A DNA stretch of 64,000 nt, from contig NC_052399.1 of NCBI RefSeq assembly GCF_009389715.1, positions 4,356,938 to 4,420,937 of the forward strand, in the 5' to 3' direction. Source of the DNA: Phoenix dactylifera (taxonomy: Eukaryota > Streptophyta > Magnoliopsida > Arecales > Arecaceae). Both the position numbers and the translations under genes were made by a program. This document shows, one piece after another, positions 1 through 64,000 of the stretch (position 1 is the first letter of the stretch; every line of letters begins with the position of its first letter). The notes under the pieces are model-generated. The model did not search any database, was not told the origin of the DNA, and worked only from the letters and a program-made list of their open reading frames with translations.

Positions 1-22
1 TTCTAGATGGGTTATTACCAGC

Positions 23-487
23 CAAGGATGGCCAATCTGCGCCAAATCGGCTGGTTCGAGGTGTGCCGAACCAGTTGGTTGAGGACCGACACGGTTTAAC
101 CTGCATTTTTGATGCAGTTGGCTGTTTTGCTTCTAAACTCCTCCCCCTCCCTTGTGTTCTGGTAAGTCCTCCCTCTCTTCCTCTATCTCTCTCGCTCCGC
201 TATGATTAGGATAAGGGTTTCCCTTGGCCCTCCCTCTTCCTCCCTCCCTCTCTCTCTCTCTCTCTCTCTCACCCTCGCCCTCCCCTTCTCTCTTCCCCCC
301 GCTCTCTGGTAGGGATAGGGTTTTTGTCTGCCCTCCCCCTTCCTCCTTCCTCTCTCTTTCTCTCTCTTTTTCTCCTTCTTTTCCTCCCTCTCCCTATTTT
401 CACTATGCTATGGAATGATATGGATCCATATCGCACGGAACCGGTCGTTGGCCAGTATAATCTTCAATACCAGTTCAGCAAACCTTG
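23..487. mobile_element. Non-autonomous hAT-like element, family B copy 1
   Basis: The ends are CAAGGATGGC on the left and, read from the other strand, CAAGGTTTGC on the right. They are flanked by the 8-bp direct repeats TTACCAGC (15-22) and TTACCAAC (488-495), one mismatch. An 8-bp target duplication is the hallmark of the hAT superfamily. The interior has AACCGGT-like motifs near the ends and a long CT-rich core (about 125-400). No transposase is encoded. The same CAAGG...CCTTG ends recur at 28839-28953 and 39548-39819. Confidence 0.6.
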
Positions 488-495
488 TTACCAAC

Positions 496-745
496 AGTGA
501 GAGACCGAGAAAGTAAATGGTCAAAAGCTAAAATGATAATTTTTTGACACCTGCTTATTAACTTAATCAACAATTCTGAAGCGACCTTGATTTAGAAATC
601 GCCTGGCGATGTCCTTTTGTTCTCATTTTGTTATAACTTACAACTAAAATAAGTCTTATCATAAACTTATCAAATTAATTTTTTTTAGCATCATTTAATA
701 TCGATGGCTGGTAATCACTCTTTAAACCACAACCTTGAAATTCCT

Positions 746-813
<68 letters not shown>

Positions 814-2020
814 CTAACACCAATATGTTGTCTGTTTGCAGAGTCGCTAGGTATTTATTGACATGCTTTTACCTATGAGTGTTCATCAAACGTCATTAAG
901 AAGCAAAAAGAAGCAGCAGCTCTGAAAACACTCAAGATAAACATCGGGCATGAATCTAACAAAAATCGGATGAGCCTGTCTACAGGATGTTCCGGTCTGT
1001 AAAGCTACTGCTGATAGGTCAAAACAGGTCAATTTCTAGCAAGTTCTGCCCCCGACACCATCAGGAGCTGGCTCTAAAACCTTCTGCAGAGTTTAAACAT
1101 AAGTTTGTATGCGTTGCTTTTATATGACCTTGATATTGAGGAATGAGGATGATAATGATTGCCTGAAGTGACATAACAGGAGTTCAGTATCTCATCATTG
1201 GGCGAAGAAAATACCTGCAAAAATTTACTGCACATGATCCAGAGTGGATGTATATCTTGATGACGTGAGGCAAGTAATAGTGTCTGGGCTGGCATTGCCG
1301 GTTAAATTGTCTTTGTAAATTGTCGTGCTGTGGCCTCTCTTTTTGAATTTAGCCCTTTTATCTTCTATTGATCGATTTTAGTTCTTCATTCACCAGGAAA
1401 TAAGATCCCTCTTGTAATCTGCCTTTGGGAAGATTTCAGGGATAACATAGAAAATATGAGAAAACCTACCAATAAGAATGGCTTTGTTGGAGTCTCAGCT
1501 GATGTATGAATGATTATTTGATATGTGGATGTTATGCACCGAATGAATGGATGATAATGGCGCGAGCAGGATGGATGGGCATTGTTTCATGATAGTTTAT
1601 GTTTGATGGCAGGTGCGGATGTTGTAGAACTCTGGAGACAAAAGGTGTTAATGACGGACCTGAGCGTGTTTAGAAGGAGAGACGAGGGGGTAGAAGGCAG
1701 AAACTCCAATATAAGCTTCCAAGCATCCCAGCAAATACTGTGATCAAGCTTTATCCGAGTATAATATAGCAGCAGAGCTTGAATATAGTGAATATGCCAC
1801 AGTTAAATTCATTCTTATGGTGGTCGTGGAGGGACTCCACAATTGTTCGATTAAACTCTCTCACCCCACAGAAGGAGAATTATCTTGAGGCATCTGCAGT
1901 CGCCCACTTTTGATCTGGTGAACCATTGGCCATATCAGTGTCTTATGTCCAAGCTGAATGCTTGAGAGCAACTATGACCATCTTGAAAGAGAAGGAATGG
2001 TCCCTGTGCAGTGAAAGTTG
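496..2020. other. Intergenic, no gene seen
   Basis: No supported gene. It holds a (CT)n tract directly followed by a (TA)n tract at 750-809. The short ORFs show no family motifs and no splice-compatible continuation. Confidence 0.5.
750..809. repeat. (CT)n-(TA)n compound microsatellite
   Basis: About 28 bases of CT repeat run into about 29 bases of TA repeat. Confidence 0.95.
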
Positions 2021-2028
2021 CTTACAGC

Positions 2029-2468
2029 TATGGGTGCAAATGGGTCAGGTCAAGAATGGTCCCGATCTAATCCAATTTCTTATTCGGATCTTAATTTTAG
2101 ATCCAGACCCATCGGGTCCATTACTATAATTTTTGATCCAACGGATCATTCGGATCGGATCAGGTCCATGTATAATTCGGATCCAATCCAAAAAATTTAG
2201 GTTCGGTTCAGGTCTGGATCGAGTTTGGTTTGGGTCAACCTATCCATGGCTTCAGAATTTGTATTTGCACCCTCGTGGGCTACAACATGCGGGTCCAAAT
2301 AATTTTACAAATTCGAGTCGGGTTGGATCCGTAGATCCGATTCGGAAAAATGGAACGGATACAATTTTAGGATCCGATCCGGCTCCACAGATCCTCTAAA
2401 ATAGGTCAGATCAGATCTAAGCGGGTCGGGGCCGAGTTATGGATCAATTCGGTCCATTGGTAGCGTTA
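2029..2468. mobile_element. Non-autonomous hAT-like element, family A copy 1
   Basis: Perfect 8-bp target duplications, CTTACAGC, lie at 2021-2028 and 2469-2476. The left end reads TATGGGTGCAAATGGGTC and the right end, on the other strand, TAACGCTACCAATGGACC, an imperfect inverted repeat. The interior is rich in degenerate GGATC, GGGTC and GATCCG motifs, like the better preserved copies at 14862-15772 and 26948-28115. No transposase is encoded. This is the most diverged copy of the family in the window. Confidence 0.75.
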
Positions 2469-2476
2469 CTTACAGC

Positions 2477-5006
2477 GTGGTCCTAACCACCTGCCTCTAA
2501 TGAATGGTGCGTGGGTTCTCACCAAACCCAGCGGCATCTAAGTCAGCCTTCACATCCCTTCACATCTTAACCACCTGTCGTCAAAAAGACGAAATGATGC
2601 CAACTTAGGTTCTTGCACGAAATTAGGGATGACTCATGGCATCGCAAAAGATCCGATGCAGCGTCTCGTTGCATGCGTAGCTGTGCGTGCATGATTCTTA
2701 TCGTCGCTGTGCGATTTTTGGAACCCAAAGCCATACCAGTCGGCGTAGATATCGATTTAGACCCTGAAGCATTTCTGTTCGGGACCAATTTGCATCCTAC
2801 TACATTGCCTTTGGTCCTCTAAATTTGTCTCCCTGATTTCAATTCGATCTGGATTTAGATTTGGATGGGATCCACCCACCCACGATCATCTCCTTTCGAT
2901 GTTTATCTGGATTCTTTCTCCGTGGTTCATGATCTGTTGTTCCAATATCATTTTTCCCCCCTCAAGAGGTGGTCATGGAGGAAATGGAATTGCCAAAATT
3001 TAAAGATGTTCTAGTTTCAATTTTCCCTCTCCCTTTATAGATCATGTTTCAGACCATCACTTCCTTATCAAAACTAATGATTATAATTGACAATGAGGAA
3101 CTTTTCCTCATCAGAATTGAATAAATTATATTTCAGGCCATCTCTCTCTCTCTCTCTCTCTCTCTCAGCACAAACCGATCCAATAATGTATCGCATAAAT
3201 AGATTAGAAATGATTGTCAGAAATTTTTTAATAATTTATAACGAATTAAATATGTATATTATAATATAAAAATTAGTCTTTCCAATAGGGATTGCATGTT
3301 AAGTGTGCATTAATGAAGCATATAATGTTGATGCTCAGGACCAGGAAGAGTTAGGAAAGAGTTAAGAAAATATAACCATGTTGAAAGTCTTCAAAAATCA
3401 GTTTCGATCTGCCACATCAGCCAGTAGATTGGAGTGCATATGACCTGTGCATAAACACAATAGCTGCAGGTAGAGGCTTACATGTACATCTTGTGCAATG
3501 TATGGGTATACAACTAGTATATTATAAAAGCTGTGAAACTAAAAGTAAATGTTCCACCCACTCAATTAAAAGAATGAAGTTGATATAACAATGATTGCAA
3601 GAACTTTTTTTGACATTTGTAATGATTTATAGGGAATTAATCCATCTTTCCATTTGCATGGAAATAGAAAATAGATGTATATGATAAAAGCAACTAGAAT
3701 CCTTTTTTTTTTTTTTTGCTACGTTAGATCAGCACTCAGTTTTCACTAATACTCCAAAACTCTCTTGAGAAGGAGTTATGCTCAGTCTAATGATTATTGT
3801 GGATTCACATGCGCAAGCTCTAGAATTGGTGGAGAGACTGTGACACATGGATCTAGTGATAGTGAGATAGGTCTAGGGAGATCTTGTGCGTACCTAACTT
3901 GGTACCAAACAAGCAATGTCACTCACAGCCTGATGACTAGGATGAATTTCTAGAGATTTCTAGATTATAGAGGTTAGACAACGCTGTATGTTGTGGTTCA
4001 AATCTGGCCTGAGGGTGATCAAGCTGGTTGAGCCGAGGGAGCCGCCGGTATGGAGAGGGAAAGACGGGAATCACCTCCTGTGTGACGGCTGCGAACCTGC
4101 ACATTTTGGATCAAGTTAGAGTTGGCAAATTTTGGATCAACCAAGAGAAAGTCCCCTAGAAAATACCTAATCGAGCTATTTATAGCCTCGGTGGAGTGGC
4201 CCGGATGTCGAAGGTACTGTCAGTCCCCATCATGAGGGGGTATGGCTCTAAACTGGATGGCGTGCAGCTCAGATGGGCAGGTGACGTGCGGTACAGTTCA
4301 TTCTTAAAGATGGTAGGCGTTGACAGTCATAGCAGGGCATGGCTGGAGTAGTCATGGTGCCTTCTGACTGCTGTTGACCGGTTATGAAGGTATGACGCGG
4401 TAGTGTGGTGGAGTACGACCGCGTAGGTGGGTGTGGGCCTGCACGTGGATGAGGTTGTTGGCGAGGCCGACCTCGTTAAGTAGTCACGTCATGCGTTTAG
4501 TGAGGCTGGCTTGGTGTAGGCTGGGAGGGCATGATTTTCTGGGTTCCGAGGTGTACTCGAGGGAGCGCTCCGAGCCCGAGGGTCGGAGTGTTGGGGTCAG
4601 CGTCTCGAACTTTGTCGGGACGGATCGGCGTTTATCGGGAGGCACCCCGAGCTCGGTCGGGGGAGTCGGCGAATGCCCGGAGTTGGTGGAGTTCCGAGGA
4701 CGAGCTGGCTCTGGGTCGAAGTGAAGGTTTAGCCATTCGTCGTTGGTATTTACTGGGCCAAAAACTGGGTGGCCTTTTAGTTGTGGGCTGGACGATCCGT
4801 TTTTCCCTCTATCATTATATATGGTAATTTTTTCAGGTTTATATTGCATGCACTAAAGGAGATGGGCTTAAGGATTCATTTAGTAGACAAAAAAACCTTT
4901 TTTTCCCTAAAAGATGATTTTTGAAAGAATATAATATTTAAAAAATAGTTTTGGCATGTTTGGTCGATCATAAGAAAGTGCTACATTTTAGAGTAGTTTA
5001 TGTTTA
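2477..5006. other. Intergenic; possible LTR remnant at about 4000-4850
   Basis: No supported gene. A (CT)13 tract is at 3141-3166. The stretch from about 4000 to 4850 is GC-rich, with a TATA-like CTATTTATAG near 4168 and repeated GAGCCCGAG/CTCGG words. This resembles the LTR of a plant retrotransposon, but no TG...CA ends or target duplication could be fixed. ORFs in this block show no protein-family motif. Confidence 0.3.
3141..3166. repeat. (CT)13 microsatellite
   Basis: Uninterrupted TC dinucleotide run. Confidence 0.95.
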
Positions 5007-5021
5007 GTTGAGCATTTACTT

Positions 5022-5364
5022 CTTTTTTTTTTTGCTAAGGAAAAGAAAAGAGGGGGGTGAGGAGGACCTCACCGACGTAGCAACCCCCACTGGGCCTTCT
5101 CCCGCTGGAGAATGTTCGATACGAGTAGACATATTTTACTCATACTCTCCCAATCCACGGAGGAGCCCCACCAACGTGGCAGCCCCTTCTACGTGTGAAT
5201 ACATCACACCAGCACCATCTAATTACCGGCAGACTAGATGGCGACTCCACCGAGCAACCCAGACGGGGGGCATCCGACCTCCGCATTTAATCAACGCCCG
5301 CGCGTTTCAAACCTGGGCCATTTCAGTAGAATCTTAGCCCCGTTCCAGCCGTGCTACCATCTCG
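5022..5364 (-). mobile_element. tRNA-derived SINE, full length
   Basis: The element is flanked by a perfect 15-bp direct repeat, GTTGAGCATTTACTT, at 5007-5021 and 5365-5379. Read on the minus strand it starts with CGAGATGGTAGCACGGC, a tRNA-like head with an A-box-like segment. It then has a B-box-like GGTTTGAAACG (complement of 5303-5313). It ends in a poly(A) tail, seen as the T run at about 5023-5033. Length (343 bp), internal Pol III-type promoter, A tail and long target duplication together fit a SINE. It codes for no protein. Confidence 0.85.
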
Positions 5365-5980
5365 GTTGAGCATTTACTTTTCTAAAAAGATTGTACGAAA
5401 TGTCTATTATATTCTTAATAAATAAAACAACATTACTCATAGATTTTGATAGTTTAAGAGTATTGTTGAAAAATAAAAAGAACCTAATTTTCTACATATG
5501 AAAAAGTAACTTTTTTATATTCTCTTTTAATTTTTTTATACCAAAATATGAGAATCTTATTTTCTTAAACATCTTTTTTTTAAAAAAAAAAAAAAAACTT
5601 CAACTAAGCAAGTAATTTATTTTTGTTTTTCAGTTAACCATACTTTTTTTTTTTTTTTTTTTTATTGCGCATGCGCGCAAGAAAAGAGTGTAGGGTGTTG
5701 GTGTCGGGGTTCATGCCATATGGCACGGCCTAGTGGTTGTACAGTCATATGTACTTACTAAGGGTTTTGAGGAAATTTTCAGAGGGTTCGGTCCCAGTTT
5801 CGGTGGGGAAAATTTAAGGATGCGAGCCTTTAGAAAGATGCTAGCTGACAATGTGCACAGTCATATGCACTTACTATTGCTGCCAACATCGCAGGTGGCA
5901 GTGGTAGCTACCACTCGGAAAATGGTGGATCCTACCATGTACATGGCGAGGGCCACAATAGCACTAGGTAAAACATAACA

Positions 5981-6194
5981 GCTTGTGTGCTACTTTTCAT
6001 TATCTAAAAGATTAGTCTTTACCCACGTTTCATTTGAGATTTAACACCTACAATCTACTAGTCTAATATTCTTTCACTGCTTGTGTGTGCGCGTGTGCTT
6101 GTGTGCTGCTTTTCATTATCTAAAAGATTAGTCTTTACCCACATTTCATTTGAGATTTAACACCTACAATTTACTAGTCTAATACTCTTTCAGG
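5981..6194. repeat. Tandem duplication, two copies
   Basis: Copy 1 is at 5981-6076 and copy 2 at 6097-6194, offset 116 bp. They share the run from GCTTGTGTGCT through TTTCATTATCTAAAAGATTA to CTACTAGTCTAAT-type sequence with only a few mismatches. A GT/GC-rich spacer separates them. Confidence 0.85.
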
Positions 6195-9100
6195 GCATGC
6201 GCTCGCGTGTAGAGCAAGTAATGGAAGTAGTCTTACAGCTTTTTCCGCTCATTATGCGCCCAAGCTAGAGAAGACTGTTCATTGCAAGTAATCCCATTAT
6301 TAGGAGATTTTTTTGATAAGAATGTTGAGCAAGAGCCCTTTTTTCTAATATAAAGTATATATTTCCTTAACCTTATAGCACAATTAGCCCAAATGTGTTT
6401 ATATACATCGATCCCCAAGTTCATGACATTACATTTGAAGAAGACATCTTGTGCATATCTCACAGCGATACGAGATGTATTTTGATTAATGAGAGTTCCG
6501 TTTGTTGCAAAGGAGGGGATGCTTTATCACGATATATAGTTAACCTTTCTTAGGGGGAAAATATTTTGCACGGAGCTTTGTTTGTATTTTAGGGCAAAAA
6601 ATGTGCTAGATTCCAACTTGCAAAAGAACTTGAGAGAGAATAGCTGCACTAAATGCTACATAAGTTGGTAAATCAAGTTTCTTTTCAATAATTTTACTTC
6701 CTTGCTTGAGAAGTGCAGGCGTGCAGCCCATGCGACTATTACTGATAAAAAATCATGGAACGGGCAAAATTTTTTCCTAATGACCTCCTTGTTCGACCAC
6801 CTTTTTTTTTAAAAAAAAACCTATTTCAACAAGTTAATTAGTTTTCGAAGCATGATATGACAACTAACGTAATCCTATCCATCAACCCAATTATAATGTG
6901 ATCTTAGCTTGGTTTGGATCAAGCTTGGGAGACATCAAACGCATGCAAATTAACCAAGCAACGTACATGGGAAAGAGGATATATAAGCCTTGTGCTACGC
7001 AATAAAAATTGTTTATAGGAGTAGAGCGAATCATTGCAAAGCATGGAAGAGTCCACATGACACGAACCAGTTTTTCTTGACCAACCAAGCTGGTTGGTCG
7101 GGTTTGGAGAGAGAGATCCGGCTGCAGTCTCTCGTGCGTGCGAGCGCGAAGCAGTCGAGAAGTCAGGAACCGGGCGGTGACCGCATCGCACCTCGACGAC
7201 GCCTTTTGAGAGCCTGTGTGCTCGAAGAGGCTGATGCTTCGCATGAAAAGATGGGGTCACAAAAAGAAAGGGAATTTTATCATTGTGTTGACGTCACCTG
7301 CTGTCCATTGACCGATGACCATGCCACGTGAGTGCAATCCAACCCACAAACCCCATTCCACCTCCGTACTTAATAGAGGTTCCTAAAAGATTAAAAAAGA
7401 AATGTTGTACATGGGCTTTTAGTTCATGCAATCTTACCATCGTATTTATACGCTGCCCAAAATTTTAATTCAATTTTTTTTTAATTGAACCAGATCAATC
7501 GCTGAGCTAATGAATCAGACCAAGCAAAAAGGTGATATCGCGCCGATAAACAAAAAAACTCGACCCGAACCAACCAACAGTGGATTGGATCAGATATATG
7601 TTGAAGAAAAATGTTTAATTTGATGGACAAGTTTCTATGGATATGGGGTGATATTTTTGAAAGCATCTTAATCCATGCTCAAACACTAAATTGGAATCTA
7701 TTTCTGCTAGGGTTCCGATGAGTTAACATTTAGGATCTACATGGTTTTACACTTTGAATGTGGATCATATTCTCTGCAAGACTACAGTCTTATTTTAAAT
7801 AGAAGAGACCAGTTATACTGTGAATCGATAGGTAGGCCTTCAATTATTTAGGCCAGAACTATTTGGGTTTGGTCATGTCTAGTGGGGGTGGTGCACTTGG
7901 CGCTACATGTATATTGTCCTTAAAGTAGAAAGATCTGTACAAATATGATGTCCGTATGTATATATGTGTCTCCAAGTCATTATGGTACTATATTTAGATA
8001 GTTAAAGTGGGTTAGGTGAAAACACTGCCCGTCATTATAGTATCACTTGCCATGAAAAGGCAAAGGAGGGCGGTGGAGGAAAAGAGAAGAAAAAGCAGTC
8101 ATGTCATTGAAACCCTCCTCGTTGGGCTTTGGTCATGGTCATGCATGGAAGCATTTCCCTAGGAGAATCGAATCAGACCAGCGTCCTCTCTCTTCTTTTT
8201 TTTTTGTGTGCTTTCTTTTCACAGTTTAACATCGCCCCTTTAACTTCACCCGAGAGAATGGAAGGCATATCATCCTATGGTTTTGAAACACCCTCGTCGC
8301 TAACACCATGAGAAAGAAAGAGGAGCAAAAGCAAAAGCAAGCCCACTCAAATAAAAACACGAAGGGTCAGAAAAAGAAAAGGGATGTGAAGTTGCATAGA
8401 TTAATATCAAACATGAGAAGAAGGCGGGGGAGGAGGGATCTAAAACAAAGGAAAAGATGGTCAACACCGTCCTCGAAGACTACTTCCATTGTCTTTCTTT
8501 ATAGAAGCTCACCAGTTGTTCCTTTACTTCTTTTCTTTCAGGCATTTCACTTAGTGCATGAGAATTAATAAAAGGATGCTTTCTCCCTCCTCAAAAATTC
8601 CTCGAGTCTCTCTCAACCATGAGAAAAAGATAAAAGATAAAGCTCTGGTAGAACACAATACAATCTACAGTTTTATGCTTATACCACTTTGAGGTTCTTG
8701 GCTTAGGCTTTTTTATATTCTTTCACATAGATATATACACATAATACGTTAATATATATTCATATGAGTACATGGATGCGTAGTCATATATGTAATTTAG
8801 TACTGAGGATTTCACATCGGATGGAAGTCAATGACAAAAAGAGAATCTACAACCATGGTATCAGATTGATGGGATAAGATTGGCTTGGCCAATTTTGTAT
8901 GCTTGCAGCTTGCATGAATGTGTAATGTGTGTGGATATACGTTTATGTGAGTTTCCGGACTTCTTTCCTCAAAATCCATCAAACGAACGCATACTTTTGG
9001 CCTGAATTGTACATATAATTAAAGGAATATTTACTCTCAAGGGAAAAAGTTTGAAAAAGCAACGGCTAGTTTCCCAGTTGGTGACCGTTAGGGAGTGGGT

Positions 9101-9883
9101 TTTTTTTTTTTAAAAAAAAAGAAGAATAAGAGGCGCGTCTTTCCTGTCAAAGGTTTTTCTTATGTGTGGAATATTCACTTGGTCTGCTCCTTGAGATTAT
9201 TTATGCGTTCCATGCATGTTCCTTCTCATCCAATCCTACGTCAACATGAAAGCACCCCCCTCAAGCTCGAGCCACGTGGACCTGAGCTCGTGGCGACACA
9301 TCAGCATGGAACACCCCCCCACCTCAATGCCCTTGTAGGCCCACATTGATTTCTTTGTCATTCTAAACCGAATTCTGAGATCTAGCTAGTTTTCATCTGA
9401 AATGCTGAATCCTTCTGGAAATGTAATCTAGTACGACTAACTTCTGACACTAGTAATTAAATATTTGCATAGCATGGAGGCAGCACGCGAATAAGAGATC
9501 TCGGGCCTTTTTGAATTATTGTTATGGAATATCTCCAGGGTGAATCGATGGCCTTTTGAATTATTGATAAAGGGGAGGGAAGGTGGTAAAGAATAAGAGA
9601 TCGGAATGGGTTTTTGCCAATATGGGATTTGATTCTTAGGGTAAAATCATACTATACTACTCCATCTTCAGACGACCCCACAGACTCTACTCTTAGGCAT
9701 ATACGCTCCCACAAATGGCAAGTGCATCTAAAGTTCTCCTAAACGTGCATGCATGTGTGAGCTAGCGGCGCTCATGGTTTCAGCAAATTGAACTATGTTG
9801 AAAAAAAAAGAAAAAAAAATTTATTTATGTCTGTCAATTATAATATATAGGAGTAGCCTTTATATAGAACTAGAAGGCTGACA

Positions 9884-9961
9884 AAGTTTGGTAAAGCCGA
9901 CTAAGTTTGGCACAATCAATCATAAATCAATTAAGGTGAAGTTTGGTAAAGCCGACTAAGT
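9884..9961. repeat. Pair of 23-bp direct repeats
   Basis: The words AAGTTTGGTAAAGCC and GACTAAGT run together at 9884-9906 and again at 9939-9961. Their origin is unknown; they could be a target duplication or a local slippage product. Confidence 0.8.
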
Positions 9962-10380
9962 ATCACTTAGTAATACATAGAAACGGAGAATTTATCTTTA
10001 TTTATTTATTTTTTTTTTGAAAGAACATCGATTTCCGATTAGCCAGGATTGTTGCACAGTAAATGAGATTCCATGTGGGGTGAGAATCATGTAAAGAAGA
10101 GGAGGTTGGAGGCCAGATGCGAAAATTACTCTCTACACCATGATGCACGCACTTCACTTCTCTCCTACCCATGTCTAAAAAGATGTTACTAAGAAAGCCA
10201 ATTTGAAATTCTCCCCAAATTTGTCGATCTTTAGCATCCCTCTCAATGCCTTTCTCTTCTTTTTCTTCTTTTAGTTTTCTGTGATTCCATTGTTCAAAGA
10301 GTGGCAGTGAAAAAGAAAAGAGGAACATCCCCGGGCCTCCACACCCAAGCTTGATTCCCAATAATTGAGGCCTGCGCAAG

Positions 10381-10387
10381 TATAAAA
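10381..10387 (+). promoter_or_regulatory. TATA box of the RanBP2-finger gene
   Basis: TATAAAA lies about 690 bp upstream of the start codon. It is followed by a C-rich stretch and a plausible transcription start region near 10412. A good donor follows at about 10500 (AG|GTAAGC), so the gene appears to have a 5'UTR intron that ends at the acceptor GATGGCAG (about 11060). Confidence 0.6.
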
Positions 10388-11071
10388 CCCCCCCCAACGC
10401 CCCCCAAACCTAATCCACAGCAGCACACAAGCTCACCAAGCATTCCTCTCATCTCCCATTCTCACCCCCGTCATTTCCTCCCTATCACCTTCTAGCTAGG
10501 TAAGCAAGCCCTTCTCCACCCCTGCTTACTCTCCTCTGCTTTCTGGTTCAATCTTTGCTTCCATCTCTGTGCTCTTGTATGCTTTCATGCCTGGCAGAAT
10601 GGCCTGCAATGACCACGTAGCTGCATCTCATGGCTCGCTTCATTGCATAGCAGAGTCTCATGTGATCCCAAGTTCGAGCACTTGGCGCAGAAGGCTTGGC
10701 ACGTACTATTAGTGTAGTTTCAGAAGGAATTAGTATCACTTTATGGTACTAGCTAGCTAGTATGGTTTCAAACTTCCAATTATATATAGAAGCAGGACCT
10801 TGATGTATTTCCCTGCTTTACTTCAATCTCTCTCTCTCTCTCCTTATTTTTGTTCTGGTTATTGATCTTTTGGCTCTTACTTCCTAACAATGCAACCTCC
10901 TTAATTCTGGAAACTGCCATCTAGTTGAAAAAAAGATTGGTACAGCAAAAAATACTTGGTTATTTTTGGTCGTGTCTTTGCAATACCATAAGACATCCAC
11001 GAGGAACGGTGTTTTATTTTCTGTCTCTCTCTCTCTGTCTTGTTGTTGGGATGATGGCAGGGTTTGAGAAG

Positions 11072-12309
11072 ATGAACAGGAAGCCCGGAGATTGGAACTG
11101 CAGGTCCTGCCAGCACCTCAACTTCAGCCGCCGCGATTCATGCCAGCGGTGCGGCGAGCCGAGGTCGAGCAGCGACCGCTCGGACTATGCGAGCTTCGGC
11201 GGCGGCCGCGGGGGCTCCTCCTTCGGCTTCAGCAGTGGATCTGACGTCCGGCCCGGCGACTGGTACTGCTCATGCGGCGCCCACAACTTTGCCAGCCGTT
11301 CCAGCTGCTTCAGGTGCGGTGCCTTCAAGGACGACTCCGCCGTCAGCGGTGGTTTCGAGGGCGATGTGCCGCGCTCCCGGGGGTTCGGCTTTGGTGGTGG
11401 CGGTGGCGGTGGCGGTGGTCGTGCCGGCTGGAAGTCTGGGGACTGGATTTGCACCAGGTGTCCTTCAATCCCTTATCTTCTCATCCTTCCTGCCTCAATT
11501 TTTCTTATATATATATAAATAAACTTTTCAAACCTTGCGCCAATACTCTACTTGCATTCATCCATGGCTGTGCCGAGTGCATCTCATCTACGCACGCAGC
11601 AAACAGACACCTAGTTTCGCTATCTTTCCTCTTGTTTTCCTCGCAAAAGAACAACTAAAAAGTAGTAGATAAGAATGGAAATGAAGAGAAACATACAAAC
11701 AACGCACATTGGTTGTCCTTTTTTTGGTACACCAAATTGGTGGTTGTTTGGTGCCTTGTCTACGTTGCAGCCATGGTTACACCAGCGCCGATAGTACGGG
11801 TTGGAATCACGTAGTTGCTGCCACCGCCGGACTCTGGTGTTTACCTCAGCAAGTTGTTGGCTATTTAATTCTGGGCCCTCGACCCTCCATGAAATTGCAA
11901 CATCTGTCACGCTACCTGCCGACGAATATTCGTAATGTAGATAGATTCACCATAGGTAAAAGATAATTAATTCACCTTAGATCTGATGAAGAGCAGCATA
12001 TGGATGGCCTGCATGCATTTCATTTAATTTGCCCTGGTTCTGTGTCTATCAATATGCTTGGCTAATTAATTTCGTGCTAACGTTTCATCAGGTCGGGCTG
12101 CAACGAGCACAACTTTGCGAGCAGGATGGAGTGCTTTCGGTGCAATGCACCTCGGGAGTCCGGTAATCCATCTCGACGTCGTTCGACTGCTTTCTTATTT
12201 CTTTTATTAATATTTGCTTTGAGTTTTTCTATTCTAGTTAGTGTTTCACGTTTCATGTTTGATGTCCTGATACAATCTGTGGCTTCCAATTGCAGGGACC
12301 GAAGTCTAA
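11072..12309 (+). CDS. RanBP2-type zinc-finger protein (three NZF fingers)
   Basis: Three coding exons, 11072-11457, 12092-12162 and 12296-12309, join in frame at GT-AG borders to give a complete 156-residue protein. It has three RanBP2/NZF fingers of the W-x-C...C...N-F...C-x2-C type at residues about 5-31, 60-84 and 121-151. Serine/glycine-rich linkers separate them, including a run of nine glycines. Plant proteins of this size and layout are predicted single-stranded RNA-binding proteins of nucleus and cytoplasm; that role comes from the family. I chose the ATG at 11072 because GATGGCAG just upstream looks like the acceptor of a 5'UTR intron. The in-frame ATG at 11051 would then be intronic. 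Finger 2 begins C-x-C instead of the usual C-x2-4-C. The first exon is very GC-rich, as in monocot genes. No frameshifts are seen. Confidence 0.9.
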
Positions 12310-12732
12310 TTAAGAAGTGGACCAAGTGACATAAGATGAACGTGAGAGATGAGATCATATGATATAGTAGTAATGTCAACTTTTAGTTACTGGTTTTGCT
12401 CCTACCGGACTCTTTTTCTTTTTTTCTTTTGGTTTTAAAGCCCACCCGTCCTCGATGTGGGAGTGTCCTGTCTCGGTTTTTTGTTTGCACTTTGGAGTTG
12501 TATCCGCCATCTTCTTTCGCTTTAGAAGTATAACTATCTAGTTGTGTTGTTGCCTCTTCTATTAAACTATCTGGAAAATTATCTTGTGTAATGTCTTAAG
12601 AATGGGCTTCTAATTACCCTATCTTAGGATGGGTAATGATCTTAGTTAATTAAGCTCTTTGAATAGCTAATGGCAAATCCATCGTATACTTATGAATGGA
12701 GATACGGCTGCGTATATATTCTGGCAAACGTT

Positions 12733-12824
12733 TTTTTTTTTTTTTTTTTGATGAAAAAGGGAGGAATATTCCACCCAGTTTTATGAAGTATGAGGAGAAG
12801 GAAGAACATCATATGGAGCATCCA
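12733..12824 (-). mobile_element. 5'-truncated poly(A) retroelement fragment
   Basis: It is flanked by near-identical 19-bp direct repeats, ATATATTCTGGCAAACGTT (12714-12732) and ATATATTCCGGCAAATGTT (12825-12843). The insert begins with a long T run, so it is a poly(A)-tailed element in minus orientation. Its 3' body (read on the minus strand) includes GGGTGGAATATTCCTCCC. It is too short to tell LINE from SINE. Confidence 0.75.
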
Positions 12825-13422
12825 ATATATTCCGGCAAATGTTCTGTACCAGGTTCTGTCATGGAATAGTATAAGCTGGATTAGATATATTGTCCCGCCT
12901 ATAATGCAAGTGGTCCAAGGAATGTCTTGGGAAATGACTATATATTAAAGCAGCTGGTTCATATTTCAAGAGCACTTGGATAACAGGAACGTGACAATGG
13001 GCCATAATAATGCAGCACAAATTATAGAATTAAGATTCAAGGAGTATCATTTCTAAAGTATAACTTTAATTTTCTCAAAAGAAGAAAAGGGTTCAACTTT
13101 GAACGTTGAGCGGTGACTCATCAGGAAGCCTAAAGAGAACCTCGATCTGTGAAGGAAGAGAAGTGGATACCTTGAAGTGTAGGGATAACGTTTTTAAGTC
13201 CATTTCGATCCTTTCTTGTAAAATTTTCTCTGCCAGGATCGAACCTCTCTTGGCTTAATTTGTAATTCCAAGGTATAATGTAATTCCAACTTGCGTGAAA
13301 CACCAACTTTAGACGAGACCTCATTCATAAGTACCACGAGAAAATGCATGAAAAATTAACAAATTAATAACGCTCATGTTTGATGATGCTTACGTATCCT
13401 TGTTCAAGACCGAAACGTTCCC

Positions 13423-13434
13423 TTTTTTTGGTCA
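13423..13434 (-). mobile_element. Ultra-short poly(A) insertion
   Basis: The 12-bp insert, TTTTTTTGGTCA (TGACC plus A tail on the minus strand), lies between AAGACCGAAACGTTCCC (13406-13422) and AAGACTGAACGTTCCC (13435-13450). These flanks look like an aged target-site duplication. Confidence 0.55.
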
Positions 13435-14855
13435 AAGACTGAACGTTCCCTTCATCATCTTGCCCAAACTTGAAACAGCATAGCAGATGCCTTTTAAAAG
13501 CTAATGCTATGATTCTTCTATCGTTATCTGCATGGTCTAGATTTCTGTGCATGTTTCTCCAATTATCTTCAAGATTTGCAGCAAATGGTTATGGTGGAAG
13601 ATATTTGATATATTTGTTCCTTATCACTATTAAGTTTGACACAATTAATTCATGAATACTAAATTGGACATTATTATAGGTGAAGAAGAATTAATATATT
13701 TACTAAGAAAACATTCATTGATTTGCTTACCTTGGATTCTCTTATCTTTTGAGCTGACTTTACAAAGGCTTCCTAGATTGAGCTCCTCCATGTGCTACCT
13801 GAGTAATAGAATCGGTCAAAAGTCTATGACACATTCATGAATGTTTCCCTCCACCCTCCATTACCTCAGCTTTTAGCAAGATTCTTGTCCCTCCTTTAGG
13901 CCAACTTTATGTTACTTCAGCTATGCGTTGGTTTTCCAGCTTTTATCATTATCTTGTACAAAGCCAACTGATTAAAGAGCACTTGTGTGGTGTTTTCTTC
14001 TTGGTTTTTTGGTGACGCGTCAGTACTTGCATCCATCTAGCGGCCTTTCATTCATGTGAATGCAACACAAAGACGTAAGTCATTTAAAGCCAACTTGGAC
14101 ATGGATGCTCAGCGTGCATGTTTCCAGCCAACAACTCTGTGGAACGTCCCTGGACTAGGCTATTTTTAATGTTTTTCATGTTTAATTAATTAATAACTAA
14201 TTTTTTTCATTTTTTTTAATAATTTTAAGTATAATTTGATATGTTTTAACCATGAAGCATTGTAGTCTTGTATGCTCATCCTACAAGGAATGTGCTCTGA
14301 GTTATAAGCACTCTCATATCTCTCATTGAAGCTTTGGCTCTGAGAGGTACTTTTTAGCTTGTAATATGGTTGTGAAAAGGCCAATCCGAATAAGCCGACA
14401 GCAAAATCCGACTCGTAAGATGCTCTATGTTGCGCAAGGTAGTAACCACAGAAAAATGATGCCTCAGACGTACCATATCCATATCCATATCCGTATGGGT
14501 CATGGTTACTTGTGGATGTGGATAATAAGTCCAATATACTCAGAATATGATACGTCTATGAATCCTACTCCATATGTAAGGTTGTTTGCAGCTGCATCGT
14601 GTCCTCTTGAATAACCTCGAGGTACCCATCTTCTATATGCAATCATATCCTCGCGAGCTCTACCAGATCGTGCACTGTAGTCCCTATCCTGTATAGCATG
14701 ATATACTGGGACTCAATGTTGAATCAAAGTTCACCATACGATTGTCTCATAACCGGTGGTCTCATGTCTTCCACTTCCTTCCTAGCCAGTAGATCCATGA
14801 CCACTAGAGTTGCTGCTCTTGGTCTCTAAATTTGAGTGAACTGGCTCCTCCTCCA

Positions 14856-16004
14856 CAGGAGTAGGGGTGCAAATGGGTCGGATCGGGTCGGGTCTAAGGT
14901 GACCCCGATCCGACCCGGTTTCTTGTTCGGGTCCCAATTTTGGACCCAGACCCGACCCGGTTGAAGATCGGGTTGGGTCGGGTCGGGTCCGAGTCGGGTT
15001 CGGGTCGGATCGGGTCCGGATCCGGATCGGGTCCGGATCCGATCGGGTCCATTTTTTTGTGTTTTTGGGAAAAAATTTGGGTCAACCTAATTTGGTCATA
15101 TCATAATTATGAGGTGCTGGGTGACCCATGACTTGAAAGACTTTGCAATTGAGCTCCAGTCAGAACAAATGACCCATGACACACTATTTTTTATCTATAT
15201 GACTGATTGGACGGAACTCGGTGTCTCCCAGCTCCCCTCTCACGAGGACAAAAAAAATCCCAAACCTTCTTCCAAATCCAATTCCATTACAGAAAACTGG
15301 CACATGACCCATATTCAGTTGCAGTGTTCCCTCACTTTCTCCCTTCAAAAGTTAAAAGAAACAAAAACCAAAAAACAGAAGGAAAAAAACAAAAGGCAGC
15401 TACCGAGACACCAGAGGTCTCAACAGTGTAATAGATCGAGAGAGAATCCTGACGGGCCGACGTTCCTTTAGATTCTGTGAACCTATGCTTGTTGCTAACT
15501 TGCTATCCTCCCACACTGACCAACAGTACCTCAACCCACGCCAAAAAAAAAATAAAAAGAAAAAAAAAAGACTTTCTTTTGCTTTTCCTCTCTCTCTTCG
15601 GGTCCATTCGGGTCGGGTCGGGTCCGTTTGGTAAACCCAGACCCGACCCAGAAAATGATTCGGGTCCAATTTTAGGACCCGACCCGGACCCGCGGGTCCT
15701 AAAATTCGGGTCGGGTCGGGTCTACGCGGGTCGGGTCGGGTCACGGGTCGACCCGACCCATTTGCAGCCTTACACAGGAATGGCCCAATGCATTTGGGGG
15801 CCTAAAGTAAACTCACTAAGAGGGATCTTTTTTTCTTTCTGTTTTATTTTTGAGGCCTTTCCTTTAGTGGGCCGGCCTAAGACAAACTCACTAAGAGGGG
15901 CCTTTTTTCTTTCTATTTTGTCTTTGAGGCATTTCCTGCGGTGGGCTTTCTTAGAGCCGGGGCCTTAGGCGACCGTGTCTCGCCTAAGAGTTGGGCCAGC
16001 TCTG
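14856..16004. mobile_element. Non-autonomous hAT-like element, family C copy 1 (interrupted)
   Basis: Perfect 8-bp duplications, CTCCTCCA, lie at 14848-14855 and 16005-16012. The left end is CAGGAG+TGGCCCAA, split by the nested family A element. The right end on the other strand is CAGAGCTGGCCCAA. Without the nested element the body is about 230 bp. The body holds a 75-bp tandem duplication with the words AAACTCACTAAGAGG and TTGAGGC, followed by GCCTTAGGCGACC and CGCCTAAGAGTTG. The same element, inverted, is at 58809-59005. Confidence 0.7.
14862..15772. mobile_element. Non-autonomous hAT-like element, family A copy 2 (nested)
   Basis: The ends are TAGGGGTGCAAATGGGTC and, on the other strand, TAAGGCTGCAAATGGGTC. 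Flanks are CACAGGAG (14854-14861) and CACAGGAA (15773-15780), an 8-bp duplication with one mismatch. Both ends carry long arrays of CGGGTC/GGATCG-type motifs in inverted orientation (14875-15055 and 15598-15760). They could fold into a very GC-rich hairpin. The middle (about 15060-15590) is AT-richer and unrelated. The element inserted six bases inside the left end of a family C element, which itself sits in a hAT transposase remnant. Confidence 0.8.
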
Positions 16005-16968
16005 CTCCTCCACACTCTTCATGGAGACTGCAGGTGCCTTTTTTTTTTCTTTTTTGGTGTGCTGAGCAGCTGCCTACTTACCCTTCATGCTTCTCTCTAT
16101 CTGTTTACTCTTTGTGCTCCTCTTTGCCGACTATGATGGGAGGATGGATCTTTCTCTCCTGACCGAGTCGACCAGATAGCGTAGTGGTCTTGCCCAAGTA
16201 TCTCTCTATCATATCTCTAAGAGGATATCTCAGACATGGAGTCATGTGATGATCAGCTCTATAGCGACCTCTATGGCTATGGCTTATCAGTTGGAAGGAC
16301 ATATAGAATATTGCGAATTGCCCACTGCCCTGCATTGATCCTAGTCTTGCTGGCTACAAAATTGACCGGTTGTGGAAGCGATCCTTCCTTGTCAAACTCC
16401 GGCTCCTACTACTAGCCCACAAGCCATCCTATTATAGGATCATCCTTATCGTCAATGAAAACAATATGGATCGGATTTGTGTACTTTAGCTCCACTTTCT
16501 CCTAAATGCACTTCAACCTCAACCTCAGATTGTAGTGAACATATACAATGTTGTTGATGTGCTTCTGTGTCAAATGGTTCCTCTGTTGACTGTGGATGAG
16601 GGTGAAGGTGGACCAACCATGCTCACAACTACTCGAAGAGACCGTGTGGAAGAGGATTAGGATAGCTAGTCATTAAAATTTTTGCGGACAAACCAAAATG
16701 AATCCACCATTTAACTACAAAAATATTAAAAAAATTGCATATAACGCCAAGTAAATATCCTATTAATGTGTAATATATCTGAATTCATATATTTTTTTTC
16801 GATTGTTACAGAGACTCCAAAGTTGTCAGTGCCCCATCAAAATATTTTGATTTGTGAAAAAAAATTATATTGTAATATGTTAATAATTAAAGATATCAGT
16901 TCTCGCTGGTGGAGCTCTAGGTGGTGCTGGCCAAGCTCCGTCTCTTAAAGGCATGGAACATTGGGAAG

Positions 16969-17046
16969 GTCCATGAGATAATTTGCTTCGTTGATCAGGA
17001 CCACGATGGACATATGGATTTTGGTGGGTTCCAGCACATGATGTAG
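16969..17046 (+). pseudogene. EF-hand fragment, calcium-binding protein relic
   Basis: The frame starting at 16969 reads VHEIICFVDQDHDGHMDFGG followed by FQHMM and a stop at 17044-17046. The D-x-D-x-D-G-x-M-x-F-x-x-F pattern is an EF-hand loop. The context resembles the last EF-hand of calcium-dependent protein kinases. No upstream kinase or other EF-hands are in frame, and there is no usable start. It is best read as a small pseudogene fragment. Confidence 0.45.
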
Positions 17047-17620
17047 GATATCTCCATTTAGAGCACCTGATGGACGGTCCATGATACATCACTTTTTTTC
17101 CTGTTATTAGTTTTTGCCTTGCTATTTCTGTTGTTCTCGTTTCAAGCCGTAGCCTTTCTGCCGACGATGAGGGCAGCCTTATGAGAACTAGCGGGCGGAA
17201 TTAACACTTCTCCTTTATTTCTCTTTTTTTCCTCTTTAATTTATTTGGTGCTGTTTTCTAAGTAGTATATTGGAATGTTTAATTAACACTTTGAGTTAGC
17301 CAATGGGTGTGAAGGACAATATAATTTGGATGAATGGTTCTCAAGGTCGACTTTCCAACAATATATTAGCTTAGTGGAGGATATTTTAGGGGGAAAAAAT
17401 GAAAGACTAATATAAAAAATAGTTATTCAATTTTTTTATTGAGTCAAACAATTTTAAAATCTTCCTAATAATTAGCAAATTAAATTTTATTTGCCATATA
17501 ACTTACATCTTTCTCCTATATAGCCCATGCAATGGTATTTAAAATCATGTCAAATTGAGTCATCTACCTATTTAATTGTTAAAAACTTTAAAAAGGATAA
17601 GAGGAGGAGGAGGAGGAGGG

Positions 17621-17660
<40 letters not shown>

Positions 17661-17779
17661 GGGGAGGAGGAAGGAGGAAAGGGGAAGAAAATGCTATAAA
17701 ATTTCATGTATAATCCTATAGGATCAAAACAACATCTCATCATAAATTTTAACCTAAGGTTATAAATCCTAAGTGTAGC
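17047..17779. other. Intergenic with purine tract
   Basis: There is a purine-only stretch at about 17601-17690 with a (GA)n core (17622-17657). No gene is supported. Confidence 0.5.
17622..17657. repeat. (GA)n microsatellite in a purine tract
   Basis: Uninterrupted GA dinucleotides, flanked by GGA/GAG triplets, lie on one strand. Confidence 0.95.
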
Positions 17780-19947
17780 CATGATTTAAAATTTCAGTAA
17801 ATCACAACAAAAAAAGAAAAAGCATAAGAAAAAGGAAAGAAAGCATGTTAATTGGTAATGTTTTCAAGACATCCATTAAGCTTGGGATTTTATTTTTTTT
17901 TGGTGGCAGCAACAACTTTCACTTGTTGCATAAAAAACCATGATTTAAAATTTCAGTGCATCACAACAAAAAAAGAAAAAGCATAAAAAAAAGGAAAGGA
18001 AACATGTTAATTGGTAATGTTTTCAAGACATCCATTAAGCTTGGGATTTTTTTTTTCGTGGCAGCAACAACTTTCACTTGTTGCATAAAAAACCATGATT
18101 TAAAATTTCAGTGCATCACAACAAAAAAAGAAAAAGCATAAAAAAAAGAAAAGGAAGTATGTTAATTGGTAATGTTTTCAAGACATCCATTAAGCTTGGG
18201 ATTTTATTTTTTTTTGGTGGCAGCAACAACTTTCACTTGTTGCATAAAAAACCATGATTTAAAATTTCAGTGCATCACAACAAAAAAAGAAAAAGCATAA
18301 AAAAAAGGAAAGGAAACATGTTAATTGGTAATGTTTTCAAGACATCCATTAAGCTTGGGATTTTTTTTTTCGTGGCAGCAACAACTTTCACTTGTTGCAT
18401 AAAAAACCATGATTTAAAATTTCAGTGCATCACAACAAAAAAAGAAAAAGCATAAAAAAAAGAAAAGGAAGTATGTTAATTGGTAATGTTTTCAAGACAT
18501 CCATTAAGCTTGGGATTTTTTTTCTTTTTTTTTGGTGGCAGCAACAACTTTCACTTGTTGCATAAAAAACCATGATTTAAAATTTCAGTGCATCACAACA
18601 AAAAAAGAAAAAGCATAAAAAAAAGGAAAGGAAGCATGTTAATTGGTAATGTCTTCAAGACATCCATTAAGCTTGGGATTTTTTTTTTTTTTAGTGGCAG
18701 CAACAACTTTCACTTGTTGCATAAAAAACCATGATTTAAAATTTCAGTGCATCACAACAAAAAAAGAAAAAGCATAAAAAAAGGAAAGGAAGTATGTTAA
18801 TTGGTAATGTTTTCAAAACATCCATTAAGCTTGGAATTTATTTCTTTTTTTTTGGTGGCAGCAACAACTTTCACTTGTTGCATAAAAAACCATGATTTAA
18901 AATTTCAGTGCATCACAACAAAAAAAGAAAAAGCATAAAAAAAAGGAAAGGAAGCATGTTAATTGGTAATGTTTTCAAGACATCCATTAAGCTTGGGATT
19001 TTTCTTTTTTTTGGTGGTAGCAACAACTTTCACTTGTTGCATAAAAAACCATGATTTAAAATTTCAGTGCATCACAACGAAAAAAGAAAAAGCATAAAAA
19101 AAGGAAAGGAAGCATGTTAATTGGTAATATTTTCAAGACATCCATTAAGCTTGGAATTTTTTTTTTTTTTTGGTGGCAGTAACAACTTTCACTTGTTGCA
19201 TAAAAAACCATGATTTAAAATTTCAGTGCATCACAACAAAAAAAGAAAAAGCATAAGAAAAAGGAAAGAAAGCATGTTAATTAGTAATGTTTTCAAGACA
19301 TCCATTAAGCTTGGGATTTTTTTTTTTTTTTGGTGGCAGCAACAACTTTCACTTGTTGTATAAAAAACCATGAATTAAAATTTCAGTGCATCACAACAAA
19401 AAAAGAAAAAGCATAAAAAAAGGAAAGGAAGCATGTTAATTGGTAATGTTTTCAAGACATCCATTAAGCTTGGGATTTTTTTTTTTTTTGGTGGCAGCAA
19501 CAACTTTCACTTGTTGCATAAAAAACCATGATGTAAAATTTCAGTGCATCACAACAAAAAAAGAAAAAGCATAAAAAAAAGGAAAGGAAGCATGTTAATT
19601 GGTAATGTTTTCAAGACATCCATTAAGCTTAGGATTTTTTTTTTTTTTGGTGGCAGCAACAACTTTCACTTGTTGCATAAAAAACCATGATTTAAAATTT
19701 TAGTGCATCACAACAAAAAAAGAAAAAGCATAAAAAAAGGAAAGGAAGCATGTTAATTGGTAATGTTTTCAAGACATCCATTAAGCTTGGGATTTTTTTT
19801 TTTTTTTGGTGGCAGCAACAACTTTCACTTGTTGCATAAAAAACCATGATGTAAAATTTCAGTGCACCACAACAAAAAAAGAAAAAGCATAAAAAAAAGG
19901 AAAGGAAGCATGTTAATTGGTAATGTTTTCAAGACATCCATTAAGCT

Positions 19948-19983
<36 letters not shown>

Positions 19984-20020
19984 GTGGCAGCAACAACTTT
20001 CACTTGTTGCATAAAAAACC
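17780..20020. repeat. Satellite-like tandem array, 14 copies of about 159 bp
   Basis: Units start with CATGATTTAAAATTTCAG at 17780, 17939, 18094, 18253, 18408, 18571, 18730, 18891, 19050, 19209, 19369, 19527, 19686 and 19845. Period is 155-163 bp; most variation is in A and T runs. Nearly every unit has a HindIII site (AAGCTT). Each has a short inverted repeat, GCAACAA-CTTTCAC-TTGTTGC, that could form a hairpin. Units 2-3 and 4-5 are near-identical 314-bp dimers (17939-18252 and 18253-18566), evidence of recent higher-order duplication. The unit length matches nucleosome-scale plant satellites. The repeated 61-codon ORFs inside are by-products of the repeat, not genes. Confidence 0.95.
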
Positions 20021-21395
20021 CAAGCAAAATAAAGTTAAATTCTTCAACAAAAAAAAAAGAAAAAGTTAAATTAAACTATATCAACTCCAAAATTAATCCG
20101 TAATTCTTTCATCAACTACTTGTTGAGAGGCCTGGCCTTCTTCCGATTCTTCAAAAGACACATCTCCTCTGCAAACTCGTGGGCCCAAAATGTGTTGTTG
20201 GAGTGGGGGCCCACGCGCAGCCCGTACCCTTTGGCGGTATCGTCCAATTCCTCTCTCTTCCGGGAAGGAAATCTTTTCGTTTTTTGGTATCATCACATGC
20301 CGTAGGAAGGCATTACGGTTACTATAAGTGGAAACTGGCGCAGTCATTATTACTCGCACACCTGAAAGTGTACTCAAAAAATACACCCCGGTAAGAAAAT
20401 ACAGGCGGTAGGAGGCGTCGTTATTGAGTGCGAGACAGTGTCCCACCAATTCGGGTGTCTCAAGAACTTTTGATAGCGCGACCGTTGGGGTTTTAGGGAC
20501 TCCGAGGGGAATTTTGGAACGGCCCTTCGTTTTGCCACGAAGAGATGAATTCGGTTTGTACCAAAAAAAAAGGAGATGAATTCGGAGAATTAAATCAAAG
20601 TTTCCAATTTGGGAAACCCTACTTCCATATCAAGTTTACTCGCCCGCGTCGTCGAGGACTCCGATTTGTTTTCGAACTCCTGCTCGCGAGAGGACTTGGT
20701 TGGGGAATCCAACTCACACTCTTTCTCAATCTCTCTATTTTTACCCGTCCGACGTCCAGAAATTTGTGATGCAATCAGGGTAAGACCATCATCAAAAAAA
20801 ATTTCGCTTTCTTTTTTTTTCTTTCTTGGTTGGCAAATACCCATCTAGATTTTTTTCACCTCCAAAGGAGCAGATGTTCTTCGTTTTCGTTTTCGTTTTA
20901 TACCCAAGCATCTAAATTTTGCCAAGAATTTATCATTAAGGATTCCAGTTATTGCTTGATTTGGGGTTTTCTTGGAATAAAGGGCTTGTTCAACTGTAGG
21001 GCTTATTATTTTTTTTTTTTGCAATTTTTTTTATTGGAGTTTGTATTTGGAGTTTTCCATAGTAGCAGAGGTTTTTTCTCTCAATCTTGAATCCCGTGTT
21101 TTCGTTGATTGCGTTTTTTTGGATCCATATTAGCACCAAAGCTCTAGTTTTTCTCGCAGGCTTCTTGGAACTGATCTTTTTGATTCTTTGGTTTCATATT
21201 TCATTACGAATACTCGTCTGGATATTTTTCTTAGCAGCAGTGTTTGTTTTCGCCAATTTTATGCTCAAGCATTGACTCTTGCTTCTTTGGCTTTGCTTGG
21301 ATTCTAGTTTCTCGTTTCATGCTAGCGTCGAGGGAATTCTCCTAGAAGTTTAGAAGTAAGCAGTTGGAAATTGGTAGATTTGAGCGTTATTTTCA
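20021..21395 (+). promoter_or_regulatory. Promoter and 5'UTR region of the CCCH gene
   Basis: This stretch between the satellite array and the ATG contains GGGGGCCCACG near 20204 (a GGGCCC motif common in plant promoters). A plausible 5'UTR with a donor (CAG|GGTAAGA) is near 20778, so a 5'UTR intron may end shortly before 21396. The right half is T-rich, as plant introns are. No other gene is supported. Confidence 0.4.
20555..20572 (+). mobile_element. Ultra-short poly(A) insertion
   Basis: The insert TTTGTACCAAAAAAAAAG lies between two perfect 13-bp copies of GAGATGAATTCGG (20542-20554 and 20573-20585). It looks like an almost completely 5'-truncated LINE or SINE copy of which only the 3' tail was inserted. 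Confidence 0.75.
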
Positions 21396-24300
21396 ATGGG
21401 TCCTACTCGGGATCGAGCCTCACCTTTCTACATCCCTCTTCCTCCTTTTGCCACTGGTAGCAGCGACAATGTGATCACGTTGTGGCCGCAGAACAATGCA
21501 GACCAGCCAGAATTTGAGGCGCTGCCCTCCAAGAGGCCAAGACATTCAGATGATGCCCCTCTGAATCCACCGCGAAACACACCACCAGTATCAACGATGC
21601 CTCATCCACCAAACCCTCAGACAAACCCTCCAATCAGAGGAACAAGTTGCATGTTTTTCAAGACCCGGCTTTGCCAGAAATTCAAAACGCGGTCTTGCCC
21701 ATGGGGGAACAACTGCAACTTTGCGCATGGGATCGAAGAGCTCCGCCAGCCGCCACCCAATTGGAAGGCGCTTGTTGCCGAGGGACAGGTGAATGGTAAT
21801 GACCAACAGAGGATGCGTAAGAATGAGATCTGCAGGAAGTTCTCTAAGGGAGAGGTCTGCCCGTATGAGGATCGCTGCACTTATCTCCATGTGCAGCGAG
21901 AGAACTTGGGGATGGCCATGGGGTCTATGGCAGGGCCTGGTAGTATTGGGGGATTTAGCTCTGCAGCTGACTGTAATGGCTCTAATCAGAAGCCAAAGGC
22001 AAAGATTTGTTACAAGTGGGAGACCACAGGTCATTGCTCTTTTGGTGAGAGGTGCATCTTTGCTCATGGAATTGCAGGTAATCTTCATTTGTTGGCTTTA
22101 GACATAATAAATTTCATCCAACTTAGTTTTTCTTTCCTTCGAGTTTCTTCATCCTGACTTTGTGCAGTCAACTTTTCAATGCAATTGGAGCTGATATCTG
22201 CCTTTTTTCGATGCTGCGCTGTTGTTTTTTTTATGATCTTGGTCTTTGGAAATTATGTTATTGTAATTCAGTTTTTTTTTCTGCAAATATTACTTTTGTC
22301 TCAGGTGGTCTTTGTAAACCCTGAAATGCGTATTTCTCATTTTTATTGCTAACCAATCTATATTCTTCTAATGATAATCTCTTGCTTGATATTGTGCCAC
22401 CTGTTTTAGTGATCCAGAAAGACCGCTTCTCCACTAGTTAGAGTGTTCTTAGTTATGACATGTTTGCATTGAGTCCATTTTTCATATGCAGTAAATTTTT
22501 GCTTATTTCTAATCTTGTCTTCAAGATTTCTGGAGAGCTTACAGTTCAACACATCTACTGAATCATTACTTGGATTAAAAGTGCAAATTGCTTCTTCACA
22601 ACTGAAATATGAATGACACCTCAAAAGCTTAAACATTGGAGTATGATTAATCTTATAATCCTCACTGTCCAATTGAATAGTTAGTCATATTTAAAGCCCG
22701 AGTTTGGTGTGTGCGTCGATGCATGGTTATACCGTTCAGGAGTTGTCATATAGCTGGAGGGCAATTGCAAATTAAGTGTTTTATTAGAGGGAATGGTCAA
22801 ATGGTTGTTGAGTTGGAGCCTCTCGCCATATCCATATATGGAGTACTGACAGGTAGCGGACAACTTCAACAATATTCATTACTCCAAACATCTGACTTCT
22901 CTCTTCATCTAAATTGTAGGATTCAACTCTTGTTTTGTTTCGTCCATTTGGGTGGATAGCTGGTTTTCTCAAAACCCCCTCAAGTCTTTACAATGCACAC
23001 AGTGTACTATGTATGTTGCCATTTTAATGGCTGTTCACCAAATTTTCATTGTCATTTGTTTTGCTACGAGTTTGCGACATCTCTTGGTCATTCATGTCAA
23101 GTTTCGTATTCATGAAGATGCCTCTGTGACTTCTTTTCCTCATTGTTTGATGAGTAATGTTCCATGTAAATCAAAATTAAGTTTGGTTTTCTCTTTCATT
23201 AATCTGCTGTTTCCTTTAATAATGTTGTCTTTCAAAATCTTGTTATGAGATTGGTATTCTTGTGGACACATGGATACATGCTTTTTTGTTACATGATAAA
23301 GATAGTTTTGCGTTTTCCGGTCACTGTGATATCATGCTGATGATGATCTATGGCATTGATACTCTGCCATTATTTCTCATGATCCATATCCAGTTTTTCC
23401 AGAGTGTATGGTTTGGATTTCACAGTCATGCAAATCTTTTATTGGATGTGCTTTCTTCCCATCTACCAGATTCCTGCTTAGGTCCAACAATGTCTTCAAG
23501 TTTCCATGTCCTCTTTACCATTTCAAGCAACAACTTGGTTATCATTCTATCTAATGGAATAGTAGATTCGTTCTTTGCAATTTTGAGACAACTTGGATCA
23601 TATCTCAGAAGCTTAGTGATTGGACAACAACATTAGTTCTGTAATCCTCAAAAACCCATTGAATACTTAATCATGTACGAATGTCAGGTTTTGTAATTTT
23701 ACCGTTTGATTCAAGATATAGGGGTGTGCATATATGCTCCGTGGTATTATCTTTAGGATATCCTGTATATGGAGGGATGGAACTCTATGAGGGTTTTGCT
23801 GGAGGAGGAATTGTAGGGTTGTTGAGCTAGAGTCTTTAATCAATTTTATTGATATATATGGAATACCGCAATCTTGTCTCAAAAAAATGGAATACTGCAA
23901 TCTGTTTGATAGATACTCCATCACTGCTCTGGTATTTACTACTACCTGCTACCTCATATCCTTAACTGATGCTTCAACTTGTGCTTGCCACCAATGGACA
24001 GTTATCATTTTGGATGGGCAGTTGATTTTTCAAAGACCTTAGAAAATCTTTGTGCGCACACAGTTCACACCCTTTCTGCATCCACTGATTTGCTTCTCCA
24101 TGATTTTGTAGGTCATTCATGAAATAGAATGATATCCATATCTAGGAAAATTTATGCATGATATGAAAGGATACTCTCTTGTGTCAAGCGAGACAATGCT
24201 GGAGAAATGTTATTCCATATCAGATTTTAGTCTCATGGCACGTCTTCTCTAAGTCCAATCAAAGCGACGATAGAAGAAACTCAAAATTGAAACTCAACTA

Positions 24301-24660
24301 TTTTTATTTACTGTTTGTTTCTTGTGTTTGTATTGTAGACCTGTGCTATTCAGGATTTTTGTAAATTAGAGAAGTTAGCTGTGTCCCATAACTTCACATG
24401 CTTTTCTATTTGACACAGAGATGAAGTCTGGAGGCCATGTGGAGTTAGATAGTGGAAAAATCGGAGCAGATCCATCAAAACCTCTTACTAATCCTGCAAA
24501 TAATGTCCTGCCAATTCAGACAGAGCCCAGTTATACGCATCAAGCTCAGCAGAAGAAAGGTGTTTTTCCGAAGTTAGCTAAGAAAAAACTAAGTGGCATC
24601 TATGCAGATTGGATTGATGACACTCCACTCTTTTCCCCGCACCTCTCAAAACAAAGCTGA
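21396..24660 (+). CDS. CCCH zinc-finger protein, three fingers
   Basis: Two coding exons, 21396-22077 and 24419-24660, join in frame across a 2.34-kb intron. They give a complete 307-residue protein. It has three CCCH fingers: CX7CX5CX3H at residues 93-111, CX8CX5CX3H at 146-165 and CX8CX5CX3H at 205-224. A proline-rich N-terminus and a lysine-rich C-terminus with IYADWIDD complete it. This resembles small plant three-finger CCCH proteins thought to bind RNA in the nucleus. The target is unknown; function is inferred from the family. No frameshifts are seen, unlike several neighbours. The intron contains a diverged internal duplication (about 22530-23100 against 23500-24110) and an ultra-short poly(A) insertion at 23875. 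Confidence 0.9.
23875..23886 (+). mobile_element. Ultra-short poly(A) insertion in the CCCH intron
   Basis: The insert TGTCTCAAAAAA is bounded by ATGGAATACCGCAATCT (23858-23874) and ATGGAATACTGCAATCT (23887-23903), 17-bp flanks with one mismatch. Confidence 0.65.
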
Positions 24661-25838
24661 AACTTGGTTTAGGGCCTAGACATCAAAGGCTCTTTCTTTA
24701 TCCAATACTTCTTACTTAGTGTTGGCAGCTCATTTCATACCTTTTTGTAGAAGTTTGGTGGCCATCCATATGTTAGCAGACAACTATCCATGCAAATATC
24801 ACAGCATTGTCTTTCTGCAAAAAAAAAAAGAAAAAAAAAACAGCACTGTCCCTCATTTTGGAGTCATGGGAAAGTTTAGAGTTTTTTCTCTTTTTTCTTT
24901 TTTATCATAATTTTTGTTGTCCAGAGCTATTGAAATGGGTATAACTGTATCATTTGTCATTATACATAATGAAAATGTTACTAATGAATAGTTGAACTGC
25001 TATATGAACTTGTTGATGGGAAGTTGCTTGCAGTTGTTGGTTCTAATTCCCAACTATTGTTAGGAAATTTGGGTATTGATGTATCATTTGTTATTATAGA
25101 TAAAATAACTGTTATTTGGTGATGAATGGTTAATCTGCTACAGGAACATATTGATGGCAAGGTCCTTGTGGTTGTTTATTTTAATTTCCAAGAATTGTTA
25201 GAAGATTTGAAAACCCATTCCTTGTTTTTTTATGATTCGGTATCATCTTTTTCCCTCTTCTTCTTGAAGGTTATGAATTTGTCATTTATTAATTATATGA
25301 AAAGTAGTTCAATGTGGGAATCTAAAATGGGGCTCCCATTATCTATTAGATACATTATTGCTAATTATGGAGTAATCAACTTTTCTAATTGTGTGGAATT
25401 TATTGCTTATATATTTTTTATTAAAAATTTATTTAGATGATTGGTTAGACTAGTTTAATTAATAAAATTATAAAATTATGGGTTGAGCTAGATCTATATT
25501 CAAAGCTTGTCGGGCGCGTTAATGTCGAGAGGAGACTTTTGAAGGCACCCACGTCGGATGTCACTGTTCAAAAGAAAATATCAGCCTCTGGGTGTTTTCG
25601 TGGGTGTTATTTCCCGGCCCGATAAAATGAGACAGAATTTGTGGGCCCAGTAATCATCCACTTTCTGTGTTCGACGTATAAGCATCCGACCCCACAAGAA
25701 ACTAACACGTCGCAAGCTCGGATCACCTACCGGCGTAGTTTCTTCTCCTCCGTTCTCTCGTCTCTTGTACGCAAAGAAAGGCATGTCCGCTAGCCCGCTG
25801 CTAAAACCCTAACCTTACGACCAAGGATTTCACCCGCC
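24661..25838. other. CCCH gene 3'UTR and intergenic spacer
   Basis: The 3'UTR probably runs to about 24950. A small A-tailed insertion is at 24812-24839. The rest is AT-rich without a supported gene. From about 25500 the sequence becomes GC-rich, consistent with a promoter and 5'UTR for the next locus. Confidence 0.45.
24812..24839 (+). mobile_element. Ultra-short poly(A) insertion in the CCCH 3'UTR
   Basis: The insert is TTTCTGC followed by an A-rich tail. It lies between ACAGCATTGTC (24801-24811) and ACAGCACTGTC (24840-24850). Confidence 0.6.
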
Positions 25839-28800
25839 ATGCCCGTCCATCTCGAAACCCACCCCCTTCGGCGGCTCCACGCTCGCCGGACCGGCTGGCT
25901 CGTGCTCACCCGATTCTGCTCTCGAGATCCTCTAGTCCCTCCTCGTTGCCGGCGCCGACCAGGGGTGCTGTCCCGGTTTTAAGGTGCTGGCCTTCAGAAA
26001 GGGCCGGCCTTTGGATCAACCTTCGGAGCCCGTGTCGGTTTTCCGCCAAGATGGCATCTTGGATCGGTTTCCCCTTCCAACTTTAAGGATTCGTCGGTGG
26101 ATGACTTCATTTATCTGGAGTCGGGATCCAAGGAGGATACCGACACGGTGTAATGGGATATCGACGTCTCTTCTTCTTATTCTTCTTGCATTGTTGGATT
26201 GGGCGGTGGGGATGATGGCGGGTTGCTACTGATTGGGCCAACACTGATGCCATGGGGGAATTGGCGATTGCGGGTCATGTACGCAATTCTCTTCCTCTTA
26301 ATCCTCTGTTGGTTTTTATTGGTCCATTAACTGACGGAAGAACAAATCTTGATCTTTCTTAACAGTGCACCTGAAACCTCTATCTAAAATTGACTTTAAG
26401 CGACCAATTTAAACTCTTTATTTGACATTCTATAACCGGCGCTGTGATGAATCCTTGATTGTTAGTTAAAAATTGAAAGAGAAAAAGAGAGAACCTTCTG
26501 GCAATCCTGGTGATATCAAGGTAGGGAGAATTAGAAACAAATCTTGATCTCTTTTCCCGGTATGGAAGTCTTTTGTACCTATGAAATTGGGTCATTTTTA
26601 CCACAATTTTATTGTATCTGTTGATTTTTAGGAGGAACCTTGGTGACCATCTTCTTCTTCTTTTTAATTTAAAGACTTTATATCACCGGAACAAGCTGCT
26701 CTTTTTTTTTGCATTTTCAATTAAATCACTCTTTGAATTACTGAATTTCACCTCCTGATGTATGGTAAAAAAGGAACTGAAGTTCATTCTGCCTAAATAA
26801 TTTTTGTGCTTATAAATTGTTCTATATCACAACTATGGCATTCCTCCTGCCTTTTGGTCAGGCTCAGGCATTACTAGAATGGCATAACGTGTGGCATTTC
26901 TTTGGGCATTGTGGAGCCTTCCCAATGATGCAGGGAGCCATAAGCAGTAGGGGTGGCAAAATATGACCCGACCCGCCAACCCGACCCGTGTTCGACCCGC
27001 CATAAACAGGTTTGGGTTTGGCCTAAACAGGTTCGGGTCGTAAACAGGTCGACCCGTTTAACCTGTTTATTAATTGGGTCGGATACGGGTTTTAGATGTC
27101 TGACCCGTTTAAACCGTTTAACCCGTTTAATATATGGGTCGGATTGGATCAGACAAGGTGGCCCAAGTCTTGGCCCAAAGAAAAGCAATAACTACCTATC
27201 TCCACAGCCCACAGGTTGCTTAGCCCACAATCCAGCGTGATTTAATGAGATGGGACGGGTCACGGGGTCAGGAACAGGTAGTCAGGCCGAACCCATCTGG
27301 CCATCTCTCTGTCGCGTTTCCGTCCCTCATCTCTCCCTCCATCGCGTCGAACCCTCCAAACCTCCAATCCTCCATGGATGATGGACCCGGCTCTCTCCCT
27401 CTCGTCGTTGAAACCTCCTGGCCTCCCACCTCTCCGGCTCTTCCTCTCTTGACGAAAGAAATCCCGAGTTCCGATCAGCGGCTCGGTGCAGCGCTGCAAC
27501 GACAGCACAGCGGCGGTCGCATGCCTCGCGGTAGATCTCGAGTTCGATCAGTGAAGCTCCGGCGGCGACGCGGCAAGACGGAGGCCGATCGGAGAAGAAG
27601 ATGAGCAGTGATTTTTTTTTTCTCCTTTACCCTCCCGCCTCTCTCTCTCGATCTCTCTCCTCTCTCTCTCTCTCGGTCTCGATCTCTCCCTCCTCTCTCT
27701 CTCGGTCTCGATCTCTCCTCCTCTCGGTCTCGATCCCGATCTCTCCTCCTCTCTCGGTCTGGATCTCGATCTCTCCTCCTCTCTCGATCTCGGTCTCTCC
27801 TCCTCTCTCGGTCTGGATCTCGATCTCTCCTCCTCTCTCGGTCTCGGTCTCTCCTCCTCTCTCGGACTCTCTCTCTCTCTCTTTCTCTCGTCTCTTCCCC
27901 TCCCATCCAGCCGGGCAGCCGGTCCCCATCCTTTCCTTTCCTTAAACAGGTCTTAAACGGGTCGGTCAGGTGACCTGTTTATTAAACAGGTCGGGTTCAG
28001 GTTATAAATCCTGACCTGTTTAATAAACAGATCGGGTTCAGATTTATAATATTTTGACCCGACCTGTATCTGACCCGACCTGTTTATGCCTGATCCGACC
28101 CGATTGCCACCCCTAATAAGCAGTGCACAGATGCGTCCTGCAAAAAGAGAATTTATCCTCGAGTTGGTCCTATATGGTTGTGATCCCATTTTATCTCTCT
28201 TGCTGTCTGCCTCCCTCGTTAACATTATTGCATAGTATAATTGTATATTAGTGTGCGGCTAGCCATGTCTGCTAACTTCAGTTGGTCAAAATCCAAAGAA
28301 AAATATTACTTATTTAGATGCCCATAAACTCCAATGTTAGTCTTGTGATAAGTTATACACAGAATTGTTAGAAGGCTTAATCTTATCACTGTGATGTATG
28401 ATTTTGAGCAGGTGGTCGTTGTGCTAGTCATTGACAAAGTAAACGTTCGATTCCTTTTGAGCTGTTAGTCAAGATTCATGCCTTGTATATGGAGTTGTCT
28501 TGCTGGTTTTATATAGGAATGGAATCGACTTGTTAGATTTTATGAGATTAAGCTATCTTTTTTTAGCAAGGATCTTCATTATTGCGTATGGTCTAATAGG
28601 TTTAATCTTTATGTGGCACTGATATGCATTAAGACATTCATCACAATGATTTGCAAATCTCTTGAAATTGTCAAAATCTGGCATTGTATACCGCCTAACT
28701 TCTCATGGTGTATTTTACAAAATTAATTTTGCTATATCAATGGAAAATCGATTATTTCTTTTTCAAAGTTCCTAAAGAATGATTTGGTAATATTTTCTAT

Positions 28801-31800
28801 TTGCTCTTGATATATTGTACAATATTCAAGACTAGAATCAAGGTTCATCGTTTATCGGTACCATTCTATTACAGTGTCAATATGTGGTACGGTAAGGTTT
28901 GGCATACTGTATCATATGGTCCAGTATGGTATCGACCGGTATGACAATCCTTGGCCAGAATCTTGCAACATTTCCGGGCAATTGCACTTGTAGTTTCATT
29001 CAAAAAAAAGCAAATTTGTTTTAATGAGCAATCTAACTAGTAGATCTTTTTGATTCATGTCAAGTATTATTCTGACAATTAAATCATGTAGGCCAAAACT
29101 AGCTAGATTTGCATGGCATGAACAAAGTATGGAATGCAGAAGGTACTTAGGAGGGCACCTCCATCGCCCTCTAATGAGGAGGTCTAAAAGGGTAATAGGC
29201 CTTCTAATCCTCTTTTAGGGTTTACACATGCATGGCCAAAGTAAAAGAGAGTGAAAAGAAAAGAGGGAGAGGAGGGGAGGAAGAGGAGAGAGGAATGTGG
29301 TTGCCTGGTGCAACTTTGAAGCTCTTTTCTACCTTGTCAAGTAGCTAGTAGAGGGTTAGGGTTAGGGTTTTGGTAGGGAGAGGAGAAGGAAGATGGTGAG
29401 GGAGATGGTCTTATTTTGGAGAAGGAATTTCTTGTTTTCTGGATTTTCCCCTATGAGTTTCTTCTTATATTCTTGGGAGAGGGGAGGGGGTATTTACATG
29501 GAGAGGTGAGGGATCTTAGAGTTAAAATTTAGAGCGGTAGGGTTGCCCTAAATTCTAAGGTTACAAAAGGGGGATTGTGCTTAATCCTGGTGGCTTTTGG
29601 GTATGAGAGAAAACTAGTGAGGAAGCATAAATGGAGGGTTGAGATAATAGAAGAGTGTGCTTTTTTGAATTGTGTTTCTTTAGAGAGCTAAGATTGTGTA
29701 GAGAGGGGGGATTGGTTTGAGGCCTATGTTTCAATCTAAAAGGATATAAGGGTTATGGATGATTTGACATGGCTAAATTCTATTGGTTAAGTGGCATGAA
29801 GAAAGGATTGAGAAGGTGGATGGTGAGGATTGGAGAAGAGTGTTTTTGTTTGGAATGTGTTTCTTTGGAGGGCTAGGATTGTGTAGAATGAAGGGGGTCT
29901 GATTTGAGGGCTATTATTTGATCTAAGGGGATCTAAGGATTATGATGAATTTAAAATGAAAAATTCCTATTGGCTAAGGGGTATGAGAAAGGATTGAAAA
30001 GGTGGTTGGTGGGGATTTAACGAGGGTGTGTTTGTTGGGGGATGGAGTTTAATCTGAGGATGAGGAGGGGAGCTAATGGAAGAATTTGATTGGATCTTCC
30101 CCTTCTTACAAGGATAGATTAGGTGAAAGGTGAATGAATGGTTAAGATATTGTAGGAGAGGGGGAAGTGATTGAAGATGTAGGTTAGTGGTGGTATTGAT
30201 GCGAATATTATTAGATATAGGGAAGGGATTAGGGTTGATTAAGTTTTCTAGAGAAAATTTGAGGGGCAAATATTGAGATTAGATATACCAATGCATGTCA
30301 AGGATTTGTCATATAAATGGGTAAGATTAGTTATGAGAGAATCTTAGGTTTGTCATTTATAGGAGCTAGGGTTAGATGTGAGGGAGGGAGCATGTGTGAA
30401 GGTGGACACAAGGCAATAGGAGAGTGGGAAGGGAGTCAAGTTAGAGGGAATAAAGAGGTGGAGAACTCTTGGGATGCCACTTGGCAAGTTGTCCCAAGGA
30501 GAGGAGAATGGTGGGTTAAGATAGGAGTGGTTTGGGGTGTTCCAAGGAGAGGGAGAAAATGGATGGAGGTGAGGATAACATATGGTCTAGGAATTAATTC
30601 ATGACATTTTGGCTAATCCAAACCTATATTTGGTTTGTGAAGGGTTCCATTTGGAATACAAGCGTGGGACTTGATTAAATTAAATGCATGCATCATGCTT
30701 GACCTTTACGACAGGAGCAATTGAGCTAGGTCAAATATTAAGGAATAGAATTGGATGATCTAAGGTTATGATTCAATGTTCTAGGATATGAATCGGTCGG
30801 TTTAGCATAGCGATCGGATGATTTAGGATATGGATTTATCGCGTATGATTGGGCACAATCAGGTATGATCTGACTTGATGGGGGTATGATCAAGTGTAAT
30901 CGGGAGGGTTGAATTGGTTAGATTGAGGTTGGGTAAGGTTGAGATTGAATCAGATGGATGATACAAGGTTTAGGTATTATTTGATGGGTTCAGGTGCAAT
31001 CGGGTGGCTAAGGTCAGGATCGGGTGATCTAAGGCTATGGATGGATTGGATGATGTGGGTGGGATTAAGTTGGACTATAGATCGTCTAGGAAAGGGCCTG
31101 GATTAGACAGGATTAGGCTATCAGGTTGGAGTGGGTGGAATTAAGCTAGAATTGGTCAAAGGAAGGGATAGGTTGAGGTGGGTTAAAGTTAAGGTTGAGT
31201 GATATTTTAGGGTATTATAGGTTTAAGGACAAATGATCTAGGGTTTATTGCCACTGAGCAAGGAAGTCCGGGGGAAAATATTTAAAAAATGGGAGTAGAA
31301 ACTGGGATGGAGTCAAAATGGAAGAGTTCCCGTTATATGCTTATAGATAATGGGTAAATTGGCTAAAATAAATGAATTTTAATAATTTGTAAAAGACTAA
31401 GATTATATGGATAATAGAAGTCTTTTTTCATTTTTTGGATGAAGAAAAAGGAGGGCTCATGTACTCTCCCAGTAATTACAATCTCTCATAGGAAGTGCCA
31501 TTGCATCAGCCTGTGCTAACACAACTAACTTGGGCGGGAGACCACCAATCCTTTGATGCAGCTCTTGTTCAAACTAAGTAATAATGATGATTTTGACTTA
31601 ATGGAAGATGCATGTTTGATATTTTAGTATGCGTTGCACTGCCCTTGGGATATTTCCATTCTGGTTGTCTTCATGCTACTGATTGTTGATCTGCGATGAA
31701 TACTTGTGTTCTGCACTAACTGATTGAGAGAGTCTTTATCTGATAGAACTAGATAAAGTAATAGACTGGTTGACAGTCTCTAACTTGACTGTAGGGAACG

Positions 31801-32853
31801 CTTCTATAAGTGATTTGTCTTCATGATGATGTAGATGAAATCATAAAAAGAACACTTAACTCTTTGGTGTGGTATCCAGTTTTTAAGGTTAGGGCAGGAC
31901 CAACTATTCTGGAGTTTCAAACTCCCTGTATGAGTTGGAAATCGAAGTACAGGACACTTAGGGAAAGGGGTTAGAAAAGGATATAATCAAAATAATTGCA
32001 CAAACTTACATGCATGGAATGTCTCCCACTTCTTTCCATGCCAGGCAGCAAGAGACATCAATCCAGTTTTTAACTCAATACCCATTCAATATGGTGTTCA
32101 AATAATTAGATGTAATACTAATTCTTTTCTAGTGTTATAACCATGTTTATTAAAAATAACATCATATGGTCCAATCTTCACCATGTTACATGAATGAGGG
32201 GATAAGACTGCAATTATTTTCCTTCAACCTTTAGTTGACACTATGTGGAGGATCCCAAGCTCAGATCAGAAAACAGGAGGATTGACTATTTTTGAAGTTG
32301 ATGTTATTTGGTGAATTGTGAGAACCTGTACGAGCTCGGATGTACGTGCATGAGCTTGGATGCATTCATGCTTGTATATAATTAGTTAGTTGTACGGGGT
32401 GAGCAAAATTTAATTGAACTACTAGAATATACAGCAATGCGTACTTGTAAAATTCTAAAGCCCTTTCTTCATATGTTGCAAGCTTGTTATTGCAGGTAAT
32501 CTTGTAAGTTTTACTCTGATGTGCATTAATAAGGTTGTGCAAGCTGACCCCAAGTAGATGCAGTTAGGCTCGTCAGTTATTCTTGTGTCTGACAACATTG
32601 TTCCTGATGTGTTTATATAGATGCTCAATGGCACAGCAGAGAGGATGTCAAGAAGGCATCGACCTTTGCTGAATGCAAGAAAGCACAAAGAACCGTGGAT
32701 CCGCTACCTTCAAGGTCAACCAAATGTGCAAGGGTGTTGCGAAAGATCAGAACTTCTCATCGGACTTCAATGCCGAAGCGGGAAGCTGGCTCCAATGATT
32801 ATTTCTATACCCTTTGCCGCCGCTCATCATCTGATCTCTTCATGGGTTCATGA
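25839..32853 (+). CDS. Putative split gene of unknown function
   Basis: I do not recognise this gene. Two exon-like blocks suggest it. The first (about 25839-26277) is GC-rich. One frame reads KDSSVDDFIYLESGSKEDTD, then meets a stop and continues WDIDVSSSYSS. A donor-like CAT|GTACGC follows near 26277. The second begins after an acceptor near 32620 and stays open to a stop at 32851-32853. It is basic and ends NDYFYTLCRRSSSDLFMGS. Codon-like composition and the clean open frame support the last exon best. The first block needs at least one frame change to stay open. Its link to the last exon is inference. The presumed intron holds a 1.17-kb hAT-like element and other repeats. The 3'UTR may run to about 33180. 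Confidence 0.35.
26948..28115. mobile_element. Non-autonomous hAT-like element, family A copy 3, with carried sequence
   Basis: Perfect 12-bp inverted ends (TAGGGGTGGCAA and its complement) and perfect 8-bp target duplications, ATAAGCAG at 26940-26947 and 28116-28123, define the element exactly. Inside each end are inverted arrays of GACCCG and AAACAGGT motifs (about 26965-27150 and 27945-28105). The 790-bp core is unlike other copies. It is GC-rich and resembles a 5'UTR plus coding exon (27240-27604), then a long CT/CTCGGTCTCGATC tract (27630-27895). The core may be captured host DNA. No transposase is present. Confidence 0.9.
27630..27895. repeat. CT-rich minisatellite
   Basis: Interleaved TCTCTC, CTCGGTCTCGATC and CTCCTCCTCTCGG units repeat through about 265 bp. 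Long Arg/Glu-rich or Ser/Leu-rich ORFs on both strands are translations of this repeat. Confidence 0.9.
28839..28953. mobile_element. Non-autonomous hAT-like element, family B copy 2 (115 bp)
   Basis: The ends are CAAGGTTCATCG and ...CAATCCTTG. Flanks are ACTAGAAT (28831-28838) and GCCAGAAT (28954-28961), six of eight identical. The interior has ATCGGTACC, GTGGTACGG and GACCGGTAT motifs, the same GGTACCG theme as 39548-39819. Confidence 0.6.
29650..30020. repeat. Tandem duplication with about 186-bp period
   Basis: Two diverged copies (about 29650-29830 and 29835-30015) share TGTGTTTCTTT, GATTGTGTAGA, a TATTGGTTAAG/TATTGGCTAAG segment and AAAGGATTGARAAGGTGG in the same order. Confidence 0.75.
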
Positions 32854-33320
32854 AGGTGCACCTGATAACCCCAAATTCTAGCGGAAGCAGTTGAATTATG
32901 TTTTGTCACTTGATTTTTACTGTTGATTAGCATCTGTCATCTGACAGCTTGGCTGACAAACTGCTGAACTGAGGTCCTTGACTGGGCCTATAAAACCAGG
33001 TTTTGATTCTCACTTTTTTCTGTACATCGGCACCTCACCTCGTTGGAGTGATCATATTAAGGAACCTAAGCTATTGTTTTGCGGGTTTTCATGTTTTTGT
33101 ATTATGTGGCCTGTGTATCATAAAATTGTCGTTGAATAATTTGCAATTACAGCATGCTATTTATTCTCTAGAGAGATTTTTTTTTTTTTGATTAAAAGGT
33201 TTAAATTCTGTTTGTAGCAAGAGGTTTAGTTTCTTATTCCTTCTCAACATATCAAAAATATCTAGCTTTATATAGAAAAATATATGAGCTTGGAGTGAGA
33301 AGTATTGGATCCTATGTTAT
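32854..33320. other. Putative 3'UTR and spacer
   Basis: Sequence downstream of the putative stop codon; a T run (33177-33190) ends the stretch. No further gene is supported. Confidence 0.35.
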
Positions 33321-33329
33321 CCAGATCTA

Positions 33330-35990
33330 CTGCACCAGAGAGCCAAGCCTTGGAGCTGGAGGCGGAAGGGACCCTGCAGCCCTAGGAGAGGAAGGAGGGA
33401 GTTTGCCGAGACGGAGATACTGCCCAACTCCAGTCAACCGAATCAAGGTAAGGCTCTGTAAGTAGGTCTCTAGGCAAGGACAGGGTGGAGGTACCCCTCT
33501 GTGGGGTATTCTCCCCTCTGTTTCACTGATGAAACAGAGGGGATGAGACTGGCACGGGAGAGAAAAACAGGAGGAGGGCCGCGGGCCGGACCCCCGGACT
33601 GCGGGCCGGCCTGAGAACGGCCCAAGCCGAGCCCAATGCCACCCGGGCCGAGCCCAGCCGGACTCGGCCTGCGGGTGACAGGCCTCGGCCATGGCTGCCC
33701 TAGGGCTGAGGGGCAGCCAAGGGCCGCCGGGTCTGCCGTGTCGGCGACCAACGCGGCCTCAAGGCCGCCAGCCCCAGCCGAGCCCCACCTCTCCGCCGGC
33801 CGAGAGGTGGTGGCATGACTCCCACAGAAAAAGGGGGGAGAAGGAAACAGAAGAAGAAAGACAAAAAAAAAATATTAAAATACTTACCTCGGGCCACGGC
33901 CTTACCTAGCCGTGGTCGGAGCCGGTGAAGACCCCCGGAGGAGGTCCGGCCTCGATCTCACCTCCCGGCCCTTCCCCTCTTCTCCGGCAGCACTTCGGAG
34001 AAGGGAAGAAGGGGCTGGCCTCCCGCCGCCGTTGCCGAGGGAGGAGCACCCTTTTCGGCCGGTGGATCGGGGGGCGCTGCATCCCCGGTCGTCCGCGAAG
34101 GAGAGAAGGCGGTCGGGAAGGGGCTTCGGCCGGAGCGGGAGGGGACCGGAGGCGGAGGAGGCCGGGAAGGGTTTCGGTGGAAAGCGGGGGAGACGAAGAG
34201 ACCGGAGAGAAGAGAGAGGGGCGAACGAAAGAGGCCGAAGCCTCTAGAACCTGAGAAAGACCCTTAACGGGTCTGCTTAGCGGGTCGGATCCGAAACCCG
34301 TTAGGCCCAAATAATTTTAATTAGCTGGGTTAAATCCAAGTGGACCCGAATTCTAAAATGGGCTAACCTTAATTTAGGTTAAGCACAAGTTCAATTGGGT
34401 CCGCACCCAATTCAAATTAAATTATTTTACTAGGCTCGGGCTGGCCTTAGACCGAGCCCAAAATTGGACCCACTCTAATTAAGCTAAGTACAAAGGACCC
34501 AATTGGTCCCTAGAGGCCAATTAAACTTGAATCTAAGCCCAATTAAATTGGGCTAAGTCTGGACGGGCCCAAACTACAAATTGGGTCAAATCCGAACCGA
34601 ATTAAGCCCAGATTGATTTGGGTCCGAACCCAATTAAGCTGGATTAGATCCAGCAGACCCAATTGATTATGAATCAGGCCCAATTCAAGCCCAATTCAAC
34701 TGACAAAAGGTCGAATTGACCTTGGGCTAACCTTGACTCAGGCCCAAATGAGCCACATTGACCCAATCAGAGGACCTAATTGGCTAGAAAAGGTTGGACC
34801 CAATTATAAACGAGGCCCAATCCTTTAATTAAAAACCCAATCAACTCATGTGGACCTAATCTGGTTTTAAATTGAGCCCCAAAGGCTCTAAATTGGGTAA
34901 ATTGGACTTGGGCTAGATCCTTGGATGGGATCCAAGCGAGTAAGTTCATAGTATGATGAACTAAGAAATTTTATAATAAATAAATGGGGAATAATGTGAT
35001 CCCTATGGTGTTGTTTTAGGTGATTAAGGATTTGTCACCTGGACTTGAGAAATTTGGAAAGCGAATTGAGGTAAGTAATCTGTCTTAATCTTATCGTAGA
35101 TCTTGTATTACGTTTTATAAGATGAACCAGTGTTTTTCATACAATTTGAATTGTATACATGATTTGTGAAGAAAGTAAGTAACCTGTCCTAATCCTGTTA
35201 TGGATCATGTCATGTTATTAATGTTTCCTAAGCATTTATTTTAAGTATATATATTTCATGCATGATATGTTACAATGCATAAGTAACTTGCATGATCTTA
35301 GAAGCTTTGGCTATGTATGCAACATGATGATGCTGATATTTTAATCATGCATATAAGTTTATAAAGTCTTAGCTAGCCAAGCGGCACTATAATGGGCTCA
35401 AAGATGCTACTGATCGAATGCAACTGAGCTGGCCTTGCTTGTGGCCGAGAATGACTGAGCCTGCCCCGCCAGTGGCTGAATAGTAACTGAGCCTGCCCCG
35501 CCAGTGGCTGAATAGTAACTGAGCTGGCCCGCCAGTGGCCGAGACTGACTTCGCAGTAGCATTCGAGAGAATGGACCACGGCATGCCAGGGGCACAGTTT
35601 CATATGCATATTTTATGAAAATTTTTGTGATTTGCACTACTGCTTTGTTTAAATTGCATACATATTATGCCATGATGATTATTAGATAAGCATGTCAAAC
35701 CCTGATTTACATGTTTAGCCTACTAGTTGATCCGGTAGGATTATGCAGGATTACTTACTGAGCCGTGTAGCTCATATCCGTTCATTTACTTTTTCTCTCA
35801 GATCCTCATCACTGATAGCTGCCCCGTTTTTCTGACAAGTACAGACGGAGATACCTCAGAGTTTCTTCCTTCGGGGGCAATACGATTTCGGTCATGGGTG
35901 GAAGGCTTTATAAAGCCAATAGAGATGTATAGAAAATTACTCTGACATTGGTCATTTACGTGCATTCCTTCCAAGCTCTCTGCCTGAAAA
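33330..35990 (+). mobile_element. Probable Gypsy-type LTR or solo-LTR remnant
   Basis: A GC-rich block (33330-34260) passes into about 650 bp dense in AATTGGGCC/GGCCCAATT words (34280-34930), then a region ending with TTACTGAGCCGTGTAGCTC (about 35754). Several plant Ty3/Gypsy LTRs have a closely similar phrase near the U5 end. A 32-bp tandem array (35423-35550) lies inside. No gag or pol is present and no target duplication was found, so both borders are approximate. The ORFs in the GC-rich block have no recognisable protein motifs. Confidence 0.4.
35423..35550. repeat. 32-bp tandem array, four copies
   Basis: Units begin ACTGAGC at about 35423, 35454, 35486 and 35518 and carry GCCAGTGGC plus CTGAATAGTA or CCGAGA endings. 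The two central units are identical. Confidence 0.9.
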
Positions 35991-37703
35991 AATTATTATT
36001 GATAAATGCCGCATTCTTTTGTCCATAAAATCCGTGCTCCATATTTATTTCTTCCAACGAATAGCCGAACAGTGGTTTTAAAGTAACAGGAAAAATTTTT
36101 GAAGCCATCAGTGGTGGTAAGATCCTCAGCTCTATGAAGTTGCTTTATCACAGAATTGAGCACTGGTGTGTATGGGGGGAACATCATTATATTAGATTCT
36201 CATCTGGTTGCAATATTCTTTCCAATCTATTCTTAAAGAATTCTACCCGGTCTATTTGATTTTTTGGATTGAGGCATAAGTTGCCATGAATGGCTGCCAA
36301 GTCACTATGGTGATCGGTTTCTTATTTTTTATAAACCAATTGGCAGACATCAGGCTAACGTTCCGAAGAAATCGGCAACTTCCATCACACTTCAACAATT
36401 AAACAGTCAACATGACCTTTAATTTTTAAGTTGAGGTAATAGTTGCTACCTTCATGTAAACCTAAGTTTAAGTTGAGAGCATATTTGATTGAGAGGAGTT
36501 GGACATTAGAATGGGAATAAAAATAAAATGAAAATTAGTGGCTCATGATGAGGAGAAGAGTACATCACATGATTTTATAAAAAATCCTTAGAGGGCAACT
36601 AGTGCTCATACGGCCACGGTCATTACGTTGGTTACGCCAGCACGACAGTAATTACACGATTAACACTTCTAATATGTTGAACCATTTCCATACAATTATT
36701 AACTAATGCAAGGTTACTCAATGGCTATTACAGACGAGCCTGTTATCACGTGATTACTATGGTTTGATTTCGGCAACGGACACTAACCCCATCCTATTTA
36801 TAGAGGAGAATGAAGAATCCTCGAGTAAGTCACTCGGCCTTTTAACTCTTTTACTCTCTTTCTCTCGATTATCCTGAATTCAACTAATTTGAGCGACAGA
36901 GGATTTCAGCAAAAAATCTCTAACAAGCAGACTTTGTTTCAAGTCAAATCAACATTCAAAAGGTAGTTCTCATCACAGTGCTTGCCAAATCCCCTCAACA
37001 TCCTTCTCCTACGATTGCAAAGTGACATCCTTCTCAATTGACCTTGGATTTCAGCAGCAATAGTTCCCATCCCAACAATTTGGTTGGAGAGAGAGAGTCT
37101 CATTTCCATATTGATTCGAGGGAAGAATGAGAATGTCCTAATCCTCCAAAATCTAATTCCTACCCTCTTCTAATTTTCAAATTTTATTCTAATTCTGATT
37201 TTGATTCAAATCATGAACAAAACATGTTGGGGGATATGGCTATTCTGTATCCTATCATTCAAATAGATTTCATTCATCAAGCTGGACCGCTAGAAGAATA
37301 AGCAGCTATGATTAGGGCATGCATCACATGTAGGATATAATTCCTCATAATTTCTCCTGTGGTGGGGGGGTTTGATTATGATTGGAGTCAGCCTTGCGGT
37401 CGTGTGAAGAGTCCGCCCCCGAGAGAGGGGTTGGCGCGGCAACGCGCGCGCGCGCGCACGAAAACGAGCATTAGCTTGAAAGAGTAATAAATGCAAGTGA
37501 AAAAGCTAAAGTCGGCCGTTCGGTGTGCCGACTTTCCGCATGCTCCTGCGTGGGTCAGGGTACTCGTCATCAGATGCGTGGTACCCTCTAATGATAAATG
37601 GTAAGCACCGAGAATAGCTCATTAATAAACAAGGAGCCAAAAAATATTGAAGAGAAGACACGCGAAAGGGGAGGAGCTAACGGCTTAGAAATCCAGCATT
37701 TGG
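35991..37703. other. Intergenic; possible retroelement promoter piece at 36590-36960
   Basis: No gene motif. The stretch at 36590-36960 has a TATA-like CTATTTATAG near 36797 and resembles an LTR promoter region, but no borders were found. A (CG)n run is at about 37442-37458. The last 300 bp should hold the promoter and 5'UTR of the prolyl hydroxylase gene. Confidence 0.35.
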
Positions 37704-40700
37704 ATGGCATCTCTTCTTCCCTTCTTTCTTCTCTTCTTGGTCTTCTCCGGTTCCTCGCACATGTGCTCCTCTCGGAAGTAAGTCTTCAAGATCCCCACTC
37801 TATCTCTTACTTAGGGTTTATGGTTCTGTAGTCCCCAATTGGTTCCTTTATTTTCTGTTCCTCTGCCTGATCTCGATTGAACAACTCGTACATTTCGGTT
37901 CTTGATGGAATCCCATGGGTGAAGGATGATTTATGATGGGGACTCATGCATTCTTGGTCGCTGGTGATGCGGTTTTCGGTCAATTTGATGTAAAAAAGAA
38001 TCTGACGGGAGGGGCTGCTCTAGTTTTCTACAATGATTGCTTTGAGATGAGTCGGTTAGTACTTGTTGTTGAATTCCCTTAGAGATCAAATCTTGGAAGG
38101 GATCGTTCCGGCAATGTGTAGAGAGAAGGATTACTTGGTAATTACCGTTGACGACTTTTGACAGCGGTGGCATAGGGATTTTGTGGAGTCGTTGTCTAGT
38201 ATTTTTACAAACTAAATTTTCCTGCTGAGTTATATGATTGGAATCTTTGTGATCAATGCAGAAATATGAAGATTTCAGTTCGTCTGAATATAAATATGAA
38301 TTTCTTGGTTTTGTTTTTCTTCTTCAATCGGATACTGATGAAATCAAATCCCGTAGGAGAATGATTGTGGGAAGAGTTTTGATTTTGGAATAAAGCATTT
38401 CCTGATCATTGATGATGTGGGTTTCTTTATTGATTGGAGTTATGTAAGTTTCTGAATTCTTGTTGATTTCCATTAAAGATCAAATCTTGAAACGAATTGC
38501 TCCGGTGATGTGGAGAGGGAGAAACTATTGGTCTTTACCGATGAAGGTTTTCAATAGGTGTGCCTTTAAATATTTAAACTAGTTTTTGAACCTATTTATA
38601 TGAAACTTCATTTCCCTGCTAAGACATAAAATTAGAACCTTTATGATCTAAAGGCTTAATTTCAGACTTATGATAAACTAAGCCTCCAGAACTGAAATGA
38701 GATTTTTGATGTCTCTGTAGAAGTGTAGAAACATCATGTAGGGCCAATTTTGCTCCTTTCCCATTGATTATAAATGGCTCTTGATAACTGCAATCATGCA
38801 CTTTGGGAGGTTTTTTCTTGCCCCCAGGTAGATGGCAAGCTCTATGCTGAAACTATGTGTTTGGCTAGTTTGCTTGTAACCCTATCACTGTTCTCATATC
38901 TGCAATATGCTTGCATAACCACCAAGCTGATGCGACTTTTGCCTCAATTTTTGCAGTTGGCATGCATTATTAATCTACGTTGAAACCTTTCATTTCCATT
39001 TCATCATTAATTCAATCATATTTTTTCTTACATGTCTTGAGGCAAGTTGTTTCCTAATCTTTTTCATGTAATTGTTCAGCACGACTCTGTAGGAACAGAT
39101 TGATGGGACCAGTCACACTCTTTGCCTCTTGAAAAGGCTACTAAGTTATTTGACCTGGTTGAAATTTTAGGAATGGCTTGTCCTGTAGGTTTCTTTTTGA
39201 AAAATCTAAAATGTTTTTATTGTGTGGAATTTTTATGGGCTATTTATGAAAGAGAGTCCTACATGGGACTCCATTACTTAAGTTAATAAATGATCGGTCA
39301 AGACACGCCTTACAAGAATGAATTGAAGGCATGATCTGTAGATGCAACCCTAAATTTACGGAAGAAGGCAAGTACATTGGTTATCATTATAATGCAAGCA
39401 TGATGAAAAGATAACAAATTGAAAATAGGATGCAAGTGCAGACAACGGGAGATAAGTCAAGGTCTATCAGGTTTATCGTTGGGCTTGGGGTTCCAACTGT
39501 AATATGTTTTTCCATGATCTTTACCAGGTTTATCGTTGGGCTTGGGTCAAGGTCTGCCGTACCGGCTGGTGCGTACCGGTACCGCCCTGAACCGGTATCG
39601 GATCAACATGGAATCCGGTACCGGGTGCTTATCATTGGAGAACTGGTACGTGACCGGTACGAGACCGATACGGGCCGGTACGGGATCGGTACGGGACCGG
39701 CACGGGGCCAATATGTGGAACCCCAAAACTCGGCCATTCAATGGGACCAGTACGTGACCAGTACCGTACCGATACCGCCCGCTACCGGTACGCCGACTAG
39801 TAACGGTACGGCGGGCCTTGCTTGGGTTCCTTGACTTGCTTATCTAGCCAATGAAAAGTCCATCAGGACCATCACAGCCTTGTATGCAATCTTTAACTTT
39901 AAAAGTTACAATTTTAGATCAACAATGATTCTAGTGTTCAAACTGGGGTGGTAATGAGCTTTGTGGTCTATTCTTCTATCAGAAACTAGGGACCTCATAT
40001 ATGCTGGGATGTCCCTTGTTACCTGGCACACTTATTTCTCTTGTTTTCTTAGATAATTAACACCTCTAATTAAGGTAAAAGGGACAATATGATGGTAAGA
40101 TTCTGTTCTCTATATTGGCTGTAATTGCTTGACTACTATGCTGTTCATTTCTCTGAAGAAAAACTACATTCATTCTGAATATATATGAGTTAATGTACTT
40201 GAATTGCAGTATCATGAGTTACCAAAAGTTGTCTTACCAAATAAGAAAATGAATACGTGCATTATTTTTTGGAAGTACTGATTCATAATGATTGTTCTAT
40301 TTTTTTTGGTTGCTTTCTATTGCTCTATTCAGAGGCTGTTAAATGTATTGCTCTCACTTACATATTCCCTGAGTTTTGGTTAGTTTTGCATTGATTTGGC
40401 CCTGGAAGTGAACCACCGGCAAAGCAGGACTCATATAGCCCATATACAATTTGATAAAGTAATACTCCTTGTATGTACCCAAAAAAAAGGAGTAATACTT
40501 CTTGTTTATGCTTATTTATGGGAATTTGACACACATCTCAATGCACTAAGTTGTCTAATTCATTCGCTTAAGATGTTAGCTTCAGTTATTGTGCTATTGC
40601 AGGGTGGAATTGGGAATTAAGGCGGCAAAACACGAGCATCATTTGCATCCAAATATTTCAACTTTATCCACTGGATTTGACCCCTCAAAAGCAGTCCAAA

Positions 40701-42745
40701 TATCATGGCATCCAAGGTCAGTTGAAATTAGAGGTGCCGAGTCATCTCATGCTTAATCTAACATGTTTAGTGATTTTTTTGAAACTTTCTTTCATGGCCA
40801 CTTTCATTCATTAGCATCTGTTTATGGGAATACATGACATTTGAGACATAAAGTAGTATGAATTCTCAATTAAAAAAAATGTCTTAGTCATCTTTTGTTT
40901 GTTAACCACTTGACATTTCTTCCTTATGTTAGGGTCTTCTTATATGAAGGTTTTCTTTCTGATGAAGAGTCCGATCACCTGATTTCTCTGGTAATTTCCT
41001 TCTCTTTCACTTTTTCATTGTGCCACAATGCACCTCATATCCTTTTTTTTGTGAGTGCAGGCAAATGGTAAGCTAGAGAAATTAATGGTGGCTGGACAAT
41101 GACACAGGACATATTATACCGAGCAGTGACTGTACATGCACTGGGATGTTCTTGTCCAGGGCTCAAGTGAGTCGAGTGTCAATCCTCTTCTTTTTTTTTT
41201 GGTTGACCGCTTACTGATGATTGAAAAGTTTGAATATTTGGGGCTTTTGCTTGCCTTAAAAAATCATGTTGGGGATAGTTGCATTCTTATTGGACCCTAA
41301 TTTGTTTCTAAACTCTATATAGTCAATGGAGTAGTTGCAGTGTTGCAACATACATCCTTAAGAGTAATATCCAAGCAGCATCTGTTAGGTTCTTTCCTGT
41401 ATCTGAATATGGTATGTTAGGAGTACTTTCCCTCCCAATATCATCTGTGATTCCCTTGGCCCATATATAAATTACTAGCACCAATCACCACAGTGTCTCA
41501 CAGGGCTTGCATTCACCCGATCTCTCATTCTATATTTGGTACTGTGGTCTGCAATATATAGCTATTCATTGAGTCATGTGGCAAATTATTATTTTTTTTT
41601 TTTATTTTTTTATTTTTGGTGCAACGGCAGCTTACACACGCTGGGCTGGGTACAGCCAACAAAATCAGAAAAAATGTGGCAAATTATTTAGTAGTCATTT
41701 TCATTCAATTCACTATTTTTATATAAGTTGTCCGGCTATTCAGGATGCAATTGTCTCAAAGATTGAGGAAAGAATATCAACATGGACCTTTCTTCCAAAA
41801 GGTATCACTGTAAGCCTCATTCATCTTCTAGTTCTTTCTGCTCTTAAGTTCTTGTATTAATTCATAGTCACGTGGTGTTCAGAAAATGGAGAGGACATTC
41901 AGATTTTGCATTATGGGATCAATGAAAGTTATCAACCACATGTGGACTACTACCAAGATAAATCCAAACTGACATATGGTGGGGCACCGTATCGCAACTA
42001 TTCTGATGTACTTGTCTAATGCTACTCAGGGTGGTGAGACAATTTTTCCCGTGTCAGAGGTGAGAAAACTGATCATGTATGTAATTTTCTCTTTTTACCA
42101 TCCTTGTTACAGCAATGTGAGATGGATCAATTGTCGAGTATCTATCCCTAGCGCAACTCTTGGCCATGGGTTATTTGAATTAAAGGCTGTTGATGATTAT
42201 TTTATAGATGCTGATGCTACTCGGTGTTTCATAGCTACAAGCAAATTGAGTGTGGTTAGATAATTTATTTTTGTGGACTTTGGGTGGATATAAACCTATG
42301 AATCTAATCCAATGCTTTAATCACTGCAATCTGCAGTTAAAAGATGTGCAAGTGAAGGATGAGACATGGTCTAGCTGTGCGACTGGAGGGTTATGCCAGT
42401 AAAACCTGTCAAAGGCGATGCTCTTCTCCTTTTCAATCTTCATCCTGATGCCACAGCCGATCAAAGTAGCCTTCATGGTGGTTGTGCTGTGCATGAAGGA
42501 GAGAAATGGACCGCCACGAAATGGATCCATACGAGAACCTTCAACCCAAGGAAGCCTTTATTTTGCCCGGTGATGAGTGTACAGATGAGGATGACAATTG
42601 TCCCCACTGGGCTGCCACTGGGGAGTGCCAGAAGAATCCAGTCTTCATGTTAGGCACTCCAGACTACTATGGATCGTGCAGGAAGAGCTGTGGTGTGTGC
42701 TCACAGTTTCTTTTAGATTTGTGCAAATATGTTGATGCACGCTGA
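37704..42745 (+). CDS. Prolyl 4-hydroxylase with ShKT domain (frameshifted as given)
   Basis: 2-Oxoglutarate/Fe(II) enzyme that hydroxylates peptidyl proline in the secretory pathway (family knowledge). Seven coding exons are visible: 37704-37777, 40603-40716, 40933-40990, 41061-41166, 41744-41801, 41883-42059 and 42337-42745. Exon 1 encodes a hydrophobic signal or anchor starting MASLLPFFLLFLVF. Exons 2-3 carry WHPR-VFLYEGFLSDEESDHLIS. Exon 6 has the iron-binding HVD. Exon 7 has the distal His (SLHGGC), the 2-oxoglutarate Lys (GEKWTATKW) and a Cys-rich ShKT tail (CPHWAATGECQKNP...CRKSCGVC). Borders are GT-AG and phases fit for exons 1-3. Exons 4, 6 and 7 contain about five one-base homopolymer changes, so the frame breaks. 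The segment following GMFLSRAQ and the 42060-42336 intron need transcript support. Alternatives are a recent pseudogene or assembly errors; I favour errors. Confidence 0.8.
39548..39819. mobile_element. Non-autonomous hAT-like element, family B copy 3
   Basis: It lies in intron 1 of the prolyl hydroxylase gene. The left end is CAAGGTCTGCCGTACCGG. The right end on the other strand is (C)AAGGCCCGCCGTACCG. The 8-bp GCTTGGGT occurs at 39540-39547 and 39820-39827; the terminal base is ambiguous by one. The interior is built almost wholly from overlapping GGTACCG/CCGGTAC/GATACGG words and their complements. A 22-bp direct repeat, CAGGTTTATCGTTGGGCTTG plus GG, lies just upstream (about 39468 and 39526). 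Confidence 0.7.
40473..40490 (+). mobile_element. Ultra-short poly(A) insertion in prolyl hydroxylase intron 1
   Basis: The insert ATGTACCCAAAAAAAAGG lies between AGTAATACTCCTTGT (40458-40472) and AGTAATACTTCTTGT (40491-40505). The TGTACC-plus-A ending matches the insert at 20555. Confidence 0.7.
41591..41673 (-). mobile_element. Short poly(A) retro-insertion in prolyl hydroxylase intron 4
   Basis: The 83-bp insert has a T-rich left side (poly(A) on the minus strand). It is flanked by two perfect 15-bp copies of ATGTGGCAAATTATT (41576-41590 and 41674-41688). The remaining body, GGTGCAACGGCAGC to TACAGCC, is too short to classify. Confidence 0.75.
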
Positions 42746-43232
42746 GGCAATGCATGAAGGAATGCTGGCAATTGGTTTCATAAATTGTATATTATGTTAA
42801 GATCTTGCTTGGAATTTGACAATTTTTCGCAGCCTATCTTGCAGCTGCCAAAGCAGTAAAGTGATTTGTCTTCTTTCTGATGTTAACCAACAAGGCCAGC
42901 ATAGCTCCCTTGTTCTACATTCCATCAGCTTCGTGTCATGGTATGATCCTTGCTCCCAAATGATCTTTTCCAATTTCAGATTGTGTTCAAGTAGGCATAT
43001 AGGGAACATGCTCTTCAGATTGTCGCTGCATCCCTGCTCTGGAACTGACAGGTTGTGAGCATTTTTTCGGCAATTGGTCGAATTTAGGGGCTCAGAAACC
43101 ATTCCGTCCACTCTTTGCTGTAACCTGATGATTCAACAACTTCTTAATTCCAAAGGGCATGCTAAATGCTGATATAATAAGCAGGTCAGCTGCAAGATTT
43201 GTTGCAATTAAGCTTTGCCAGCAGTCCTGATC
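42746..43232. other. Prolyl hydroxylase 3' flank
   Basis: Probable 3'UTR and terminator region, AT-rich. The Copia element inserted about 490 bp past the stop codon and may disturb transcript ending. No other gene is supported. Confidence 0.45.
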
Positions 43233-43237
43233 AGATA

Positions 43238-43589
43238 CTGTTGCGGAAAATACAGGTTCCAAACGGCGAACAGAACATGCACAGAGTTGAGAGAGGAAGA
43301 GGAAGAAGAAAAGGAAAACACAGGAATTTACGTGGTTCGGCAATGTGCCTACGTCCACGGGAGCGAAACGGCCGTAACTTTCTTCTGTCACCAAATAACA
43401 AGGTTACAAGATATTTATAGCTAAACCCTAACCCTAGAGTCCCAATCCCTATCAGCATCCCTGGTAAAATAAAATATTACATAATTATCCCAAAGATAAA
43501 TATATTCCGTCGCTTCGCTCCGCTCCGTTAGAATACCAGTGTACCACTCAAATAAGAATACCACTTAATATGAGCCACTTATTCTAACA
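43238..43589 (-). repeat. 3' LTR of the Copia element
   Basis: 352 bp, beginning TGTTGCGG and ending TCTAACA on the + strand. It contains a telomere-motif-like CCCTAACCCTAG, also present in the other LTR. Confidence 0.95.
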
Positions 43590-43600
43590 ATCTCCACCTT
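43590..43600 (-). promoter_or_regulatory. Polypurine tract of the Copia element
   Basis: On the minus strand AAGGTGGAGAT directly precedes the 3' LTR. It is the standard plant Copia second-strand priming site. Confidence 0.9.
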
Positions 43601-43699
43601 GGCGAATATTCACCCCTTAGGAGAAAAATAACCTGGGACACCACCTGACGCTGATAGGTTGGAACACATCCTCTCTAGCACTAGAGATGTTAACTAAGT

Positions 43700-46600
43700 T
43701 CAAGCAATGCTTGAACTGTCTGCAGTAACGGGTTTTGTCAACATGTCTGCTGCATTTTCAGAAGTGTGAACTTTCTCAAGCAATATATCACCGGAAGAAA
43801 CCAACTCCCTGATCTGTGATACCTCACATCTATGTGCTTGGTTCTCGCATGATACACCTGTTCTTCGCCAAATAGATCGCACTCTGACTGTCACAATGCA
43901 ACTGAACTCCACCTTGCTGAACACCCAGCTCTTGACTAATCCTGTTAACCACAAGCTTCCTTGGCAGCCTCAGCACTGCCATATACTCTGACTCAGTCGT
44001 AGATAGTGCAACTAGAGACTGTACCATGGACCTCCAACTGATAGGCCCTCCTGCAAGAGTGAATACATAGCCTGTAGTCGACCTCCTGTCATCCAAGTCC
44101 CCTGCATAATCTGCATCAACATATCCTACGACTGAAGGATCATCCTGTCTGACAAACATGATACCATGGTCTATAGTACTCCTCAAGTATCTGAAAATCC
44201 ACTTGACTGCATCCCAATGCTGTCTCCCTGGATTCGCCATAAACTTGCTCACTGCACTAACTGCATGCACCAAAATCCGGCCTGGTACAAACCATAGCAT
44301 ACATCAGACACCCCACTGCACTAGCATATGGAACCGTTGACATGTCTTCAATTTCTTTTTCTGTCTTTGGGCACTGTGAGGTAGACAATCTGAAATGATT
44401 CGCTAAAGGTGTGCTCACTGGCTTCGCATTACCCATGCTGAACCTCTCCAGCACCTTTTGTATATAACTACCCTGAGATAACCATAATTTCTGGAATCTC
44501 TGTCCCTGCGAATCTCCATCCCAAGAATCTTCTTGCCGCGCCCAAATCCTTCATATCAAACTCTCTACTCAACAAAATCTTCAACTTGTTGACTTCATTT
44601 ATACTCTTCGCAGCAATCAGCATATCATCCACATACAGTAACAGAAAAATAAAAGAACCATCATCAAGGCTCCTCACATAAACACAACAGTCATACTCAC
44701 ATCTTCTGTAGCCAATCCGAATCATGTAGGAGTCAAAACGCTTGTACCACTGCCTCGGAGACTGCTTTAGCCCATAAAGTGACTTCCTCAAATTACAGAC
44801 TAAGTGCTCCTGTCCAGGTTCTGAAAACCCTTCTGGCTGCTGCATGTAGATCTGCTCCTCCAACTCACCATGAAGAAAAGCTGTCTTTACATCCATCTGC
44901 TCTAACTCCATATTGTAATGTGCTACCAATGCCAACACTACCCTGATGGAAGTGTGTCTGACCACTGGGGAGAAAATCTCATCATAATCAATCCCAGCTC
45001 TCTGTGAGTATCCCTTTGCTACCAGACGTGCCTTGAACTTTCCCCTTCTTTTTCTGATACTGCTTCCTTTTTCTTGAACACCCACTTGCATCCTATCGCT
45101 CTCTTCCCCTTTGGAAGCTCCACCAACTTCCATGTCTGATTTTTATTCAAAGATTCCATCTCCTCCATCATAGCACCCATCCATTTACTCTTCTCCTGGC
45201 TGTGTACTGCCTCCTGAAAAGTAGTAGGATCTCCACTGCTAGTGATTAATGCATAGGAAACCAAATCTTCAAAACCATACCTAGTTGGTGGCTTGATAGT
45301 ACGCTTGGGTCTGTCTGTGGTTATATTATGTTGCTCTTGATCGGCTGAGGTAGACGTCTCTGTATCCTGAACATTATTCTCCTTGACAGAACTCTCTAAC
45401 TCCACCTGCACCACCTGCTTATTGCTGCTGCAACTTTCTGGCATCTGCTTCTCTTCTTCTTGAGTACTTTTCAACATGGCTTTCTCATCAAAAACCACAT
45501 CTCTGCTGATCACCACCTTGTTTGCCTTCGAATCCCAAAACTTGTACCCTTTCACTCCTTTCTGATACCCCAGAAAGATACACTGTCTAGACTTCGGGTC
45601 TAGCTTTGACCTCTCCTCACTAGGAATATGCACATAGGCAGGACATCCAAATACTCTCAAACCTGAGTAGTCTACCTCATTACCTGTCCATACCTCCTCT
45701 GCAACCTTACCATCTAGTGCTGCCCTAGGTGACCTGTTAATCAAGAAGCATGCCATATTCACTGCCTCTGCCCAGAAGTTCTTTGCAAGCCCTGCATTTA
45801 ACCTGAGACACCGTGCTCTTTCAGCTATAGTCCTGTTCGTCCTTTCCGCCACACCGTTCTGCTGAGGTGTCTTGCGTACTGTGAAGTGTCTCTTAATCCC
45901 ATGCTGCTCACAAAACTCAATGAACTTTGAATCTGTGTACTCAGTCCCATTGTCTGACCTGAGGCATTTGATCTTTCTTCCTGTCTGATTCTCTACTTCA
46001 GCTTTCCACAACTTGAACTTGGCAAACGTTTCTGACTTGTGCTGCATGAAGTACACCCAGACCTTTCTCGAGAAATCATCAATAAAAGTTACGAAATAAG
46101 TATGTCCACCCCGTGATACTACTCTAACTGGTCCCCAAACATCTGTATGAATATAGTCAAGAATACCCTCTGTCTTGTGCGTGGCAGTCCTGAATTGAAC
46201 CTTGTTCTGTTTTCCAAGAACACAATACTTGCAGAAATCCTGTTTGCAAGTTTTAATACCCTTTAGGAAATTTCTTTTATGCAGTTCCAGCATACCACGT
46301 TCACTCATATGACCCAAACGCATATGCCACAAGACTGTATTATCAGACTCAGATTCTGCAGCAGCAACTCCACCTACAACAGTAGTCCCTATCAACCTGT
46401 AGATGTTCCCTGCTACTTTCTGCCCCTTCATCACTGTCATAGCACCTCTACTAACCTTCATTACTCCACCTTGAGACTTGTAACAAAACCCGTTAGAGTC
46501 TAAGGTACCCAATGAAATTAGATTCTTTCTCAAATCTGGAACATGTCTAACATCACACAACGATCTAACCACACCATCAAACATAGTAATTCTGATATTC

Positions 46601-46803
46601 CCTATTCCAATGACTTTGCAAGATGCATTATTACCCATCAAAACAGAACCAGAATTAACTAACCTGTAGGTATCAAACCAATCTTTATTGGGCGTCATGT
46701 GATAGGAACATGCTGAATCTAGAATCCAAGAATCCGCGAGATGATCTGAACTGGACGAAACTGAAAGTATATCACCGTCACTGCTCTCTGTGTCTTCTTT
46801 CAC
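43700..46803 (-). pseudogene. pol: Copia pol (protease, integrase, RT, RNase H), frameshifted
   Basis: Read from 46803 downward. The protease motif WILDSACSYHM (about 46725) has DSA where DSG is commoner. The integrase zinc region (H..H..C..C, about 46330-46220) and DDE core from TDVWG (about 46155) to QNGVAERTN (about 45850) follow. The RT has TAFLHGELEEQIYMQQ (about 44870) and YVDDM (about 44630). The RNase H has DADYAGD (about 44110), TTESEYMA and CDSQSAIYLA (about 43890). The 594-codon block 45019-46803 is intact. Breaks occur near 46805, 45020-45130, 44460, 44260-44300 and 43830-43950. Given LTRs less than 1 percent diverged, several breaks may be sequencing indels. No joined reading is offered. 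Confidence 0.92.
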
Positions 46804-47596
46804 TATATTTGCAGACTTGGACCTTCAGATCTGTCATCATCTTTACCCTTCTTTTTCTCAGGACAATTTCGCTTTATGTGACCCTGTTTTCCACACTTGT
46901 AGCACGTTATGCTCTTCTTTTTCCTGGATTTAGACCGAGATTTACTGCGATTTGATCCATTCCTTGTGTTGCTTCTTCCACGCTCCTGGTTACCCTTCAC
47001 CACTAAACCTTCTCCCTGAGAACTCTCAACACTGGCTTTCTTCCTCTGATGAAACCTAACAAGGCTCCAATGACGTCCTCTAACTCTAGGGTCTCCTTTC
47101 CCCACGTCAGAGTTGTAACCAAATTTTCGTACGTAGGAGAAGCAGGTAAAGAATGCAATAACATCAACGCTTTGTCTTCGTCTTCGAACTTCACATCAAC
47201 TCGCTGCAAATCACTGATAATCTGATTGAACACGTTGATATGTTGGCTTAAATCAGCACCCTCTATCATCTTAAGACCGTACAGTTTCTGTTTAAGATAG
47301 AGCTTGTTCGTCAACGACTTGGACATGTACCGACTCTCCAATTTTGACCAAATTGCTGCCGGCGATTCCTCGTCCATCACATGATACATCACGTCATCAG
47401 CCAGACAAAGTCGTATATTTGAAACAGCCTTAGCCTTCAATTCCTTCCACTCTGCATTACCCATGTCATCTGGTTTCTTTCCATACAAGGCCTTCACCAT
47501 ACCTTGTGATACTAACAGATCCTTCACCCTCCTCTGCCATAGCCCGAAATTCCCAGTTCCATCGAACTTTATCATATCGAACTTTGCAGAAGACAT
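46803..47596 (-). pseudogene. gag: Copia gag, frameshifted
   Basis: The start at 47596 gives a capsid-like domain beginning MSSAKFDMIKFDGTGNFGLW, typical of plant Copia gag. It is open to 47003. The frame then shifts within 47003-47105. The second part carries a basic stretch and the CCHC nucleic-acid-binding knuckle CYKCGKQGHIKRNC (about 46905-46862). A further shift near 46805 separates it from the protease. In intact relatives gag and pol form one open frame. Confidence 0.9.
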
Positions 47597-48455
47597 CCTA
47601 CAATCTTATCTTTTTGCAAAATAAAATAGAGAAAAATAGGATCTGATGAAAAAATAAGAAAAAATACCAAACACGCCCCTTCTCTCAGGATCTGTCCACG
47701 GACGGCCGCGGATGCGCGTTGGCGGCAGCACGGGTGCAGACGGTGCTCCTCCTCCGAGTCTATCCACGCGCGGCAGCGGACGCGAACGCACGGGAGGTCC
47801 TCTTCTCTGGTTCTGGCCACGAACGGCAGAGATCCTCTCCTCCCCTTCACACGGGATCGGGCGCGTGACGACGGATGCGGACGCTGGTGGGAGGACGTGG
47901 CGGTGGAGACGCACGGCTCCTCTTCTCTCGGCTGGATCTAGGCGCGTGACGGTGCGCGACAATGGAAGGACACGACAGATCTCCTCTCCGCCGCTGAATC
48001 AGAACCTCCTCCTTTGTTCACCTCCAGCCGGTCGTCACAGGGGCCTTTCTCCTTCCTTCCGCTCGGGAGCCGTCGGAAGAACAGAAGACGAGAACGTTTT
48101 CGGCTTTGGGAAGAAGAAAATGTCAAAACCAAAAACTCCCCCTCCTGCGATCCAAAAAACTCCCCCTTCTGCGTGAAGAAAAACCACCCACGGCTTGGGA
48201 AGAGAGCCTTGGGAGAGAGGACACAAACCCCTCAGCCCCCCCGTGAAACAGAGAAAACAAATCTCCCTTCCCTTCACGTGAACCACCTCCCACGGCTTGG
48301 AACAACCCCTTTCTCTTCTCTTGGTTCTTCACGGCGTTCGAGAGAGAACCCACCGGGAGAAAAAAAACCTCTTGCCTTTGCTCGGCTTGGGAGAAGACGC
48401 CTCTGATCTCCCCACGTGAAGAGCACCGCCGACGGCCGCAGGAAATATAACCTGG
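47597..48455 (-). other. Copia 5' leader
   Basis: About 860 bp between primer site and gag start, GC-rich near 47700-48000. Overlapping ORFs on both strands have no family motifs. A long leader is usual for this group and may hold the packaging signal (family knowledge). Confidence 0.6.
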
Positions 48456-48467
48456 GCTCTGATACCA
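48456..48467 (-). promoter_or_regulatory. Primer-binding site, initiator Met-tRNA
   Basis: On the minus strand TGGTATCAGAGC starts two bases after the 5' LTR. This is the canonical plant Copia primer site complementary to initiator methionine tRNA. Confidence 0.95.
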
Positions 48468-48469
48468 AT

Positions 48470-48822
48470 TGTTGCGGAAAATACAGGTTCCAAACGGCGA
48501 ACAGAACAATGCACAGAGTTGAGAGAGGAAGAGGAAGAAGAAAAGAAAACACAGGAATTTACGTGGTTCGGCAATGTGCCTACGTCCACGGGAGCGAAAC
48601 GGCCGTAACTTTTCTTCTGTCACCAAATAACAAGGGTTACAAGATATTTATAGCTAAACCCTAACCCTAGAGTCCCAATCCCTATCAGCATCCCTGGTAA
48701 AATAAAATATTACATAATTATCCCAAAAATAAATATATTCCGTCGCTTCGCTCCGCTCCGTTAGAATACCAGTGTACCACTCAAATAAGAATAACACTTA
48801 ATATGAGTCACTTATTCTAACA
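48470..48822 (-). repeat. 5' LTR of the Copia element
   Basis: 353 bp. A TATAAATATC promoter motif lies on the minus strand at 48643-48652. Compared with the other LTR it has three substitutions and four one-base length differences in homopolymers. Confidence 0.95.
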
Positions 48823-48827
48823 GATAC

Positions 48828-49462
48828 AGTGGAATTATAAAAGTAACTGATCAGATAATTTTATCCTGGAATTACGCCCCTAAAAGACAAGGCTGTTTGG
48901 TTAATTTTATTTCAATGTTAATTATATCAGTATCGCATATTATAATAGCTCACTTGTAGTCCTTATAACGAGAAATACTAGTGTTATGCATGTGGTTATT
49001 CCTGGAATAACAAAGGAATTGATGCATTCTTATAGTATTCCTTCTTCGATCCCGAATAAGATTCAAAACATCAAGCAGATTTCTGTTCAGATTTCTCTTC
49101 TATGTTGATTGAGTCTGACGGTGGGCGTCGATTAACCCCACAACTCATCTTGCTGCGCCTCCGGGGAAGACCGCAGCTTCGCATGCAAAGATCGGATGTT
49201 GGAGAAAAAACAGCAAGCATAATATCCCACACATAAAATAGAGACACGGCAGGCATAATCCAAGCGCACGTACGTGGGTCCCACAGTGTCGATGAACAGG
49301 TGCCGCGACAGGCAACGCGCCACGGCGCCGGCCAAGAAGTCGGGAGTTCTGTTATTTGTTCGCTATTTTACTTGTACTCGCTCACGCCGCCCCTCCCCTC
49401 TTTTTTCTCTCTTGCGCAGCGGTGGAAGTCTCTGGTTTTCTTTCTCGGCCGGGGCGGCGGTG
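48828..49462 (+). promoter_or_regulatory. Upstream region of the cytochrome b5 reductase gene
   Basis: AT-rich Copia flank to about 49100, then GC-rich sequence with GGGTCCCAC and a CT-rich 5'UTR before the ATG at 49463. The Copia 5' LTR ends about 640 bp upstream and points away from this gene. Confidence 0.4.
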
Positions 49463-52400
49463 ATGGCGCATCTACTGAGAAGACTATCGAGGGTTAGTGC
49501 TCTCGGACTCGGGAATGCGTTGAAGAGGAGCCAACTGGAAATCCAGCGGCCGCCGGCTTCCCTTCGGGGCGGCCGCGGCCACTCCAGCGGCATCGCCGTC
49601 TACGGTTCTGCTCTTCTCCCACCGTGGTAAATTTCTTGCTGCAGGAATCTCATCTGGGTTTTTATAAAAAGATCGGGCCTTTGATAAAAAAACTGTCCTT
49701 CACAGAATTTCTCACGGGCAATTTTCTCTTCTTGATTCCTCGTCATATATTGATCACTCCTGTTTTCATCTATTTCTTTTACTTTTTACAGTTGTCGCTT
49801 TGTTTCTTCTTGTTGAGTTTCCATGGCCGAAATTTTCCTCTTTTCGATGGAATTGGGGGTATCAAGAATGGAGGATTCTTTATTAGGTTTTTTATCGTTC
49901 CTCATGTAATTCAAAATTGACTCGTTTCTCCTGTTCGAATCTGTGATGAAGTTTGTGATGGATGCAATATCGTTGCTCTTGGTGTCTCTTTTAGTTTTCT
50001 TGTGGCGTAAGACTTTTTGTGTTATTGTTATAAAAGGATGGTATGGCATGTCTTCAAAATAGAAAGTTAAAATCTTGGGAAACTCACGATTTAAAATTTA
50101 GACGGTACAGATGATAGCAGATCGAGAAGAGTTTCCAAGATAGTTGGAAAACTTAATTGTTTGGACAAATGATAATTAAATTTGCTTGATGGATATATTT
50201 TTTTACTGACAAGTCATTTTTTTTTCTTTCTTTTTGTATTTTTCCTGCACCAGACTCATGGACATCTGCAAAATATTATTCTCATCGCCAATGTCCATGC
50301 AACACTGCCATCCTGTCCTTATTGTCTTTATATGTTGTTGGATGTAAATTCATTTTTAAATTTAATGGCTTCAGTTTGCCTCTCTGTCTTCCTATATATA
50401 TTTTGGCATCTCTACAAGGTGGGGGTAGCATGAGTAAGTTCTTATGGAAATTAGATTTTGTTCATATTTTTAAGCACAGTGCACACCCTGCGTCAATCAG
50501 TATTTTATATTGCCATATGCTCTACAATTTGATTTACTTTTACATGTCTGTCGTATATTGAATTCTTCGTGCCCTGCAGTTTTTTTTGCACAGTTGATGC
50601 TGCAGTTTCTGATACTCTTTCTAGAGTGCTGGTTAGGATTATAATTCATATTGTTATCTGTTTACGAATTACATATGCAATGATTTTATTGTTTAATTTT
50701 GCAGCAGGCCCAGCTTGAACCGAAAAAGCGATGACCCTGCTTGGCAAAGGTTGGTGAGCTCCAACTTCCATTTTTCTTATTAACAGAAATCTGAACAGTC
50801 TGAATCTGAAACATCTCTCCTATAAGTGAACACTTTTCCTATGATCATCTGGACTCAGTTTTTTTGAAATAAAAAATTGAAAGAAGAAGTGGTGTTTGAA
50901 CTGTTTTCGTCTGCATGTGTGATAAATCCAAAAAACGCTGGGACAAAGCCAAATAGGATCGTCTTTCAGGACCAATTTTGGCTCGACAACATTGAATATA
51001 ATATATGAGTAAGGCTAACCCTATTGATCTACAAATGGTTGGAATTTTTTTTTTTTTTTCATTTTCAGCACTTGACCCAGAAAAATGGTTGGAATTTAAG
51101 CTGCAAGAGACTGCAAGGGTCAGCCACAACACTCAGTTATTCAGGTATTACCTATTTGATGCTTTTTACTTATTCCTGTTTTTATCATTCAGGATGGCCG
51201 TGGAGGGTTTTAGTACTTGGTTTGTGATCCTTATAATTTTTTTCAAAATGTTTTTTTCTTGGCAAGTTTGTGTCGTGATCATGAAAGTTCCTGAGGCCTT
51301 AGCTGTATGGCCTGTCATCATAATTCTTCAAATTTCAATTTTGAAAATAGACACTTGAGTTGGATTAATTTGTGATCTCATTTTTGAGTTCCACATTCTT
51401 ATGATATAGCCAGTAGTTTTTTGCACATGCATGGGATGTGTTTGTCCAGAATTTTTCTTTTCAGCTCATATAGCTGGAATGTGGACTAGCAAACATGTCT
51501 CAGAATGATTTTGCTGTGTGTTCGTCCCAAATTGTGAGGGAATGCACATGATTTTCTCCATATCAGTAGTCTTATTTGCTTGAATCTCACATTGATTACT
51601 AGGCAAGGAATAATTGGAGTACTTTTGCTAAAAACTTACAGGTTCTCATTTGATCCTGCTGCCAAGTTGGGGCTTGATATTGCTTCATGTATTCTTACAA
51701 GGTATTATCATGCTTATCAAGTTCGTTTTTTCATACCTGAATGATTATTAGGTGTATCTTGAGAATTTTACAGAAGTGATCTATATCTCTCTTAGTGCCG
51801 CTACTAATTAAATTGGTTTAGTTGAATGAGACAATACATTGTATTACACACTTGGTGATCCATGAATATTGAGGTAGCTTCCAGAGATCAAGGAAACATA
51901 CTAGTGAACTATTAATACATGAAGAGGGAGGTGTGTATTTATTTAAAGATGAACTTTAAAGAAAGGGAGACTGGTGAGATCAAGGAGCAGGTGCTAGTGA
52001 GATTGTTTACTGTTTGCTTTTATTTGTCGTGAAACCTTTTTCTATGTATGTTTTTAATATAATGCATGCATATGTCTGTGTCGTGAAACCTTTTTTCTAT
52101 GTATGTTTCTATGTATAATGCAGCATATGTCTGTTCTCATTCATCCCAAGTTTTATATGAGTAAATAATTTAATGAAGTAAGATGACTTTAACATCTTTG
52201 ATTTTAATATTTTTAATGTGTACTTGCTGACTTTCTTCAATAACCATGCTGATTGCAGGCGCCCGATTGCAGAGGAATCAGAAGGGAGAAGAAAATATGT
52301 TATTCGCCCGTAAGCCTTTATATTAGACCATATTCATGCTTGCTCATCCATTGTAAATTATGATGGTATTCACAAGATGCGGTTGTATAATCAACTTGGG

Positions 52401-55400
52401 TCATGGCATCAGTATCTGTGTGGTTTCAAAGCCTTTGGGCAGATATTGTCTTGGATAAATGTAATTATATTTTGTTATTTTTCTCTTTCTTATGCTCCGA
52501 AATACAAAAAGATAGAATGAAACATGACATTCTTGACTAGGAACATGTACATGTGTAGAATATGGGGCTTTACCAGGTTGAGCTTGTTAATGTGTAGTTT
52601 CTAGGTTCTCATAACAAAATTTAGTGAATGTTAGTATTCTCATTATCACATCCTGAAGATCAGATTAAAATGGGCATGGTCTGGATTTTAGTGAATGTTA
52701 AGGTACCTGGACCTGCCCAGTCTCACTTTTTAGTTTTTTACCTAAGCATATTGACTTAGGAGTGTGTGTGTGTGTATGTGTGTTTTGGTACAAGATTACA
52801 CAGTCTGAATTTTTTAGTGTTTGAGGTTTCATGTGCCTAATTAAAAATGATTCAAAACAAAACAGTTATATAATATACAGCTACACCTATAGAATTGGAG
52901 CATAGCATAGTGGTGTATTTAAACTGGTTGCTAAAAAATGTGGCTTAACCACTGGGAGGATTTCCAGGCATTTACCGATATCCTACCTTGTATTACATCA
53001 ATAAAGAAACTGATATTTTTGAAATGCCAAACATAAAGTTCTTGTTGTCCTTTTTCTTAGTTTCGGTGGAGATTTAGCTGTCTGCCCTGTTGTTTAGCTC
53101 ATCAAATATATAAACTAATTTTGTCTAGCTCCAGTAAGTTTTTTGTCAAACTTTGCTCCACAATCTGATCAAGACAATCAATGTTGATCCAAGTGATTAT
53201 CCTTAAAGAAAGGAGTTCTGGGCCCTCTTCTATTTATTTATATATCTTTCTTTGAAGACGAGAAAAGGTTTCTTTGTCAACTAATAGAGTTGAAGTGTTG
53301 CTAGTTTCTGTTTGAATTGTATCTGAGAGCAGCATCCTTAAGATGCGTATTAAGGGGGAAACACTTTAAGAAACGTGCTTTAGAGGCATAGCTTTAGTGT
53401 GGTCCATGAAATTTAATAGGGATCTCTTGCGACTAAATCAGTCCTTGTCCTATTAATGTCAGTATCTGAGTGGCCTTCTTTTCCAGTCTGACTACAACAG
53501 TCACAACCCATCATCTGGCTACAACAGTACAACCCATCATCCATTAAAAAGCTTCACTTTCTTGAGATATTGAAGGGCTGTAATATGCATTTAGGTTTTA
53601 TGAGAACTCATATCTCCTATAATGGTTGTGAAATGTTACATGTAATATTTGTTAAGCCACTGATTGTTTTTTTTTCAGGTATACGCCTATATCAGACCCA
53701 GATTCAAAAGGCTATTTTGATCTTTTAATTAAGGTGTGACGGCACAAGTCCTAATGATGTGGTTATGGCCAAATTTTTAGCCATTTGTTGTCTTTTTCTT
53801 TCATTTAAATTTTAAACTATTACTTTTTAACTATGAAATTGTCGAATTGTCTTTCTATGACCATTCTTGGGGTTTGTTGTCATGTTTCTTATGCAGGTTT
53901 ATTCTGAATGGGAAGATGAGCCAGCATCTGCAAGTTTAAAGCCAGGTGATGTTGTTGAAGTCAAAGGGTAAGTTGTCAGATGAATTATGAAAACTATTCT
54001 TACATCAGGGAGTTGTTCTTTTTTTTATTTTTGCTGAACACTTACTTTTGACTGCCAGGCCAATTGAAAAAGCTCAGATATAGCCCAAATATGAAGAAGA
54101 AAATTGGCATGGTAAGTAATAAGTGATGATTGCTGGAACCTATGCTAGATTATTTTATAGTTCTATGTGCAATTGCGAGCTCTCCTCATGCTGTAAGAAA
54201 CTATTTTCAATTGTGCTAAATATGATATCCAACTTCTCCTTTTCAAATTGATTATTGTATGGAAAGAATTTTTCCTTATAACATAATAATATTTGCTCTA
54301 ATCATTTAAGATGCTCATGACTTCCTTTTAACTATGCCACTTAAGTATAATTATGACGAGATGCTTGAGGAATTGCACAATGCAAAAGAAGATGGACCTG
54401 CTAACATACTACTTCATATCCCTCATTGGGCAAGCAACTTCATACTCTTGATTGAGCTGGGACACTTTTTAAATGCTAGCTTTGCCTGGATATAGGGTGA
54501 TGCACCACATAGCAATCATTGCTTCAAAGATTTAAGTAATAAAGATTATAGTGTACTGGTTTCTCAGATTGCAGGAGGCACAGGTATCACACCAATGCTG
54601 CAGGTTATCAAGGCTATTCTGAAGAATCCTGATGACAACACTCAGGTATGCTTGATTATCTTGGCTAGAATTATGAGACTCCCACCTGTTGTTTATGTGA
54701 GCTGTTTTCATCATTGGTTCAACCACTTCTGCGCATGTTTCTACCTTTCTTCCTTTTTCCTCTCTTAATATGAATCCAAAACTGTATATTAAAAGCCTTC
54801 CATGCCATTTTTTTAAGCCATAATTTTTCTTATGGGGAGATGATTTTGAAATGGTGTTCTTGGACTGGTGATGATAATGACAGCATGATTTCTGGTAGGA
54901 CAGTTCCTATATAATCAAAATTAACAGATAAATTACTAAGACATCTGAAATTATATAATTAACTGTACGGATATTGTAGATAAGTGCATCAAATGCTGAA
55001 AGATTCTTTCATAATCTCTGTTGAGATGACACTGTTTAGCTGCTTTCTGGCACTGAGCCCCTACTCTTTTCTGAATCAGTTTGTGCCGCACTAATATTTT
55101 GCTAAATATTGGTTGTCGGTAAAATCTGTTTTTAGCCTTTTAAAATTCCAGTTCAAGCCCTCCTCCAAAGTTTCTATGATGAGCCTCAATGCTAGTCAGC
55201 TTGCTTGCCTTTTCTTTAACTCAAAACTGGTACTAATCACAATAATATGGATGTAACTTTGCACCTAATCTAACATTAACATTCTACTATGGGAAGTGAA
55301 CAATGTGAAACATTACCAATATGATAATCTAAATGTATATGGTAACCCCTTCTTCATTCAGATATCATTGCTCTACGCTAACATTTCATTGGATGATATT

Positions 55401-56773
55401 TTGCTAAAAAAGACACTCTGCTAACCATCCACTGCCCTTTTCCTTTACTCAAAACTGGCACTAATCGCAATAATATGAATGTATCATTGCAACAAGTCTG
55501 ACATTAATGTTCTATGTGAAATGGACAATGCGATACTTTACCAATATGATATCTAAATCTGTATGGTGACCCCTTGTTCATTCAGGTATCATTGCTGTAT
55601 GCTAACATATCACCAGATGATATTTTGTTAAAAAGGGAGCTTGACAGACTCTCTGTTAGCTATCCAAATTTTAAGGTAGCTTCTATGAGACTCGTTCTTT
55701 TAGTAGAAAGACCCAAAATTGGGGTTCCTGAATCAATTATAAACAAACTCAATTTCTTTCTTTCTTTCTTGGTTTTTCTTTTTAACAACAGGTATTTTAT
55801 ACTGTGGACAAGCCATCTAGTAACTGGATTGGAGGTGCTGGGTATATATCAAAGGACATGATTGCGAAAGGCTTGCCTGGTCCTGCAGAAGACAGTCTTA
55901 TACTTGTGAGTTGTCATAAATGTATTACATTCTGTATGCACCAACATATTAAAGAATTCAGAAACTTTGCTGCTTGAAGCAGTTAAATGAATGCCCTGTA
56001 TCTTTTCAAGCAGTTCCGCATTTCCGATATCATAAGTTCAATATATTTGCTTGCATGAAAATGATTTCATGGACATAACTGAGAGAAACGAGGTGATAAT
56101 CATGAAACCCATAATTGAGGAGTGCTGGGCAAAGGTACTTAATCAAGACAAATCTGGAAAAGTGTAATCTTATTAAAGAATTAACCTAGTGAATAACAAT
56201 AATTAATAAGTGCCCTCGACTGTTTGTATCTTTCAAAGACGTTAATTTTACTTAAACAAATTAGCTGTATTGATGACATGCATTTTTGGATTTATACAGG
56301 TCTGTGGTCCCCCAGGAATGATGAAACACATATCTGGAGACAAGGCAAAAGACAGATCACAAGGCGAGGTATGGAGCATCCATTGTGTTTGTTGATCTTT
56401 TCTTATTTTTGACCTGGGATAACAAATGTGAGAATTTGAAAGTACGAAAACAGAGGGAAACTAGAAGCAAACCACTTTTTTTAACTCTTTTAAGCTTGAG
56501 AGATACTGTCATTCACTAAACTAAAACAAGTACATATGTGCATGCTATCAGCTATGAAATTGCTCTTGCAACCTGCTTGAAGAGCAGAAAAAGACCTCAT
56601 TCTATATAATACGAAATATGATTGAAATGCTACTTGCGTTGTATGAGCTTCACCATTCTTAGCTGCAATCATTGTATTTAGTTCCAGTGTCCTAAATCTT
56701 TCGTGTTGATTTGCAGCTAACTGGTCTACTCAAGGAGGTTGGGTACACAGAACAGATGGTATACAAATTTTGA
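49463..56773 (+). CDS. NADH-cytochrome b5 reductase-like protein (CBR type)
   Basis: FAD enzyme passing electrons from NADH to cytochrome b5. Exons: 49463-49626 (basic, Arg-rich presequence suggesting mitochondria), a tentative 50705-50749, then 51069-51144, 51642-51701, 52259-52309, 53679-53733, 53897-53967, 54059-54111, 54568-54645, 55586-55675, 55792-55905, 56300-56368 and 56717-56773. Visible motifs are [20 protein letters not shown], the FAD motif [19 protein letters not shown], the NAD motif [15 protein letters not shown] and a C-terminal MVYKF. Nearly all borders are GT-AG and in phase. Exon 2 does not join exon 3 in phase and the usual membrane segment is not evident. Exon 8 has an extra A in its A run after ATTG. 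Exon 7 seems to carry two compensating shifts. A relic copy of part of exon 10 lies at 55362. Confidence 0.88.
51033..51097 (+). repeat. 15-bp repeat bracketing a splice acceptor
   Basis: AAATGGTTGGAATTT occurs in the intron at 51033-51047 and again inside exon 3 (51083-51097), where it encodes KWLEF. The T tract, acceptor CAG and first residues of the exon lie between. Confidence 0.85.
55206..55650 (+). repeat. Tandem duplication of an intron-exon segment
   Basis: Copy 1 (about 55206-55413) and copy 2 (about 55434-55640), offset about 227 bp, cover the end of an intron, the acceptor and the first part of exon 10 of the reductase gene. Copy 1 keeps its acceptor and an exon-like frame from 55362 ([17 protein letters not shown]), then reaches a stop. 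It has no donor and is a relic exon. Confidence 0.85.
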
Positions 56774-58800
56774 GAGGATTAAAGAATGCAAGGCTGATGA
56801 CCTTGGCTAGAGAAAATACAATACTTGAGCTTTTTATAACATCTGTTGTAGGAGGCAAGATGCAAGATGCGGCATTTCAGCCCATCAAATAAAATTTCAG
56901 GTGCATTAAGTTGAAACTATGTGTCAACATACACCATAAATTCAGTTTCAGATCAGTCAACTCTCTGGAGCTTTGAATTGCTTTACCAGCTGTTGGAACC
57001 TGAGCGCTTCTTGCTTTGCGTGATGCTTTGACTGATGGCTTCGTGTATGTATACTAATGCAACCATAATTGTTGGGTAAATATGTACAATCTGTGTTCCA
57101 TTGCAAAGCGAGTCCAAGACCCAATGGTACCGGGAGGGCTCTAAATGTGCTCGCTCCCTGCCTCGTCAACAAGATTAAGGGAAGTCCTTGCCCCTGACAA
57201 GGATTTTCCTGCAAAAAATCTGCCGGATTACAGAACACTGTGCCTAGTTCTGTGCTATAAAAGTTGATGCGCTACTGATTAGTGTTATTTTTGATGGGCT
57301 ACTGATTAGTTCTATGCTATAAAAGTTGATACAATTCATTATATGACAATATTCTGTTTCAGATGAATTTATCACATCTATTGCAGTTCTGAGGATCTGT
57401 TGCTAAAGAACTAAAGTGATGGTTGATCTGCCATCAACAGGACACAAGTCTTCTATATAGTCAAACAAATCCATGTTCGGGGTTGCATGTTTATAGTCTC
57501 TAAGCAGTGACAGTATCTGCAGTTGCCGAAGAATAACTTGCATCCATAAATGTAGAAATAATATTTGTAGAAATAGGAGGCTCTGGATTCGCTTATTAAC
57601 ATTCATCAAGTATGGATGCTTTTCATTTAATTGTGAGTATGACGGAGAGCAACAAGAGCGAGAAATCTTTGCGAAGCTCCAAAGAGAATCCGAGTCCTAG
57701 AGGATTTCGTATCTGATCTTGATAACCTGGCACAAACCCCACAACCCTCAACTAGGCCGGCGGATCCAAAGCTTGAACAGGCTGATCGAGCGGCTCCATC
57801 TCAACACGACCAAGGCTAGAAGTACTCCATGAGAGTAAAACAAAAGAGCTTGGTCAGGGTGGTATGGAGTTCCACGACTTAGAAGCTGATTCAGCTAGTA
57901 AGAATGGGTACTACTTCATATCAGATCAGTGACTCTTGATGACCAGTGAGATTGCAACGCAATGGTCTCTATTATCCCTCCAAGCCACCATTATGCATGA
58001 AGTTGCGCAGTTTTCTTGCACTAGTTCATTGTGGAAGTTTACTCCAATTCTCTGCATGAACTTGGAGAATGCTATCAATAGATACCTCTATGTAAATGTT
58101 ATTTTGTGGCAACATCGTCATATCATGTGCATGCTACATCCATGATAGTTGGGATTGATCATTTTTGGGCTGCGTTAAATGAAAGATAAGAAAACTACAA
58201 TATGTACCTTTTAACTTGAAATGATGGACGATATTTAAACGAGTGTATTATAGTTATGTTTATATTCCAGAGAAAAATTATTGGAGCTCGGGGCTCTGAA
58301 AATCAGGTTAGGAATTTTGGGTCGTTTATTGGATGAGTCACAATATTCTGAAATATTATGCTAGATTTTGAATTAAAATCATAGCTTTCTCTGTAATATC
58401 ATAGATTATTGGATTGTGTAGGATCCAATTTTCATTGTTATCATGGTAAAGGTCACAAGGTTTTCTGAATAGTATCCTCCGGTTTGCCTGCATATAATTA
58501 GAAAGGTCCACATCCCGGTTACTTTATTACCCAATATAAGCTCTCTTATAAATTTTTTTCTAACCTTTTTTTTGTCTGTCCCGTCAAATTGAGTTAGTTT
58601 GGGACAATTTATCAATATCAAATAGGCCAAGCAGAGTGCAGGTGAGTCAATACGGTTCAGTTGGCCCATGATGCAATGCTGATGCTAAGCTAAACATTGA
58701 CCATGACCATATTCTAATGTGTTCCTCTCCTCTGCACCATGTCCCTGTGCTACTTGAGACCGTCACATTCTCCATCTAGCTATATCTTGTAACAACTCAA
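56774..58800. other. Reductase 3' flank and intergenic DNA
   Basis: The 3'UTR probably reaches about 57070. The rest is AT-rich with moderately GC-rich islands near 57100-57230 and 57640-57830. No gene motif is seen. Confidence 0.45.
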
Positions 58801-58808
58801 GAACCAAG

Positions 58809-59005
58809 CTGGCCGGCTCAACTCTTAAGCGACTGAGACGGTCGTTTAAGGTTCGGCTCAAAGAAGGCCCACTGCAGGAAAGGCCTCAAAGATAAAATGG
58901 AAAGAGAAAAAAGCTTCTCTATGAGTTCGTCTTAGACTGGCTACTACAGAAAAAGCCTCAGAGATAAAATGGCCTTAGGCCCCTAAATACATAAGGCCAC
59001 TCCTG
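58809..59005. mobile_element. Non-autonomous hAT-like element, family C copy 2
   Basis: Flanks are GAACCAAG (58801-58808) and GGACCAAG (59006-59013), an 8-bp duplication with one mismatch. The right end on the other strand reads CAGGAGTGGCC. The body, read on the minus strand, follows the copy at 15781-16004 almost word for word. It has TTTGAGGCCTTTCCTGCAGT, a duplicated AAACTCA/GAACTCA segment and CGACCGTCTC. The left terminus appears to lack about four bases. Confidence 0.7.
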
Positions 59006-59190
59006 GGACCAAGCATCTCCTCCAACTCAGGAAAGCCATCAAGAGCTAGTGTGATGGGAACATGTCTACTTACATATAGCATATGCTGGTAATCCTGGAT
59101 ACTGATGCTAAAAACAGCTTGTTATCACCCAACAACAAGGATTGCATCTTAATAAAGTTCCTTTAGGCACCGGTGTCGATTTGATTCCTT

Positions 59191-59214
59191 AGAGAGAGAG
59201 AGAGAGAGAGAGAG
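59191..59214. repeat. (GA)n microsatellite
   Basis: Uninterrupted AG dinucleotides. Confidence 0.95.
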
Positions 59215-60204
59215 TGGGCGAGCTTGTTATCACATTTTAGAACTTGGAACCATCAGCAATGCGATGCTAGTGTACTTACTACCGACAGCAGCAATAGCAG
59301 TGCAATGTTTCCATGTCTATGACAAATTGACAATATGGTCTATCCTTCGACGATAAGATCCAGTGTATCGGCAAGAGGGAGAGCTAGAAGTCTCGGTCCA
59401 CTCCTTACAATATTCACCTAAAAATAATTTTCATGTTGGAAAAACAATGGTAAAATGTGCCCCTCTCTGTTAAACTTGATTTTCATCAATTCTTCATTAA
59501 AAAGATTGATTTAGTCAGTGAAGCAAAAGAAACCGCAAGTAATTAGGGACCAGTAAATAATACCATGCTCATTTGGGGACCAATAAGTAATTTTTTACGT
59601 TCTTGGATTCCGAAATCGGCGTCACCCCGGCCCGTATCTCGTATGCGAGGCATGAAACTCGTGCTTTGCGGAGAATCTGTGAGCAATTCAATTCTTCGTC
59701 GTCCTAATTCAAAAGCCGGCAGGACGCGTGACGACTTTGTATGAATATGTACTTTACGGCCAGCAAAAACTTTGAATAATTCTTCCTCGCTTCTTGTTTT
59801 TTACTATTTTCAGTGCAAGAATATTCTTCCTCGTCGCATTCCAGAGACGGCAGTTTTGCCGACTTCATGCAAAGGTGACAGCTTGCGCTCTACGTAGCGA
59901 CGGTGAGTTCTATCAGGTGAAGGACTCTGATCTTTGAATCTTCTCCTACTTGGAATCGGATCCGATCTCACGGACGAGCCATCCCATTCCGTTCCTCCTC
60001 AAAATCTCATTATTTCCAGCTCGATCTAACGGCTCCTATTAGCCATCCTTGAATCGTCCCCTTAGGATGGAGTTGGGGGCCCACATACACGGGTGTAAGT
60101 TTCGCCGCCGGGTACACCTGAGGCCCACCGAATCGTCCTCTATAATGAACCCCCCATACTCTCGTTAAAACCCGAGACGAGACGGAGAGGAAACCCCTTC
60201 CCCG

Positions 60205-60206
60205 CT

Positions 60207-60244
<38 letters not shown>
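60205..60244. repeat. (CT)n microsatellite in a 5'UTR
   Basis: CT repeat with one CCT interruption, about 100 bp before the start codon, a common arrangement in plant leaders. Confidence 0.9.
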
Positions 60245-60351
60245 GCCTTCAGCTTTCTCTTCGATCGGGATCGTTTCGCCCTACGTACGTCTTCGTTCGG
60301 GAGCTCGACTCGATTGCGAATCTCTTCTCGCTGAGAGGTTTTCTTTTTGCG

Positions 60352-61350
60352 ATGGAGGTCGAAATCCAGAAGAGGAACATCGATTGCGTCTACTTTTTAG
60401 CATCTCCTTGTCACCTGCAAAGAAGGTTCGTCTGCTCGATCCCTTTCCCTTTTCTCGCTGCAATTCTATTTTGTTTTGTTTTTTTCGATTGTTTTTCTTG
60501 AAATCCTAAATTTTTTCCTTCTTATCTTTGACTCGTATATGTCGTCGCATTCTCACGGATAATTGTGCAATTGCGTGTTGTTTCTTTATTCGATCTTTCT
60601 GCTATGCTTTCTCACTCCACAATCTATGTGGTTATGATCCTATGGAGTTCTAGGGCTTGTGAGGTGGAAGAGGATGTGGATGGATTTGGATTAGCTTTGC
60701 TTGACTGATTGGTTTCTGGATTGAATTTGCTTCGTTCCCTTTTTTAAAAAAGAATTGCTAACGGTTTCTTTGCAGGGCGCTTCTTTTGTGTTTTAGGGTT
60801 TGAATTTCTCTAGGGTTTGTGTTTTTCTTGGAGGGAATTGAGTGCATTGCATGGCTATTTGGGTTTTTTACTCGCTTGATGATGCATTCGGGACTGGCTT
60901 ATTTGATATTGCCCTTGTTTAATTCTAGGGTTTTCTGTTTTTCCGCCATCCTAGGATTTTGAATTCTTCTAGATGCTGTGTTTCCCAGCTGAGAGCGAGG
61001 GGAGTGTTGAGATTTTTGGTTCATATGATATGTTGTCAAAGTAACCGCTGGTCTTAATTTTCTTTCTCATCTCTTGTAAGGCGGGGAAGTGCGATAACGA
61101 GTAAATTTTGTTCTCAACGTGTGTCTGCGCATTTTTCAAGGGATCTATTGTTTGTTTTCTCCTTATCTTCAATTGTTATATGAGGAAGTTCTGTATCACA
61201 ATTTATGATCTTCAATGTTTTGGCATTTCCTCATCTCAGGGGAGTGGATGTGAGTATCGCCATAGTGAGATTGCAAGACTCAATCCTAGAGATTGCCGGT
61301 ACTGGTTGAATGGAAATTGTCTTAATCCAAACTGTGCTTTTCGACACCCT
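60352..61350 (+). CDS. CCCH zinc-finger protein, 5' part
   Basis: Exon 1 (60352-60425) starts MEVEIQKRNIDCVYFLASP. Exon 2 (61240-61350) encodes CEYRHSEIARLNPRDCRYWL and then NGNCLNPNCAFRHP. Together they give two closely spaced CCCH fingers, as at the N-terminus of a plant family of nuclear, presumably RNA-binding proteins. The Cys expected in ...TCKEG at the end of exon 1 appears only after a one-base shift. The exon 1 and exon 2 phases also disagree by one base, so small indels are likely. Later exons are not recognised in the remaining 2.6 kb; the gene probably continues past the window. Confidence 0.75.
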
Positions 61351-63842
61351 GTGAGTTCTTTTCTATCTCTCTCCCCCTCGTGCATTTTTGTGGTTAGAAT
61401 TGTTCTTCTTATTAACAATGCTGCTTTACCTGCACACTTAGTTGTGAAATATTATTGTTGATCTCATTCTTTTCTGGGATCCTTTAGGATGCCGGTTCTT
61501 TGCAAAATCTTCCCACTTAATATGTATGATCAATAAATACTTCTTATTTCCATTTCAAAATATTTATTCTCGGATTGTCTTATAATCCTTAAATAGGTTT
61601 ACTTGATGCCATGTAGTACAATTTATGTAGGTAGACATTGTATTGGACCCAGGATTCTTCGTAAATCTGGCACCTATCATTTTTAGACAGATATCAGCTC
61701 TTCAAATGACTCAGTAAAAGACAAAGGGACCTAATTGCTAAGAAAGAAATATATCAAGTTATCTTTCATAATATCAGAAAATATATAAGATGGTATGCCG
61801 TTTTATCTTAACTGTAAGTACCTAGCATGCATTTGAAAGAACAAGCATTGTTTAGAATAAGATAAAGCATAGCCAGTAATCTTTTTGGAAGAAGAAAAGA
61901 AGGGTTTTTGATCCTTATATCCACATTAAGTTTGGATGTATCATGTACGAATTTAATTTTTTTCCTTAACATATGCTGAACTTTCATAACTTACTATTAC
62001 TTCATTTCTCGAAGTAGTAAGGGACCGCCTTTATGACTAACATTTTTTACTTTTGGCTGGAAGCAGGAAGGTGAGGAAATGTTGTTCCGTGAAATGAAAG
62101 GCAGCTTAGGAAACCTTTCTGTAAGCTAATAAGCAGGGAATTCGCTGATCTTAGGAAGCTGATGGAATTAATTGCATAAACTACTCTGTAAGCTTGGATT
62201 AAGTTGAATATTTTGTTTAGGCATGCTGATCCTTTTCAAATATGGTGCCAGAAAATGTGGCATGGGAATTTATGTCTTATGTTAAAGATACAAGAATCTA
62301 AAATGGGTACAAAGTATTGGTTTTGAATCATTGGCATTTGATGGTATCACAGAACTGTGTTACCTACAAAGGCTTCTTATTTGCATTTACAAAATAAGCA
62401 GAAGGCTACAATTTAAGATGTTTTAGGAACTAATTATTGACTTGTGGTTAGAACTATAATTTCTCTAAAGAGAGTGTTACAGTCTATTCTCCTAGTCTCT
62501 AGAACTTTAAGTTTTAATGACCCTTAGTATATACAGCCGCACGCATGGTCAAGTAATGTACCAACGTGTATGTTAAAAATATTATATGCTTGAAAGAAGA
62601 GAATATGGAGAGGCCTGACTATTGCTCTATCTCTTTGTGCTAGGAGTGTTGATGTAATGACTATAACCTTAAAGGAGGTATATGTAAGGAGAAAATTATA
62701 TTTTTTGAGAAATTTAGAATATTTTGAGTAATAGTACATGATGCCAGCATATATGTTGTGCAAGAGATAATGAGGAAGGGATGACTCACCTTGTGCAAAG
62801 GGAGAAAAGACCCATTTGATAGAATTACCTTGGTCCAAATAAGTGGAGAAACTCCTTACAAAGTTTTGAGCACAGAATCTGCTTCATTTGGAGGAGCGCA
62901 ACGTCTTGCACATGTTAACTACCTCAGGTTACAGTGTATAATCATATGCATATGCCAGTGAGGCTTGCACTCAGATTTTATGCCTGATAAAAGTTGCAGA
63001 AGTCTCTAACAAGTAATTCTTGCACTTTTTTGCTCTTTTTCCAAATACTTCATGAACTCTTAGTACCCATGTGCTGTAGGTGTGACTTTTGGTGAAAAAA
63101 TAAATCAAAATTAAGGATGAAACTTGAAGTTTACCTATGAATATGTTGTTGGTGAATTTTCAACAAACATAGTACCAAAATGAGCAGGTCTCAGGCTAAC
63201 TAAAGAAACTAGGAATTTTTAAAAAATAGTACTTCAAGATTTATGAAAATAGAATAATAATGAGATAAAAAATAAGAGTACAAAACTACAAATAGTTTTG
63301 GAACTATGAGAAATTTCATTATTGATTTTAGAACTTGCAAACAAGTTTTCTAAGAAGTAGCGAGGTTTGTCAAGACAGCTATGAAATGTAGATCTTAGGG
63401 TGCCCTATGGCTATTGGGTGTTCTTTCAATAGTTTCTTGAACTATGTTACTTGAATGGGACTTATTGAACTGTCATTTGACTTTAAGGAGATGAAAGATT
63501 TGACGAAGTAAACTATATGGTCTTAGGCATATAGGTGAAAATAGAGGGGAGGTACATAATAAAACTAAGATTAGAGAAAGTAAAGGGGTAAAAAAAAGGT
63601 TTTAAAACCTCGTTTCAGTTTTGGTTTTGGTCCTCATAATTTTGGTGGTTTTTGCAATTTTAGTGGTTTCAGCAGTCTTGCTCCGAGTTATGGAGTTTCA
63701 GAAAATAAGAAAATTCAAAAAAGAAAAAAAAGAATTATATTTCAAATCATTTCGTTATGTCTTGAGTTATTTAGGTTCAATACATTTGTAGTTTGGGTAG
63801 CTCGAGATTGAAACTAAACTATTTTAAAGTTTAACACATTAA

Positions 63843-63875
<33 letters not shown>

Positions 63876-64000
63876 TCTGGTTTTTATAATTTTTCTAAAC
63901 CTTTCTATATTTTTTAATAGTTTCCCATATTTTAAATGGGGCTAGATATCTATACCCAGATGCTGTTAAATGGGCAGGAGGGAATTATGATGCTATCACA
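61351..64000 (+). other. Downstream of exon 2, probable intron
   Basis: AT-rich sequence without recognised exons. A (TA)n tract is at 63843-63869. An acceptor-like GCAG near 62066 is followed by a short open stretch of unknown meaning. Confidence 0.4.
63843..63869. repeat. (TA)n microsatellite
   Basis: Uninterrupted AT dinucleotides. Confidence 0.95.

Follow-up and report, generated by a model that had tools for sequence, protein, structure and literature searches.

Probable non-autonomous hAT elements of two families with dense subterminal word arrays in Phoenix dactylifera

The window analysed here, a 64,000-nucleotide stretch of Phoenix dactylifera DNA, carries three elements, E1, E2 and E3, which most probably are non-autonomous, Ds-like hAT elements of two families, with the arrays of short words near their ends as putative transposase-binding subterminal repeats. 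Judged from sequence, E1-E3 would be cut-and-paste elements that keep only short TIRs and arms of roughly 150-250 bp, the arms being full of a word particular to each family (GGGTC and its GGATC variants for E1 and E2, GGGTC together with AAACAGG for E3), and the middle of the element would be a replaceable filler core. A transposase encoded at another locus would bind the words through its N-terminal BED zinc fingers, and many sites together may load it as a multimer on both ends, followed by cleavage at the tips. The use of many separate sites would explain why the words stand in both orientations, with the hairpin potential of the arms as a side effect.

The elements are given on the + strand, while their duplications, arrays, arms and cores carry no strand. 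E2 (14862..15772; 911 bp) has the ends TAGGGGTGCAAATGGGTC and TAAGGCTGCAAATGGGTC and is flanked by CACAGGAG at 14854..14861 and CACAGGAA at 15773..15780, an 8-bp duplication with one mismatch. Its word map shows a left array of GGGTC and GGATC at 14875..15049 and a right array of GGGTC at 15600..15759, each in both orientations, and the core used in the core-class comparison lies approximately at 15090..15590. E1 (2029..2468; 440 bp) is a degenerate copy of the E2 family with arms rich in GGATC, between perfect duplications of CTTACAGC at 2021..2028 and 2469..2476. E3 (26948..28115; 1168 bp) has the ends TAGGGGTGGCAA and perfect duplications of ATAAGCAG at 26940..26947 and 28116..28123. Its left arm spans 26948..27130, its right arm, aligned to a transposase-side end on contig C5, spans 27942..28115, and the CT-rich core (approximately 27160..27930) has no transposase match and is unrelated to the E2-family cores. 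The 8-bp duplications of all three elements are those of the hAT superfamily. Of the published forms of the hAT TIR consensus, [T/C]AGNGNNG is fitted by the left end of E2 and both ends of E3, and the right end of E2 (TAAGGCTG) agrees with the looser [T/C]A[A/G]NG alone, as given in the accessible text of PMC6027215; in E1, which is degenerate, the right end (TAACG) conforms to the looser form and the left end (TATGG) to neither of them. The coordinates, hAT-like ends and duplications proposed for the three elements in a previous sequence-only reading are thus borne out.

The word arrays claimed in the same reading are likewise evident, with counts far above those in 200 dinucleotide shuffles per element. 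E2 contains 40 GGGTC words (shuffle mean 4.6, maximum 12), and E1, chiefly a GGATC element with a degenerate right end, contains 17 GGATC (mean 2.8, maximum 9) and 6 GGGTC (mean 1.7, maximum 5). In E3 there are 16 GGGTC (mean 4.7, maximum 10), 9 AAACAGG (mean 0.14, maximum 2) and 5 AAACGG (mean 0.57, maximum 4). Together, the elements hold 46 of the 54 CGGGTC words of the window. The arrays had been described as long and inverted; the arrays stand but the inverted layout does not, each arm holding words in both orientations.

The three elements had been taken for a single family, an assignment that the alignment of the arms overturns. The arms of E1 and E2 are homologous one by one, with local scores of 53 and 69 (maxima of 100 shuffles 28 and 24), and the two elements appear to be diverged copies of one family. 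The arms of E3 reach scores of only 21-33 against those of E1 and E2, and although five of the eight arm pairs still exceed the shuffle maximum (23-30), the excess is attributed to the common words, since shuffling destroys words. E2 and E3 have the tip TAGGGGTG in common but not the whole 18-bp end. A single family for E1-E3 is therefore ruled out, as E3 aligns with the others by words only, and sequence comparison puts E3 in another family.

The 18-bp end of E1 and E2 has 2581 matches with up to two mismatches in the 773-Mb genome, compared with 2 for the reversed control; as the right-end form is two positions off the pattern, the count takes in the two ends of an element alike, and the elements themselves are fewer, perhaps by half. 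Among 18 consecutive copies, the first listed exact matches to this end, 15 have both ends; the right end was not found in one, and two have the 18-mer without arrays. The duplications in the 15 two-ended copies are perfect in six, have one mismatch in five and are missing in three, and in one copy 7 of 8 bases are duplicated with a shift of one base. Both ends and an 8-bp duplication with at most one mismatch are thus present in 11 of the 18 sampled copies, as the reading of E1-E3 as transposed elements had called for. In a search with the whole of E2, 40 of 3351 candidates were scored, and all 40, E2 included, are 86-100% identical over most of E2. Among the E2-family elements, 14 exceed 700 bp; their arms are conserved, and their cores fall into six classes without detectable mutual similarity, one of them common to eight elements including E2. 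The left arm of E3 occurs with 98-100% identity at 26 other places, which otherwise match little of E3 except the right arm. The claim that the cores are unrelated thus holds for E2 and E3, while E1, given its short length, had no core to compare; unrelated cores between common ends are ordinary for Ds-type elements, in the accessible text of PMC3260210.

A transposase-bearing relative is seen in a 5438-bp element at L042:2372-7809, which has a perfect CTCCCCGA duplication, TAGGGCTGGAAGTGGGC at both ends and arms of dense GGGCC words in both orientations, in a layout similar to that of E1 and E2. It contains an open frame of 660 amino acids with PF02892 (BED), PF14372 and PF05699, a BED/RNase-H/hATC transposase. 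The family of this protein comprises 17 near-full-length rows with 95-100% identity, of which 13 lack internal stops, and its sequences suggest recent activity. Compared with the left end of this element, the end consensuses of the E2 family agree in 19 of 24 positions, and two of the five mismatches fall on the word letter; the figures for the E3 ends are 10 and 14 of 24. After recoding GGGCC to GGGTC, the local score of its left arm against the E2-family left arm rises from 37 to 51; recoding favours a higher score, and the rise therefore carries little weight. For E3, the right arm aligns with 87% identity (150 of 172 columns) to an end located 1.8 kb beyond a PF05699 hit on C5; the putative transposase-bearing element has its right end near C5:8053256, and a left end of the E3-type pattern, TTGCCACCCCTA then CTAGTTGG, would be expected above C5:8055330. 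The assignment to hAT and the reading of the arrays as subterminal repeats accordingly gain from the genome-wide copies with duplications, from the 5438-bp relative of similar layout and from the transposase domain beside an E3-type end, and from these we infer the binding of a transposase to the arrays.

The 660-aa protein has no tblastn match in the window or in L043-L060, and E1-E3 therefore look non-autonomous. A transposase gene between E1/E2-type ends was not found among the loci fetched. Within 1.5 kb of 30 fetched PF05699 loci, a left-type end with an array is absent from a scan whose regular expression would miss the right-end form, and GGGTC words number only 0-5 at 29 of these loci, L023 holding 15 of another type; all 30 match the 660-aa family, whose own ends lie further out. 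In the flanks of other hAT transposase families, CGGGCC arrays are present in L061 and L065, a CGGGCTCGAGC array in L070 and an E3-type end in L063, and arrays are absent from the stretches seen of L062, L064 and L066-L069. Rfam gave no matches at the gathering threshold, and of two IMG/VR scans one gave none and the other two, in the unrelated DNA of L001 and L002.

The similarity of the ends raises the question of whether E1 and E2 are moved by the GGGCC family's own 660-aa transposase, with no dedicated GGGTC transposase. The agreement at 19 of 24 end positions and the many stop-free copies of that family favour such cross-mobilisation, but over most of the arm length the word letter is not the same, and published hAT transposases bind differing words, as far as the accessible text of PMC3143072 describes them. 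In addition, decayed sister transposases with 60-70% identity exist at C918:35535-37517, C12:3159133-3160650 and C17:3439224-3440747 and, from sequence similarity, could be the lost partner of E1 and E2. Cross-mobilisation is thus considered unlikely.

The arrays might alternatively be simple-repeat expansions, produced by slippage of a 5-bp unit at element ends by chance and without any role. The spacing of words in E2 is indeed 5 bp in 21 of 47 intervals, and aligned E2-family copies vary by whole 5-bp units in the arms. Against this, arrays are present in either arm of the two families and likewise of the transposase-bearing GGGCC element, and the words stand in both orientations with conserved non-repeat spacers. 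Moreover, 30 of 33 GGGTC clusters in the window and L041-L064 (237,464 bases) lie within annotated elements, a figure biased upwards because L043-L060 were picked by their ends; the remaining three are a TTGGGTCGACCCAA-type repeat in L041. Finally, word positions differ less than the positions between them among 17 E2-family copies (233 of 2549 as opposed to 311 of 2358), with the words set by consensus and the copies not independent. Simple-repeat expansion is accordingly very improbable, and putative transposase-binding repeats are the preferred reading of the arrays.

The origin of the GGATC variants is a separate matter. In 498 word places of the 17 copies, G-to-A substitutions at word positions 1 (CG after C), 2 (CHG) and 3 (CHH) number 53, 24 and 68, and there are 51 C-to-T substitutions at position 5. 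Decay of 5mC usually follows the order CG > CHG > CHH; position 3 is significantly above position 2 (p 1.7e-6) and not significantly above position 1 (p 0.17), a pattern that departs from that order. The GGATC contents of the left and right arms are not significantly correlated in the 17 copies (Spearman 0.47, p 0.055). The pattern of positions thus gives a mixed picture for plain 5mC decay as the source of GGATC in E1, and the GGATC excess is also compatible with drift in source copies.

The least probable account, by a small step, is a role of DNA shape, in which GC-rich hairpins or G-quadruplexes (GGGTCGGGTCGGGTCGGG fits G3N1-7) at the ends would act as marks or as stalling points for replication and so favour transposition or fold-back amplification. 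It draws on the folding of E2 and E3 arms as single-stranded DNA better than shuffles (z -4.5 to -8.3), on the G4 motifs (nine in the window, of which E2 holds four and E3 one) and on a 14-bp perfect inverted repeat with an 11-bp loop in the right arm of E2 (15668..15706; AATTTTAGGACCCG / CGGGTCCTAAAATT). On the other side, strong folding is expected as a by-product because the words stand in both orientations, the GGATC-worded E1 has no G4 motif and its arms show no more folding than shuffles do (z about -1.2), and a search of the accessible literature for quadruplexes at hAT subterminal regions gave, by listing, only work on transposons and replication. The region of the inverted repeat is also aligned in the 17 copies. 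E1 is an old, decayed copy that need not be mobile, and its lack of folding may simply be decay; nevertheless, neither the GC-rich hairpins that the earlier reading considered the arrays able to form nor quadruplexes find support as a function.

The proposed mode of recognition follows that of known systems. Short subterminal repeats are the binding sites of the Ac, Tol2 and Tag1 transposases, R-TGACCC and L-AAACCC in the case of Tag1 (PMC3143072, accessible text), and the BED domains of Hermes bind subterminal repeats, AAGT/AAGC, with 17 and 14 per end (PMC10368747, accessible text). Ac binds AAACGG, and maize Ds2 and Ds-l4 have common termini around filler and resemble E1-E3 in the 8-bp duplications, short TIR, common subterminal repeats, variable filler and size of about 1 kb (PMC3260210, accessible text). 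In contrast to Ac/Ds, the word of E1 and E2 is GGGTC/GGATC in a dense array, and AAACGG occurs 0 times in E1 and once in E2 (in both no more than in shuffles) and five times in E3, which leaves them outside the Ac/Ds family. The letters of the 11-bp Ac TIR also differ from TAGGGGTGCAA. In elements of the Ds2 type, about 200 bp at the termini agree with an autonomous element and the filler core is foreign; E3 has a close match to a transposase-side end, on the one side compared, the right, and the filler cores differ. The TGACCC of Arabidopsis Tag1 contains GACCC, the E2 word (PMC3143072, accessible text), but E2 carries its word in both arms and both orientations, has only six TGACCC to its 40 GGGTC, with one in the left and one in the right 220 bp, and shows no excess of AAACCC (1; shuffle mean 2.1), so that it falls outside the Tag1 family as well. 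Hermes aligns over its full length, BED included, to the 660-aa relative (E 1.4e-17), although its repeats are not tandem GC-rich words in the accessible text of PMC10368747. The closest likeness to E1 and E2 is to the 660-aa GGGCC family, in the TAGGGCTG end, the 8-bp duplication and the dense pentamers in both orientations and both arms; that family differs in having C as the word letter where E1 and E2 have T and in carrying an open transposase frame.

Literature searches by end and array words gave, by title, only papers on other subjects, and those by topic gave, by listing, no description of such a family; E1-E3 themselves are ordinary high-copy plant hAT derivatives of a known type. The novelty is rather in co-resident families within one genome that have similar end layouts and different words. 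It is conceivable, if rather doubtful, that in a series of closely related hAT families of this genome BED fingers and words changed together letter by letter (GGGCC, GGGTC and GGATC, with AAACAGG/GGGTC further off), making the arrays, with dozens of sites per family, an addressable code against cross-mobilisation. As related families with different words exist, one of them with 13 near-full-length, stop-free transposase copies, the co-evolution of BED finger and subterminal word becomes a question that can be asked here, which the single-family models of Ac, Tag1 and Hermes do not readily allow.

Three short hAT-like elements can be read directly from the window. E1 (2029-2468) starts with TATGGGTGCAAATGGGTC and is flanked on both sides by CTTACAGC, E2 (14862-15772) starts with TAGGGGTGCAAATGGGTC, ends with GACCCATTTGCAGCCTTA and lies between CACAGGAG and CACAGGAA, and E3 (26948-28115) carries TAGGGGTGGCAA at each end and ATAAGCAG on each side. 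Short words recur beyond the maxima of dinucleotide shuffles, with 40 GGGTC in E2 (shuffle maximum 12), 17 GGATC in E1 (9), and 16 GGGTC (10) together with 9 AAACAGG (2) in E3. While the sequence-only reading had taken the elements for three copies of one family, their arms argue for two. Local alignment of the E1 and E2 arms, 73% and 75% identical where aligned, scores 53 for the left and 69 for the right pair, while 100 shuffles reach no more than 28 and 24; the E3 arms score only 21-33 against those of E1 and E2 (shuffle maxima 23-30). Five of these eight pairs slightly exceed their own maximum, which we attribute to common words, since shuffling breaks words. Judged by arm scores and identities, E1 and E2 are members of one family and E3 of a different one.

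The E2 family is abundant in the assembly (773,078,369 bases, 2391 contigs; the window occupies C8:4356938-4420937), where the 18-bp end, two mismatches being allowed, has 1293 + 1288 matches, and the reversed control 1 + 1. The right-end form TAAGGCTGCAAATGGGTC is two positions off the search pattern and within tolerance, so ends of both sides enter the count, and the elements are fewer, perhaps about half. In the first 18 exact copies on contig C1, taken in listed order, both ends occur with a perfect 8-bp duplication in six and with a one-mismatch duplication in five, and these 11 of 18 bear out the expectation that end and duplication recur together elsewhere. L045 has a 7/8 duplication shifted by one base, L044, L047 and L057 have two ends and no duplication, L052 has an array-bearing left arm for which no right end was found, and in L053 and L059 the 18-mer lies inside near-identical unrelated sequence without arrays, with an identical flanking 8-mer, ACTTGCAA. 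The 15 copies with two ends measure 471-1945 bp. Among the best 40 of 3351 candidates for whole E2, all 40 (E2 counted) span most of it at 86-100% identity. Two places, C3:16274374-16279745 and C3:16602383-16607776, each hold an E2-like element with an E3-like one ~4.2 kb away, and this equal spacing probably reflects segmental duplication.

The arms are shared while the cores are replaced. In the 14 E2-family elements above 700 bp that were compared (thus without the shorter E1, L047 and L048), the E2 core is common to eight, a second core to L043 and L045, and L050, L054, L056 and L057 each have a private one. The left and right arms of L043 and L049 are 96% and 97.6% identical, and the comparison detected no similarity between their cores. 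For E3, the best 40 of 1531 candidates include four more copies of about full length at 93-95% and one spanning E3 1-1123 at 85%; the left arm (1-183) matches 26 other places at 98-100%, at 25 of which a right-arm match (995-1168; 82-90%) follows ~400-440 bp further on, hence elements of ~560-600 bp with a different core. The unequal identity of the two arms (26948-27130 and 27942-28115) to this same smaller family suggests arm exchange or gene conversion.

Transposase-bearing relatives were sought with the PF05699 profile (best 150 of 1658 candidates scored). Around one locus, a search for exact 8-bp duplications and 11-bp TIRs (up to two mismatches, 1.5-8 kb apart) gave a sole element, L042:2372-7809 (5438 bp; duplication CTCCCCGA, TAGGGCTGGAAGTGGGC at both ends). 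Its 660-aa open frame, alignable to full-length Hermes, combines a BED domain (52-96) with RNase-H-like and hATC domains, and the element's arms are densely filled with CGGGCC/GGGCCG words in both orientations. Its left end agrees with each of the two E2-family end consensuses, left and right, at 19/24 positions, the word letter accounting for two of the five differences, and with the E3 ends at 10/24 and 14/24. Among the best 67 of 1635 candidates for the protein (76 matches), at least 17 are 95-100% identical to it in amino acids over 656 or more of its 660 residues; 13 of the 17 are free of internal stops, and the family looks recently active. Decayed sisters at 60-70% identity lie on C918, C12 and C17. 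Close to one 660-family copy, TTGGGTCGACCCAA-type repeats (L041:4771-5192) are the sole GGGTC clusters beyond annotated elements in the sample examined.

No transposase-bearing partner with E1/E2 ends was found among 30 PF05699 loci: within 1.5 kb none shows an array-carrying end of the left type, the pattern being blind to the right-end form, and every one of the 30 matches the 660-aa family, whose ends sit beyond 1.5 kb. Downstream of the hit C5:8055085 (L063), TAGGGGTGGCAATCGAGTCGGGTCGG is followed by AAACAGG-type words, and the E3 right arm is identical to this end, the one seen of the C5 element, in 150 of 172 columns (score 222, shuffle maximum 25). Dense CGGGCC/GCCGTGCC arrays, ~0.8 kb or less downstream of the hATC domain, follow hAT transposase frames of 685 aa on C10 (L061) and 597 aa on C14 (L065), an additional hAT family whose word arrays are GC-rich; a further word type, the CGGGCTCGAGC-type array of L070 (C8:11976900-11977550), lies downstream of another PF05699 hit.

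The elements carry a cut-and-paste signature and retain their arms as cores change, and a relative with similar arms encodes a BED-type transposase. Several BED fingers of a transposase multimer are inferred to bind the array words. Variation across 17 E2-family copies is lower in words than between them (233/2549 versus 311/2358), which, with consensus-defined words and related copies, is supportive only. As to the suggested hairpins, arm DNA folds strongly in E2 and E3 (z -4.5 to -8.3), which contain quadruplex motifs, but not in E1 (z ~ -1.2), where such motifs are absent; structure is therefore not constant across the family, with the proviso that E1 is an old copy.

The window also holds a satellite-like tandem array of a ~159-bp unit (17730-20094; 13 overlapping 300-nt copies, 69-100% identical to a reference copy), a tandem pair of 114-nt copies (5981-6210; 89% identity) and an apparent copia-type LTR retrotransposon (43310-48822) with minus-strand gag/pol-like frames, named by eye, and flanking repeats 98-99% identical.

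The literature searched, judged by the titles listed, gave no description of the E1-E3 ends or arrays. The kind itself, Ds-like hAT elements with subterminal binding-site arrays, is well known; what is distinctive is the array density and the presence of GGGCC, GGGTC/GGATC and GGGTC+AAACAGG families together in one genome. Maize Ds2 and Ds-l4 have filler cores between common ends (PMC3260210), and the E2-family and E3 elements likewise vary the core between shared ends. Published findings on Ac, Tag1, Tol2 and Hermes agree with transposase binding of subterminal words (PMC3143072, PMC3260210, PMC10368747), and the Tag1 motif reported there, TGACCC (PMC3143072), includes the E2 word GACCC.
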